Source of the DNA: Sipunculus nudus
Taxonomy: Eukaryota > Annelida > Sipuncula > Golfingiida > Sipunculidae
Length of the DNA: 64,000 nt
Assembly: GCA_026874595.1 (NCBI GenBank)
Contig: CM049313.1
Coordinates: 60,097,159-60,161,158, forward strand
Reading direction: 5' to 3'
In this document: in pieces, positions 1 through 64,000 of the stretch
Position numbering within the stretch: the stretch's first letter is position 1
Layout: the number at the start of each line of letters is the position of its first letter
Program-made: the position numbers and the translations under genes
The notes under the pieces: generated by a model
What the model was told of the DNA's origin: nothing
What the model saw: only the letters and a program-made list of their open reading frames with translations
Database searches by the model: none

Positions 1-284
1 TTGGTAAATGGTGTGTCTTTAGTGATCTACCTTGAATTTAATGGGATTTCTTGAAACTCACCATATTATTCACCAGTAAATACTCATTTGATTTCAGTTT
101 ATGGTCAAATCTGTGCATTTTAAATGAGTTTAAGGGTAGCCAAAGGTCTTTACAGTCACAGGAATAGCTAGGAATTGGATGGGTTTTGATGAAATACAGT
201 ATGAATGTTTAACCAAAAAAGTAAGTTACCAGAGTTCAATTCTCTGGAAAACTTGTGCATATTAATTTGAAACAATAATATGTA

Positions 285-1349
285 CCGTATTTATTCTAAT
301 TTGGCGATCCCTCTTATTTCTTGACCCCAAAAAAATATTTTGAAAGCATAATTTCTAAAATGACTCTAATTTCCCGACTGCTGACGATGTTTTCTGTCGA
401 AGATGTTTCAGGCACCGCAGTTTGTATCCGACTAGATTCTTATTACACTGGGCATCCACATCAAACTTGTTTGCAATAAAATTTTTGAAGATACAAAGAT
501 GCGTTTTTCATAATATATTTATATAAACATGATAAAGCGTTCAAGTTCCAAATGGGTGTCCGTGACGAAGCAAACTCCGTGTACCATTCCTGGTACGCAC
601 GTGTCTCGTGTGCGATTCACGTGGGATAATTAGCAATAATATTTACCAAGTATGGGTAAGCACGCGTGGTGGAACAACTGTGACACAGTTGGACCGGTCA
701 TCTTAGTTAAGTTTAAACGACACCGGTTAGTTTTTGGATGGGTGACCGCGTATACAAAACAGGGCCCGATCGAGGGCACGCCAGCTAGGACCATTTCCGG
801 TCGTACATATTTTAACGCGGCTTTACTTTCCTATATTTATTACGTATTATGCAAATAAAATTTATCTGATAATTGGCAGTAATTTTTTATAAAGTCTTCT
901 TCCAACTCGGTTATCTGCTTGTCCCTTTTCGGCCCGCCGATATCGCTGCCTGGTGGGTTAACTTGAAACAACTGGTAGTTGCATGAGTTGCCGTCTATGA
1001 CATCGTACCTATACGCGAAGTAGTGATCATTTTGTAAAGTGATTGAGCTCAGTTTCATTAATCATTTGCGGACACCGTGTAATTCATGTGACGGTTGAAG
1101 CCCGTTTGTAGGAAATACTGTTAAGCTAACAAAACAAACTTATAAACGACCAAATTATCACTCAATTCATATGACCGCTCGAGTGTCAGAGCGGCTCTGC
1201 GGCTCTAGGGAAGGTTATTAAACCGCGTGCCTCTAAAATCTCGACCACCACAAATTCTGCAGGAAGATAATTTTCAAATATCCTCTATTGTCTCGACCTC
1301 TGAGAAAATTAATTATTTTTAAATGGTCGCCAAATTAGAATAAATACGG
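285..1349. mobile_element. TA-flanked inverted-repeat DNA element, copy 1
   Basis: It starts CCGTATTTATTC and ends with the reverse complement, GAATAAATACGG, with TA on both sides. The inverted repeat runs about 22-24 bp and includes TCTAATTTGGCG. TA target duplication points to the Tc1/mariner/pogo group. No transposase frame remains, so it is non-autonomous. A second copy at 4752-5832 lies in the opposite orientation. Confidence 0.82.
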
Positions 1350-1393
1350 TATATAGTATGTTATTCTAAAAGGTAATGGTGTATATGTTTTAG

Positions 1394-1459
1394 GGTGAAA
1401 CATTTGACTACCCAGAGATTGTGCCATTTAGACTGACACACAACATGGTGGAGGCAATG
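1394..1459 (+). CDS. ATR: ATR exon: end of kinase C-lobe
   Basis: The acceptor is ttttag before 1394 and the donor is gtaaga at 1460. Its 22 codons start GETFDYPEIV and end THNMVEAM, phase 0 at both ends. The PE(I/V)VPFRLTHNMV block is the conserved PIKK segment that follows the activation loop; here it is closest to ATR. Confidence 0.93.
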
Positions 1460-4400
1460 GTAAGATATTGATACCAGTAGTGGTCAATTCCTTGTGATTG
1501 ATCTGGACAGTATCAAAACTACTGTAAGAATTACAGAGTATCTACATAATTCTCATCTTTCTTAAATGACTTGTATGTTTACGTTTGTATTAGGTGAAAT
1601 GGCAGTCCAAGGAAGCATGGTTGAAAGTATGTTCATTTTCTGATATAAATTTGCAGAATAAAATACACTTAAAAAAGTCACATTCTTCAGAAAAAGAATT
1701 TTAGGTGTAAACACAGCAACAGTGACAATTTGAAGACAGTGTTTTAAATCAATGAAGTCATCTGACCTGTGAAAAATCCACATTTACTTCAAAGAATTTA
1801 GCACTTGTGCACATCCTAAATATTTGTTAATATTATGATATTTTTGGTTAAATGGCATTATTTGACCTAGTATCTCATTATGGTTTAAAGCCTGGCTTTA
1901 TATTAATCTTAAAAGACATTTGGATTTATTGTTTCACATTTCTGTTACACCTGGTTTATCATAGGTCCAGTGTACAGAGACAGTTTAAATTTTCTCTTTT
2001 CTACATTTATCAAACAGACTAAAAAACATGTTAACCAGGGCTCAGCATTATCAGTTAACCCTTTGCCTAGGGCAAGAGAAAGTTCCAGAAAATAGTTGAA
2101 GGGCAACTAGAAGTCTCCTTTTACTTGCCAGACATGGTTAAGTGGGTCCAACATACACCTTTATCCAAGTAAAGGCTTGAAAAATGACCTTTGTGTTCAT
2201 GAATAAGTACTTTCAAAGTTAATGTCAAGCCCTGTTAACAAAAGCATGGCCAGCCCTTGTGGCATTCAGTAGTCTCTGCTAGTGGATGAAACATTTCATT
2301 TGACATAAAAATGGTTCTTGCATGCAAGTTTTTAAGTAAGTTTTAATCAGATTAAATAGTTTTCCCTATTTTTGAACATCAGTTTCATGGATTGTACAGT
2401 GAGGTTTTACTCTACAGGGACCTCTGGGTGTGGAGGGTGTGTTCCGTCAGGCATGCGAGGTCACGCTGCGGGGAATGAGGGATCAGAGTGATTCACTAAT
2501 GAGGTAAACAGTCATCACTTATTAATATTATCCTAGCTTTGACAAACCGACTCAGTAGGCAATGAGATAATTGGGCCAATAAGCCTACTGGAGTCGTGAT
2601 ACAAGTAATATCGAGGAATGTATCCCAGTGGTCTTGCATCAGGTTGCATTCATATTTCAGTGAATGGCCCATAATCTCAATGTAATGCTAAAAATGATAA
2701 ATTAACATAATAGTATACATGTAAGCTCACATCCCAAACTAAAACACTGTCTCCATGGACACGGGTCATTTCCTGTCCCATGGTCATTTCCTGTATTGCC
2801 TGCAAGCTGCCCACGTCCTGTAACCCATGCGAGCCATGCTTGTGTTCATGCGGTCATAAATTCAACAAACATGCCGAGGGGTTTACCAATGTACTTGGTT
2901 AAAACAGAACTTTTCTCGCTTATGTTTGGTATTATTAGAAAGTACATAAAAAATGCTAAAGATTGGTTTGGATTATGTTGATTGACAGTGTACATGAAGC
3001 CATGAAGCGTTGTCAGAAATGACAAAAATATATGCATCTTCATAAGCCCTTATAATGCATTCCTCAGACAGATGTAAAGACACTCTGGGCCAGTAATCTG
3101 GTCGTAATGCCAGAGTGTCCATATGACACTATTAATAACCCTGACCTACTGTTACTAACTTTTATGCAGGGTTGACAGCAGTCAAAACAGGTGGAATTCC
3201 ATGATTGTAATGAAAAAGGAAAGTCAGAAAATTTTCAGACAGCTATGATGAGTATGGCTGATTATCAGATTGAAAACTTTTGCCATCCTTTGCTTTAAGA
3301 GCCAGCAATCAGTAATTGTTTTGACCAAAATTGTACTTGTAATGGCATCTCTCATAAAATGAGAGGTTTTACATGTTTGTCTGTCATTGAAGCCAACCAA
3401 CAGTCTGTGAAAAGGGACTGAAAAGTTGGAATCCTTTAAAGGGTGGTTGCTGGCAACCCTGCAATTATTTCAGAGTGTCCCCTATTTATAGTTGTTATTT
3501 ACTGGAGCTATATTCCAGCAATGCAGCAGAGGCTAACTTTAAGAAAAGTTTACCTTTCTGATAAACTGATGTTAGGTGACTTCAGTATAAAAAGTATAAA
3601 ATAAACCAATTCTTCACATATATATATAAAATTTTGCATAATAAATGTATAGATGATCTATTTTGTAGCTAGGTTTTATGGATCATATATTGTAATACAT
3701 GAAGGTAACATAAAAGCAAATTTGTCTTTGTTATTTAAAAGTCAATCATAGTAATATAGGAAATATGAATTTTATACCATAACGGTACGGTGGATGAGAA
3801 TTCCATTCAACTACTAGAACATTTTAACATTATACTGTAACTTGAGCATTTAGATGAAATTTGTCATAGTTTGTTATAATTTCCCCATTAATACATTGAA
3901 GGGTTAGGTACAAGACATAGCCAGATTACTTATTTGTGTACAAATAACCCTGGAAAAGGAATTAGCACTAAAGAAAGAAAATCATATTTGTCATATGTTA
4001 AAAGTAATCACATTGATGGAAGACGAATAAGAATGAGCAAGAATATATGTGACTATATTTGCAAAAACCTGTGTCAAAGAGCGTAACCAAATTAATAACC
4101 AGGTTAGAAGATGTATTGTATCAAGAGAGACTTTAAAGTGTTATTTGTTAAACGAATATTGGTACATCCTTCACTAGCAGGTGATGAAGTGGTTACCTGT
4201 GTGTAATTTTAGATATTTCATTATCTGATGGCTTATTTATCTTCACAGTGTACTGAAGACATTCATCTACGACCCTCTAGTAGAGTGGAGTAAGCCCGCC
4301 AGGGGGCGCTCTGCTGCTGCAGAAACAGGAGAAATAAAAAATGAAAAGGTAACTCAGTATGTTTATAGGATACCTGAAACAAGTCTTAAATGCTCATCCT

Positions 4401-7400
4401 CCATGTAACTTGTTTCCCCTTATTACATAATATATATCAAAATGGTTATTGTCATCCCAAGTTGGTGGAGAATAGTGGTGTACTGATTATGACTCCACAC
4501 TTGTGAACACAAGTTTATAGGGATATTGCATGTTCACCTTCCATTGAGATTGCCATCTATGCCGACACTTCTGGCTCAATTTATATCTTTGCCACTCCAT
4601 CCAGGAATGAATGGATAATGGTCATAGATATCAGCCAAATGTAGAACAAGTGATACCTGTCACCTGTTTGCTGCTTTGGTTGTATGATTAAAGCCGAAAT
4701 GAATAGTCCCAAAAGACCAGGAGCAATAGGTGTGGTAGGATGAGCCTGATACCGTATTTATTCTAATTTGGCGACCACTTAAAAATAATTTTCTCAGAGG
4801 TCGAGATAATGGAGGATATTTGAAAATTATATGTCTGCAGAATTTGCGGTTGTCGAGATTTTAGAGGCATGCGGTTTGATAACCTTCCATAGAGACGCAG
4901 AACCGCTCTGACGCTCGAGCAGTCATATGAATTGAGTGATAATTTGGTCGTTTATAAGTTTGTTTTGTTAGCTTAACAGTATTTCCTAAAAATGGGCTTC
5001 CAACCGTCACATGAATTATACGGAGTCTGCAAATAATTAATCAAACTGAGCTCAATCACTTCACAAAATGATCACTACTTAGCGTATAGGTACGATCACT
5101 TGTCATAGACGGCAACTCATGTAACTACCAGCTGTTTCAAGTTAACCCACCAGGCGGCGATATCGGCGGGCCAAAAAGGGACAAGCAGCTGAACGGAAGT
5201 TGGAAGAAGACATTATAAAAAATAACTGCCTATTATCAGATAACTTTTATTTACATAATACATAATAGATATAGTAAAGTAAAGGCGCGTTAAAATACAT
5301 ACGACTGGAAATGGTCCTAGCTCGCGTGCCCTCGATCGGGCCCTGTTTGGTACGCGCGGTCACCCATCCAAAAACTAACCCAGGTCGTTTAAACTTAACT
5401 AAGATGACAGTTCCAACTGTCGAATTTGTTCCACCGCGCCTGCTTTCTCACCTGTTGTAAATATTATTGCTAAAGATCCCACATGAATTGCACACGAGGC
5501 ACGTGCGTACCAGGAATGGTACATGAGTTTGCTTTGTCAAGGACACCCATTTTGATCTTGAACACTTTATCATGTTTATATATTATGAAAAATGCATCTT
5601 TATATCTTCAAAAATTTTATTGAAAACAAGTTTGATGTGGATGCTCAATGTAATAAGAATCTGGTCATATACAAACTGCGTTGCCGTGAGAGACTGAGGC
5701 ATTTCACCTTAACATCGTCGACAGAAAACATTGTCGGCAGTCGCGAAATTAGAGTCATTTTAGAAATTATGCTTTCAGAATATTTTTTGGGGTTGAGAAA
5801 TAAGAGGGATCGCCAAATTGGAATAAATACGGTATTATCAATGATGTCAGACTGTAAACTCAGCCTTTCTTGTAATACTAGTAAATAAATACTGTGGAAA
5901 CGGTTATTTTGGTGTTTCTGAATTTTCATGGTTTTTAGCTCAGCTGACTGAAAGTCATCTGAGCTATAGCGATCACTCTTTGTCTGTCGTCCGTCCGTCT
6001 GTCCGTCTGTCTGTCCGTTAACCAGGCACAAATCGTAACCGCTGGACCTAGAACCTTGTAACTTGGGATACTGAGAGGTCCATAAAAAATCTCCTTGGAA
6101 ACCAGAAATTAGGTCTCTGTTACCCATATCCTTCGAGCTATGTGGCCCCAAAGTACCCCCCAGAAAAGTAAAAAATTTCATACAAAAACTTCAATATCTC
6201 ATTAACTACTTGACTGATGGTCATGATTTTTGGCATACATATTGATCATGAGATGTTACATCACTTCCTGCAGAATGGTGGCGCCACCTGTATTTTTCGA
6301 TTTTTTACAAATTTTTTTCCCTATTTTTGAGACCTTTAAAAATGTGAACATCTGTTAACAAGGCACAAATCATAAAGACTGGACTTAGAATCTTAATTCT
6401 TGACACACTGAGAGGTCCATGAAAAATCTCCATGGAAACCAGAAATTAGGTCTCTGTTACCCATATCCTTCAAGCTATGGGGCCCCAAAGTACCCCCCCA
6501 GAATAGTCAAAAATATCATACAAAAACTTCAATATCTCAATAACTACATCACTAATGGTCATGATTTTTGGCATACATATTGATCATGAGATGTTCGATC
6601 AGTTTCTGCAGACTGGTGGCGCTACCTATATTGTTTGATTTTTTACGATTTTTCCCTTTATTTTTGAGACCTTTGAGGATGCTGTCATCTGTTGGCGTGG
6701 CACAAATCGTAACGACTAGACCTAGAATCTTCATTTTCGACACACTGAGAGACCTATGAAAAGTCTCCATGGAAACCTGAAATTTGGTCTCTGTTACCCA
6801 TATCCTTTGAGCTATGGCACTCCAAAGTACAGCTCAGAATAATGGAAAATTTGATACAAAAGCTAAAGTATCTGAACAACTAATGCAGAGATAACCATAA
6901 TTGTTTGCATGGATATTGATCATGGAGTGTTTCATAAGTTTCTGCAGACTGGTGGCACCACCTGTATTTGTTCGGGTTTTTTTTACAAATTTTTCTCTAT
7001 TTTTGAGACCTTTAAAGATATAAACATCTGTTAACAGGGCACAAATCATAAAAACTGGACCAAGAATCTTCTTTCTTGACACAGGGAGACCCATGAAAAG
7101 TCTCCATGGAAACCTGAAATTAGGTCTCTGTTACCCATATTCTTTAAGCTATATGGCTCCAAAATACCCCCCCCCCCCCCCGAATAATGGAAAATTTGAT
7201 ACAAAAAATGCAGTATCTCAATAACTACAACACTGATGGTCATGATTTTCAGCATACATATTGATCACGAGCTGTTCCATCAGTTTCTGAAGACTGGGTG
7301 TGCCACCTCTATTTTTATTCAAATTTTTATGAATTTTTTTCTTTTTTTTTGAGACCTTTAAAGATGTGGTAATCTGTCAACAGGGTACAAATTGAACAAC

Positions 7401-10400
7401 TGGACCTAGAATCTTCATTCTTGTCATGCAAGGAGGCCCATGAAAAGTGCCTGTGGAAACTTGAAATTAGGTCTCTGTTACCCGTATCCTTCAAGCTAAA
7501 GGTCTCCAAATTATCCCTCAGAATAATGGACAATTTGATACAAAAGCTGAAGTATCTGAACAACTAATGCAGAGATCACCATGATTCTTTGCATGGATAT
7601 TGACCATTAAGTGTTTTTATTAGTTTCTGCAGACTGGTGGAGCCACCTGTATTTTTGTATCCGCCAAAACAAAGTTTTGCGGATACTATATTTTTGACCG
7701 AGTTCCTCCACCGCCGGGGCGTTCGTTTCCAGAGAGTTCCTCGGAGACTAATGGAACGATTTTTAGCTCAGCTGACTATAAGTCATCTGAGCTATAGTCG
7801 TGGTCCATTGTCCGTCGTCCGTCCGTCCGTCCGTCCGTCCGTAGATGTGGCACGTTTTGAAACCGTAAGACCTAGGAATCCAAAATTCAGCATAATGTTA
7901 GATGTCCCCAAGATCTCCTACCAAGCCGAAAACTGGGTCTTTGCGACTTCGTTCCTTTGAGAAATTAAGGAAAAACCTCAATTTTTTATTAAAATCCTAT
8001 TTTCACACTTCAGGACTGCCTAATATCAAAACCACTCATCTGTTTTTCCTCATATTTACCATAAATATTCCTCTATATTGTTCCTATGTACATGCAGGAA
8101 ATTAAGTCTGTAAACTATAAATTCTTTAAGTTATGGGCCCTAACATAATGGACTTTGTAAAAAATCAGGAAAAATAATAACTCACTTAACATGAAAAATT
8201 TTGAAACTAGAGTTTATTTTCTCAAGTATATAACTATGTTTAATTAAGATTCAATTGTTTACCGAAAATAAGATCTGAATTTTGTAAATTTTTAAGTTAT
8301 TAGCATAAAAAAAAATCAGTACCTTAAATTTTGCCCAACTTTGACCATGGCACGTTTTTTTCCTGTAAGCACCATTGATTTAATTTTCACAGCATGTAAA
8401 CATAAATATTTAGTTTGTCTAAATCTGAAATTTGAAAATAAAAGCTTGAAAATTAAGCTAGTTATTGATTTTTTTTCTGTAGTCACTTGCTTTGATTACA
8501 GATGCAGGGTCCCACTCCAGGTCACTGGAAGTCAGCTATGCTAGGGTTTCTGATTTGTTACAGTCACTGGGGGAGATCCCCTGCTGTGACAGGTGTACAG
8601 TTATTCTCATATCACCACCCCAATCACCCCCCCCCCCCCGCAAACCCAACCCACCAAGTGTTATGCACTAATGGTTATTGTTTTCACTGTATCTCCTTAA
8701 TTGTAATGCTGTTTCCACTCCGATATGCAAAAACTTTCCTTGAAAAAATAATTCAAGGTGTAATCAAAAAGATGCAATGTTGTGTAATGTAACATTTTTA
8801 AAGAAATCAAATTTCTTTTAAATGATTTTAACAAATATAATTGAACCCATCAGTATGCTTAAATTATTATAAAATATGAAGCACATTATGGATAATTAAA
8901 GACACAATTAAAAATTGTGAAATCTAAATCAAGTATTATTTTTAGATATTTATTGTTTTGCAGATTTAAAAGATATATTTTTGTGGTAAAAAATAAATAA
9001 ACATTTGTATGCATGATGTGGTGTTATCTGACAAGATTGAGATTTATGATGATGCAATTGAGAATTATGAATCAACTTTTATATTCAGATATATATGTTA
9101 AATTGGAAATGTATAGAAATATAAACTTAAATTAGAAAATAATTGATGTGATAAAAAAATGAGGATTTAATACAAACATTTGTTCATTATTTTCCTGCCT
9201 CAGCAGAATTTGAGATCAGGCATTGTTTGCCCTGTTTTATGTTGTTTATTAGCTCTATTTCAACTGTATACATTTCATAAAAAAAAATACATATATACTT
9301 AATAATATATATTATACAAAAAAATAGATTCGATTGAACAAATGTGTAAACTACTGAAATGTCAACAGTTAATCAAAAAACCAACTAATGATCATGGTAA
9401 TAGTACAGATCATTTGTTCACAAACTGCTCACATGCTTTAGTTTCAACATTAGGAAACACATGGTCAGGTCACAAAATATTTTTTGCAACAATTTCCTGC
9501 TCATCAATACAAACCAATCATATAAACCAGCCATTGCCTTTATTACCTCTTCCTCTTACACTTTATCTCCATTTGATATTATTTTAGATTTTTACCTTCA
9601 AGGTTAACATCAGCTGAGCGTCGAGGCCCATAGGTCCCTTGTTCCGAAACTTACACCAATTATCGGGTCACATGTGAACTGGTGCCTAACCAATTTGCGT
9701 TGACCTCTGACCTTTCCTCTCTATCCAGTGTCCATTGTGGGTCTGTTTCCACTCATAAACCCTCATATCTCGGGAGTGTTTGACCGATCAGGAAATAAAA
9801 TTGATACAAATGTACCCCTTGGATTGCTTTATAACATACACAAAAAATGGTGGCGCCACCTGTAACCATGTTTGCACAGTGTCCATCTGTTCATCTGCCT
9901 TGGGTTAAAATCACTCATATCTCTGCAGTGAATTGACTAATTCACCTGAAATTCGTCATGCGTATACATCCTGGATAGCTTTCTTGATTTTATGACAGGT
10001 GGCGCCACCTATATTCACTTTCACGCTGATGACATCCAAGCTCATATCTTGGGAACTGTTTGACCGATCAGGAAATAAAATTTATACAAATGTAACCCTT
10101 GGATTGCTTTATAACATACACAAAAATGGTGGCGCCACCTGTAACCATGTTTGCCCAGTGTCCATCTGTTCATCTGCCTTGGGTTAAAATCACGCATATC
10201 TCTGCAGTGAATTGACTAATTCACCTGAAATTCGTCATGCGTATACATCCTGGATAGCTTTCTTGATTTTATGACAGGTGGCGCCACCTACGTTCACGTT
10301 CACGCTGATGACATCCAAGCTTATATCTCGGGAACCTTTTGACGGATCAGGAAATAAAATTTATACAAATGTAGCCCTTTGATAGCTCTGTAACATACAC

Positions 10401-13400
10401 AAAAAATGGTGGCGCCACCTGTAACCATGTTTGCACAGTGTCCATCTGTTCATCTGCCTTGGGTTAAAATCACTCATATCTCTGCAGTTAATTGACTAAT
10501 TCACCTGAAATTCGTCATGCATATACATCCTGGATAGCTTTCTTGATTTTATGACAGGGGGCGCCACCTACATTCACATTCACGCTGATGACATCCAAGC
10601 TCATATCTCGGGAACCGTTTGACTGATTGGGCCAAAATTTTGCATGTGTATAGAACTCACATAGCTCTTTATCATACGCAAAACTGGTGGCGCCACCTGC
10701 AACCATTTTTGCACAGCATCTGTCTGTTAGTCTGGCGTGGCCTAAAATCACTCATTTCTCTGTAGTGGTTCGACATAACTGCCTAAAATTTTGCAGGTTT
10801 ATACATCGTGGACAGCTTTCTTGATTTTATGACAGGTGGCGCCACCTACATTCTTGTTAACGCTGCACACATCCAAGCTCATATCTCAGGAACCATTTGA
10901 CCGATTGGGCCAAAATTATGCATGTGTTTAGATCTCACATAGGTCTTTATCATACACAAAACTGGAGGGGTCACCTGCAAAGATTTTTGCACAGTGTTTG
11001 TCTGTTTGTCTGCCATGGGCAAAAATCGCTCATATACATGTAGTGGTTTGACTTTTCTGCCTAAAATTTTGCAGGTGCATACAACTTGGACAGCTTTCTG
11101 GATTTGTGGTAGGTGGCACAACCTACATACACATTTAGGCTGCAGACATCCATGCTAATATGCAACATACCTCACTCTTTTTCCCCTTGCCACTCAATCC
11201 ATGCCTCACTTCACCCGTTCACCTCTGATTTTGGCGGATACATGTAGTCACTTGTCGGTTACCCGTATTCTAGTTTTAAAAGTTTACACATTTTTTCTCT
11301 ATTTTTGAGATATATAAATACAGACTAAATCTTGGCCTGTTGGTTAATCTGTTTGATGCTTCAGTTGAATGGGTATATACTACCATTCTGATGATAAAAT
11401 TTCCTTTTGCGAATCTCTTCCCAGTCAGCTGAGCGTCATGACCCATGGGTCACTTGTCATTCTACAGCATTAGTGCTGTTCAAGTTTTCACGCAAATCAG
11501 TATGTATAGGGATTCATTTTTAGCTCAGCTGACTATAAGTCATCTGAGCTATAGTCATGGTCCATTGTCCGTCGTCCGTCCGTCTGTCTGTCCGTCCGTC
11601 CGTCCGTCTGGATGTCCGTCTGTAAGACTGGCACGTTTCGACACCGTTGGACCTACGAATCTGAATTTCGGCATACAGTTAGATGTCCCCATAATCTCCT
11701 ACCATGCCAAAAATTGGGTCAATAGGACTTCGTTCCTTTGAGATATTAAGGAAAAACCTCAATTTTTTATTAGAAATCTATTTTCACACTTCAGGACTGC
11801 CTAATATCAAAACCACTCATCTGGTTTTCTTCATATTTACCATAAATATTCCTCTATATAGTTCCTATGTACATGCCAGATATTAAGTCAGTATTATATA
11901 ATTTAAAAAAGTTATTGGCCCAAACATAATGCACTTTGTAAAAAAATCAGGAAGATATTTTGTCACTTAAGACCCAAAGTGTTAAAGGTAGGGACTTTTT
12001 TCCAGTAATACAACTTTAAATAATCAAAATTTAATTGTATACCAAAAATTAGATCAAAATCTGTTAAATTTTTTTAAATATTGTCAAAAATATAAAATTG
12101 GTACCTTAAATTTTGCCCAACTTTGGCCATGGCACGTTTTTTTCCTGTAAGTACTGTGGATTTAATTTTCACACCATGTATACATAAGGATTTAATCTGT
12201 TAAAATCTGAAATTTGAAAATAAAAGCTGCAAAATTAGGCTAGTTATTGAATTTTTTTGGAGGCTCTTGTTGTATTCCCTTACATTGTCAAGCAGTCCAC
12301 TTTGATGACTGTAGGTCATTCAGTGCACATCTCTATGCTCCCCAGGCTGTTGACATAATTTTAGATGTCCCCAAAATCTCCTACCATACCGAAAATTGGG
12401 TCATTAGGACTTTGTTCCTTCGAGATATTAAGGAATAAAACTCTGTTTTCCATAAAAAAAGCCATTGTTACACTTCAAGGCTGCCTAATATCAAAACCAC
12501 TGATCTGTTTTTGATCGTATTTAGTATTCACATTCTTTTATACATTTTCTATGAACATACCAAAAATTAGGTCAGTGTTGAGTATTATTTTGAAGTTATG
12601 GGCCAAAACATAATGCAATTTTTTAAAAAATCAGGAAATATATTTACTCACATGAGAATTGCTGAACCTAGAGACCTTTTTTCAGGAATATAACTTTATT
12701 TAATCAAAATTCAATTGTTTACCCAAAATTAGATCTGAATTTTGCAAATTTTTCAAGTTATTAGCATAAATAAAAAACAATACCTTAAATTTTGTCCAAC
12801 TTTGGCACTGTTGATTTAATTTTCCCAGCATATATGCATAAGGATTTAATCTTTTAAAATCTGAACTTTCAAAAGAAATTGATTGGAATTAATAGCTTTT
12901 ATTCATGTTTTCACACACCATGTCAAGTGTTGTTTACATCTAGCCCACCTAGTAGTACAGCCTTCACTTGCATTATGTAACCCACCCCAGGCAGCTTACC
13001 TTGGCCCAGCTTGGCCACTACTAGCAGGCTTCCCCTCGCCCTGCACTCATCCCCCCCCCCCAGCTGGTGCATAAACTAGATGAATGTTATAATTTTTCTG
13101 TATTTTATTTTATTCTTGGACATGCTTCATTTTAGATTTTGTATTGAACCACCAGGGTTACAATGATTAAAGTGTACATTTAATTGTGTCCACAAAGTGG
13201 TGTTTTGCTGTGAAAGTCTGGATGTTCATGAGATAAGTAATTCCTTACTTCAGAAGAGTAAAAACTTCACCAGGTGTGAAATTGACTATTAATTCCAGTA
13301 ATTAATTAAAACTGGGATAGTAATTAGCACAATGATATTGTTTGTCCCTCATTCAACCAACAGTGTGTATACTTTATTTGAAAAGATGTTTTATTTTGTC

Positions 13401-16400
13401 AAATTTACTTTTATTTTATTTTGGTGAATAAAATTAAGCATGTCCTGAAAACTCCAATATGCAAAACTTTTTAATAGTGATTCAAGGAATATTCTTGTAG
13501 ATGCCATGTTGTGGCATTATTTTCTTTTAAAATCAGTTAAAACATTTATGATTTAAAAATAATAAAATATATGTGTATGCATAATATGACCCAATGTTTT
13601 TTACTCTGTATATAATGATTGCAACTTTTGCAACAATTCTAATATTTTAACTTATATTTTCAGGTTTTTTAATTAAAAATTTATAAACCTGTAAATAAAA
13701 AAATGAAACAGATAAAAAAATAGGATTATATATAAACTTAAATGCAATATTCTCTTGAAATTGAAATAAAGGTATTAGTCCATTCTGTCCACTTGCCTGT
13801 CCATCTGTAAATTTTCGTATGCAACACAGTATCTCAAAACTTTTACTGTTTTTCTTCATGACAGTCTTGTCAGAGTATTAGTTTGCAATCATATATTTAG
13901 AACTTTACTAAAACCAAGTAGGAGGGCCCCTTTCCTCTTAGCTTTTCATATTCTTATATAAATGAAAAACATTACAATAGAATATTTCTACATCCACCTT
14001 CGTGCTGCCCTCACTTTTCCCTTCTCCGAACCCCATCCCAAAGTCAGCCTCAGTAAGCAAGAACAAGATGAATCAGATATATTCATACTTTAATATTTTG
14101 TATAACTATTCGTCCATAGGTACCTATGTACATGCCAGAAATTATGTCAATATTGTGTAATATGTAGACATAGTGGGCATCACAATAATGTACCTTGTCA
14201 AGACTAAAGAGATATTGTGTCATACAGTCACATATTCATAAATCACTTCATCAGCATAGTTAATCATAACATCATATTTGTCAAATTGAATGCTTGCAGA
14301 CTACCATACACTTTAGATCCTTCAACAAATAGCCTTATCATCTACTACTGCTTATTACTGCTGTCATTGCATTCATATTTGCTCAAATATATCACAATTT
14401 TCAACCCCTTCTAAATAAATAAAAAATAAACCACTTTATTTGACTCTATTAATCCATCAGTCAGGTAATTTCATTTATCATTTACTCACATATTACATTA
14501 CATTCCTTTATAATAGCCCAACATGTACATGATATTCATAAGCTTTATCGACTCGATATAGTATCACAGTGGAGAAACATTTATAGTCCAATCACGATCA
14601 GCTGAGCGCCGTGACCCATGGGTCCCTTGTTTATCAAATTAAAATATTTGAAATGCAGGTTTGCAGGGCAACCTACCTCCCACCTAACAAGTTCCAGGTG
14701 ACTGCATATACATGCCATGGGTGACTGAGTACCATGACCGCATGGTGTTAACAGTATGTTATAACAGTATGAATTATTACGTTTGATGATGCATGGTACT
14801 GCACCAACCAGTGTTGTTTGCCATCTGAGTAAGTTGTTGAATTGCTCAATAACAACTGTCATTATTAACTAGAAGAAGCCAGCTATGTGTGAACAACAAA
14901 CAGAGCCGACAATGATCACAGCTGGCACTCCGCTCTGTCATACTTCAAAGCCATTGAGAGGGGGTTCTAAAGATCTTAAAAGGCTACTTGTTTCTCAGTT
15001 GTTTCTACAAATCACTGTAAATTGGAGGGAATTTCAGCTGAGATATCACTTGCTATGACCTCTTATGACAACATGACAACTCTAACATCCTGGCTGAAGA
15101 TGCCTCAACTGAACGACCCCTCATGGAGGAATAACCAGACCCATGTGCAGTGTGCCAGGCGAGATCGCTGTAGTTTTTCAAATGATGTTAGCGCAGAAAT
15201 TTAAACCCAGTGGCTTCTGTGTCTCAGGGGTAGACCACAGGACTCAAAGCCTGGTCGAATCTCAGCCGAGGCGGTGAGGTTTTTCACAGTCGGCTCCTAC
15301 CAAGGGTGAGCACTCTGCAGGCTTAATGGGAAGGCTGTTCCCCACAGCCGTGTATCATTCACATACAAGTGCATCTTTGGGGGGTTCCTCGGTGTTATGA
15401 CCCAGCAATGGGGTTGATTACACACCAAGGACCCGCAGGTGTGGTCCTCACCGGGCCTGGGTGACATCAGGATATAAAATAAAATTAAAATGATAGGAAG
15501 CGAGTGCTACCATCCTGTCAAGTAGTCCCAAACCAAAATGGAAACTCTGCAGATGTACAAACTTAGGTTAAGAATTAGATAAGTCAGCATTAAAAATGGA
15601 GGCGGTTAAAAAAAAAAAAAAAAAAAGAAATTGAAACCCTGCTAGCAAACCCCTTCCACAGTATCATCGTGAAGGTAACCTTTCATAGGTTCATATAATT
15701 GGTTTGAGGATAAGGCTATCATGAAAGATCAACCTTAAATTTTACTAAGTTGCGTTAGCTTGTCACTGTTGACAATATCATCAATCAATTAATCTGAATA
15801 TGACCTGGGTCTGTTGAACAAGTTTATTAAATGCTTATTTAAATTTTCTTGCTTGTTATTTGAGACAATGATTTGTTGTAGGCATATACTTCGATGATGA
15901 ATGTTGAGACTCGCCTGAAGGGCCTGCTGAAGAATAAAGCAAAGATGCGTGGGCTGGCACTGTCTGTGGAGGGTCATGTCAACCATCTCATTCTGGTAAT
16001 AAATGGTTTTGTATGGTATAGAGAACCTTTTAATGTGTAATGTGCAAGTTGAATTTGTCTTAATTCTTTTTTTTTGGGGGGGGGGTTGGGGTAGGTTATT
16101 TATGAATTTAAGAACTAAAACTGATGCAAACAAAAATACTGAATCATTCTTTGTGAAATTATGAATATATACACCTTAAATTTACTATGAATAGAAAAAT
16201 AGTTAGCTCAATAGAATCTATTGAATCAAAGTTTTTATAGCTTGCATGAATTTGTTTTCATCTAATGAAACTTTTGATTTTTATATCTTTATTGAAAGGC
16301 ATACAAATGTTCACTTTACTGGTTTCAAGTCAGTAATTTTCATTTCTGAAAAATTGAAGATATGAAAGACAGTCTGGTATACTGTTTAAGCTTGTACCAG

Positions 16401-18786
16401 GAAAGTAGACCAGAGTGCTGCCATCTATTGGGGATAAAGGAAACTAAAACTAGTTCTCTGCAGGAGGTATTGATTCATCCGTAGCTGCAGGACATTCAGT
16501 GATTTGAAATATGCAGTGTCTTTATACTGAAAGTTAAACATTTTGATACAAAGCTAATAAAATGCAGGCAATTTATTTCTATAAATGGCTCATCCTTATG
16601 AAATCATATGTTCAGTATCCTGTATAATCAAATTTAATTTGATGATGATTAAAAAATTCATGTTATTAATCATACAAGAAGCATAGCCTAGATCTTAGCT
16701 CTGAGAATAAACACATTTTAATATTCATGTACTAATGTTCTTTAATTCATTATGCTTTATATATTATATGTATCATTCATATACATGTCACGCATGTCAT
16801 ACAAATATAACATGATATAAAAAAAATAAATTTCTTCTGACACAGTGGTGCCATCTACTGAAAATTACATGCATTATCCCCATTATAAAGGCCTTTAATT
16901 TCCAACAAAGAAACAAGCCCTAAACATATTGGAGTGACTTAAAGTTCTTCTCAGAAGGTTGTATAATTGCTCGATGGCCTGCTTGTTATTATGAGACACT
17001 CTTTAATTGTTGGGTGAACTCAAACTTAACCTTTGCTCTCACGGTTGCTAGTTACCACCCAGTGTTGTTTTCACACTATCTGCCATCTGCTGGATAGATA
17101 GTGAACTAAGCTGGGTGAACCACAATTGAGAGCAATTAGTTTTACCTCTGCCAGGTGGCATCATGTGTTTACCATCATTGGTTGATTGGTCGGTTGATTT
17201 ATTTGTCTAAAAGTTAGCAATTTCACTCAAAAAGTCCTGACTCAATTTTATTGACATTCTGTGGGCAGATAGGGTGACACACTAGGAACAACCCCTAAAT
17301 TTGGTTCAGGATGGGCAGAGTTGATGAACCATGCACCCCTTTGACTCAGCTTGGATTCATATAGTTCTTGCTTATTATATTTAATATTATCTTACAATAT
17401 ATTTCCAATAATGTGTTACAGTTTTATCCTTTGTAAAGTGTCAGGCATTGCCAAGTTCATAATATTTAAAAAAATAAAAAATAAATAGAAGAAATTTATA
17501 TGTGTATTTATTATCATGAAGCCCAAACAACATTGTTTGATAAAATACTAATGAGTATTGCCCTTCAATGGATAGAAGTGACCACACCTAGTTCCTACTC
17601 AATGCTGCATATTTTATATCAAAGGTTTGTGTGTACAGTTTCAATGAAAACATTACACATTCCTTTCTGATAGAATGTAGATTTGAGTGATTTATCTTTA
17701 ATAGATAAAATGTGTTATATTCATGTGAGATAATTAGTTTTGTATGATACTTTTGTATGATAAAACTGAACACAGTAGAACTCTCCATGTAAAAAGCATC
17801 CCTTTACCCTTTAGAATTAAACTGTGAGAGGAATTAGTAAAAATGTTGTTTAGTTCTATATTTTAAACAGTTATTATATCCCAGCTGTCACTATCCATTT
17901 GGAAACCAAGCAGTGCCTATATATCAACAATAGTAAAGTTATATATTTAACTTAATATCATGATGTATCAGGGCACCAGTGTATCATTACAGGCCCACTG
18001 TCAAATAATGTCAGCTCCCCAAAGGTCTGTCTTGTGTGATTAATGTTAGTCATTTACCAAATCTTTTAATTTCTGTGAACACCATATGTTTATGTGCAGT
18101 CTATGTCCCACATACTAGGCAGTGATACATGAAGCTCAAATATTCATTTTATATGGCCCAGTGATAATCTTTAAAAGCATTCTGACATTACTTGATGTCA
18201 ATATATGCAGGCTTCCTATGGGGCTTTAAAAGTTTAATTTTTTATTTTGCATTTTTAAGGCCTTTAAAAGGTCTTAAAAATGCCAGGAATCCTGATATAG
18301 GACTTAAGAAGGTCTTAAATTTGATTTTACCCATCCTGATAAAATGAATGTGCACAAACAGTTCAGTGATCAAAAATAAACTTGAGACAGTTTAGGAAAA
18401 GTTGCTGTGTTGACTTGTCAAAGAAAGATCTTTGTAGATTCTCTAGACTCCTCCGCTTATAACTGGAGGCACTACAAACATCAGGAGTTCTTCAGTAATT
18501 TTAAAGCATGGTAGGGCCAGGCCATTAAAGAATTCTGTGTGTAAAAGGGTCTTAAATCTTCTGTCAACTGGTCAAAAAAGGCTTAAAAAGAGGTCTAAAT
18601 TTTTCTTTGCCAAGAGGTGAAGGAATCCTGATATGATTAAACAATGATATTATATTTTGTGCTGAATATGCCCTTATTATATTTTAAACTTTATTTACTC
18701 TCTTTCCTATACCTATTTATATACAGGAATCCACAGATGTGAAGAACTTGAGTCAGATGTACATAGGCTGGGCAGCATATTTGTGA
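1394..18786 (+). CDS. ATR: ATR-type checkpoint kinase, C-terminal exons (partial gene)
   Basis: Five exons with GT-AG borders (1394-1459, 2418-2503, 4249-4348, 15882-15995, 18727-18786) join in one frame. ATR is the PIKK kinase that is activated on RPA-coated single-stranded DNA through ATRIP and phosphorylates CHK1 in the nucleus. Visible here are the end of the kinase C-lobe (PEIVPFRLTHNMVEAM), the following GPLGVEGVFRQACEVTLR block, the PIKK regulatory region (DPLVEWSKP) and the FATC tail ending QMYIGWAAYL and stop. These blocks match the order and spacing I know from animal ATR. SMG1, ATM and mTOR have different text between the kinase and FATC parts. The N-terminal HEAT/FAT region and the catalytic loop lie off the left edge. 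No frameshift or stop is seen, so the gene looks intact here. The 11.5-kb intron between exons three and four is full of mobile elements. Confidence 0.93.
1460..4248 (+). other. ATR: Two ATR introns (1460-2417 and 2504-4248)
   Basis: Each is AT-rich intron sequence between ATR exons, interrupted only by the exon at 2418-2503. I see no coding frame, and no repeat beyond short AT runs. Small open frames here lack splice context and coding character. Confidence 0.7.
2418..2503 (+). CDS. ATR: ATR exon: end of kinase domain
   Basis: The acceptor is tctacag and the donor is gtaaac at 2504. It is 86 bp, phase 0 in and 2 out. It reads GPLGVEGVFRQACEVTLRG followed by MRDQSDSLM. This matches the G-P-x-G-x-E-G-x-F-R-x-x-C-E-V-T block that ends ATR kinase domains. 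Confidence 0.93.
4249..4348 (+). CDS. ATR: ATR exon: PIKK regulatory region
   Basis: The acceptor is cttcacag and the donor is gtaact at 4349. It is 100 bp and completes the Ser codon split from the previous exon. It reads SVLKTFIYDPLVEWSKPARG, then a hydrophilic stretch ending IKNEK. The DPLVEWSKP block is typical of ATR. The exon also contains a CTCF-like motif (4296-4310). Confidence 0.92.
4752..5832. mobile_element. TA-flanked inverted-repeat DNA element, copy 2 (inverted)
   Basis: It has the same termini and TA flanks as the copy at 285-1349, and matches that copy's reverse complement along its length. For example, the ccctgtttggtacgcgcggt region here pairs with the accgcgtatacaaaacaggg region there. 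It lies just inside the long ATR intron. No intact transposase is seen. Confidence 0.82.
5990..7656 (+). repeat. 338-bp tandem repeat core of family A
   Basis: Each unit carries 'ggacctagaatctt', 'aaattaggtctctgttaccc', 'gatcatgagatgtt' and ends in GGTGGCGCCACC or a variant (6277, 6615, about 6952 and 7636). Spacing is about 338 bp. Later units are more diverged. C tracts of varying length recur after 'aaagta' or 'aaaata' in the units. Confidence 0.8.
7760..9642 (+). mobile_element. HINE-like element, family A (subtype 2), inserted in family B
   Basis: It starts TTTTAGCTCAGCTGACTATA, has (GTCC)n at about 7807-7842, and ends CAGCTGAGCGTCGAGGCCCA followed by TAGGTCCCTTGT. Its interior differs from the 338-bp type: 'ggcacgtttt', 'gatgtccccaagatctccta' and 'actgcctaatatcaaaacca' are shared with 11516-14630. 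A C tract lies at about 8629-8639. No protein is encoded. Confidence 0.75.
9843..11140 (+). repeat. 280-bp tandem array with phased GGTGGCGCCACC palindromes
   Basis: Roughly four and a half units of about 280 bp, each with two palindromes, at 9849, 9998, 10128, 10277, 10408, 10557 (one change), 10686 and 10835. The steps alternate 149, 130, 149, 131, 149, 129, 149. The unit text includes 'tgtccatctgttcatctgcc' and 'ttgattttatgacagg'. The last unit is diverged. It is part of family B. Confidence 0.88.
11516..14630 (+). mobile_element. HINE-like element, family A (subtype 2)
   Basis: It starts TTTTTAGCTCAGCTGACTAT with a GTCC/GTCT run at 11568-11624 and ends CAGCTGAGCGCCGTGACCCA, then TGGGTCCCTTGT. 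Its interior repeats the segment 'gatgtccccaaaatctccta' (about 11680 and 12365), each followed by 'ctgcctaatatcaaaaccac'. A C tract lies at about 13050-13059. The middle (13080-14560) is AT-rich with nothing recognisable. Confidence 0.72.
14870..15205. other. Unclassified intron segment next to the SINE
   Basis: About 335 bp of less AT-rich sequence inside the ATR intron, with a 60-codon open frame (15022-15204) that has no splice context and resembles no family I know. It may be an unrecognised repeat. Confidence 0.3.
15211..15490 (+). mobile_element. tRNA-derived SINE-like element
   Basis: An A-box-like TGTCTCAGGGG (15220-15230) followed by TAGA, and a B-box-like GGTCGAATCTC (15253-15263), have the spacing of a tRNA polymerase III promoter. 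A roughly 200-bp body without coding frame follows, then an A/T-rich tail (ataaaataaaattaaaat). It is probably not a functional tRNA gene, because the arms do not fold as a full cloverleaf by eye. The exact ends are uncertain. Confidence 0.6.
15882..15995 (+). CDS. ATR: ATR exon: regulatory region to FATC junction
   Basis: The acceptor is ttgtag and the donor is gtaata at 15996. It has 38 codons in phase 0, beginning AYTSMMNVETRLKGLLKN and ending LSVEGHVNHLIL. The EGHV-x-x-L-I pattern leads into FATC in animal ATR proteins. Confidence 0.92.
15996..18726 (+). other. ATR: ATR last intron
   Basis: This 2.7-kb intron has no recognised gene or long repeat. It contains a G tract (about 16076-16085), three related GCCATCT motifs resembling the CTCF core (16418, 16848, 17080), and short self-similar stretches near 18190-18630 sharing 'ggaatcctgatat'. 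Confidence 0.65.
18727..18786 (+). CDS. ATR: ATR last coding exon: FATC domain and stop
   Basis: The acceptor is tatacag before 18727. Nineteen codons (ESTDVKNLSQMYIGWAAYL) are followed by TGA at 18784-18786. FATC, which the family needs for activity, ends with an aromatic/Trp-containing tail; here it is MYIGWAAYL, against a vertebrate ending of the type QMYLGW. Confidence 0.92.
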   Translation, partial: ESTDVKNLSQMYIGWAAYL

Positions 18787-21300
18787 GTAGGGACCAGACT
18801 ACACACAAACTAGTCAGCATTATTGTGAGCAGGACCAGTCAACACAAAAGCAAGTCAACTTCTACTGACAGGCAGCACTTCTGATCAGAAACTCAAGGGA
18901 AAAAATTCAGAAATATAACAAACTGCACAGCTGAGCTTTGCATGCATTTAAAAAGAAAACACTTTATATAATCATTGATTTATATCAGAGTTATATCAGT
19001 TTTCTCTATATGGTTTGTATAGAGAATTTTTGCAGCATAAGTGTTTGTGTCATAATTTTATACTGCTCCACCAGGGGAAAGCCGCCAGGTTTAGGCCTTA
19101 ATTATGTTATGTTTATATTTCTATGCTTTGTCTTACCATGACAGGACAGTCTGCACATTGGTAAAGTACTTATCCTCACGTTGTTATGTTATATACTCAT
19201 CTTTCTGGATACTTCTGGGTTAAGTGTCAGAGTTGAAATATTGTCATTAATTCTTTTAGCAGTTGTTATATGTTAGCATATTAAAGGTACCAACATCTTA
19301 TCATTGTTTGAACTGCCATACCAAGTGTTTATGCATGACAATGTCCTTCACCTTTACATTAAAGTTAAGCTGTCATGGAAAAAAATATTGTATTCTCAAT
19401 TATTTTCTTATATTCCTGTCTAGTTATTGCCCTTTGTTTTGTTCATAATTACGGTTACCTTTGAACACAATTATAGTTATTTATGGTAATTCTGTGTTTG
19501 ATTAACAGTGCCATCTGGCTTTCATACTTTGAACCATTTAGAAGTTTAAATGTATCATGCTTCGATTAAACTGTAGAATCAAAGCTGGAATCAAACTTTA
19601 ACACCACTTAAGTGAAAATGCTGCAATCCATTCTGCTATATGATGATATACTAAGGAATTCTCAAGCAGTAATGTCTTACTTACATTTCATATGGTTACC
19701 TGATTGAACAGTAGATGGCTCTGGGATACAAAAGCAGTAATACTGTAATTAAAAATGAAGACATTTTAGGTACCCTTTTGGCAAAGACCTGCAACATAAC
19801 TTGCATTTTGAAATCATTTTGTAAAAGAATTTCCGAGATGGAATGCATGAAAGTGGATGATTTGCGAAGGTCATTGATCAAAATGACCAAGATCTTTTCC
19901 ATCAGGAGTCCTGGCAGATCTTCCATGAGTAGATCGATATATACCTGTAAGAGAAGCATGATTGTGGAATGATTTTTTTTCTGTTAATTTATAAAAGGAA
20001 AACTAGCACTGCAGGTTTTTATCAAGATTATGTCATACACATTTTTTGAACATTATAATTACACCATTAGGTAAGGGAATGTGTCCTTGTTGTTATCTTA
20101 TTTTGTTCAGTTGCAGGAATCTAAACATATAATAAAGAATAAATAATTTTTTAATATTTCTCATTTTACATTCATGGTAATGGTAGTGTTATTTCAGTGA
20201 AAATTAGGTTGTTTTGTTGATATACAGTTAGCTGTTCTGTTAAGCATTATGAAAATTTTTACTTTGCAACTTGTGTCAGAACATTCACTTGGATTTTGGG
20301 AATAAGTTAACAATCATATGCCTTTATAGATTAATGAACATGCTGAAGTTACAGTTGCTGACTAGTATTTTCAAACAGTAAGTATGTCTGAGAATAAATA
20401 CAGATATTGGGTATGCTGCTTAATTAAAAATTCTGCAGTTACATCATCTGTTGTTTTACAGTAAATCTGACCTTGGACACATGCACATTACCAATGCAAT
20501 AACACTATGGTATAGACTTATATCAGTAGCTTATAGGACCTCAGATCAATGCTTAAACATCAGAGAAACTCCTCAAATCAATTGCATCTTTGTATGTGTA
20601 GTGTTATATTTATGGCTGGCTGTGTTTTCTTCAGACCCTTTTAAGTGGGTGTCAAATTGCCCACCAGGGTGCAGCACCTACAAATGTGGCATGTAGTTTT
20701 GTTTTGGAGTTGTCTGCCAGGGAGCAGCACAGATGTGTCCTGGATCTTGGACAGATCCCATTAAAGCTGTGTGGAATGTTGGTTTCAAGATTAATGGGAT
20801 TTGGGGGACATGTGTTTTACTGGAACAACCTGGTCACAAAAGGCTGGCATGGTATAGCAGGTTATCTTGTCCTTGTAGCTCTTTATCAGTGTATTTAATG
20901 GTCAAACATTGTCTGCTGATATCTCTGAGCTGCTCAGTAATTTACTATGAGTATTGTTTAGTGAGTAGCATTGAGTACCTGACAGTAACCAGTGAGTTCC
21001 ATAGTGTATTGAACAAGGTGGAGTTATGTATACCCACTGAGTACCTTGATATGTAGAAGGGTAACTACTTTTGAGAAATCAGTGTCCGTAGAATGATAGG
21101 GCCATTGGAATACTGCAAGTTCCAGGAGTCCTATGAGTATGGTTTAGAGAACCGAGTACCTAAAATCATTATATTTTATACGATTTTACTGTCAGAAGAA
21201 ACTAATATTTGTGTGTAATCTGAAATTTGCTTGATCTGCTGAATTACAACAGACTGGACCAATGCACTTACAGGAACATGAGTACTCTTGATCTGGAAAT
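18787..21300 (+). other. ATR 3' UTR and downstream sequence
   Basis: Sequence after the ATR stop. Possible polyadenylation signals on the + strand are ATTAAA near 19358 and AATAAA at 20131 and 20393; none can be chosen by eye. Apart from the - strand candidate exon I see no gene. Open frames at 20451-21056 overlap each other and lack splice or family support. Confidence 0.45.
19774..19944 (-). CDS. Candidate isolated exon, unknown protein
   Basis: On the - strand a good acceptor (tctcttacag) precedes 19944 and a gt donor (gtacct) follows 19774. Between them are 57 codons without a stop, phase 0 at both ends, with coding-like composition. The product starts VYIDLLMEDLPGLLMEKILV, continues with leucine-rich, probably helical text, and ends VFAKR. 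I do not recognise the protein. No partner exons were found on this strand nearby, so it could be one exon of a gene tail-to-tail with ATR, a pseudogene remnant, or chance. Confidence 0.3.
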
Positions 21301-21323
21301 ATTCTACTCTAGGACCAAAATTA

Positions 21324-21545
21324 ATGTCCTCTGATTGTTCCCTAGGGCACTCTAAGACCCAAAAATAATGTCCTCTGATTGTGCCCTAGGGCACTCTAGG
21401 ACCCAAAAATAATGTCCTCTGATTGTGCCCTTGGGCACTTTAAGACCAAAAAAATGTCCTCTGATTGTGCCCTAGGGCACTCTAAGACCCAAAAAAATGT
21501 CCTCTGATTGTGCCCTAGGGCACTCTAAGACCCATAAATAATGTG
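21324..21545. repeat. 44-bp tandem repeat with GCCCTAGGGC palindrome
   Basis: Units beginning ATGTCCTCTGATTGTGCC start at 21324, 21368, 21412, 21454, 21497 and 21541 (period 42-44 bp). Most contain the palindrome GCCCTAGGGC followed by 'actctaagaccc'. Diverged copies continue to about 21740. Confidence 0.9.
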
Positions 21546-21767
21546 TTCTGACTGTACTCTAGAGGATGCTATGCTAGGAACCAAAATGTACTCTGCTTGT
21601 GCTTAAGAATACTCTGGAGTGCAAAAATAGTGCACACTTATTGCACTCCAGTGTATGCTACTACCCAGAAGCAGTGTAGGTAGATTGATGGTTAGAGTAA
21701 TGGTACTCAAGAGTACTCCTGGACCCAGCAAAAGTGAGACCACTCAAAGAGTAGCAGCACACTTTGC

Positions 21768-21935
21768 AAGGGATGGAATCAGGATTTAGGGAAAGGAGGG
21801 GTCCAACCCAGGGGGACTAATGACAAATCTGAAAAAAAGTCCCCAGATCTAGAAAAGGGGGTGTCCAGGCTGCAAAAACTGGCCTGAAACACATTGAAAA
21901 GGTTGTGGCCCCTGTAAAAGACCCCCTTTTGCTTT
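21768..21935. mobile_element. Fragment related to the GCGGATCC inverted-repeat element
   Basis: It shares 'aggaggggtccaac' and 'ggactaatga' with the element at 24675-24873 but lacks clear terminal repeats. It is likely an old, damaged copy. Confidence 0.45.
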
Positions 21936-23312
21936 GATTGATGCAGAGTAATAGTAAAGGTTGCTTAATGTGATAATATCTAAGAAAACAAGTTGCATTT
22001 TGTATTTGTGTAAATATGTTACAAAAAAAATAAATCAGTGTTCATTCTGAAACTATTGCTTTCACTTTTCATTTAGTGACAAACAGTCTGTCCTTATCCT
22101 ACGCCACTATATTTCCTTTACATTTTGAATAAATAACTTGCTGCATGCAACTGAAAGTTTGTTGGAAACCAGAGGTTGCAAGGTCAGAGCCAATTATCTA
22201 AATAAGGTCAGAGGGTGGTGTTAGCTTGTAAGAGGACCCACCCATGCAGCCAATGGTTTGTCTGTCCCGGGTTTGCTGTGTAGCCTTAACCCTGCACGGA
22301 GGTGTGTTTCTTTTTCCACATTACTTTGCTTATTTTCAGAATGAAAATAAAATTGTGTGAACTAGGTATACTGTCCTTTGGACCATGGGAAATATGCAGT
22401 TGTTTGAGTGGGTTAATTTTAATTAATCTGTTTAAAAGCCAATATGAAATGGAATTCATACTTTACATATTCGAACATACATTTGTCCATGGATGTCTTT
22501 GATCTGAGTGGCATTTTTTCTTCTGTAAGTTTTTTTGTCAGATCTTGGGGAAATTCAAGTTAATTATGGATTCTGCTGGGGCATACTGAATACAAGTTGG
22601 GCCATAGGAAGGTAATTGGAATTAATTGCAATTTACATGGCAAGAAACCTGCAGCAAATCTAAGAATATCTGTCCTGGTTTAGTTTAACCTTTTCTCATT
22701 TGTAGCCTGCATTGTGAGTTGAGGATTCCAGCCTATCAGTTTATCATCTGATCTTTCCATAATCTGAGGATTATTGATTTCATACACTGAGCCAGGATAT
22801 GCATGGCAGATGACATTTCCTTAATTAAGTTGGTAGTTTCCGATTTCTCCGCTAGGGGTGCTAGTAGCTGGGAGACCACCCCCGAATGGTAGCATCAGAG
22901 AAATCAATATAAGACCGTTTGCCAGCATTCATGTAAAAGAATATGTGCCGGAGGTACCGTATCGATGCTGGCTGGTATGGTTTTGAGTAGCAGGCATCTC
23001 TGTAAAGGAAATCTCAATATATTTTCAGCTGATAATCAAGATGGCTGAAGGGTTGGTCCAGTCGGACGGAAGGCTGTGAGAGCACAGCAAGTAGCTGCAG
23101 ACAGCTGGGCTGCTATAGTCGGCCATTCTGAAGCAATCATTTTGAGCTTCACCGGATGCGCTAGAGATGCAGAGAATATTAATTAGCAGCAGATTGTGTG
23201 TGTGGATCTTCAGTGTCTATGGTTGAAAGACGCCACGATACACAGTGGAACTGTTGCTTATGGCCACCTTGTAAATAGAGGCCCGCAGCTAAGCGTGTCA
23301 ATAGTGAAAAAG

Positions 23313-23346
<34 letters not shown>

Positions 23347-23477
23347 TATAAATTATAGAACAGATTTATTTTGCCTTTATAGTAAAGAACTGATCAAATC
23401 TTTGACCAAAATGTGATCAAAGCAATATAGACTAACATGAATACAAGTGCAACTTAATGGCCATTTATATAATACAA

Positions 23478-23548
<71 letters not shown>

Positions 23549-24674
23549 AAGAAGCTTCGTAACACAGTGCATGATTTCCCGTGTTCTGCAATTGAAAGAA
23601 TATGGTAATCACCTCCGGATCGAAGTTGCATTTGGTAAATATGATCAGACTTCAGACGTAACTCTTTGCAACAATTAACGATCTGAATCAAAATCAAAAC
23701 GTCTCTATCAGTATACGCTTGTGTCCATCTTGGTCGTGCAGGGTTTTGACATGATAGGTCTTCGCTGGAAAAAATGTCGTGATCGATACGATAGAAAAGG
23801 TAAAATAAATGTTAGTTGAATATATTCGATGTTAATGGTCTCCTGTATTTATAAGAAGATAATAATATTTGGAATGCAAGGGCCTGTCCGAATGACTACC
23901 ACAACTCACAATAATACAGTGGTTTATTTTAAGCATTTATTTATAAGATATTTAAAATTCAATGAGATGATCTGAAATGCATAAGGTGTACACGGATCCT
24001 GTGCCCACCGCTTATATTGTCAAACCTCAGGAAGCAAAATCCCTTTCGATAAAAATAATTGCAACTAAAAAAGGTCGTTTATATTGAATACAGATCCATG
24101 AACTGTATATTTTAAACCTGATGCAGTGATCTTTCTGATTGTATATGTATTCATGAAATTCACTTTCATTTTCATATGATAGGGCCTATTTTATCTTTTT
24201 TTTCAACCTCGAATTGATACACGATTTTCAGGCAACCAGTAACAGCAAACAACTTTAATGGGTTAATATCAAAGCACATGACAATTTTTTATTGAATCAA
24301 AATTTGTAACTTCAGTTTTAAGTCACCACTTTGCACTGCCGCATTCTGCCTTAATGTACTTGCTTTTATTCTGTTTTCAGGAATTTCTATTACTGGGAGG
24401 CATTATCGTGAGAAAAAAAATCCGATTTTGGAAATGAATATAAATAGGAGGACCTTTAATGAAATTACTCAGTATTATTTTTTTTCTCAGTTGTGAAACT
24501 GTAGAATCTGGCCACTACTCAGGCAAACCAAGGGCCAGAAAATGAGGTTAAAAAACTTGTTTTTCTTCGAATAAATACAGGCTTAACTAACCTCTTGGCG
24601 TCAACATTGTAACAGCAGTGTCACAGTCTACTCATCCCCCCCCCCCCCCCCCCATAACACACATCCGCATCACG
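21936..24674. other. Intergenic, AT tracts and unclassified sequence
   Basis: Two long alternating AT tracts (about 23313-23341 and 23480-23545) and an 18-base C tract (about 24636-24653). The stretch at 22820-23300 is less AT-rich and appears single-copy. No exon is recognised; open frames reading IYIYIY come from the AT tracts. Confidence 0.5.
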
Positions 24675-24873
24675 GGCGGATCCAGGTTTTAGGAAAAGGA
24701 GGGGTCCAACACATTGGAGGACTAATGAAAACCCTAAAAAAGGTCCCCGGGTCAAGTATAGGGGGAGGGGGGGGGGGTCCAGCCCGAAAAAAATGATATA
24801 AACCCCTTAAAAAAGACTGCGTCGATCGGCTGAAAAAGGGGGGGGGTCTTGACCCTCCCCCTGGATCCGCTTC
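24675..24873. mobile_element. Short inverted-repeat element (MITE-like)
   Basis: It starts GGCGGATCCAGG and ends CCTGGATCCGC, an inverted repeat of about 11 bp. The roughly 200-bp body has G tracts on the + strand. It has no coding capacity; the proline-rich - strand frame is a shadow of the G tracts. Confidence 0.6.
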
Positions 24874-26483
24874 TGCGCATGTACTTTTAGTTGAACGCTT
24901 TAGATAATACATCGATTTAGCATCGTGAACTTACAGCGCCCCAGTCTGCAGTCGATCACTTCAGCGATCTCACGTCCCCATCCCACAAATGTAACCTTTC
25001 TATATACAACTATAACTTCTGGTGAAAATAAATTAAACTGTTCTTGCCAACATATATATTTACTGCATGGTGTTCAAGTGTGTATTTTATGGACCAATGG
25101 GCGGCATTGAATTCTCTCGCCAGTTTATATAGACTCAGCTTGATCTCTGTACGTTTTATGTGCTGGCTTTTTAACACATGCCCTGCCCCGAAATTTCATG
25201 GGACACGCAGATGTCACGACAATCAATTTATTTTTTAAGCCGCTCAAATCTGTATTGTTCAATCATGTAATGTAAAAAAAAGAAATGTTATGTTCGGTTA
25301 TGTATAAAAATGCCCCGGAGTGTGAGCATCTGTGAGCATAGTGTGGTCAGTCACTGCCACGAGTCGCGTTCATGCACTTTTATTTAAAGACCTTTTTTTC
25401 ACCACAGTCCACCTTGCTAGTATACATGTTTCTATATAGTTGTCCTATAAACCGGTCGTCTTATATAGCTAGTTAAACTAATGCACATAATTTTCCTTAA
25501 GCTATAAATTTTGGATGGAAGGTTTAAAATATATATTGCATGAATTCATTATCCCGCCCCCTCGTCTCCTTTACTTAGAGCATTTATACATTCTTTAAAA
25601 TTAATAGATTAACTTGTGGTCTGAGCCTGCATGTGTTTGTATTCCTCCGCCAAGATCCTAATCAAACCTTCATCTGCATGTTCTACGCAAAGTCACAGTT
25701 CACCAACACGTTCACAATAAGCGCTATAGAACAAGACGGCCCCATGGCAATTACCATGCATAGAATGGCTCACAATGATAACATTGCCTTGAGTATAAAC
25801 CTGACTCGCCAAAAAATAACCAAAATGCGTCATCTGGTGACAAAATTAATTATACAAATGCCAGAATAAACACGGCAGTCTCATTGAGACGTGAAGTCAT
25901 GAGCAATTTCTCGCGTCTATTGCAATTTTAATAGAATACTTGACGTAAGCCTCGTCCTCCGTGAAAAGAAAGGCAATATTTCTGACCGTATAATGAGTTT
26001 TGCACGTTGTGAAATTCATTCTTTGAGGAAAACTGTCAGAAATATCCAATGGTTCAGAGGGTGAGGGATCGACCATTGAACGAACTCCCTCGAATAATGG
26101 CTTGTGGAATGATATCATTTCCTTCCATGGTCCCATCTTGTATAATTGAAAACGTGTAGGCTTGTAGGGTACCGTGCAGGCATTCTATAGATAATGACGA
26201 ACACGTCTGGTGGTTAGCTTTAAAGTACATTTGTTTGGGAATAAAATTTAAAATGTTTAAGTAATTTGTCTGGGATAAAAATTAAAAATATTTGTTAAAA
26301 GGTTCTTCTAGAATACAGAAACAGTTCAATATACATCTATCTATTACTTACAAAAGGAAGTTGGTCACTTTTGTCCTGAAATTTTCTCTGAAACTGCGTT
26401 GCGTATATATAACACTGCATGTGCTACACCTCATTTTAAAGGTTATTGTTCCCGCAGTGACCTTGCCGATATGTGAATAAATA
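24874..26483. other. Intergenic, nothing firm seen
   Basis: Single-copy-looking sequence with scattered CpG and a TATAAAAA at about 25303. Two modest open frames (25633-25869 on + and 25897-26136 on -) have no recognisable domain or splice context. I could not support a gene. Confidence 0.4.
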
Positions 26484-29400
26484 TTTTTAGCTCAGCTGAC
26501 TAAAAGTCATCTGTGCTATAGCGATGGTCATTTGTCCGTCGTATTTGGCACAAAAATTCCTTTATGTATCCTATGTACATGCCAGAAATCAAGATACATG
26601 ATAATTGCTGAAACTAGAGACTTTTTTCAGGGATTTAACTTTATATATATAACAATTTTTCAATTGTATACCTAAAACTTAGATATGAATTTTATATTCT
26701 TTTTAAGTATCAATCAGAAGTTTTCAATTTGTCCAATTTTCACCATGGCACGTACAGTCAGCTAAGCTAAAGTAATTGGTCAGCGTCCGTCGTCTGTCCG
26801 TCTGTCCGCGGTCCATCTGTTAGACTGGCACGTTTTGACACCGTTAGACATAGAAACCTGTAAATGAATCGTAACCCCTGGACCTAGAAACCTCTTAGTG
26901 AATATCCAGGGAGGTCAATAAAAAAAAAATCTCCTTGGAACCTAAAATTAGGTCACCGTGACCTATATCATCCGAGCTATCGGGCTTGTAAGTACCCCTC
27001 AGAATAATTAAAAATTTGATACTAAACCCCCAGTATCTTTATAGTTAATGCATGGATTGCCCTGATTTTTTACTTGAATATTAACCATGACAAGGTCTGT
27101 AAGTTCCGAAAAACTGGTGGCGCCACTTGCACTTTTTTCATTTTTACTTTTTTTTAAACTATTTTTGAGACCGTCAAATGCCAGCAATTATGTCAGTTTA
27201 ACGACTGTGATTTCATCTAGTGTCCTGAAACCTGGTGTGTTTATTGATTATGACTGGTTTTTATTTAGTTCCTGAAGACTAGTGGCGCCACCTGTATTTT
27301 TTTCTATTCCTTATGAATGTTTTTCCTTATTTCGAGACTGCCTAATTATATTGATACTATCAAATTTGCAACTGTGGTTTCATCTAGTGTCCTGAAACCT
27401 TGTGAGTTCTAAGGGCCCGGCTTGAATAAGCGGATGCCCTATAGTAATCACCTTGTCCATCCGTCCGTAAGCTGATCTTTCTGTATGTCCGTCGAATTTG
27501 TTTCCTGATGATAACTCCAGTTTGGATTGAAATATCGATTTCAAACTTGAATTATATGTGACCACCTCTAAAGCAAGATCTATATTGATTTTATGTCATG
27601 AGGTCAAAGTTCAAGGTCATAGGACCTACTCATTTAAGAAAGATTGTGGATGCATCTTAAGCCAAACTTTTCATCCCAAACCTTCCTTCTCGCACATATA
27701 CCAGAACCAGATTGATTTGGGAGTCACAATGTCGAGGTCACAGTGGCTGTCTGTGCACCTTTTTGTTTCTGAATGTTAACTCCAGCCTGGATAAACACAT
27801 GGTTTCAAACTGTATGTATATATGGCCCATTAATATAGTGAGAACTCTTTTCACTATGGGGTCATGAGGTCAAAGGCCAAGTCACAGGATTCCTCTGTTC
27901 ACATATTTAATTGAAGATGATAACACTGGGTTGTATTGAAATACTGGTTTCAAACTCGACTAATATATTGGCCACCACTAAAGTAAGAACCCTTTCGATT
28001 TGGGGATAATGAGGTAAAAAATTAAGGTTCAGGACCCACTTCTTTAAAAAGATTGTGGATGCATTTTAAGCCAAACTTTTCATCCCATACCTTACATCCC
28101 CCACATTATGCTCACCTGCCAATAGTGGAAGAATCTTATGGATTTTGGGGTCACAAGGTTAAAGTTTATGGTCACAGGGTCCATCTGTCCACATATTTGA
28201 TTCATAATGATAATTCCAGTTTTTATTGACAAATGAATATCAAACTTGTTCTGATTTGAAAAGCATGTACACGTAAGTATTTAATCTGTTTAAATCTGAA
28301 AATTGAATATAAAAGCTAAACATTTAGGCTAGTTATCGATTTTTGGGGGGGGAACTATTGTATTCACTTGCATTGTCAAACTGCAGGCAGTCCACTCCTG
28401 GTCACTGGAAGTCAGCTATGCCAGGGTACCTGAATTTTAACGGGTCATTGGGGGAGACCCCCTGCTGTCACATATGTACAGTTGTTCTCAGATCACACCT
28501 CCCCCCCCCCCCCCCCACCCACCCACCAAGTGTTATGTAGTAATTGTTATTGTTTGAACTATATGTCTTTAACTGTAATGCTGTTCCACTTCAATATACA
28601 AAACTTTTCTTGAAATATTAGTTCTAGGAGTAATCCAAAAGATGCCATGTTTTAGTGATGTAGCATTTTTAGGTAAATCAGTTATTCTTTTGAATAATTT
28701 TAACAAATTAAAATATAATAAAACACATCAATATATGCATAAATTGACAATATATGAACCAAATTTATAATTTATTTAATTTTAATGGCGCAATTTATAA
28801 TTTTGAATTCTGAATCAAGTTTTATTTTCATATATTTATTGTTTTGTTAAGTGTTTTTGTGGCAAAAATAAAAACATTTGTATGCATATTGTGGTGTTAT
28901 CTGACAAAATTAAAAATTAGGATATATGATGATGCAATTTGTGAATCAACTTATATATTCAGATATATATGTTATATTGGAAATTTGTAAGAATTTATAA
29001 ACTTGATGTATGAAAAAAATGATTTAATACAAACATTTGTTCATTATTTACCCGCCTCGCAGGATGGGAAATAAGTGATCGGCATTGTTTGTCCTGTACG
29101 TATATGCAGAGGTGTTGTAATTCCTACCTCCCCCCCCCCCCCCCCCCCCCCCCCCGCCATTGAGATTTTGCACCTGTGCACTGGGAACATTACTTTTATT
29201 GCAAATGTTTAAAATATTTGAAATTAAAAAAATAGTATAAGAAAAAATTAAAATCGAATTGAAACATATGTTCTTGCCTCAGCATCTTCTCTCTGTTCAT
29301 CATTAAATATATATTAATTGTTATATATATTAATTACTTTTTTATATGTTGTATGTATATGGATTAAAGCTATTAATGTATGGAATTTGAAAGCGACTTA

Positions 29401-29883
29401 TATATTCAGATGTGAAAAAAATGTAAATGAATACAATTCATAAACTTAAATCCAATTTGATATAATACAAAAGTGAGGACATAATGCAATCATTTGTTCA
29501 TTAATTTCCAGCCTAGCAGCACTGGAGATAAAGTAATTATCTTTGTTTTTTACCTGTCAGTCAATCCATTGTTAAATATTCAGAAAATGTGAATCAACTT
29601 TTTTCCTTGTAAGCACTGTATGTATATGCAGATACCCCCCCCCCCCCCCTTTCCCATAAAGTCTTGCACCTGTGCACTGGGGACATTAAGTTATTATTGC
29701 AGCTGTATACATCTTATAAAATTGAAAAAAAAAACTATTCCTTACTCATCAATACAAACCTAGCATATCAACCATGGCCTATAATAACTTTTCCTTTCAG
29801 ACATTATCTCCAGTTGTTATTATGTTAGATTTTTATCTTCAAGGACAAATTCAGCTGTGCACCGAGACCCATGGGGCTCTTGT
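26484..29883 (+). mobile_element. HINE-like element, family A type
   Basis: It starts TTTTTAGCTCAGCTGACTAA with the near-complement AGTCATCTGTGCT. It ends TCAGCTGTGCACCGAGACCC, then ATGGGGCTCTTGT, a decayed version of the family A 3' end. Inside it are GGTGGCGCCAC(T/C) sites (27116, 27281), a stretch rich in 'aggtca' half-sites (27598-28170), and C tracts at 28501-28516, 29130-29155 and near 29637-29650. The interior is a mosaic that may contain further nested fragments near 26755 and 27410. Confidence 0.65.
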
Positions 29884-30115
29884 TAATGTACACATCATTT
29901 TGAGTTATTTTTGCGTGTTTGTTCATTTTTTTTCGGAGCTTACCACCGAAAACAGCCGAACTGCCTTTATTTCGAATTCGGCAAAGACGGGAATGAATCT
30001 CCAATCATACTTGTAGAAATTTTATTTAGTTCTGGTCTCTTGTTGATCGGAGTTGGTCCTAGAATAGAGACTAGATTGCAGTTTGTCCTAGTACAATTGC
30101 CGCTCCTACTTGTAG

Positions 30116-30178
<63 letters not shown>

Positions 30179-30974
30179 CGATGAGACGGCGATATCCCCT
30201 TCGTGAAATAATATCAAATATCTCATGACTGGACACTTCAAGACAAAATACGTGCAGAGGAGTTGCGTGAAAACGATTGGGTGCCACCACCGCCAGTTAT
30301 CACTTGGATTAAGAAATCTATAAACCAGAACAGGAAACGCGATATTCCCTTGATAAGTCTCAGCCTGTTATCAGTGACTTGACGCACGTTTTCTGCTATA
30401 TGCCATTTAGTAGGCCTATGCATGGGTATATACTGTTCAAATATTTTGTATATAGTTTTGTGGTGCACGGCATTTCCTTTCAATTCCTCCCTGTATATAT
30501 AGACCCTCTATATATCTCAATGACACCTTACATGATCTTAAATTTTGCTTCCGAGCCTTCTGATAAGCATTTCTTAACTAAAATTGATCATGCACGCATA
30601 TGGATATATGATAAATACATATATATTCTCTATATTCTCTTTATTCTGTGCTCCATTTTGCTGTGCTAAAATATATACGCTCTGTGTGGAACCGGCGCTC
30701 GTTCACGTGGAGAAAACATGAAACTCGACAAAGCACCAGACACACACATACACATATACATATATATAGACATGAAATGCATGCAGGTGATCAGAACCGG
30801 TATAGATAGAAATTGTTTTCATTCGGGTGTAACTAATGAGACGGATGTTTCAGTAGGATTTAATTTGCCCATGCAATGTTTAGCCACATTACTGAATATT
30901 AAAATATTTTCATCGAATCATGAGATTGAAATCAAATGCATGTATCATATGGACATACACATTATATATATATA

Positions 30975-31021
<47 letters not shown>

Positions 31022-31657
31022 CAATGTGTATTATATAATTAAGTCATGCACGCGTTTATATTAGGTTTCGCGAAACTTTAGTCTGTTTTCTATTGTATTG
31101 GTTAAAATTTGATCAAGTTGATTTGATTAGTTCTGTATTAAAGTAAAACCTCTTCTACGATTTATTAAATTGTTGTTTATGATATGCATGTGTTTAATGT
31201 TATGACAATTTGAACTCTGTATAAAAGCATTTTGTAACTATATATAGTTTACCAGATTTCATTATGGAATATTTATTTGTCATATGGTTATATATATATA
31301 TATGCGCAGTTTCACTCTAACGTGCAGCCAACTTCAAATAGTTCACTATGATTTCAACACAAAAACCGGATATATTGTAAATTTTTCCAATATTAATTAT
31401 AAATTATAGAATTTATATTACTTTAAGTAATCTAACAAAGGAGCGGTATATTTTATGATCACAGCTATTCTGCGAAAAAAAATATTCCGATGTTTAGAAA
31501 TTTAACAAAATATTTCTGTTAGAATTTGCAAGAAACAAGAAAGTTTAACAAATGTTAATAGATAAAGGGGGGCCTTTTATCATTAGTCATTTCATGTATA
31601 TATGTTTTTAATTAAAATTTTATTGAAATGAAATATTGTTTACGGGGTATATATGTT

Positions 31658-31718
<61 letters not shown>

Positions 31719-32379
31719 TGGTTTGTATCTGACAATATGTGAATAAATGGTTCATTATTTTGTTTATATATTATATATGGCATCACACATGATGGCACAA
31801 AGTGACTATATATAGTTACAGTTTAACTGCAAAGAATTTAGGTTAAACTTAATGAATAAACATGGCATCATAAGAGTCTTTTAAATTAAAAAAACCTTTC
31901 GAGTGATAGCTTGTAAAATGAATTTGTCATAAGTAGTTTCTGATACCCTATAAGGGACTGGCAAAAACAATAAAAGGCCGTATAATAATAATAATAATGA
32001 TTATCAGGGCCAATTATTAATTGTTAATAATACCGAAATATAACTAATATTGTTACAATAAGACCGCATAGCAAAATGTAGTAATTTCTATATATTAGAC
32101 ATATTTATATACATGTATATTAATAGTATTGATAATGTTATTAGCCGGTCTAATAGACAAGCCTAATAATTGAAACATATGGGAATAAAAATAATAATTT
32201 ATAGGATCCTTATAATAACAATAGGCCTAATAACACTAAAAAAATCAAAACTTCATCATATACATTGGGATTAATGACGGAAAATATAATAATAATTTTT
32301 TTTTGTTCAAATTAAATTTGTCTTTAAAGGGGAGATAATGTCAGCCCGAAGAAATATCCAACGTTATATTTTGGCCCGT
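29884..32379. other. Intergenic AT-rich stretch with long AT tracts
   Basis: Long AT/TA tracts at about 30117-30176, 30963-31018, 31287-31302 and 31664-31718, plus TAA runs near 31983-32000. No supported gene was found. Open frames here read through the AT tracts and are artefacts. Confidence 0.55.
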
Positions 32380-33200
32380 TTTAAACAGACCTGTTTATTT
32401 GGCGCGGAAACCGCCCGCGTCCGGCTGACAGAGGCACTCTTATGATATATGTGGCCTGACGCCCGGGGCAACCTCAATACGTTATGCCACGCTGTGCTAG
32501 TACATTCACATGATGCTGACGGCCGGGAGGGCCCGCGTATATTATTTGTATTGCGCATGTTGCATCACTAAACCCACTGACCCACGCAGCCCTTCCCAGA
32601 CGTAAGCCTTGTTTACGTTATAGGCCTACTCTGGTTGTAGTACGATGCGCAAGTTTGGTCGCCCACACATAATCACGCACTTTCCAGTATTCTGACTTCA
32701 TACAGCGTGGGCTAGCCGCCCAGGCTTTGACTGCTGTTGTGGTTAGCGGCATACAGGCTTCAAACCAATTCATCGCAGCCAACAATCGGTTGCCTGTGCC
32801 GACATCTAGTGGCCACAATCAAAACCAAACTGATCACGTCATACACCTTGTGCTGCCATCTGCTGGACGCGTGTGTGACGAAAGTTGCCATTTTGGATGT
32901 GTCCCATGGTAAGGCATCAGATTGGAGAAATTTTTCGCTTTATTTTTCATCAATAGGCGTCCTAGTTGTACACTAGCAAGTCCCCAACACTTGTAACATA
33001 AATTAGTGATAAGTACGGAACTATAAGAACAAAAGTTTTGTGTTTTCGTAGCAAGTTTGGATCGAACGCGTGCTGACATCTAGCGAGCATTGTGGAATGA
33101 CCCGGCGGCCATGAGGCTTCACACGGAAATTTCCCCCTGGCTCGAACACGGAGGAAAAGAAATTGCCCCCATCCTCATTCCCCCGGCATAGGTTTATTCA
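32380..33200 (+). promoter_or_regulatory. CG-rich candidate promoter and non-coding first exon of the downstream gene
   Basis: This stretch is clearly richer in CpG than its surroundings. It holds a YY1-like core (GCCATTTTGG at about 32887-32896), two TAGTGG/CTGCTGG CTCF-like motifs (about 32803 and 32853-32866) and a good splice donor after CCCATG (gtaagg at 32909). The next plausible acceptor, at 35864 or 35867, leads to the ATG at 35915. I infer a promoter with an untranslated exon ending at 32908; the start site cannot be placed. Confidence 0.35.
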
Positions 33201-34706
33201 CAGGCTGTTTTCGTGCCACTTTAAATAATTAGAGAGGGTTTGGGCAAGATCTGCCTTGATTTATGCGTATTTTTAGCCAACTGGGTTGGAACGTTTAAGC
33301 AACGTTTGCACAGTGACCAAGCTTGATTTTGCTTTATGTGCCCACGCCAGTTTGAAAACATCCAGGCCCGCTGTCTGAATGAATTTCCCTGTTCCCCGCT
33401 ATGTACCTTTTTTGGGTTCTGTATGGCTAAAACTTAGATGATTTCATTATAACTCCACGTAAACAGAACATCAGGTGCATTTTCACCCATTAAAATCAGT
33501 TTCTTGTGTCCCTCTGAAGAATGGATTTGAAAGATTTACACGAAATTATGTTTACTCTTTCAGTCTTTGATTTCTGGTCATTGCGTGGCCCCTCTCCCAT
33601 CTTTTACACTTGCACTGTTTTTGGTGTTAAAATAATAATTTTTGTGGATATATCTAGTGCATGAAATTAATGTAAATTTGCATAATTCATGTCATAATAT
33701 TCATTATGCCAATGGAACTTTTGAATTTTTCTTTTTCATATCAGTGCAGAATGGCATAAATACCTTAAAGCTTATTTTAATAATGTCATTAATGACTGCT
33801 CATTAATATGCTCAGATGTTTTGCTAAGTTTTGTTAATATATTTGACCAATCACTTAAAGTGTAAGCATTGTTTGGGAAACAGAACCTCAGTCACATGAC
33901 CCATGCAGTCTAGATTAAGACTTTTGTGTGTGTTTGTTCTAACTATAAAAATCAGCATTTTAGCATATTTAATCATCTAATATTATACCAGTATTGTTAA
34001 AAGGGAACACATTTAAAATATTTTATAGGAAGATCACTTTAGTTTAAAGATTTAAATTGGTCCCATGTTTATCCATCCCAATCTGTGCCACATGCATGGA
34101 CCCTGTTCTGTTTTCTCAGACGAAAATGAAAATATGTTGGGCCCCAATAAGACTTTATTATCAATAACCGTGAGACTGCATGCTTAATGAAATAGCCCAA
34201 AACAGGACATAAATAATATCCTTAGAGTTACAGGTAGTTTCAATTGCTGCAGTGTGTAAATTTGAATAATGAGCTTTTCACAGAGAAGAGCTTTTCACAG
34301 TTCCCAGAACGGTCATTTTATGCACATTAAAAATAAATTTGCTGAGGTTATGGTATTTTTAAAAAGTGTTGGCTCTAAAATTAAGTGATTGCTGAAAATG
34401 TATAAAAAACTATTTGGCCCAGGAACCCTGGCTTAAGGGATTTTAGACTCTGCAATGTATTTGATGCATAATGCCAGAGTATGATCAAGCTGATGACGAT
34501 TCAATTTTGATTATTGTGCTCCTCGTGCAGTAGTTATACACTGCAGTCTGCCAAGTCTACTTTTGTTTTTTACCGCTGCTTTGTACAGCAACTTGTGCCA
34601 AGTCCCATCCAGGACGAGTTTTAACTCGTAACTTGCTTCACGCTGAGCTATCAGCTCCGGCCTGATGAGTGACTTGGCTTGGGTGTAAAAGCCCAACATA
34701 TTAACC
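33201..34706. other. Non-coding, nothing specific seen
   Basis: AT-rich sequence that would be the first intron of the downstream gene if the promoter call is right. I see no repeat, domain or splice-supported exon. Confidence 0.5.
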
Positions 34707-35033
34707 TTTGTATAGCAAGGTTTTCTGGGTCTTAACACCAGGGTGGGCACAGAGCAAAGAATTGTAATCAGACCAATGAGAGCTTGGTATCATATTTATG
34801 CATCCAGCACTAGATCTAAAAAAATATGACACCGAAACACCTGCTCTCGTAGGTCTGATTCTTGACCCTGTGCCAGAACTGGTGAAATCAGACCAACGAA
34901 TGCGGGTGCTGCATGTTTACTTTAAATTTTGGATTTGATGCACAATATGATACCACGCCGTCATTGGTATGATGACAATTCTTCTCTCCTAGCCCACCCT
35001 TGTGTTAAGACCCAGAGGACCTAGCTATACAAA
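34707..35033. mobile_element. Foldback inverted-repeat element (MITE-like)
   Basis: The left arm TTTGTATAGC...GGTCTTAACAC is matched by the right arm GTGTTAAGACC...GCTATACAAA. The match continues inward past 'ggtatcata', so each arm is about 130 bp and the whole 327 bp can fold on itself. No coding frame. Target duplication is unclear because the ends themselves are palindromic. Confidence 0.8.
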
Positions 35034-35864
35034 GCAGTTTTTAAACAACAAAGAATACCTGGGATGTCTTCAGTGTATAACCACTGCGTGAGGAGTGTAG
35101 AATTATTGCACTTTAACCACATAGACGGACTTATTAGTAACTTGCTGTAAAAAAATAAACTGAAGTGGCCAACTGTGATGTAGCTGCTGTGGAGCAATAA
35201 TACAGGTTCATTAGAGAGCATGTTGCATTATTACAGTCTTTAATGGACATATAGCAAAGATCAATGGTAAGGTCATTTTAAAAAATATTTAGAAAAAAAA
35301 TATTAGAGTTCCATGTTTTTTAGCAACACAAATATAAATAAAAAAAATGTTCTCTTAGTGGTGCCAGTTCAGGAAGCTTGTACCATAAATTTAAGATATT
35401 TTATGTTTCACTAGTATTGGAGCCATTAATAGTTTCGCCTGTAGCCATCAGCCTGTGCGTAATCCAATATTATATTTGTTTAAGCTATTTATTATCCCAT
35501 TTAATATGAACAACAAACTAGCTTGGGTGTTTTTGATAAAGAAACTTTATATACATGAATTTGGCCTTCTGTACCTGGTTTTTATACGCCTGTCGTATTA
35601 AACTCCTTATACAAATTTACCAATAGGGTTCTCACCTGAATTACCTTCTGATAAAAAATTCACGCATCTTTAATGAGGTCAGAGGTCACCAGATACACAA
35701 CAGGCATATTGTGCAAGTTCGCGGTGCTCTTGTTATCATTTCGAAGGAAATGGCACCTTTATGTACATATGATTTATATGAAGTTGGTTCAGCTAAATTT
35801 GGTTTCTCTACATTTTAGACAATCTTATCTTTCTCATTTGTAATCAATTTTGTTGTTTTTGCAG
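35034..35864. other. Non-coding sequence before the first coding exon
   Basis: AT-rich, no recognised feature except a pyrimidine-rich acceptor tract (tgttgtttttgcag) ending at 35864. Confidence 0.55.
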
Positions 35865-35867
35865 CAG

Positions 35868-35926
35868 ACCAAGTGAAGAGAAAATAATACTGAGCAAAGG
35901 AAAGTTGCCTCAACATGTCGTGTACA
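35868..35926 (+). CDS. Exon 1 (start codon; mostly 5' UTR)
   Basis: The acceptor gcag falls at 35864 or gcagcag at 35867; the donor is gtgagt at 35927. ATG at 35915 gives MSCT and joins in frame with exon 2, while the other two frames hit stops across the junction. In-frame TAA/TGA codons lie just upstream of this ATG. Only 12 bases are coding. Confidence 0.65.
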
Positions 35927-38900
35927 GTGAGTGGGAATTTATCATTTGTACTTTTGTAGACATATATATATATAAATATGCATAGTTGATCATACATTTG
36001 TAAATATGTGTACATATAATATCAGCATAAAGTCATAACATATTTCACCATGAATGCTAACAGGGTCTTTTATTTTATTTCTTTGTCATTGTATGACTGA
36101 CACAAACATCAATAAAATGATACAATAAACTTACTATAGCTTCCACAAAATATAAAATAGAGAGACTTGTGAAAGGAAATTATTCTATTTTTTATGCTAA
36201 TTTATGCATAACATATTTTCTATGCATCAGTGTCACAGATTACAAGTTGGTTTAGATATGTATTACCTCATTATCAAGATGTCTGCTTTTTGTTTTTTCT
36301 GTGTTTACCCTTTCTTCAGTTGATTTTAGTATATTGAACATGTTCTTAGGAGACAATAAATATAATGTTGGTCTGATTTATACCTATGTTATCCTGGTCA
36401 GTATTGTTTTACCTGCTACAGTTAACTATTGTTATTGTTTTGCTCCTTGGCAGACCTTTATAGGGGTTGGATCTGTGGATGCGAGATGGAGGGAGAGTAT
36501 TTTCATCTCCCTGCCTCCGATGCCCTCTGAACACATGATAAAAGCAAGCAAACCTGTTGTAATGACAACTGCCTGCTCTCTGCTTGTTCCTAATGGACTC
36601 CTATACAAATGGCACATGGCAAAGCTGCGGCCTTACTCGCTAGTCCACCAGGTGAACTTACACATTATTGCTGGAGCATTAGCGCTTGACACACTCAGCA
36701 CACGACTGAAGGACCACTTCATGAATTTGGTAAGTTTGTTTTACATACTCTGTGTTTAAAAGAACAGATATGTTGAGAAATCATAGAATATTACCATTGT
36801 TAACAGCATTTTTCTGCATTCATACTTTTTCATAGTCAACTGTAAAAGTAGATGTTTTATGATAGGTCCTTTTTCTCCTGTCCATCACATAAAAATGATT
36901 CTGTTTTGTACGTCTCTCAGCTTAATATGTACATATTAAAGATCCTATTAAAAGAAGTAGATACTGTTATTGGTTCTGTCATGAAAATTGTATAGAAATA
37001 TTCCAACACCCCTGTTCACCTCATTTCTCGTGATATTTCTTTCAAGGAATGTTTGCCACTGTAAATTAGCTTTCTTCAAAGGAAGTAATGTAGCGATTTA
37101 TTATGATTTAAATAAGGCCATACTTATTTAAATTTTCGTTTCTCAGACCCGCCGACCCTAAGTTGTGACAATTTGGAAAATAAATATAACAGTTACCCTG
37201 TCTTTTTTTTTTTGCCGCCGTTATAAAATGTGTCCATGAGTCGTAATATAAATCCCCTAAAAATGTAAACTCGCAGTCACCTCCTACAAAATGCGACCCA
37301 CACGGCCGAGTCGGTCATTTTTAAGTCACAGCATTTGCCTTGCCTATGGTTAGTGAAACTTTTCCATTGTCTTATTCATGATCGTCTAAAATCTAGGGAT
37401 CTGCGGAGATAAAGATTTCCGTCGGAGATCTTCTGTAAGTCAAATCGTTCAAATGTTCTCTCACATTTCATCACGATCTTACCCGATATCAGTTTTATGT
37501 ATTAAACAGTGTTCTTCTTGTAATGATGGACCACTTTGGTTCGAAAACATTAAAGGTGCTGACTGTAATATATTATATCAGCAGGGATTGTAATATTTTC
37601 CACAAGGTGTCCGAAAATATCTGGCTTTTGAATGGTTCTTCCGAGCTCAGTTTCGGATGCAACTTCCACGCAGGGTCACGAACTATTGTAACATTCTTGA
37701 CATCGCGTGGAAAATCCTCTGTAGACAAGGAATCTTTAGGCCGAAGGCGGAAGAAAAGCCGACTTATTTAAATCTATTCGTTAAAATGCCTGCAAACATG
37801 TGACTACGAGGTTGTGATACGGAAATTCTGGATGAAATCAGCTATTTTCGGTAATTTGGATAACCGATCGCTGTGTGTATGCTTGTAGCATCGAATTTGT
37901 GAGCACTAGAATTGTTGCTCACGGACTATTTCCCGCCATAAAATTACTTGAATGAAACTAAATGTGCATGCATGTAGTATACTATGAATCTCTCGTTTGC
38001 TCTCTTTCTGGGGCTGCTGGGCGAGGTCTCTTTCTGCCAATCGCGCCGAAGCCCTGAAATACCGTCATATGCAAATAAACTCTTAACTCTCAATCAAATA
38101 CTCGCGCAATGGAAATGCTAAAAATAGCACTGGGCACCTGTGTGTTGTTTACAGAGTGGCCAATACCGTGTTATATAAAGCTACCAGGTTATACCGCTAT
38201 TTTAAGGGCTCCGAAGCGTTTATCAAGTGACAGATGTATGAACCTTGTTGCAAAACATTCTGAAATAATGTTCATCAGTATATACTTATGTTTGATATAT
38301 TTGTTTATATTAGCTTGATATTTTCCACCTTGCAGTTGTTAACATTTCTGTGGGGTAAAGTATTACCTCATTTGATATATTTGATTAAATTTCTGATAGG
38401 TATATTTTTACCATATTTGATATATAGTTTTTTTTTTTATTTTGTGTTTCTGACGTTTTTTTTCCAACGATTGACAACAGATAGATCATATCTTAAAGAT
38501 GATTTCATTGATATTTTAAATATAAAGGACTTTGCTTATTTTCTGACTGGGTGGCCCTGATGAATCTTGATATTGCTTAAATGTGCGTTTGTGTTTGAAT
38601 TGCATGTTTCATGGCTATTTTCATTTGCCTGAACTTTCCTTTATTTGTTGTAAGCTTTGTATATCCACTGACCATATAATGTCCTTCAAAATTAACAGTT
38701 AATTTTGCAACCAGTCTCCTGTACAGGTCAGCTGTTTTAGTAAGAAAGTGGAATGATTGGTTTTTCAAAAATGTTAATTGAGTGGAAATGATTATTTTAT
38801 TAATTGTTAATTTAAATTGATTTATTTATTGATTTTTTTTAAGTTTATTTAAAAAGTAGAAAAATCATGATTTTTTTTAAAGTTGATTTTTTACCAGCCC

Positions 38901-41900
38901 TTCCAGAAAGTATTGAGGATATCCTGCAGATACTGAAAATACTTTAGTGCACTTGACATTGAAGAAGGACACATATAGTTCCTATACATTCATTTTTATT
39001 TATTATTCATCATTATTTGAAAATTTATATGGAAAAAAAATTGCACTTTTCATCTTAAAAATTTTGAATTATATTTATTTTTATTTTCCCTCCTCCTCCC
39101 CACCACATTTCATTTCTTCATCCGAGAAACTATTTATTAAATATGTAAGGCCTAAGCATGAAATATATATATTTACTTTGCAATGCTGGGGTGGTGTAGA
39201 TGAGTCTGGAAAGAGTTGCAAAAATTATGGTATCAGTTCAATTGGGCATATCTGTTTATCCATGTAACGTAGGAGGGACGTATCTGTGATGTAACAAACA
39301 TGTGACATACAAAAACCACTGCGATGTCATCACTACAAATCATCAAGTAGTGTTATTTTAGTCCTCTTGTCTTAGGTTGTCACTCGTATGTCCCAAGACT
39401 GTACATCTGTCATAATTCTTTCTGAATTAAACATTAGGAATGCATACACAGGTAATTATTATTTTGCTTTTAAATAATCGCCACATTTGTCAGATTTGCC
39501 TCTGGGGTAAATAAGGGTAAGCTTTACTGCATTATATAAATTTATCACGAAAAATCAGGTAGACAGTGGTGCTGGAATGGAGTGTCTATAGTGAGTTGAA
39601 CAACTTAATGGAACAGGAATATGCTGATCAACTGAACTGGCAAGGGGAATGTTATGCCCTTATACAGCCTTAGGCTCTAATCTGAATTTAATTTTCTTCC
39701 ATTATTTTGTTACTAAGTCATATTTGTACACCTCTTATCAGTTGCTCATGATTTATACATATTATGTCATGTGGAATTTGCTTCTAGGTAAGGCTAGTAG
39801 GCCTTTGATAGTAATGATATATGAATGTACAGTTGTGATATGGTAATTGGGAACACAGGTAAAGAAAATTGGAACAGAGGCAAACGAGAAGCAAGGAGCA
39901 AATAAGGAGAAGTTCTTACAAGGTCATAGCATCGTAAATGTTGATGAGACAGAGGTCATTCCTGTAATCAGAGTTCAGAATGTCAGAGGTCAAGGCAAAC
40001 ACAAAAACCAGGAGGAGCCCAGCCCTCCCTCGGAGAAACCAGCAGGACAGAAGGTGGAGGCAGAAACACAGACAGATGAGGGGTAAGTGACGGCACTGTA
40101 GCAGCCTAGAATTTTACATGTTGTTAAAAAAGGAAGGGTTCTGTAAATCCTGGATGGCGATAAAAGTATGATTTCATTCTAGGTTCAGAGATTACCTTTG
40201 TATTCATAAATTGATTTGCATAATAGAATTTATCTTTAAAATATAATCAACCCTTATTTAAATCCAACCAGGGTTCTTATTATAAATTTAAGTGTTCATA
40301 ATCAAGAACATTAACTCCATTTGAAAAAGTAACAAGTACCACATAATCTCCAATCAAATTTTTTAGCATTCTGTGACAGTTAGCTGGTGCCTGATTTTTA
40401 TCATTGCCCTGGAAATGTTTAATGCCTCATTTGACAGGGATCGGAAACAATCATACATTGAAATAGAGAAAGGACTGTTTGATTAACTCACTTTTTATTA
40501 TGTTTATTTTTGTTTTGCTAGGATCCCTGAGACCGAGAAGGAGCTGTACAAGATGTGTGCCCAGGCTAACAGACGAGAGGAGTTGATGAGACGATGTACC
40601 ATCAAACTACAGGACGAGATCAGCAGCCTCAAACGACAGCTCAAGGATGCCATGAGTAATGCAGACCCACTAGAGAGCTTCATGGTAAATACTCAGTATA
40701 TTAACAAACTTCTAAGGCTGTAACAATTCACTGATGAACTGTTACTTTGTAGTTCAAAGTCAGCTTTTATATATTGTATATTTACACCATTATATGAGTC
40801 CAGGGGATTGGATGATTAACAGGAAAGTTTTGTATTTGGAGCCAATGCGTTTTATCTGATAGACCCATAGCCAAGATAACTACCACAGGGTCTACCTTGC
40901 TATATCAGAGACTCAGAGTCAATGTGTACAGTTCATGAGTAGAACTGGGGTGGAAGACTGTAGTAGACAAAATCTACTAAACTAGTTTCTGGTAAGAATT
41001 TCACAACCCACAAGGTATGAGCAAAATCCCAAGCATGGAAATGAAAACCAGGAAAGCAAACTTGTTTGGATGAGACTTGCATTAATTTATATCAGAACTG
41101 GTTGCTGTTTCATGTTTGTCTTGCATAATTCCAAGGCTTAATGGACCGCTCTTTTTAATGTATTACTGTATTGTTACAGGAGTTGTTCCAGGGAGGGAAG
41201 CCCCAGGATGATACCACACAACAGACACTGACCATCAAACTGAAGAAACTGAAGGCCCGGATCAGTGAACACACATGGTTCCTCAAGTCATACGGCCTGG
41301 AGCTGAGAAAGGTAGAGATGGTAACATTACCAGCGCACAACGTCATCACCGTCAACTGGGAGCACGGGGAGGCAGACAAGTTTATACATGACCTGCGCAA
41401 ACAGCTGGATGAGAAGGCCATAAGCAGTAATGGGTGAGTATTGTCATGTGTCACTTCAGGTAAAAAAGGTCTTCAGGTCTTTTATATATGGTGGCTTTAA
41501 CAAGTCTCAGTAATCAGTATACAAGTCCTACAGTCTTGTTGCCAGATTGTGAGTTCCTGGATCATATGAGATTTTAATAAAGGTATGCTCACTGCAGGTT
41601 CAATTGTTTCCTAATTTTGGGTTCTAAAAAGACTCATTCATATAGATTGAATTTCTATTGATGTGTAGTGCATTACTATCCTCTGCAAATTTTATATTAC
41701 TATTACTAGATAGAAATTAACATTAAAGTGAAAGCACTAGGGGGTTATTATTGGTGGGAAATGCTTTTACAGGTATTTCAAGAGTTATATCTGTTTATGA
41801 ACTCATTGAAGGCATTCATTGGAATGTGATACCATCAGCCTCAGTTATGGCATGGTTGGATCATGGATGTGTGTGATGTCATTGACAGGAATGTGGTGAC

Positions 41901-44900
41901 TTCAGCCTCAGTGAGAGCATGATGTTATGTATGTGTTGTCTTAGAAAGGATTGTGATACTGTCAGCCCCAGTGAAGGTATGGTGTAATGATTGTAAGGTC
42001 ATTGGCTTGTATGTGGTACCTTTAGCTTCAGTGCAGGCATGGCGTGATGTCATTGGCAGGAAATGTGTTGCCATCAGCCTCCTTTAAGGCATAGTGTGAT
42101 TCCATTGACAGGAAATGTGGTACCATCAGCCCCCTTTAAGGCATAGTGTATTGCCATTGACAGGAAATGTGGTACCATCAGCCTCCTTTAAGGCATGGCT
42201 TGATGTCATTGGCAGGAAATGAGTTGCCATCAGCCTCCTTTAAGGCATAGTGTGATGCCATTGACAGGAAATGTGGTACCATCAGCCCCCTTTAAGGCAT
42301 AGTGTAATGCCATTGACAGGAAGTGTGGTACCATCAGCCCCCTTTAAGGCATACTGTAATGCCATTGACAGAAAATGTGGTACCATCAGTCTCCTTTAAG
42401 GCGTAGTGTGATGCCATTGACAGGAAATGTGGTATCATCAGCCAACTTTAAGGCATAGTGTAATGTCATTGACAGGAAATGTGGTACCATCAGCCAACTT
42501 TAAGACATAGTGTGATGCAATTGACAGGAATGTGGTAATGTCAGCCTCCTTTAAGGCAAAGTGTGATTTCATTGACAGATAATGTGGTTCTGTCAGCTTC
42601 AGTAAAGGCATGGTGTGATGTTAATGATGTTACTGACAGCAATGTTGTACCATCAGCCTCAGTGAAGGCATGGTGTGATGTGTGTGATGTCATTGACAGG
42701 GAAAGTGGTACCATCAGCCTCCTTTAAGGCATAGTGTGATGCAGTTGACAGGAATGTGGTACCTTCAGCCTCCTTTAAGGCAAAGAGTGATGTCATTGAC
42801 AGATAATGTGGTTCTGTCAGCTTCAGTGAAAGCATGGTGTGATGTGTGTGATGTCATTGACAGGAATGTTGAACCATCAGCCTCAGTGAAGGCATGGTGT
42901 GATGTAAATGATGTTACTGACAGGAGTTGTTATATTATAGGCAGAAGTGAAGGCATGTTGTGACGTATATGATTTCATTGACAGGAACATGGTACCGTCA
43001 GCAACAGTGAAGGCTTGGAAGGAGAATGAGGAAGAACTCAAAGAAGGAGAGGTACAGCTAGAAAACGCTAACAAGAAACCCCTCGTCCTCGGCTTCAACA
43101 CTGCATCCAAGTTTGAACAGCTCAACGAAGATCAGAAACAACAGGTGTTTGAGGTAGGTCTTTCTATTGTGTAATATACTACATTTATATAGGAAATTCC
43201 TCTTTAGTTATGTTTTATTAATTTTTAGCTCAGCTGACTGTAAGCCGATCACCCTTTGTCCGTCATCCGTCTGTCTGTCAGTCCGTTAACCTGGCACAAT
43301 TCGTAACCACTGGACCTAGAAACTTGTTACTTGACATTCTGAGAGGTCCATGAAAAATCTCCTTGGAAACTAGAAATTAGGTCTCTGTTACCCATATCCT
43401 TCAAGCTATTGGGCCCCAAAGTACCCCCCAGAATAGTCAAAAATTTCATACAAAAACTTCAATATCTCATTAACTACATCACTGATGGTCATGATTTTTG
43501 AATACATATTGATCATGAGATGTTCCATCAGTTCCTGCAGACTGGTGGCGCCACCTGAATTTTTCAATTTTTTACGAATTGTTTTCTCTATTTTTGAGAC
43601 CTTTAAAAATGTGAACATTTGTTTACAGGGCACAAATCGTAAAGACTGGACCTAGAATCTTCATTCTTGACACACTGAGAGACCTATGAAAAGTCTCCAT
43701 GGAAACCAGAAATTATGTCTCTGTTATCCATATCCTTCAAGCTATGGGGCCCCAAAATAACCCCCCCCCCCCAGGAATAGTCAAAAATTTCATACAAAAA
43801 CTTCAATATCTCATTTACTACATCACTGATGGTCATGATTTTTGGCATACATATTGATCATGAGATGTTTCATCAGTTTCTGCAGACTGGTGGCGCCACC
43901 TGTATTTTTCGATTTTTATGTCCCCGCCACAAAGTGGCCGGGGCATATAGTTTTACCCATGTCCGTCATTCCGTCCTTCTGTCATTCCGAAATCAAACAG
44001 TTGTACGGACTTTTTTTTGCAATGCCTGCAGATATTGGCCTGATTTTTGGTGTGTGGCCAGATATTGACCAGTTACAGATTGAGTTCGCATTTCGTCCTG
44101 GTTGACCTACTTTTGACTGTTTAACGGCTCCTGAACATAGAAAATTTCATGTAAAACATAAATTTTCATGACAAATACACTTGTACAGACTTTTCTTCAC
44201 AATACCTGCAGATATTGGCCTGATTTTTGGTGTGTGGGCAGATAATGACCAGTTACAGATCAAGTTCACGTTTTGTCCCAGTTGACCTATTTTTGACCGT
44301 TTGACGGTGCTCTAACATAGAAAATTTCATTAAAAGGTGCATATGTATGGATTTTTTTTCGCAGTGCCTGCAGTTACGGGCCTGATTTTTGGTGTGTAGG
44401 CAGATAATGACCAGTTACAGATCGAGTTTGTGTATTCTCTCAGTTGACCTACTTTTGACCATTTGACTGCTCCTGAACGTAGAAAGTTTCATGAAAAATA
44501 TAAATTTTCATAACAAATGCATATGTACTGACTTTTTTTCCTCAATGCCTGCAGATACCACCCTGATTTTTTATGTGTGGGCACATAATGACAGTTACAG
44601 ATCGAGTTCGCGTTTCATCCCGGTTGACCTACTTTTGATTGTTTTACGGCTCCTAAACATAGAAAATTTCATGAAAGACAGAAATTTTTATGGAAAATGC
44701 ACATGTATGGACTTTTTTTCACAATGCCTGCATATACTGGCATGATTTTGGTGTGTTGCTTGATAATGACCCGTTACAGATCGAGTTTGCTTTTTGCCCT
44801 TGTTGACCTACTTTTGACCATACGACACCTACTGAACTTAAAAAAATTTTCAAAATTTTACAAATGTTTCTAATTTGCCCAAGGCGGGGGCATTCGTGTC

Positions 44901-47900
44901 GTTCCGACACATCTAGTTTACGAATTGTTTTCTCTATTTTTGAGACCCTTAAAAATATGAACATCTGTTAACTGGGCACAAGTCTTAAAGACTGGACAGA
45001 GAATCTTCATTCTTGACACACAGGGAGACCCATGAAAAGTCTCCATGGAAACTTGAAATTAGGTCTCTGTTACCCATATCCGATGAGCTATGGCACTCCA
45101 AAGTACAGCTCAGAATAATGGAAAATTAGATACAAAAGCTGAAGTATCTGAACAACTAATGCAGAGATCATCATAATTGTTTGCATGGATACTGATCATT
45201 GAGTGTTTCATCAGTTTCTGCAGACTGGTGGCACCATCTGTATTTGTTCGGGTTTTTTTACGAATTTTTTTCTCAATTTTTGAGACCTTCAAAGATATGA
45301 ATATCTGTTAACAGGGCACAAATCATAACAACTGGAATCTTCATTCTTGACACACAGGGAGACCCATGAAAAGTTGACATTGAAACCTGAAATTAGGTCT
45401 CTGTTACTCATATCCTTTAAGCTGTATGGCTCCAAAATACCCCCCCAGAATAATGAAAAATTTGATACAAAAACTGCAGTATCTCAATAACTACAACACT
45501 GATGTTCATGATTTTTGGCATACATATTGATCATGAGGTGTTCCATCAGTTTCTGCAGACTTGGTGCGCCTCCTCTATTTTTTTCAAATTTTTACGAATT
45601 TTTTTCTCTATTTTTTGAGACCTTAAAGATGTTATCTGTCAACAGGGTACAAATCGTAACAACTTGGACCTAGATTCTTCATTTTTGTAATGCAGGTAGA
45701 CCCATGAAAAGTGTCTGTGGAAACCTGAAATGAGGTCTCTGTTTCCCATATCCTTCAAGCTATAGGACTTCAAAGTATCCTTCAGAATAATGGAAAATTT
45801 TATACAAAAGCTAAAGTATCTGAACAACTAATGCAGAGATCACCATGATTCTTTGCATGGATATTGATTATGGAGTGGTTCATCAGTTTCTGCAGACTGG
45901 TGGTGCAACCTATATTTAATTCAATTTTTCGAATTTTTTTCTCTATTTTTTTAGACCTTTTAGGATTCTGTCATCTATTAACGAGGCACAAATTGTAACA
46001 ACTGGACCTAGAATTCATACTTGTCATGCAAGGAGACCGATGAAAAGTGTCTGTGGAAACCTGAAATTAGGTCTCTGTTACCCATATCCTTTAAGCTATA
46101 GGACTCAGAAGTATCCCTCAGAATAATGGAAAATTTGATACAAAAGCTGAAGTATCTAAACAACTAATGCAGAGATCACCATGATTCTTTGCATGGATAT
46201 TGACCATGTGTTTTTGAAGACTGGTGGAGCCACCTGTATTTTTTTATGCATTTTTTCTCTGTTTTTGAGATATATAAATACAGACACAATCTTGGCCTGT
46301 TGGTTTATCTGTTTGATGCTTCAGTTGAATGGGTATATACTACCATTCAGATGATAAAATTTTCTTTTGCGAATCTCTTCCCAGTCAGCTGAGCGTCATG
46401 ACCCATGGGTCACTTGTTTAGACATTTATCACTAATTATTGAAAGTGAATGATGGACTGATATTAGTTGTTATTATGAAAGAAAGGATAATTTTGTGTTC
46501 AACTGAGTTTTAAAGGAAGAAACACAGTTGCATTAAACCCACAGGAAACATTGTTTGAAACATGTTGATGCTAAACCTCCTTTGGAAGATTGAATATTTC
46601 AGACAAGAATTTGCAAAGCCAAACCTACTAATTAAATGTAAAGCTACAGATGTTTTACAGTGCAGCTGGATATTGGCATACGAGGGTAAAAAACAAGAAT
46701 AACTAGCAGTATATACCAGATGTGACATTGCATGAATATCCTTGTTTCCCCCAGACAAAGTTTGGGGATACTATTGTTTCATGACGGTCCAACAGCTGCC
46801 GCAGATAAGTTTTGTTTGCTCAATAACTCAAAATATATTTCACAGATCTTCACCAAACATAACATGTACATAGATTTGGGTTAAAAGGACGAAGCCTATT
46901 TAAAAAGGGGTAATGACCTTTACTAGGAGAGTGACATTGTCCTTGAATTGCCACCTATTATCCTTTTCTTGATTTCATGCCTTTTAACACCCCCATCATT
47001 GCCACTTGGCAGTACTGTGAGCATTATAAGTCAAAAACTAAAAGACGGATTTCTTTCATATTATGCATAAACATAGATATGGGTTATGGAATGAGGTATG
47101 TTTAAATTAGGGTATGACCTTTCCTAAGTGAGTGGCCTTGACCTTGAATATTCACATATCTGGTGAAAAATATTGTTTCCAAGTTGATTGATGTGTCTTT
47201 CTGAAAATCAAAATGAAAGACGTCAGATGGTAAATTGTTGAAAGGGACTAGTGACCTTCAAGGTCCCACCTGAAGAAACCCTGGTGGCTTGCCAAGAATT
47301 ATTATATGCTTCTTAAGATGGGAGGGGGGGGGGGGCCCTTTTTGAAGGGGGGATTAATTGTCTGGGGATACTATGGCATCTGTGATGCCAATCAATGTCT
47401 AGTTCTACAATGATTGTTAGATGAAAAAGTGCTTGAATATGTATGAAATGATTGTTTGATTAAACTTGCATGAATATCTGTATGCAATGATTGTTAGATT
47501 AAACTTTTCATGGATATCTATGTACAATGATTGTCATATTATTTTCAGTTGTTGCACATTCTGGATAAGTACGGGATCACTGGGGAGTGCTACCATGACC
47601 TTGTTATGACGGAGGTCGGGAAGAACCTGCCAAAATCCTACCTAATCAAGCAGGCTTACGCCTTCCTCAACAGTCGCTTCAAGATCAAGTTCACCCCGGG
47701 ACAGAATGCCGGGGCACAGCAGTCATTCACTGCTGTCCTGACAGAGGAAATCAAGGAGTACATCAAGGAAAATAAAACCTGCAAGAAAGTTGAGGTGAGT
47801 GTTTGATTGTATCAGGCAAAGAAGTTTGTTTAGAGAGTAAAATACCTATTTCACATGGCAAATGGAAACTGTTTTTAATCCACATTGAATCTGTTTTAGA

Positions 47901-50900
47901 CAATCACATGGCCATTAAACATGGATCAGATCTGTTTTCACCAAGCCATTTTCAATCAACATTTGAATATACCAGGTTTGCTATTTTTCAAAATAGTGCA
48001 TCACCCCTTCTACCATGTCATGTACAATAAAGTGTCATTACGACAAATGGTCTATCATGTCATCACCACGCATGGTCTACCATGTCATCACCACGCATGG
48101 TCTATCATGTCATCACTATGCATGGTCTACCATGTCATCACCATGCATGGTCTAGCATGTCATCACCATGCATGGTCTATTATGTAATCACCATGCATGG
48201 TCTATCATATCATCACCACATATGACCTATCATGTCATCACTATGTATGGTCTATCATGTCATCACCATGCATGGTCTGTTGTGTCATCACTCTGGATGC
48301 TCTATTGTGTCATCACCAAGCATGGTCTATTGTGTCATCACCACCATGGTTTATTGTGTCACACATGGTTAATCATGTCTTCACCACGCATGGTCTATCT
48401 TGTCATCACCACGCATGGTCTATCATGTCATCACTATGCATGGTCTACCATGTCATCACTATGCATGGTCTAGCATGTCATCACCATGCATGGTCTATTA
48501 TGTAATCACCACGCATGGTCTATCATGTGATCACCACACATGATCTATCATGTCATCACTATGCATGGTCTATCATGTCATCATCATGCATGGTCTATCA
48601 TGTCATCACAATGCATGGTCTGTTGTGTCATCACCACACATTGGTTATTGTGTCACAAATGGTTTATTTTGTCTTCACCATGCATGGCGTATCATGTCAT
48701 CAACAAGCATGGTCTATCATGTCATCACCATGCATGGTTTATTGTGTCACACATGGTTTGTTGTGTCTTCACCACGCATGGTGTATCATGTCATCACCAT
48801 GCATGGTCTATCATGTCATCACCACTCATGGTCTATTGTGTCATCACCATGCATGTTTTTTGTGTCGTCACCAGGCATAGTCTATTTTTTCATCACCACG
48901 CATAGTTTATAGTTTCATATGACTAAACCTTTTTGGTTTATATGCTATGTGAAAGACCAGCCTAGATCTGCAATCTGCATGGGCCAAAATGCTTTGGTGC
49001 AGTTGCCGAAGGAAAGGGGTATTAGACAGGTTACTGAAAACCTTGATTCTGTCTAGAATGTCTCCCAGGATTTAAATACCTTACCTCAACATTAGCTCTG
49101 AATTAAGTCAATAAAAGTCCTGAAATGTCCTTGTTGAAGACTTTATCCTCAGGCATCTTGAATAAAAGAAAAGAGATAGAGATGAAATATGCAAGCAAAC
49201 CTTTACCAGTTTCACATAGATGATTTTTGAAAAATGTAAATATTTGACTCATATAATCTCTATAAAGTGATTGTCTTTTTGTGCAAGTTTGTTTGATTTG
49301 TGATCTGCATTGGATTTCAAAGTATAAAAATAATTTTATTAAATAATAATTTTTATTGATATGTGCAAGGAAACATAATCCTTGAATGAACATCTGTGTA
49401 TAGATTGTAACTCCTGATAATTCACTTGTTTATTTCTTAAAAAAAAGACGACAGGAGAGAATTGGATTTCAGAGTAATTGAGTTTTCAATCACTTCCAGG
49501 TTAAAGTGGTTGGATATGGAACCCCTGTGTCCAGAAGCACCCACGTGGTCTTGTTAGGATTCACACTAATTGACAAAGTCAGGCCCATGATCTCAGCATC
49601 ATCAGGTAATTTTATTTATATTTATACATAAATGTAACAGTTAATCCATATTGCATATTGTGAGTACATGGTAATCCAAAGCATTAACAATGTATTATCT
49701 TCTGAGAAGTTAACATAATTGATCAGAATAATTAAGCCTGTGTTGACTGATTCATGGAGTCCTTCAAAATTATAAATCTTTTATATCATCTTGTGAGTTT
49801 TTAAAAAAAAATATGGATCAAAATCCTGACATTAGTGCATTAATTCTGGGAAAAATTAGTCAAATACTTCAGTTCATTACTGTGTTTATCAATGATGTTC
49901 TACATGTTCAGAGAACTTTGTCTTTTATGTTCATTGGTATTCATCCCTGCAATTTCCGAACAAGTCACACTCTACAATTAAACCAGATAATAAAAGAGTA
50001 CTTTTTCCAGTTATACAATAAGGAAAAATATTCCAGTCCATGTACAACCATATTTTAAATGGATCAGCAGTGTATTTCTCCTTCGCTGTTTCATATTTCA
50101 TTTGGGACTGATTGGTGTGTGCTCATCCTGTGACATCTTTTCTTGTACTATATGTGTAATACTTTGGTGATTTATTGGCCCCTGCTTCCTTGAAACAGGG
50201 GACATTGATTACGGTTTGTCTGTCTGTCCCTCTGGCTCTCTGTTTGTCTGTCCGTCAGGTTTTTTAGCTCAGCTGACTTTCAGTCATGCTTGGCTAAAGT
50301 GATGGGTCTTTGTACGTTGTCCTTCCGTCTGTCCATCAGCTGGCCGTCTGTCCATTAGCAGGGCACAAATCGTAACCATAGGGGCTAGGGTCATTAACCC
50401 TATGCAGTCTTAGAGGTTGTAAACAGATCTCCTTGCAAACCTGAAATGAGTTCACTGCGACATATATTCTCGAAATTTCCGGGTGTGTTTGCAACTTTGC
50501 ACCCCCAGAAATAATTCTTTAAGCCAAAATTTTCATCCAAAACTTTCCATCTTTCACATACAGCTCACCTACCAATAGGGGAAGAACCATAATTATTTTG
50601 AGATCACAAAGTCAAAGATCAAGGTCACAGGACCCACTTCTTCGAAAAGCCTTTAGATGAATTTTTAGCCAAACCTTTCATCCCAATTCTTTGATCTTTC
50701 ACATATAGCTCACCTGCTAAGTGGGAGAAAAATCCTATAGATTTTAAGGTCACAAGGTCAGAGGTCAGGGTCACAGGATCCACTTCTTTGAAAAGGTTGT
50801 GGACAAATTTCAAGCTAGACTTTTCATTCCAAAACTTCCAGCACTGATATGGCTTCTCTGTCAACAAGGGGGAAGACCTATTGATTTTGAGGTTAAAGGT

Positions 50901-53900
50901 CAAGTTCACAGCACCCACTTCTTGCGTGGAGTCATTTTCAGGCCAACGTTTCAATCTATTCCTGCCATCTGTCATATATGGCTTGCCTACCAATAGGACA
51001 AGAAGCCTATTGATGTTGAGTTCAAAAGGTCAAAGATCACAATATTAAATTGTTCTAAATGCTTGTGAACATATTTCAAGTGAAACTGTTCAGCCTGAAC
51101 CTTCAGTCTTTGCATTTGCCACATCTATGCAACACTCAATTTGATTCAAACTTCATATTTGTAGGTCTTTTTGCTTGAAGAAATAACTTATTGTTTTTTG
51201 GGTCAGCTGGTCAGGAGGTTAAAGGTTGCAGGTCAAAGTTATTCACTCATTGCTTGCCAAATAATTACAATTAAGTGGTTACCGTAAAATCTCCACATAA
51301 AACCGCACTTCCGATTAAAACCGCACCCAGACTTGGCCGAAATTCCAGGTGAGACATCGCGAGGGGCTCAAATACTAAGAACCCCCCTTTAAAACCGCAC
51401 CAACTTTTGCTACGGAATGATTTGACAAAAGACACAATCAAGCTATCATCTAGAAATGAACACGCGTAGGTTGCGACTCGGCCATTCCTGTCCACTTTTA
51501 AATTCCTTGGGCATTTTATTTAAACACATCATAACACTTTTTTGCAGGGTCACTCAAGCATGAAGTTTGGGAAGACGTAAGGGCCGGTGAACCTCTGCCT
51601 GTTTATACAGATTTTATATTCCGTGCCCTATTCTTGTTTGCTACTGAATTGTCATTATATTTTGAAAAAAAAATTTCTGCTGATCCATTTCAAGTCACTG
51701 TATATTTTAATTCTAAAAATCTTTGATGAAAATTCCATTTTCTGGAATTACTCGGAAGATTCTAATCATTTTCATACCGGTTACTTCGGTATTATCATCG
51801 TCACATCGTACGTTGACATCGCTCCATGTCACAATTTGCTGGCTCGTTTGAAAACATCGCTGGTCAACTTAACTAAATATCGAAGTAATTGAAGTTACCT
51901 TGTCGAGATACGCACGTATAGGAAACACGACACTTGATAACGAGTGATTTTAAGGTAAAATTAAAGTGGCCAGTCGGGGTAAGCAAGTTTTTTTTTCCTG
52001 AAGAAAAGTTTCCGTGTGGGGAGCCATTTTGTCAAGGCAGTGTTCACGCAAGGCACGCTGGGACGAAATAGGTGGCTGTTCTGTTTACCACCCACCGCGT
52101 ACAGCCGTTCAAAATATTCTTAGCAGAATACTGGGGCGTTTCAGCATATGGCGGCACTCAAACTTGATTTTAAAATGATCGTCTGCCATTGTGTGACTCC
52201 TTACGATGTCAGCTTTTTATTCATTTTACGTTTTAAACAAATAATCATTGCTAAATAATGCCCCAAATGGGTTTAAAGTAGGCTTTTTTTTCAATTTTGC
52301 TTGACCATGCCCAACGAAGTGGGTCGCTGTGTGTTACAGCAGGGTTGTTGTAAACGTATTATTTGGTGACAATTACCAAAATTTTATAACAAGTTATATA
52401 TCACACGAAAACTAATCAGCAATATTTAATTTATAAATAACAAATAATCGTAAATAATACATTTACAAACGGCTCCCATGCATGCGAGAATGCTGCTAAG
52501 AACGGCCTTCGAAAGTTGCAATATTATCGCCCACTCGCCGGCCCCAAAACCATGTCTGTCAGGAAGATATCCAGGAAACCCTTCTAGTATAAACTGCACA
52601 GTGCTTTCAGGAAATCAACCTGATTTCAAGATTTTGAATTTCTTGATTTATCCGCGGTTTTAAGTGGAGATTTTACGGTAGTAGTTACCCATCATTTAGA
52701 AAGAATCCAGTTGATATGTGGGAAAAAGGCCAAGGAAAATGTCAGAGATATTCACAGTAACTTATTTTGCGGACCATCTTTATTTTTCTTGTATATATAA
52801 CCTTTGCACTCCAACTGGTACAGCTCACAGTGTGGCTGTAATTGTGAGTGATGTGGTGACATATGACTCCCTTTTGTATCGGCCTATTAAGTGATAATGC
52901 TGAGTGATATGTACCTCATTACTGCATAACAAAAACACTGTTTCCGGAATGATTCAGCCAGGCATTAAGACTATGAGAGTATAGTATTGAGGTTTAGCTA
53001 CTGATTCATAAGATAATGGGAACATTTTGCAGTTTATTTTATGGAATCATAGCAGTATACTTAGTTCCCTAGATATCTGAATATTTTTATATTAATCACC
53101 AGATAAAATAGCAAGTGTTTGTTCTAATAATATGTGGATGTGTACCTGGATTTAGGATGGCTTTTTTTATTACAAGACTCTTAGTCATGCTTTCTGCATT
53201 TCTTTTCTTTCAGGTTTTGCAGTTTACCTAATAAAAATATTAGACTTACACTTTTTTTTTTAGCCCTCAGCCCCTAGACTGATGGGCTATTGTCGTCACC
53301 CAAGCTGTCCGTCCGTCCGGCGTCCGTTAACTTTTACCTTGTGAGCGGGATATCTTGAAAAGGATTCACCATCAGAATTTTATTTCCTCGGTAAAGATGT
53401 ATATCGATAAAATCTCGGTCAAGTTCGAAGATGGGTGACCTTGACCTAATTTTCTACATTTTAGAGCTGATTATAGAAAAACACTTAGATGCTTATTACT
53501 CAGGAACCATTTGGTGGATTTTCACAAAACTTACTATGATTATTGGGACTGATAGTCTGTACCTGCTATACAAGTTTGGTGGCGCCACCTACAATTTCTG
53601 ATTTTTAATGAATTTTTTTCGGATTTTTCAAATTTGGGCTTGTGAGCGGGATATCTCAAAAAGGATTCACTGTAAGAATTTTATTTTTTCGGTGAAGATG
53701 TATATTGACAAAATCTCGGTCAAGTTCGAAGATGGGTGACCTTGACCTATTTTTCTACGTTTTAGAGCTGATTATAGAAAAAACATTTAGAAGCTTATTT
53801 CTCAGGAACCACTGGATGGATTTTCACAATACTTACTATGATCATAGGGACTGATGGTCTGTAACTGCTGCACAATTTTGGGGGCGCCACCTGCAATTTC

Positions 53901-56900
53901 TGATTTTTTATTGAATTTTCCTTGGATTTTTCAACTTTGGCCTTGTGAGCGGGATATCTCTAAAAAGATTCACAATAGGAATTTTATTTCTCTGGTGAAG
54001 ATGTATATCGACAAAAATCTCGTTCATGTTCGAAGATGGGTGACCTTGACCTACTTTTCAAGGTCACAGAGCTAATGATAGAAAAAAACTTAGAAGCTTA
54101 TTTTTCAGGAAGCATTTGGTGGATTGTTATGAATCATGGTACATACCTCTCCATTTTAAATTTATAACTGAGACATGTACAGATATACATCCATGTGAGA
54201 ACAGATATTTAGTACTTGTTACTGTTACCACCTCTAAACACTTCTTTTGGCTGAGGGCTTTTGTCAGCTTCTGCTGATATTCTAGTTACATATGCATATC
54301 TATAAATCTGATTGAGGGCCTGAACATGCCTTTTGAATTGTTTTGGACATTCATTACTTTAACATCCTTTGGAGAATTTGCCACAAGTTAGGTCTTAAAT
54401 TGGAGGATGTGTGATATCAAATGTCAGACTTGTTAGAAATCCATTATGTCTGCCAGCCACCTTTGAAATCCTTTTGTCAGTGCAGTTTCAGTGATTTTCT
54501 TCAATGTTTTGTCCCATTTAGAGAATGTTTGTTGTCTGATTTCAGACCTGTCAGATGTCCAATATGGCCACCAGGCAACCATCTTTAAATTCCTTCTGAT
54601 CATATTATCTCAAGAACTGTTTAAAAGAATGCAGTCGGATGTATATTAATGTAATCTTGCAAAGGATTGGGTCAAATATTTCTTAAAAAATATTACTATC
54701 ATTTATAAAAGTTCAGTACAGTTGGCTTGTGTTGAATAAAAATTCATACAGAAGCACCTGTTCTCAATAATTCTTGCATGGATTTCCTTGATTTTTGCTA
54801 TATATTTTGATCTTATATTTGGCCTGTGTGGTGTTCCTTTTGAGACTGACAGGTATCAAACAAGCTATGGAAATAGTTCCTGATAGCTCAACAATCATAC
54901 ATTTTCCTCAGACAATCAATTCACTGTGTTTTAACCAGACATTGGTGATATATATTTCTGTTATCATAGAAAATTTCAACAAATTGGCAAATAGGTTCTT
55001 CAAAGATTTGACTTGAAGTTGTGAATCTAAGCCAAAGATGTTGCAGGTCATGCTTGGCAGCTGAGCGTCATGACCAATGGGTCACTTGTGTTTCCATATG
55101 ATAACTTTCCTAAGAAATATCTGATTTCATTCATATTTGGGTCAGTGACTGCTCTTATGCATACCTTGGTTGGAATTGGTTTTTGAGTGTGACTCACAAG
55201 ATAATAAAGCAAAATGATATTTCATTTTTGATATGATGAATCAGCACATTTAGTTTCCTAACCACCAACATATGTGGCTAGCAGAGGACATAAATTCATT
55301 GAATTTGCTTGTTTCTTCAGGATTCCGTACTATTGCTGGCTTCAATGGGCCAGAGACATACCAGAACATTACAGAGGAGTTCACACAGGTCATTGAGGAG
55401 ATTAACAATGTTGTGAAGGCCGGCAAGATCAACATCGCTGGCAAAGATATAGAGGTGGAGATGTTCCTGAGTGGTGACTACAAGGTAAACTACCATATGA
55501 TCTCCATTGATAGCTGCAGCCTTAATTGAAAACTATACTTCTGAATTTTGTGCATGACTTTTTTTATGGAAGAGATATCAGAAAACCTTTTGTAAAGATA
55601 AACTTATAAACATTGTAATCACATGAACAGTTTGAACACTTTATTTCCTTTGTTAAAGTCTTTTAAAGTTTGATAAATATGAGTTATTTGGTTTCAGTTC
55701 CTAACCAGTGTGCTTGGCCTGAAGTCCAGTGAAAACTACTGCATCTACTGCAAGATGAATAAAGACCACAGGTTAGTGCAGACTGCACTTGCTCATTACA
55801 TACTGCGTTTTGTGGTGAAGGCAAGCTTAGAAATATCTTATTAACAATAAAAAACCAAGGAGCTTTGGCCTATTTGGTAATATCCTTGGCCAGGTGTTTA
55901 AAAGATATGTTTTGCTATAAGCAAAAAGAAGCTTTAGTCCATTTTTTAAATCTGTGCACATGCATATTGCTCTAAGCAAAAAGAGCACATAATAACATGC
56001 TTCAACTTGAATGAAACCATAGGTATTTTGAATTTTAAGGCAGTCTCAGTATAAAAGTCATCACATTCCTCTTTCACAATTGTTTTAAATTTAAGAATTT
56101 GTAAAAACTGAAAAAAAAATAATCATTATTCAGTGTATTTTATGAATTTTAAACTTACTCTCATTACAGATTCAAAGAAATCAATAAATTTTGTGTTTTT
56201 TTAGACAAGATGCCAGCAAACCAAAAGACCACTATACAGTCAGCGCCAGGAAGCGAACACTGGCTGATGCCAGGCAGCTCAGCAAAACAAATAAGTACGG
56301 CATGAAGCACCCACCTCTGCTAGACATCGAGTTTGATCATGTCCTGATCGACGACTTCTGTGTCCTGTCCCAGGTCATGGACATCCTGATCGATAATGTT
56401 ATCAACGACTGCATCTCATTGGATGAAGAGAGCAAGGAGAAGGACTCTGAGGAACACACGCAGAAGCTGGTCGAGGCCATCCACAAAGCCGGCATCGGAT
56501 TCTTCCAGGTGATTAATCCCATTGATATTATCTCGGAAAGAAATTTGCAAATCATATCTTTGTTAAGACTATAAATTTTTCTAGAATTACATTATTTACA
56601 AAATCATATCAAATATCCAGTAGGGGTAGGTTACTAAAGATTTGGGTACAGGTTTGGATTATAATGGGCATTCTTTGGTGCAATTTTGAATAATAATACA
56701 CTCATATTTGTATACATGTAAATAATATGGTTGATGGAACCTTACACCAGTCAGTATCAGAGAGGGAATTTTAAAGTAGCCCAGGAACAGTCATCAAGAG
56801 GATGCACTTTAAGAAATGCAGGTATGATCATACGCAAAATTCTGTTTGTGAAGATTCATGAGAGAATTATTGTTTATCATTTGTATAAACCTGCTAGCAC

Positions 56901-59900
56901 TGTAACTGATTGTGGGTGAGCTGACACACTGTTACAAACAGAGCAAAGCATCAGTAGATATAATTTCTTGTTACAGATATGGAAGGCTGGTGACAAATGG
57001 CAGTGGACAACCCCGCTTGCAGCGTCACAGAAGCGCACTCTGCTGGAGAAGCTACCTACATCCTTCCCAAAAGTCCTACGTCCAAAAACAGGGACAAAGG
57101 TTGCTCGATTGTGGAGGGTAAGAGCTGACCACTACTTGACTGATTCGCGAATTTTTTCTTTGGAACTGCATAGAAAGTGTGAAACCTCAAGAAAAATGAA
57201 TGTTCATTAAAGAATAACTGGAGATAACAATATATATCTTATGACAGGCTATGTTTCAAAAAGATATATGATGTTGCTAGCTTCCAAGACCAGATGGTTT
57301 ACTATATACTGTGATCTTTCTGATATTTCCCTGCTGTTTTTTTAAGCTCAGTTGACTGAAAGTCATCTGAGCTTTAGCGATCACCCTTTGTCCGTCATCA
57401 GGCAGTCTGTTAACCTCTGCATCCTTAAAATTTTTCCTCAGAAACCTACAATTAGGTCATTGTGACCGAGAACAAGTATATACAAATTACCAGATTTCTC
57501 AGTAAAGACTAAATGGCTTGTTATTTTATTTGGCGTGCTTATGGGTCTTAATGAAGTTAAGCTAATATGCATGAATGATGATGCCACCTACATTATCCTG
57601 CCTATGCAAGGACATATTGTCAACAGGTCAGTCTGCTGAGCGTCATGACCCATAGGTCACTTGTTATATTCAATTATGTTGAGCTAAGTATTATCTTGCA
57701 TGATTCTAAATGAGAGCGTTGAATGTATCAGAAACTCAGAATTAAATTTTATCAATGGTTTCTTCAGGTAGTATGCCTCAGAAGTTTTTTACTTCTTTTT
57801 CAGGAATTTAAGTTCATCATGGGAGCACTCTCCTCTGACAAGGTGACCGGCGATGAGCTTTATGATAAGGTAATTAACTGATAAAACAGATTTAATACTA
57901 ATTTATTCAGATTCATATGCAGTATTACATTTCATTCTATTTCATTGAGCAAATACTCTGTAAAATGTGCAGAAGCGTATTTTGCTTTACTGCAAAAATT
58001 GGTCAAGGACTTGCAAGGCAATAAGTTCAGACTGTCTACAAAGAGACGTAGAGAATTTAGAATAAACTTTAACATATCTAGAATTAAAGACCAAAATATG
58101 TCACTTGAGCTCACATGTCACTACTAATGACAAATGGAAACTTTGCAAATGAATTAATCTTTGTTAAAATGGAAGGCATGCATTGGTCAATTTTCTTGCT
58201 TAAGAAATTTATTATAAGTTTATTAATGCATGAATTGTTACTGGAGCTAAGTAAATACTTTTAATATCCTGCTTTTAAAATATGTAAGCAGTTACACTTA
58301 CTTTTAAGAATGAAAATAAATAACAACTGGATTGGTACATTTACATAGTTATCCTGTGTCTTAATGCTAAATGGTTGGTTTTAGAGGACAGATATCATAG
58401 ATAAATATAAATGCTCTTGATAACCATAATAAAAAACTTGCTTGAAGACAGCCTTTTGTCAAAATGGAAGACATGGGTCAGTTTTATAGTTTCAGCACTT
58501 AGTTTTAGCTATGAATACTTTATAAAGATTTTGACTTTAATAAAAAATATAATTCTGTAACAGATTACAAATTCAATTTCTCCTCATAGCTTTGATCAGT
58601 AATGCAAGGATGATATTAAATTTTGATGTGGGTATGTTCACCTGCTGTAGTGACTGAAATACTTAAAATGATTAAGGCCAAAAAAAATTAAAGGTATGGT
58701 TCTCAGGCACCGCCCGCATCAATTTTAAACCCCCGCATCAAAACTTTTTATTTTGATTTTCAACAAAAACTTTCCAATTTTGAGCTGCTGTCGCTCCCAT
58801 AATTCTTTCAAGAAGATAAAACCATACAATTTCCTTAGTTTTGTAGTGCTTTCACTTATTTAGCAAAAAGAAACTGTTATTTTCATGCTTTTCCCTTATC
58901 ATTTGACATTTTTTATCGAAACATACCAAAAAATTTAAAATAAAAAAAGCACCCGCCCGCATTGATTTCTGAAAAAAAGTGCCTGAGAACCATACCTTTT
59001 TTTTATTTTGGCCTAATAACTCAAATATATTAAACATTTCATGTCTTCAGAATTTGTTTCCAGTTACTCTTCCATAAAAGAAATGAAAATATATGATAAA
59101 TGGCAGTTACTGCATGGTAAACCTGTCTCAGAGCAATGGATGGCTGAGCATTTGTAGATACAATACTTGAATGTTACAAGACACATTTTTCATCTCTGCA
59201 GTCCAAGAAGTGGTTGGAGGAGTTTGTCAGCCTGGGTAAGGTGAACAAGTTGGAGGGCTATGAGCCAGACCGTGTGACCATGTACATGCACATGTTACCC
59301 TACCATCTGCCAATCTTCAAAGACAAGTATGGCAACCTGAAGCCATACACAGGGCATGGTCAGTTCCATTCTTATAACTTTATTGTTAGTACAGTGCAGA
59401 GTAAGGTTTGCAGTTGTCTGTTGTCCAAATGAGTTATAAAAAGGTATCTGAAATGATTAAACAGGAGCTGAAATATTTTTTATGAACATTTATCTAGATA
59501 TTGAAATAAAAATGAAATTATGAAAAGTTCTGAAGATTTTATGCAGTAATAGGCTCAGATTATTGATAGGAAAATGTTGTTGTTACTCATACTTTTGACT
59601 AGCTCGTGCCTCTGCAAAACAATGGTTATATACAAATTGTTGATAATGATTAAAACTTTGACCATGTTGACATATTATTGTATTATTTTAACAGGAGTTG
59701 AGGTGTCCAACAATGCTGTCAAGATGTCATTTTTCCGGCGCGGGAACAGGAATAACCCCATCACTGACATGATCCAGTGGGAGAACAGACAGTGGCTTAC
59801 AGAGGTATTGATGGGCAAACGTCGAAGCCTGATGAAGAGGGCAGCTAATGCAGTGTTTGGTTCACCCTCTTCGACCAGTACGCCAGCCAAACGAGTGTGT

Positions 59901-60869
59901 GTAGAAGAGAAGAAGCCAACTCCACCACCATCACTCACCATGGAAACCAGCATGGAGGAGGCACCATCGGAGACAACGCCAGCTGCAGCAGCTGATACAG
60001 AGGACACCCAGCCTCCAGTGTTAGAAGCAGCAACCTCAGACTCACAACCTCCTGAAGCGCCACCTGTGTTAGAGGCAGCTACCCCATCCACGTCTAGTCA
60101 GTCCACTCGTGCCACACGAGCATCTAGAAGAGCGACGTCATCATCCAGTAACGACGGACCCAAACCCTGGATTAAACTGGAGCCAGGCCAGGATAACAGC
60201 AGCAAGATGAAGCTTTTTAAGGAACTTGGTGCACCTGACTCTGATGAAGAGACACCAGTAGAGGCTGGTAAAGAAATCAGTGAGTATAGTTATTTCAGTG
60301 AGGGGCAGGAAAAAGATGAGGGTGGGAAGGAAGCGGAAGATAAATCTGTAGGGGAGAAGGTGGAAGAGGAGGCCCCACCTGGACCAGTCGTCGAGGCAAT
60401 GAACGCCGTTTTGTTTCCCTCAGAAACCTCAGGCATAGACACTGCTGACCTGCCTGCGGGTGATCAGCTGGCACAGGAGGAGGTTGCCATGGAAACCACC
60501 ACCACTGAAGTGTCTGAAGTACAAACGACAGAATCCAGCCAGCACAAAGGCACAGAGACCACACAAGCTCAGGAAACCATCAGCTCAGCTGCAGAGAACA
60601 CTGAAAACACTGTCCTATCACAGGACAGCGGGATACAGGACGCTCCCGCAGAAATGGATGTAGCTGCCATGGAAACAGCTGAAGTTCAAGAAGATGCTGT
60701 GGCTACAGTTGCAATGGAGGAAACCACAGAGACAGCTGCGGCAGAAGGTGAGGGAGAATCCAGTGCTGTTAATACAGACGCTGCAGATAAACAGAAGAGC
60801 CCGGGCAAGCTGACCCCTGACCCCAAACTTATCCTTAGTGGGCTTAAGAAAGTGTTTGCAAAGAAATGA
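35915..60869 (+). CDS. Transposase-derived (DDE/RNase H-type) nuclear protein, 15 coding exons, 1176 aa
   Basis: Fifteen exons with GT-AG borders join in one frame of 1176 codons plus stop. Layout: N-terminal part of unknown type (1-170); coiled coil (about 171-225); helical linker (226-366); transposase-like core (about 367-822); acidic low-complexity tail. In the core I see a Q-N-A-G-A-Q-Q-S segment, V-G-Y-G-T (Y454), F-N-G-P-E-x-Y, S-G-D-Y-K (D536), C-I-Y-C (553-556) and T-G-H-G-V-E (E788). From memory, this order matches a transposase-like family common in cnidarians and molluscs in which Y454 is an Asp (GDGT). The tail has basic clusters (GKRRSLMKR, 826-834) and IKLE (945-948), suggesting a nuclear protein. 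Loss of the first Asp and 14 introns suggest domestication. Substrate and role are unknown, and kinship to RAG1/Transib is only a possibility. Alternatively it is a decaying transposon gene, but no frame is broken. Confidence 0.85.
36454..36729 (+). CDS. Exon 2: N-terminal domain of unknown type
   Basis: The acceptor is ccttggcag and the donor is gtaagt. It has 92 codons, phase 0 both ends, starting TFIGVGSVDARWRESIFISL and ending LSTRLKDHFMNL. Composition and borders look coding. I do not recognise the domain. Confidence 0.8.
36730..39858 (+). other. Intron 2
   Basis: 3.1 kb. It contains a short hairpin (arms 37106-37116 and 37123-37133, ATTTAAATAAG) at the edge of a more CG-rich block (37140-38100) that might be an unrecognised mobile element. 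No exon is recognised; open frames at 37523-37771 and 38109-38560 have no splice support. Confidence 0.5.
39859..40082 (+). CDS. Exon 3: hydrophilic linker
   Basis: The acceptor is aacacag and the donor is gtaagt at 40083. It has 74 codons plus two bases. The text is charged and probably disordered (ending AGQKVEAETQTDEG). A proline/serine patch (EEPSPPSEKPAG) sits near the end. Confidence 0.85.
40083..41179 (+). other. Introns 3 (40083-40521) and 4 (40685-41179)
   Basis: Plain AT-rich introns on either side of exon 4. I see no repeat or regulatory motif in them. Confidence 0.7.
40522..40684 (+). CDS. Exon 4: coiled coil
   Basis: The acceptor is ttgctag and the donor is gtaaat. It completes the split Gly codon. 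The product begins GIPETEKELYKMCAQANRRE, carries LQDEISSLKRQLKDAM with heptad-like spacing, and ends ADPLESFM. A short dimerising coiled coil is likely. Confidence 0.88.
41180..41433 (+). CDS. Exon 5: helical region
   Basis: The acceptor is ttgttacag and the donor is gtgagt at 41434. It has 84 codons plus two bases and includes LKKLKARISEHTWFLKSYGL and ADKFIHDLRKQLDEKA. It is charged and mostly helical, with no named domain. Confidence 0.88.
41434..42984 (+). repeat. Intron 5: tandem array copied from the exon 6 splice junction
   Basis: From about 41815 to the exon border there are roughly 21 units of 50-66 bp. A typical unit is cattgacag + GAAATGTGGTACCATCAGCC + (t/a)C(A/C)(G/T)T(G/T)AAGGCATGGTGTGATG. 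The true junction is cattgacag + GAACATGGTACCGTCAGCAA + CAGTGAAGGCTTGG. Thus each unit repeats the acceptor and about 12 codons of exon 6. Two units near 42820-42900 even read SASVKAW, like SATVKAW in the exon. Confidence 0.9.
42985..43153 (+). CDS. Exon 6: start of transposase-like core
   Basis: The acceptor is cattgacag and the donor is gtaggt at 43154. It is 169 bp and completes the split Gly. It reads GNMVPSATVKAWKENEEEL and ends with NTASKFEQLNEDQKQQVFE. Its first 36 bases are the source of the upstream tandem array. Confidence 0.88.
43222..46417 (+). mobile_element. HINE-like element, family A (338-bp unit type)
   Basis: It starts TTTTTAGCTCAGCTGACTGT with GTCC/GTCT text and ends AGTCAGCTGAGCGTCATGAC, then CCATGGGTCACTTGT. 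It closely matches the outer copy at 5932-11457, including the last 180 bp, and so shows what that copy looked like before insertion. The GGTGGCGCCACC sites lie at 43544 and 43889. Later units are diverged. Confidence 0.8.
43918..44917 (+). mobile_element. HINE-like element, family V, nested in family A
   Basis: The 5' end ATGTCCCCGCCACAAAGTGG continues CCGGGGCATATAG. The 3' end has GGCGGGGGCATTC, the hairpin GTGTCGTTCCGACAC and ATCTAGT. It contains about five repeats of 170-175 bp with 'cctgcagatattggcctga', 'gttacagat' and 'ttgacctacttttga'. It splits the host element between 'cgattttt' and 'tacgaattg'. Confidence 0.78.
46746..47403 (+). mobile_element. HINE-like element, family F
   Basis: The 5' end TCCCCCAGACAAAGTTTGGG is followed by GATAC. 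The 3' end is GTCTGGGGATAC, the hairpin GGCATCTGTGATGCC, and AATCAATGTCTAGT. The interior contains 'gagtgaccttgaccttgaat'-type text. Non-coding. Confidence 0.72.
47549..47794 (+). CDS. Exon 7: transposase-like core, N-terminal part
   Basis: The acceptor is attttcag and the donor is gtgagt at 47795. It has 82 codons, phase 0 both ends, beginning LLHILDKYGITGECYHDL. KNLPKSYLIKQAYAFLNSRF and TPGQNAGAQQSFTAVL follow. In the related family I recall a similar N-T-P-N-G-x-x-G-V-Q-x-S segment just before the first catalytic strand. Confidence 0.9.
47795..49499 (+). other. Intron 7
   Basis: 1.7 kb, with a 25-bp minisatellite at about 48050-48912. The right part (48913-49499) is plain AT-rich intron. 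Confidence 0.8.
48050..48912. repeat. 25-bp minisatellite, about 34 units, with higher-order structure
   Basis: The unit is close to CATGGTCTATCATGTCATCA + CCACG. Variants TATCATG, TACCATG, TAGCATG and TATTGTG recur in the same order about 318 bp apart (for example 'tctagcatgtcatcaccatg' at 48151 and 48469), so blocks of about 13 units were themselves duplicated. Because 25 is not a multiple of three, all three + frames stay open; these open frames are not genes. Confidence 0.92.
49500..49605 (+). CDS. Exon 8: position of the first catalytic residue (Tyr instead of Asp)
   Basis: The acceptor is cacttccag and the donor is gtaatt. It has 35 codons plus one base: VKVVGYGTPVSRSTHVVLLG then FTLIDKVRPMISASS. 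The strand-turn pattern hydrophobic-x-G-x-G-T fits the first RNase H strand; codon TAT at 49515-49517 gives Tyr where related proteins, as I recall, have Asp (GAT is one base away). Confidence 0.88.
50177..50259 (+). mobile_element. HINE 5' fragment
   Basis: GGCCCCTGCTTCCTTGAAAC followed by AGGGG forms a hairpin, then GTCT/GTCC text. No matching 3' end was found; the family A-type element appears to cut it off. Confidence 0.45.
50747..50773 (+). promoter_or_regulatory. Cluster of nuclear-receptor half-sites (DR2, DR1, DR0)
   Basis: AGGTCA at 50747, AGGTCA at 50755, AGGTCA at 50762 and GGGTCA at 50768 are all in the same direction, with gaps of 2, 1 and 0 bases. This is the arrangement bound by RXR-type dimers. 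It lies within a mobile element in an intron; function is not shown. Confidence 0.4.
51282..52678. mobile_element. TA-flanked inverted-repeat element D
   Basis: It starts CCGTAAAATCTCCACATAAA + ACCGC and ends GCGGT + TTTAAGTGGAGATTTTACGG, with TA on both sides (51280-51281 and 52679-52680). The inverted repeat is about 25 bp with one mismatch. The 1.4-kb body is more CpG-rich than its host and has no transposase frame. TA flanks and CCGTA ends are shared with the elements at 285 and 4752, so a related transposase of the Tc1/mariner/pogo group is likely. Confidence 0.85.
53261..54286 (+). mobile_element. HINE-like element E
   Basis: The 5' end TAGCCCTCAGCCCCTAGACT is followed by GATGGGCT and GTCCGTCCGTCC. 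The 3' end is GGCTGAGGGCT, the small hairpin TCAGCTTCTGCTGA and TATTCTAGT. About three units of roughly 300 bp contain 'gagcgggatatct', 'gatgggtgaccttgacct' and GGTGGCGCCACC (53578; variant near 53878). Confidence 0.78.
55321..55484 (+). CDS. Exon 9: core, up to the second catalytic Asp
   Basis: The acceptor is tttcttcag and the donor is gtaaac. It completes the split Gly. It reads GFRTIAGFNGPETYQNITEE, continues with a helical stretch, and ends VEMFLSGDYK. D536 in SGDYK sits where the second catalytic Asp of this fold is expected. Confidence 0.9.
55698..55771 (+). CDS. Exon 10: zinc-type CxxC motif
   Basis: The acceptor is ggtttcag and the donor is gttagt. It has 24 codons plus two bases. 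It reads FLTSVLGLKSSENYCIYCKM and then NKDH. C553 and C556 form a CxxC pair directly after the GDYK strand, as in transposases with a zinc-binding insertion. Confidence 0.88.
55772..56976 (+). other. Introns 10 (55772-56204) and 11 (56509-56976)
   Basis: Short introns flanking exon 11 with no recognised content; the - strand open frame at 56337-56555 is a shadow of exon 11. Confidence 0.7.
56205..56508 (+). CDS. Exon 11: insertion domain of the core
   Basis: The acceptor is ttttttag and the donor is gtgatt. It is 304 bp. After RQDASKPKDHYTVSARKR it carries PPLLDIEFDHVLIDDFCVLS, then VMDILIDNVIND and an acidic stretch. The hydrophobic-acidic D-H-x-x-I-D-D block is the most conserved-looking part. 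Confidence 0.9.
56977..57117 (+). CDS. Exon 12
   Basis: The acceptor is cttgttacag and the donor is gtaaga at 57118. It has 47 codons, phase 0, starting IWKAGDKWQWTTPLAASQKR and ending GTKVARLWR. It is probably part of the helical insertion between the second Asp and the Glu. Confidence 0.9.
57337..57664 (+). mobile_element. Minimal HINE-like element, family A (about 330 bp)
   Basis: It starts TTTTTTTAAGCTCAGTTGAC with AGTCATCTGAGCT and ends GTCTGCTGAGCGTCATGACC, then CATAGGTCACTTGT. It lacks the tandem core, so it shows the ends that suffice for mobility or a deletion derivative. It lies in intron 12. Confidence 0.78.
57804..57869 (+). CDS. Exon 13
   Basis: The acceptor is tttttcag and the donor is gtaatt. 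It has 22 codons, phase 0: EFKFIMGALSSDKVTGDELY + DK. Short, but the frame and both borders agree with its neighbours. Confidence 0.85.
57870..59201 (+). other. Intron 13
   Basis: 1.3 kb. It is plain AT-rich sequence except for the inverted-repeat element at 58676-59013. Confidence 0.75.
58676..59013. mobile_element. MITE with TAA flanks (PIF/Harbinger-like)
   Basis: It starts GGCCAAAAAAAATTAAAGGT + ATGGTTCTCAGGCAC and ends with the complement GTGCCTGAGAACCATACC, then TTTTTTTTATTTTGGCC. TAA lies on both sides. It is 338 bp, inverted repeat about 35 bp, no coding frame. The three-base TAA duplication suggests the PIF/Harbinger group. Confidence 0.85.
59202..59358 (+). CDS. Exon 14: core, before the catalytic Glu
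   Basis: The acceptor is catctctgcag and the donor is gtcagt. It has 52 codons plus one base: SKKWLEEFVSLGKVNKLEGY, then YMHMLPYHLPIFKDKYGN and LKPYTGH. The Y-x-H-x-x-x-x-H-x-P segment followed by a Gly-rich turn leads to the Glu in the next exon. Confidence 0.9.
59359..59694 (+). other. Intron 14
   Basis: 336 bp, AT-rich, GT-AG. An open frame runs from 59574 into exon 15, but its first 40 codons are intron: the Gly split across 59358/59695 restores the conserved HGVE motif. Confidence 0.75.
59695..60869 (+). CDS. Exon 15: catalytic-type Glu and acidic low-complexity tail
   Basis: The acceptor is ttttaacag; TGA is at 60867-60869. It starts GVEVSNNAVKMSFFRRGN (E788) and IQWENRQWLTE, which close the core. 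After basic clusters (GKRRSLMKR; PAKRV) come about 300 residues rich in Ser, Thr, Glu, Ala and Pro with IKLEP (SUMO-type motif, I945). It ends LKKVFAKK. This exon is 1175 bp, far longer than the others, and carries the whole tail without an intron. Confidence 0.92.
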
Positions 60870-62060
60870 CCAAGTTAATATTAACAGTTTGTGTATAGTG
60901 TAAATGGGCTACCACTGTATAACAGAGACTGGTATTTCTATAGCACTTGCTAACACCCCTTTAATTATAATGGTTAGGGTGAGTATTATTGCAAAGGTTA
61001 TGCAGGGGAGGAGGGGTTTATTATTGTTCGAGGGGTTGTCTACGGAGCCTGGGCAGCTGTGGATGTGCCTTGTAATGCATATGGTCATCCTCTGTGAGTG
61101 CACACAGTTTATAGCATCCTGCCCTGGGTTTAATTGATTTACCCTTGATCACTCCTTCCCCCGTCTGCCCAGACAGTAAATTATATCATAAAAATGCATT
61201 GATGGTGCATAAATTTGTATTTGAACTTAAAAGGTACAGGTTCAGAATAGAAAAGTATTCATTCATAATTTTTGGTCTGATAATGCTAGTGTCCTTATCA
61301 CATTCCTGGTTTGCCTTGCGCTTTATCTCGCTTTTACAATAGTGATTGCTTTGGCTGGCAGATGGCAGCACCGTGGCACTTCTGATACGTCCACAGTGAT
61401 GTTCCCTCAATTAATGTTGATTTGGCGTGGCCGAAAAATTGACTCATTATCAACTTATCTTTTATCCATACCTCACCATTTTGTGTGTCCAGCTTTAATT
61501 TTACTAACAGCTCACCTTTCGTGATTTATTTTACCTGTCTCCCTGATGCTGATAATAATTATATTCTATTCAGAAACCAGTGATTTTTAATGGTCCAGGA
61601 AAATCTGGATAATCATTGCGAAATCCAAATTTTCAGATCTCATTGTTTTTAATTGACTCTATGGTAATATTCAAGCCACATGCACAAACCTGTAGTTAAA
61701 GCTCACAACGGCTTCTTATGCAAACTGGCCAGATTTTTACGTTCATCAGAAAAAATTGAAAAGCACATTTATGTTAAGCAGACATTTGAAAGTGGATTAG
61801 TGCAGTTCTATTACATTAGCCATCAATTATGGCAGACGCTGCCTGAACTTACTTTTTTTGGCATAGCCTTATTAAATGTGTCATAATTATTGGAGATACA
61901 GTAGCAGCTGTACCATGCTGTCTAGTTTTCTGGTAAATTAATACAGTTGTAGAATGAAAATTACTTCTTCTCAGGAAGGTATCACTAAAGGTGTCTACTA
62001 TATTGCAGATGAAGTAATGCACTGTTGATTTAATAACAATAAAATAAGGGCTCATACTCC
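60870..62060 (+). other. 3' UTR of the transposase-derived gene
   Basis: Sequence after the stop with AATAAA at 62038-62043 as a candidate polyadenylation signal and a second at 62740-62745. No coding feature is supported; open frames here are short and overlap on both strands. Confidence 0.5.
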
Positions 62061-62074
62061 ATCACCCCAGCTGT

Positions 62075-62610
62075 ATCATGATCTTCTGCAGCTGTGTTCA
62101 GTCTGTTATCACCCCTGCAGTTATATTTATGAATTCTTGCAGTTGCAGTCAGTTCACAAGTTTCCATCATTGTAGCTAAATACAGAGCTGCTGCAGTAAT
62201 TTTCCATCAATTGTTATTGCTGCTGTATTCAGAACAACTTTAGCTGAGTTCAGGTAGTTGTCACTGCATTCATTCAGATGTTGACTGTGTTTAGTTCTCA
62301 TTGCAACCTTTACATTAAGTGGTCATTGCAGCTGTGTTCATTCAGTTGTAGGATCTACTGCTCTGGTTATACAAATAATATTGCAGCTGTGTTTGTTCAA
62401 TTGGAGTCATTGTAGCTGTGTGCATTCAGTTGAAGTTGTTGCAGCTGTATCATTCAGCTGGAAGCATTGCAGCTGTTATTCATTCATTTGGTGTAATTGC
62501 AGCTGTATTCATACATTTGTGATTGCAGCTGTGTTCATTTAGTTGTAACTGCAGCTGCATAATGCAGCTGTATTATGAAACTGCTGCTTTGATTCTTGCA
62601 GCTGAGTCTT
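62075..62610. repeat. Degenerate tandem repeat built on TTGCAGCTGT(A/G)TTCATTCA
   Basis: About ten imperfect units of 25-60 bp, for example near 62327, 62385, 62437, 62466, 62497 and 62523. Each contains GCAGCTG, usually followed by 'tattcattcagttg'. It lies between the two candidate polyadenylation signals, so it may be transcribed. Confidence 0.75.
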
Positions 62611-64000
62611 GGACTTTACTGTAACCTCCACTTCTGTTTGAAGTCTGAATAGGCCAACCAGTATAAGCATGTGTGTCTACTGTGTATAGCTGAAACTTCT
62701 CCCTAATTTCTCTACATCTTACACCACACCCTGCACTCAAATAAAACATAGTTTATTCTGGATTATTTAAATATACTTGATGTGATGATTCTATTTCTTG
62801 ATTTTAATTATTTCCTTATTAAATTCTTCCCAGTTTAATTTCAGAATGATTCGCTTGTATTGGGGGATCTTGGAGTGGCTTTGGTTTGTCATGTGTTTGT
62901 TGTGATGTGTTGGTGTTGGCAAACCAGTCTGCTCACCTCCATGTGCCTATGTACATATTTTTTTTCACACTCTGTATCCTTGTGTGCAGAGCACTGTACT
63001 GTACTCATCAACACAAACTCTTAGAAATATATACTTTAAATGTAAGATGTGTGTCCTCTGTAAGACTTTAGTCATTGCAAAAGTTCAAAGTTCTGATAAT
63101 CTTTTTTGAAAAGGGATTATAGAACATTTATTGCAATTTTACATTGCAATTATTATACATTTATTTTTTAAAAAATCATAAGTTCTGATAGGATTTTAAT
63201 GGAAATTTGAATTTTCATATTCTTACATAATGTTAAAGTCCCTGTATAAAAAATGCAAACTTAGAACATAATTTTTGGGTACAGCTTAACATTTATTGAT
63301 GGTTATCTGCCTGTGGAGGACACTTGTGTGTTATTGACCAAATGTTTAGCCATTAATCAACATTAAACATCAGACAACGTTATGGTGGAGTTTATGAGGA
63401 GTACAGTGTCCTGGCCTGTCTATTGACTGCTCCTGGCTTGCTGGCTGATATAACACCTGCATGAGTGTCGTGCTTTCTTCATTCTAGGCCCTTGAGAGAA
63501 GACAGAAGAGTTAACAGAGTGCTTAAGTAGCACACCCTCACACACCCCTGTGTAAAGGTCCTGGATGGCTGGGCCACTGTCCACTCTGCTCACTTTCCAA
63601 TCCACTTATAATTGGCTGCATTGGTTTATTTTTAGTTTGACACTAAGATAATATGGCACTGGTAATGTATCCATCATGAAACAAAAGTCAGAAAATTATC
63701 CATGAGTGTGTTGGGCAATAGCAAATTAAATGTATCCAACCACACGACATATCTGTTTATAGTTATTTTTGATAACAGGTACCCTGTAGGTATATGGATA
63801 ACAAAACAACCATTGGCAGAAGGGACAATGCACTTTGTGAGAGGGAATGGGGAAGTACACATTCAGTTTATTCATTGATAAAACCATTGGGAAGAATTAT
63901 AACGTTATGTTGATTTTGACCGAGGGGTCTCTTTAGGAGAAGAAAAAAATGCCTGTAATGTGATAAATCAACAGGTGAACAAATATTTTATTTGCTGAGT
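62611..64000. other. Downstream sequence, nothing firm seen
   Basis: AATAAA at 62740-62745, then AT-rich sequence without repeats or a recognisable exon to the end of the window. Short open frames on both strands have no support. Confidence 0.5.

Follow-up and report, generated by a model that had tools for sequence, protein, structure and literature searches.

The window analysed here is a 64,000-nucleotide stretch of the Sipunculus nudus genome (C8:60097159-60161158; assembly of 1.43 Gb in 153 contigs). On its forward strand lies a gene that spans 25 kb (35915-60869) and that we rebuilt from the sequence as 15 exons and 14 introns carrying one frame of 1176 codons plus a stop (Table 1). The frame opens with an ATG at 35915, the eighth codon before which is an in-frame TGA, and closes with a TGA at 60867-60869. 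An earlier sequence-only reading of this DNA had proposed the same 1176 codons and 14 introns; this part of it is borne out, and all 14 introns are bounded by GT...AG. The GC content of the exons is 49.8% (56.7% at third positions) versus 35.6% in the introns.

The first 171 residues gave no Pfam match, and residues 1-446 contain no Pfam zinc finger, their six cysteines being scattered. At the other end, the product carries a Ser/Thr/Glu-rich tail (residues about 842-1176). Matches of the product to Pfam EC042_2821 and DUF7652 and to NCBIfam Bud32 were all below the cut-off. Ten further open reading frames in the window, one of them in intron 8 and the other nine lying upstream of the gene, yielded a single Pfam line with an E-value of 0.16, and Rfam at gathering scores gave no match.

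Table 1. Exons of the gene and residues of the transposase-like core, in window coordinates
Feature	Position	Strand	Residues or content
Exon 1	35915-35926	+	1-4 (coding part)
Exon 2	36454-36729	+	5-96; without known domain
Exon 3	39859-40082	+	97-171
Exon 4	40522-40684	+	171-225
Exon 5	41180-41433	+	226-310
Exon 6	42985-43153	+	310-366
Exon 7	47549-47794	+	367-448; directly ahead of the RNase H-like core
Exon 8	49500-49605	+	449-484; presumed first catalytic strand VKVVGYGT
Tyr454 codon (TAT)	49515-49517	+	GYGT 453-456; first catalytic Asp position by alignment
Exon 9	55321-55484	+	484-538; holds D536
D536 (GAC)	55476-55478	+	SGDYK 534-538; second catalytic Asp
Exon 10	55698-55771	+	539-563; zinc C(2)C
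C553/C556	exon 10	+	CIYC 553-556; C(2)C zinc pair
Exon 11	56205-56508	+	563-664; holds DHVLIDDFCV
F614-C615 (TTC TGT)	56356-56361	+	position of Chapaev LH motif / RAG1 H795
Exon 12	56977-57117	+	665-711
Exon 13	57804-57869	+	712-733
Exon 14	59202-59358	+	734-786; zinc H(4)H
H763	59289-59291	+	HMLPYH; H(4)H zinc pair with H768
H768	59304-59306	+	HMLPYH; H(4)H zinc pair with H763
Exon 15	59695-60869	+	786-1176; E788, core end, then Ser/Thr/Glu/Pro/Ala-rich tail
E788	59700-59702	+	HGVE 785-788; catalytic Glu

Several repeats accompany the gene. Intron 5 holds a tandem array (41817-42984, unit of 52-61 bp), 21 units of which are degenerate copies of the boundary between intron 5 and exon 6, including the acceptor and the first ~11 codons of exon 6. 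Several of these copies keep the exon 6 frame, and no such match was present in 49 of 50 shuffled controls; the copies are potential decoy splice acceptors. A 25-bp tandem array of ~35 copies occupies 48047-48910 in intron 7. Just upstream of the gene, at 34706-35034, lies an inverted repeat with 91-bp arms that are 147 bp apart, MITE-like by eye.

Relationship to Chapaev transposases and RAG1

A profile made from 8 of the 16 Chapaev copies of the same genome, representing three families and including one copy (L023) whose translated pieces were put together manually, was aligned by hhalign to residues 487-645 with a probability of 95.1, an E-value of 2.9e-8 and a score of 67.9. All 40 shuffled cores scored 22.1 or less, and the flanking parts of the product scored 13.0 (residues 1-366) and 15.7 (residues 842-1176). 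When L023 was divided into four pieces, two of them, D2 and C(2)C-to-DH, matched the core at scores reached by 0/500 shuffles each, and the D1 and E pieces alone were not significant (238/500 and 222/500); the same was true for the E region of another copy, L045, against the gene product (179/500). In Pfam, the match to DUF1280 is weak (E-value of 0.0061, 16.6 bits, below the cut-off of 25). PMC3985635 describes DUF1280 as the presumed Chapaev transposase and groups it with RAG1 in a single clade.

The end of the core resembles RAG1 directly. Residues 734-842 matched the RAG1 core end, i.e. its zinc-His/E962 module, with a score of 73 that none of 1000 shuffles reached, this region having been picked after the likeness was noticed. 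Pieces of open frames taken from 12 prokaryotic loci (451 in all) likewise never reached the score, the best having 57, and the H-5-H-20-E spacing of H763, H768 and E788 is identical in RAG1. Earlier parts of the core gave lesser values: 12/1000 shuffles reached the score of the whole core and 104/1000 that of its first half, 17 of the 451 control pieces reached that of the D708-CxxC module, and the stretch from the first Asp to CxxC and the whole core taken end to end were matched by 19/500 and 1/500 shuffles, respectively. A phmmer search against the PDB found no RAG1 chain, and none of the RAG1 family models in Pfam matched at E<=10, a range in which HMMER filtering removes most matches above 0.1. 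The catalytic residues of RAG1 are D600, D708 and E962, a numbering that agrees with the computed spacings; D536 stands at D708 and E788 at E962. The DDE-transposase ancestry put forward by the sequence-only reading is supported by the Chapaev profile match and by the shuffles of the RAG1 end module, and on these similarities the family is refined to Chapaev/CMC, in the RAG1 clade.

Six-frame searches of the whole genome separate the gene from its relatives. Of the 23 matches to the core (residues 447-820, 374 in all), 8 are exons of the gene itself and 15 lie elsewhere, with E-values from 0.0016 to 0.75; since the search scores the best candidates only, counts for large families are lower bounds. 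The 6 matches of residues 1-446 were all to the gene's own exons. Residues 1-820 are thus single copy in 1.43 Gb at this sensitivity, and this, together with the 14 introns, upholds the earlier view that the gene belongs to the host and is not a mobile copy. Both traits of a domesticated gene, single copy (over residues 1-820) and introns, are present in this one genome.

At least one Chapaev motif is visible in six frames in 14 of the 15 distant matches (L057 shows none). The 100 kb flanking on each side contain no paralogue; the one match (E-value of 0.017) is L023, a Chapaev-type transposase ~94 kb downstream of the window (L023:3780-8198, C8 about 60254938-60259356). It shows all six core motifs, in separate reading frames. 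It also carries a RING finger (PF13445, 29.6 bits, cut-off 25.2) and a region like the importin-binding region of RAG1, whose 22.6 bits (PF12560, E-value of 9.4e-5) fall just short of the cut-off of 23.3. According to an excerpt of PMC4411706, this layout is known for some Chapaevs. Loci L044-L056 belong to two or more multi-copy families of Chapaev whose open frames are long (676 codons in L045); active-site motifs are present in many copies and some copies are interrupted. Also downstream, at C8:60201159-60211158, are frames with thrombospondin-type CSVTCG repeats, ADAMTS-like by eye.

Outside this genome, peptide patterns found no relative in the viral_contigs or genome_contigs collections. 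A DNA pattern built from a presumed family consensus (TGG-AAR-TTY...TGY-NTN-TGG-TGY) had 0 hits in viral_contigs and 12 loci in genome_contigs, among which tblastn found no relative (best E-value of 0.71), and tblastn against phages found none.

Active-site and zinc-binding positions

The residues named by the sequence-only reading (Y454, D536, CIYC and E788) are all at the places it gave them in the rebuilt protein, and it had missed the HMLPYH pair, H763 and H768. The second catalytic Asp of Chapaev/CMC is kept as D536 (context FLSGDYKFL versus FLxGDYxFL), and so are the C(2)C motif and the H(4)H motif, the latter being present in 10 of the 16 Chapaev loci, which are all those where this part is visible. 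The catalytic Glu is kept as E788 by its alignment to RAG1 E962, direct alignment with the Chapaev Glu region being not significant. C(2)C, LH and H(4)H are listed as Chapaev motifs in the available part of PMC4079192.

At the first catalytic position, all 13 same-genome Chapaev loci that show the site, out of 16 examined, have Asp, in the context G-G-D-H-G-G, as counted with a search pattern that fixes the neighbours and leaves the Asp position free. Hhalign in global mode (E-value of 3.3e-6) and MAFFT E-INS-i, i.e. two of four multiple or profile methods, align VKVVGYGT of exon 8 to Chapaev LKIGGDHG and place Y454 on this Asp, whereas MAFFT L-INS-i and G-INS-i place it one column away, and the hhalign confidence digits at the Y454 column are low (1-3 of 9). 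In a pairwise grid anchored at D2 (60 settings per reference), the Asp fell on Y454 in 25, 7 and 7 settings for the three Chapaev families; T456 was commoner than Y454 for family B (27/60), and the other settings gave gaps or non-acidic residues. Acidic residues occupied the D1 column in 0 of these 180 alignments. A grid without the anchor slid off (Y454 in 2, 1 and 2 of 60), and the anchored one was used instead. RAG1 D600 fell on K445 in 39 of 60 anchored settings, on a gap in 17 and on E432 in 4, and never on Y454, so RAG1 by itself is too remote to fix the column.

Because both the strand and the glycine agree (VKVVGYG versus LKIGGDHG), Y454 is the natural match to the Chapaev Asp, and this assignment rests on the alignment of weakly similar sequence. 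The proposed change of the first Asp to Tyr is supported relative to the same-genome homologues; its exact column is reproduced by two of the four methods. The sequence-only reading had measured the change against G-D-G-T as the family form, and no such relative came up in any collection searched.

A second apparent change, missed previously, lies at F614-C615. In the hhalign alignment these residues stand opposite the Chapaev LH motif within an ungapped block. Of the 16 Chapaev loci examined, 13 show the position of this His, and all 13 have it (12 LH and 1 FH); the corresponding RAG1 residue, H795, is marked as an active-site residue in the excerpt of PMC7204232. An automatic alignment had offered H608, the His of FDH, as the H795 counterpart; it was dropped, as the Chapaev alignment shows DH and LH to be separate motifs. 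The Tyr454 codon TAT is a single base away from an Asp codon (GAT), and going from His to Cys at 615 takes two or more substitutions; the apparent loss of the active site thus does not depend on one base call. By alignment, the active site seems to be doubly changed, D to Y and H to C.

Proposed function and comparison with known systems

We consider it probable that the locus is a host gene derived from a Chapaev/CMC-type transposase, which has kept the zinc-stabilised fold, has lost two active-site residues and would now serve as a non-cutting DNA- or chromatin-associated factor. In DDE transposases, two Asp and one Glu hold the metal ions, and cutting is lost or crippled when the first Asp is replaced. 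The Y454/C615 protein, in which two of four active-site residues seem to be missing, would cut strands by the two-metal mechanism very weakly or not at all. The C2/H2 zinc pairs are expected to keep the fold standing, so that the protein could still bind DNA or partner proteins, and the Ser/Thr/Glu-rich tail would fit a chromatin or regulatory scaffold. A possible role, guessed from the class, is the restraint of the Chapaev copies that are still in the genome. We give a small chance to a more specific version: an old gene of the host, from the RAG1/Chapaev clade, whose product does not cut but binds DNA or has an architectural role, recognising Chapaev ends and holding the elements in check.

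The retention of D536 and E788 along with both zinc pairs could also mean that a domesticated protein still cuts or nicks DNA by means of D536 and E788 with other ligands. PGBD5 serves as a warning in this respect, as it is without three of four catalytic aspartates (PMC3902484) and yet is called an active endonuclease (PMC7204232), both according to excerpts of these papers. However, D1 and the active-site His are both apparently replaced here, and the D1 column met an acidic residue in none of the anchored Chapaev alignments and, against RAG1, solely in the four settings with E432. We consider continued cutting unlikely.

The Tyr itself might be a sequencing error, a rare allele or a misaligned position, with the first Asp intact. 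A one-base difference and a weak alignment at the column are in its favour, but C615 is a separate change, for which a His codon would have to be altered at two or more bases, and a second version of the gene was not found in the assembly, which makes this explanation quite unlikely. We regard as equally doubtful that the gene is an old transposon remnant which has no host role and is open by chance: tandem repeats in several introns are what such a remnant could show, but 1176 stop-free codons run across 15 exons that contrast with the introns in GC content, and the whole-genome searches, at their sensitivity, turned up no mobile sibling. Finally, homology to the Chapaev elements of this genome notwithstanding, it is extremely improbable that this gene encodes the working transposase of a mobile element, as it is single copy over residues 1-820, spans 25 kb with 14 introns and has two apparent active-site changes, and as, among 310 inverted repeat pairs in 30000-64000, not one of the 25 longest brackets it.

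In the famous example of RAG1, a host adopted an enzyme of the Chapaev clade for its cutting activity. If the host-gene reading with a disarmed active site is true, the present gene would be a second host gene from that clade, one in which the core is kept and two active-site residues are changed, and the fold would be useful without cutting. As the genome still carries Chapaev copies with their motifs in place, binding and repression are directly testable. If orthologues are conserved, the gene would represent an old and apparently undescribed family. A Chapaev-derived host gene was not among the matches listed in the literature search, with most subscription journals outside its coverage.

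The gene product shares with RAG1 and RAGL the zinc C2/H2 layout, the H-x4-H-x19-E spacing and the FRR and N context. It differs from them in that similarity is clear by shuffles only in the last module, the counterparts of D600 and H795 are replaced, and no RAG1 Pfam model matches. With the Chapaev transposases of the same genome (L023 and L044-L056) it has in common the order of the core, the D2 context FLxGDYxFL, C(2)C, DH, H(4)H and the Glu, whereas these still read Asp and His where the present product is altered, and they exist in many copies. L023 has the Chapa-like and RING regions ahead of its core, in contrast to residues 1-446 of the present product, in which Pfam shows no zinc finger. 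Chapaev3 transposases, as far as the excerpt of PMC4079192 describes them, have one or two exons, compared to 15 here.

The nearest precedents, as judged from excerpts of the respective papers, are PGBD5 and Imagin; disarmed domesticated transposases are thus already known. Imagin of malacostracan crustaceans is likewise multiexon and single-copy, and has lost its DDE triad while keeping a zinc finger (PMC12863088). Unlike the gene described here, known from one genome, it is derived from Ginger1, and its orthology and purifying selection have been reported (PMC12863088). PGBD5 derives from a different source, piggyBac, but it too is rich in introns, present as a single copy and altered in its catalytic residues (PMC3902484).
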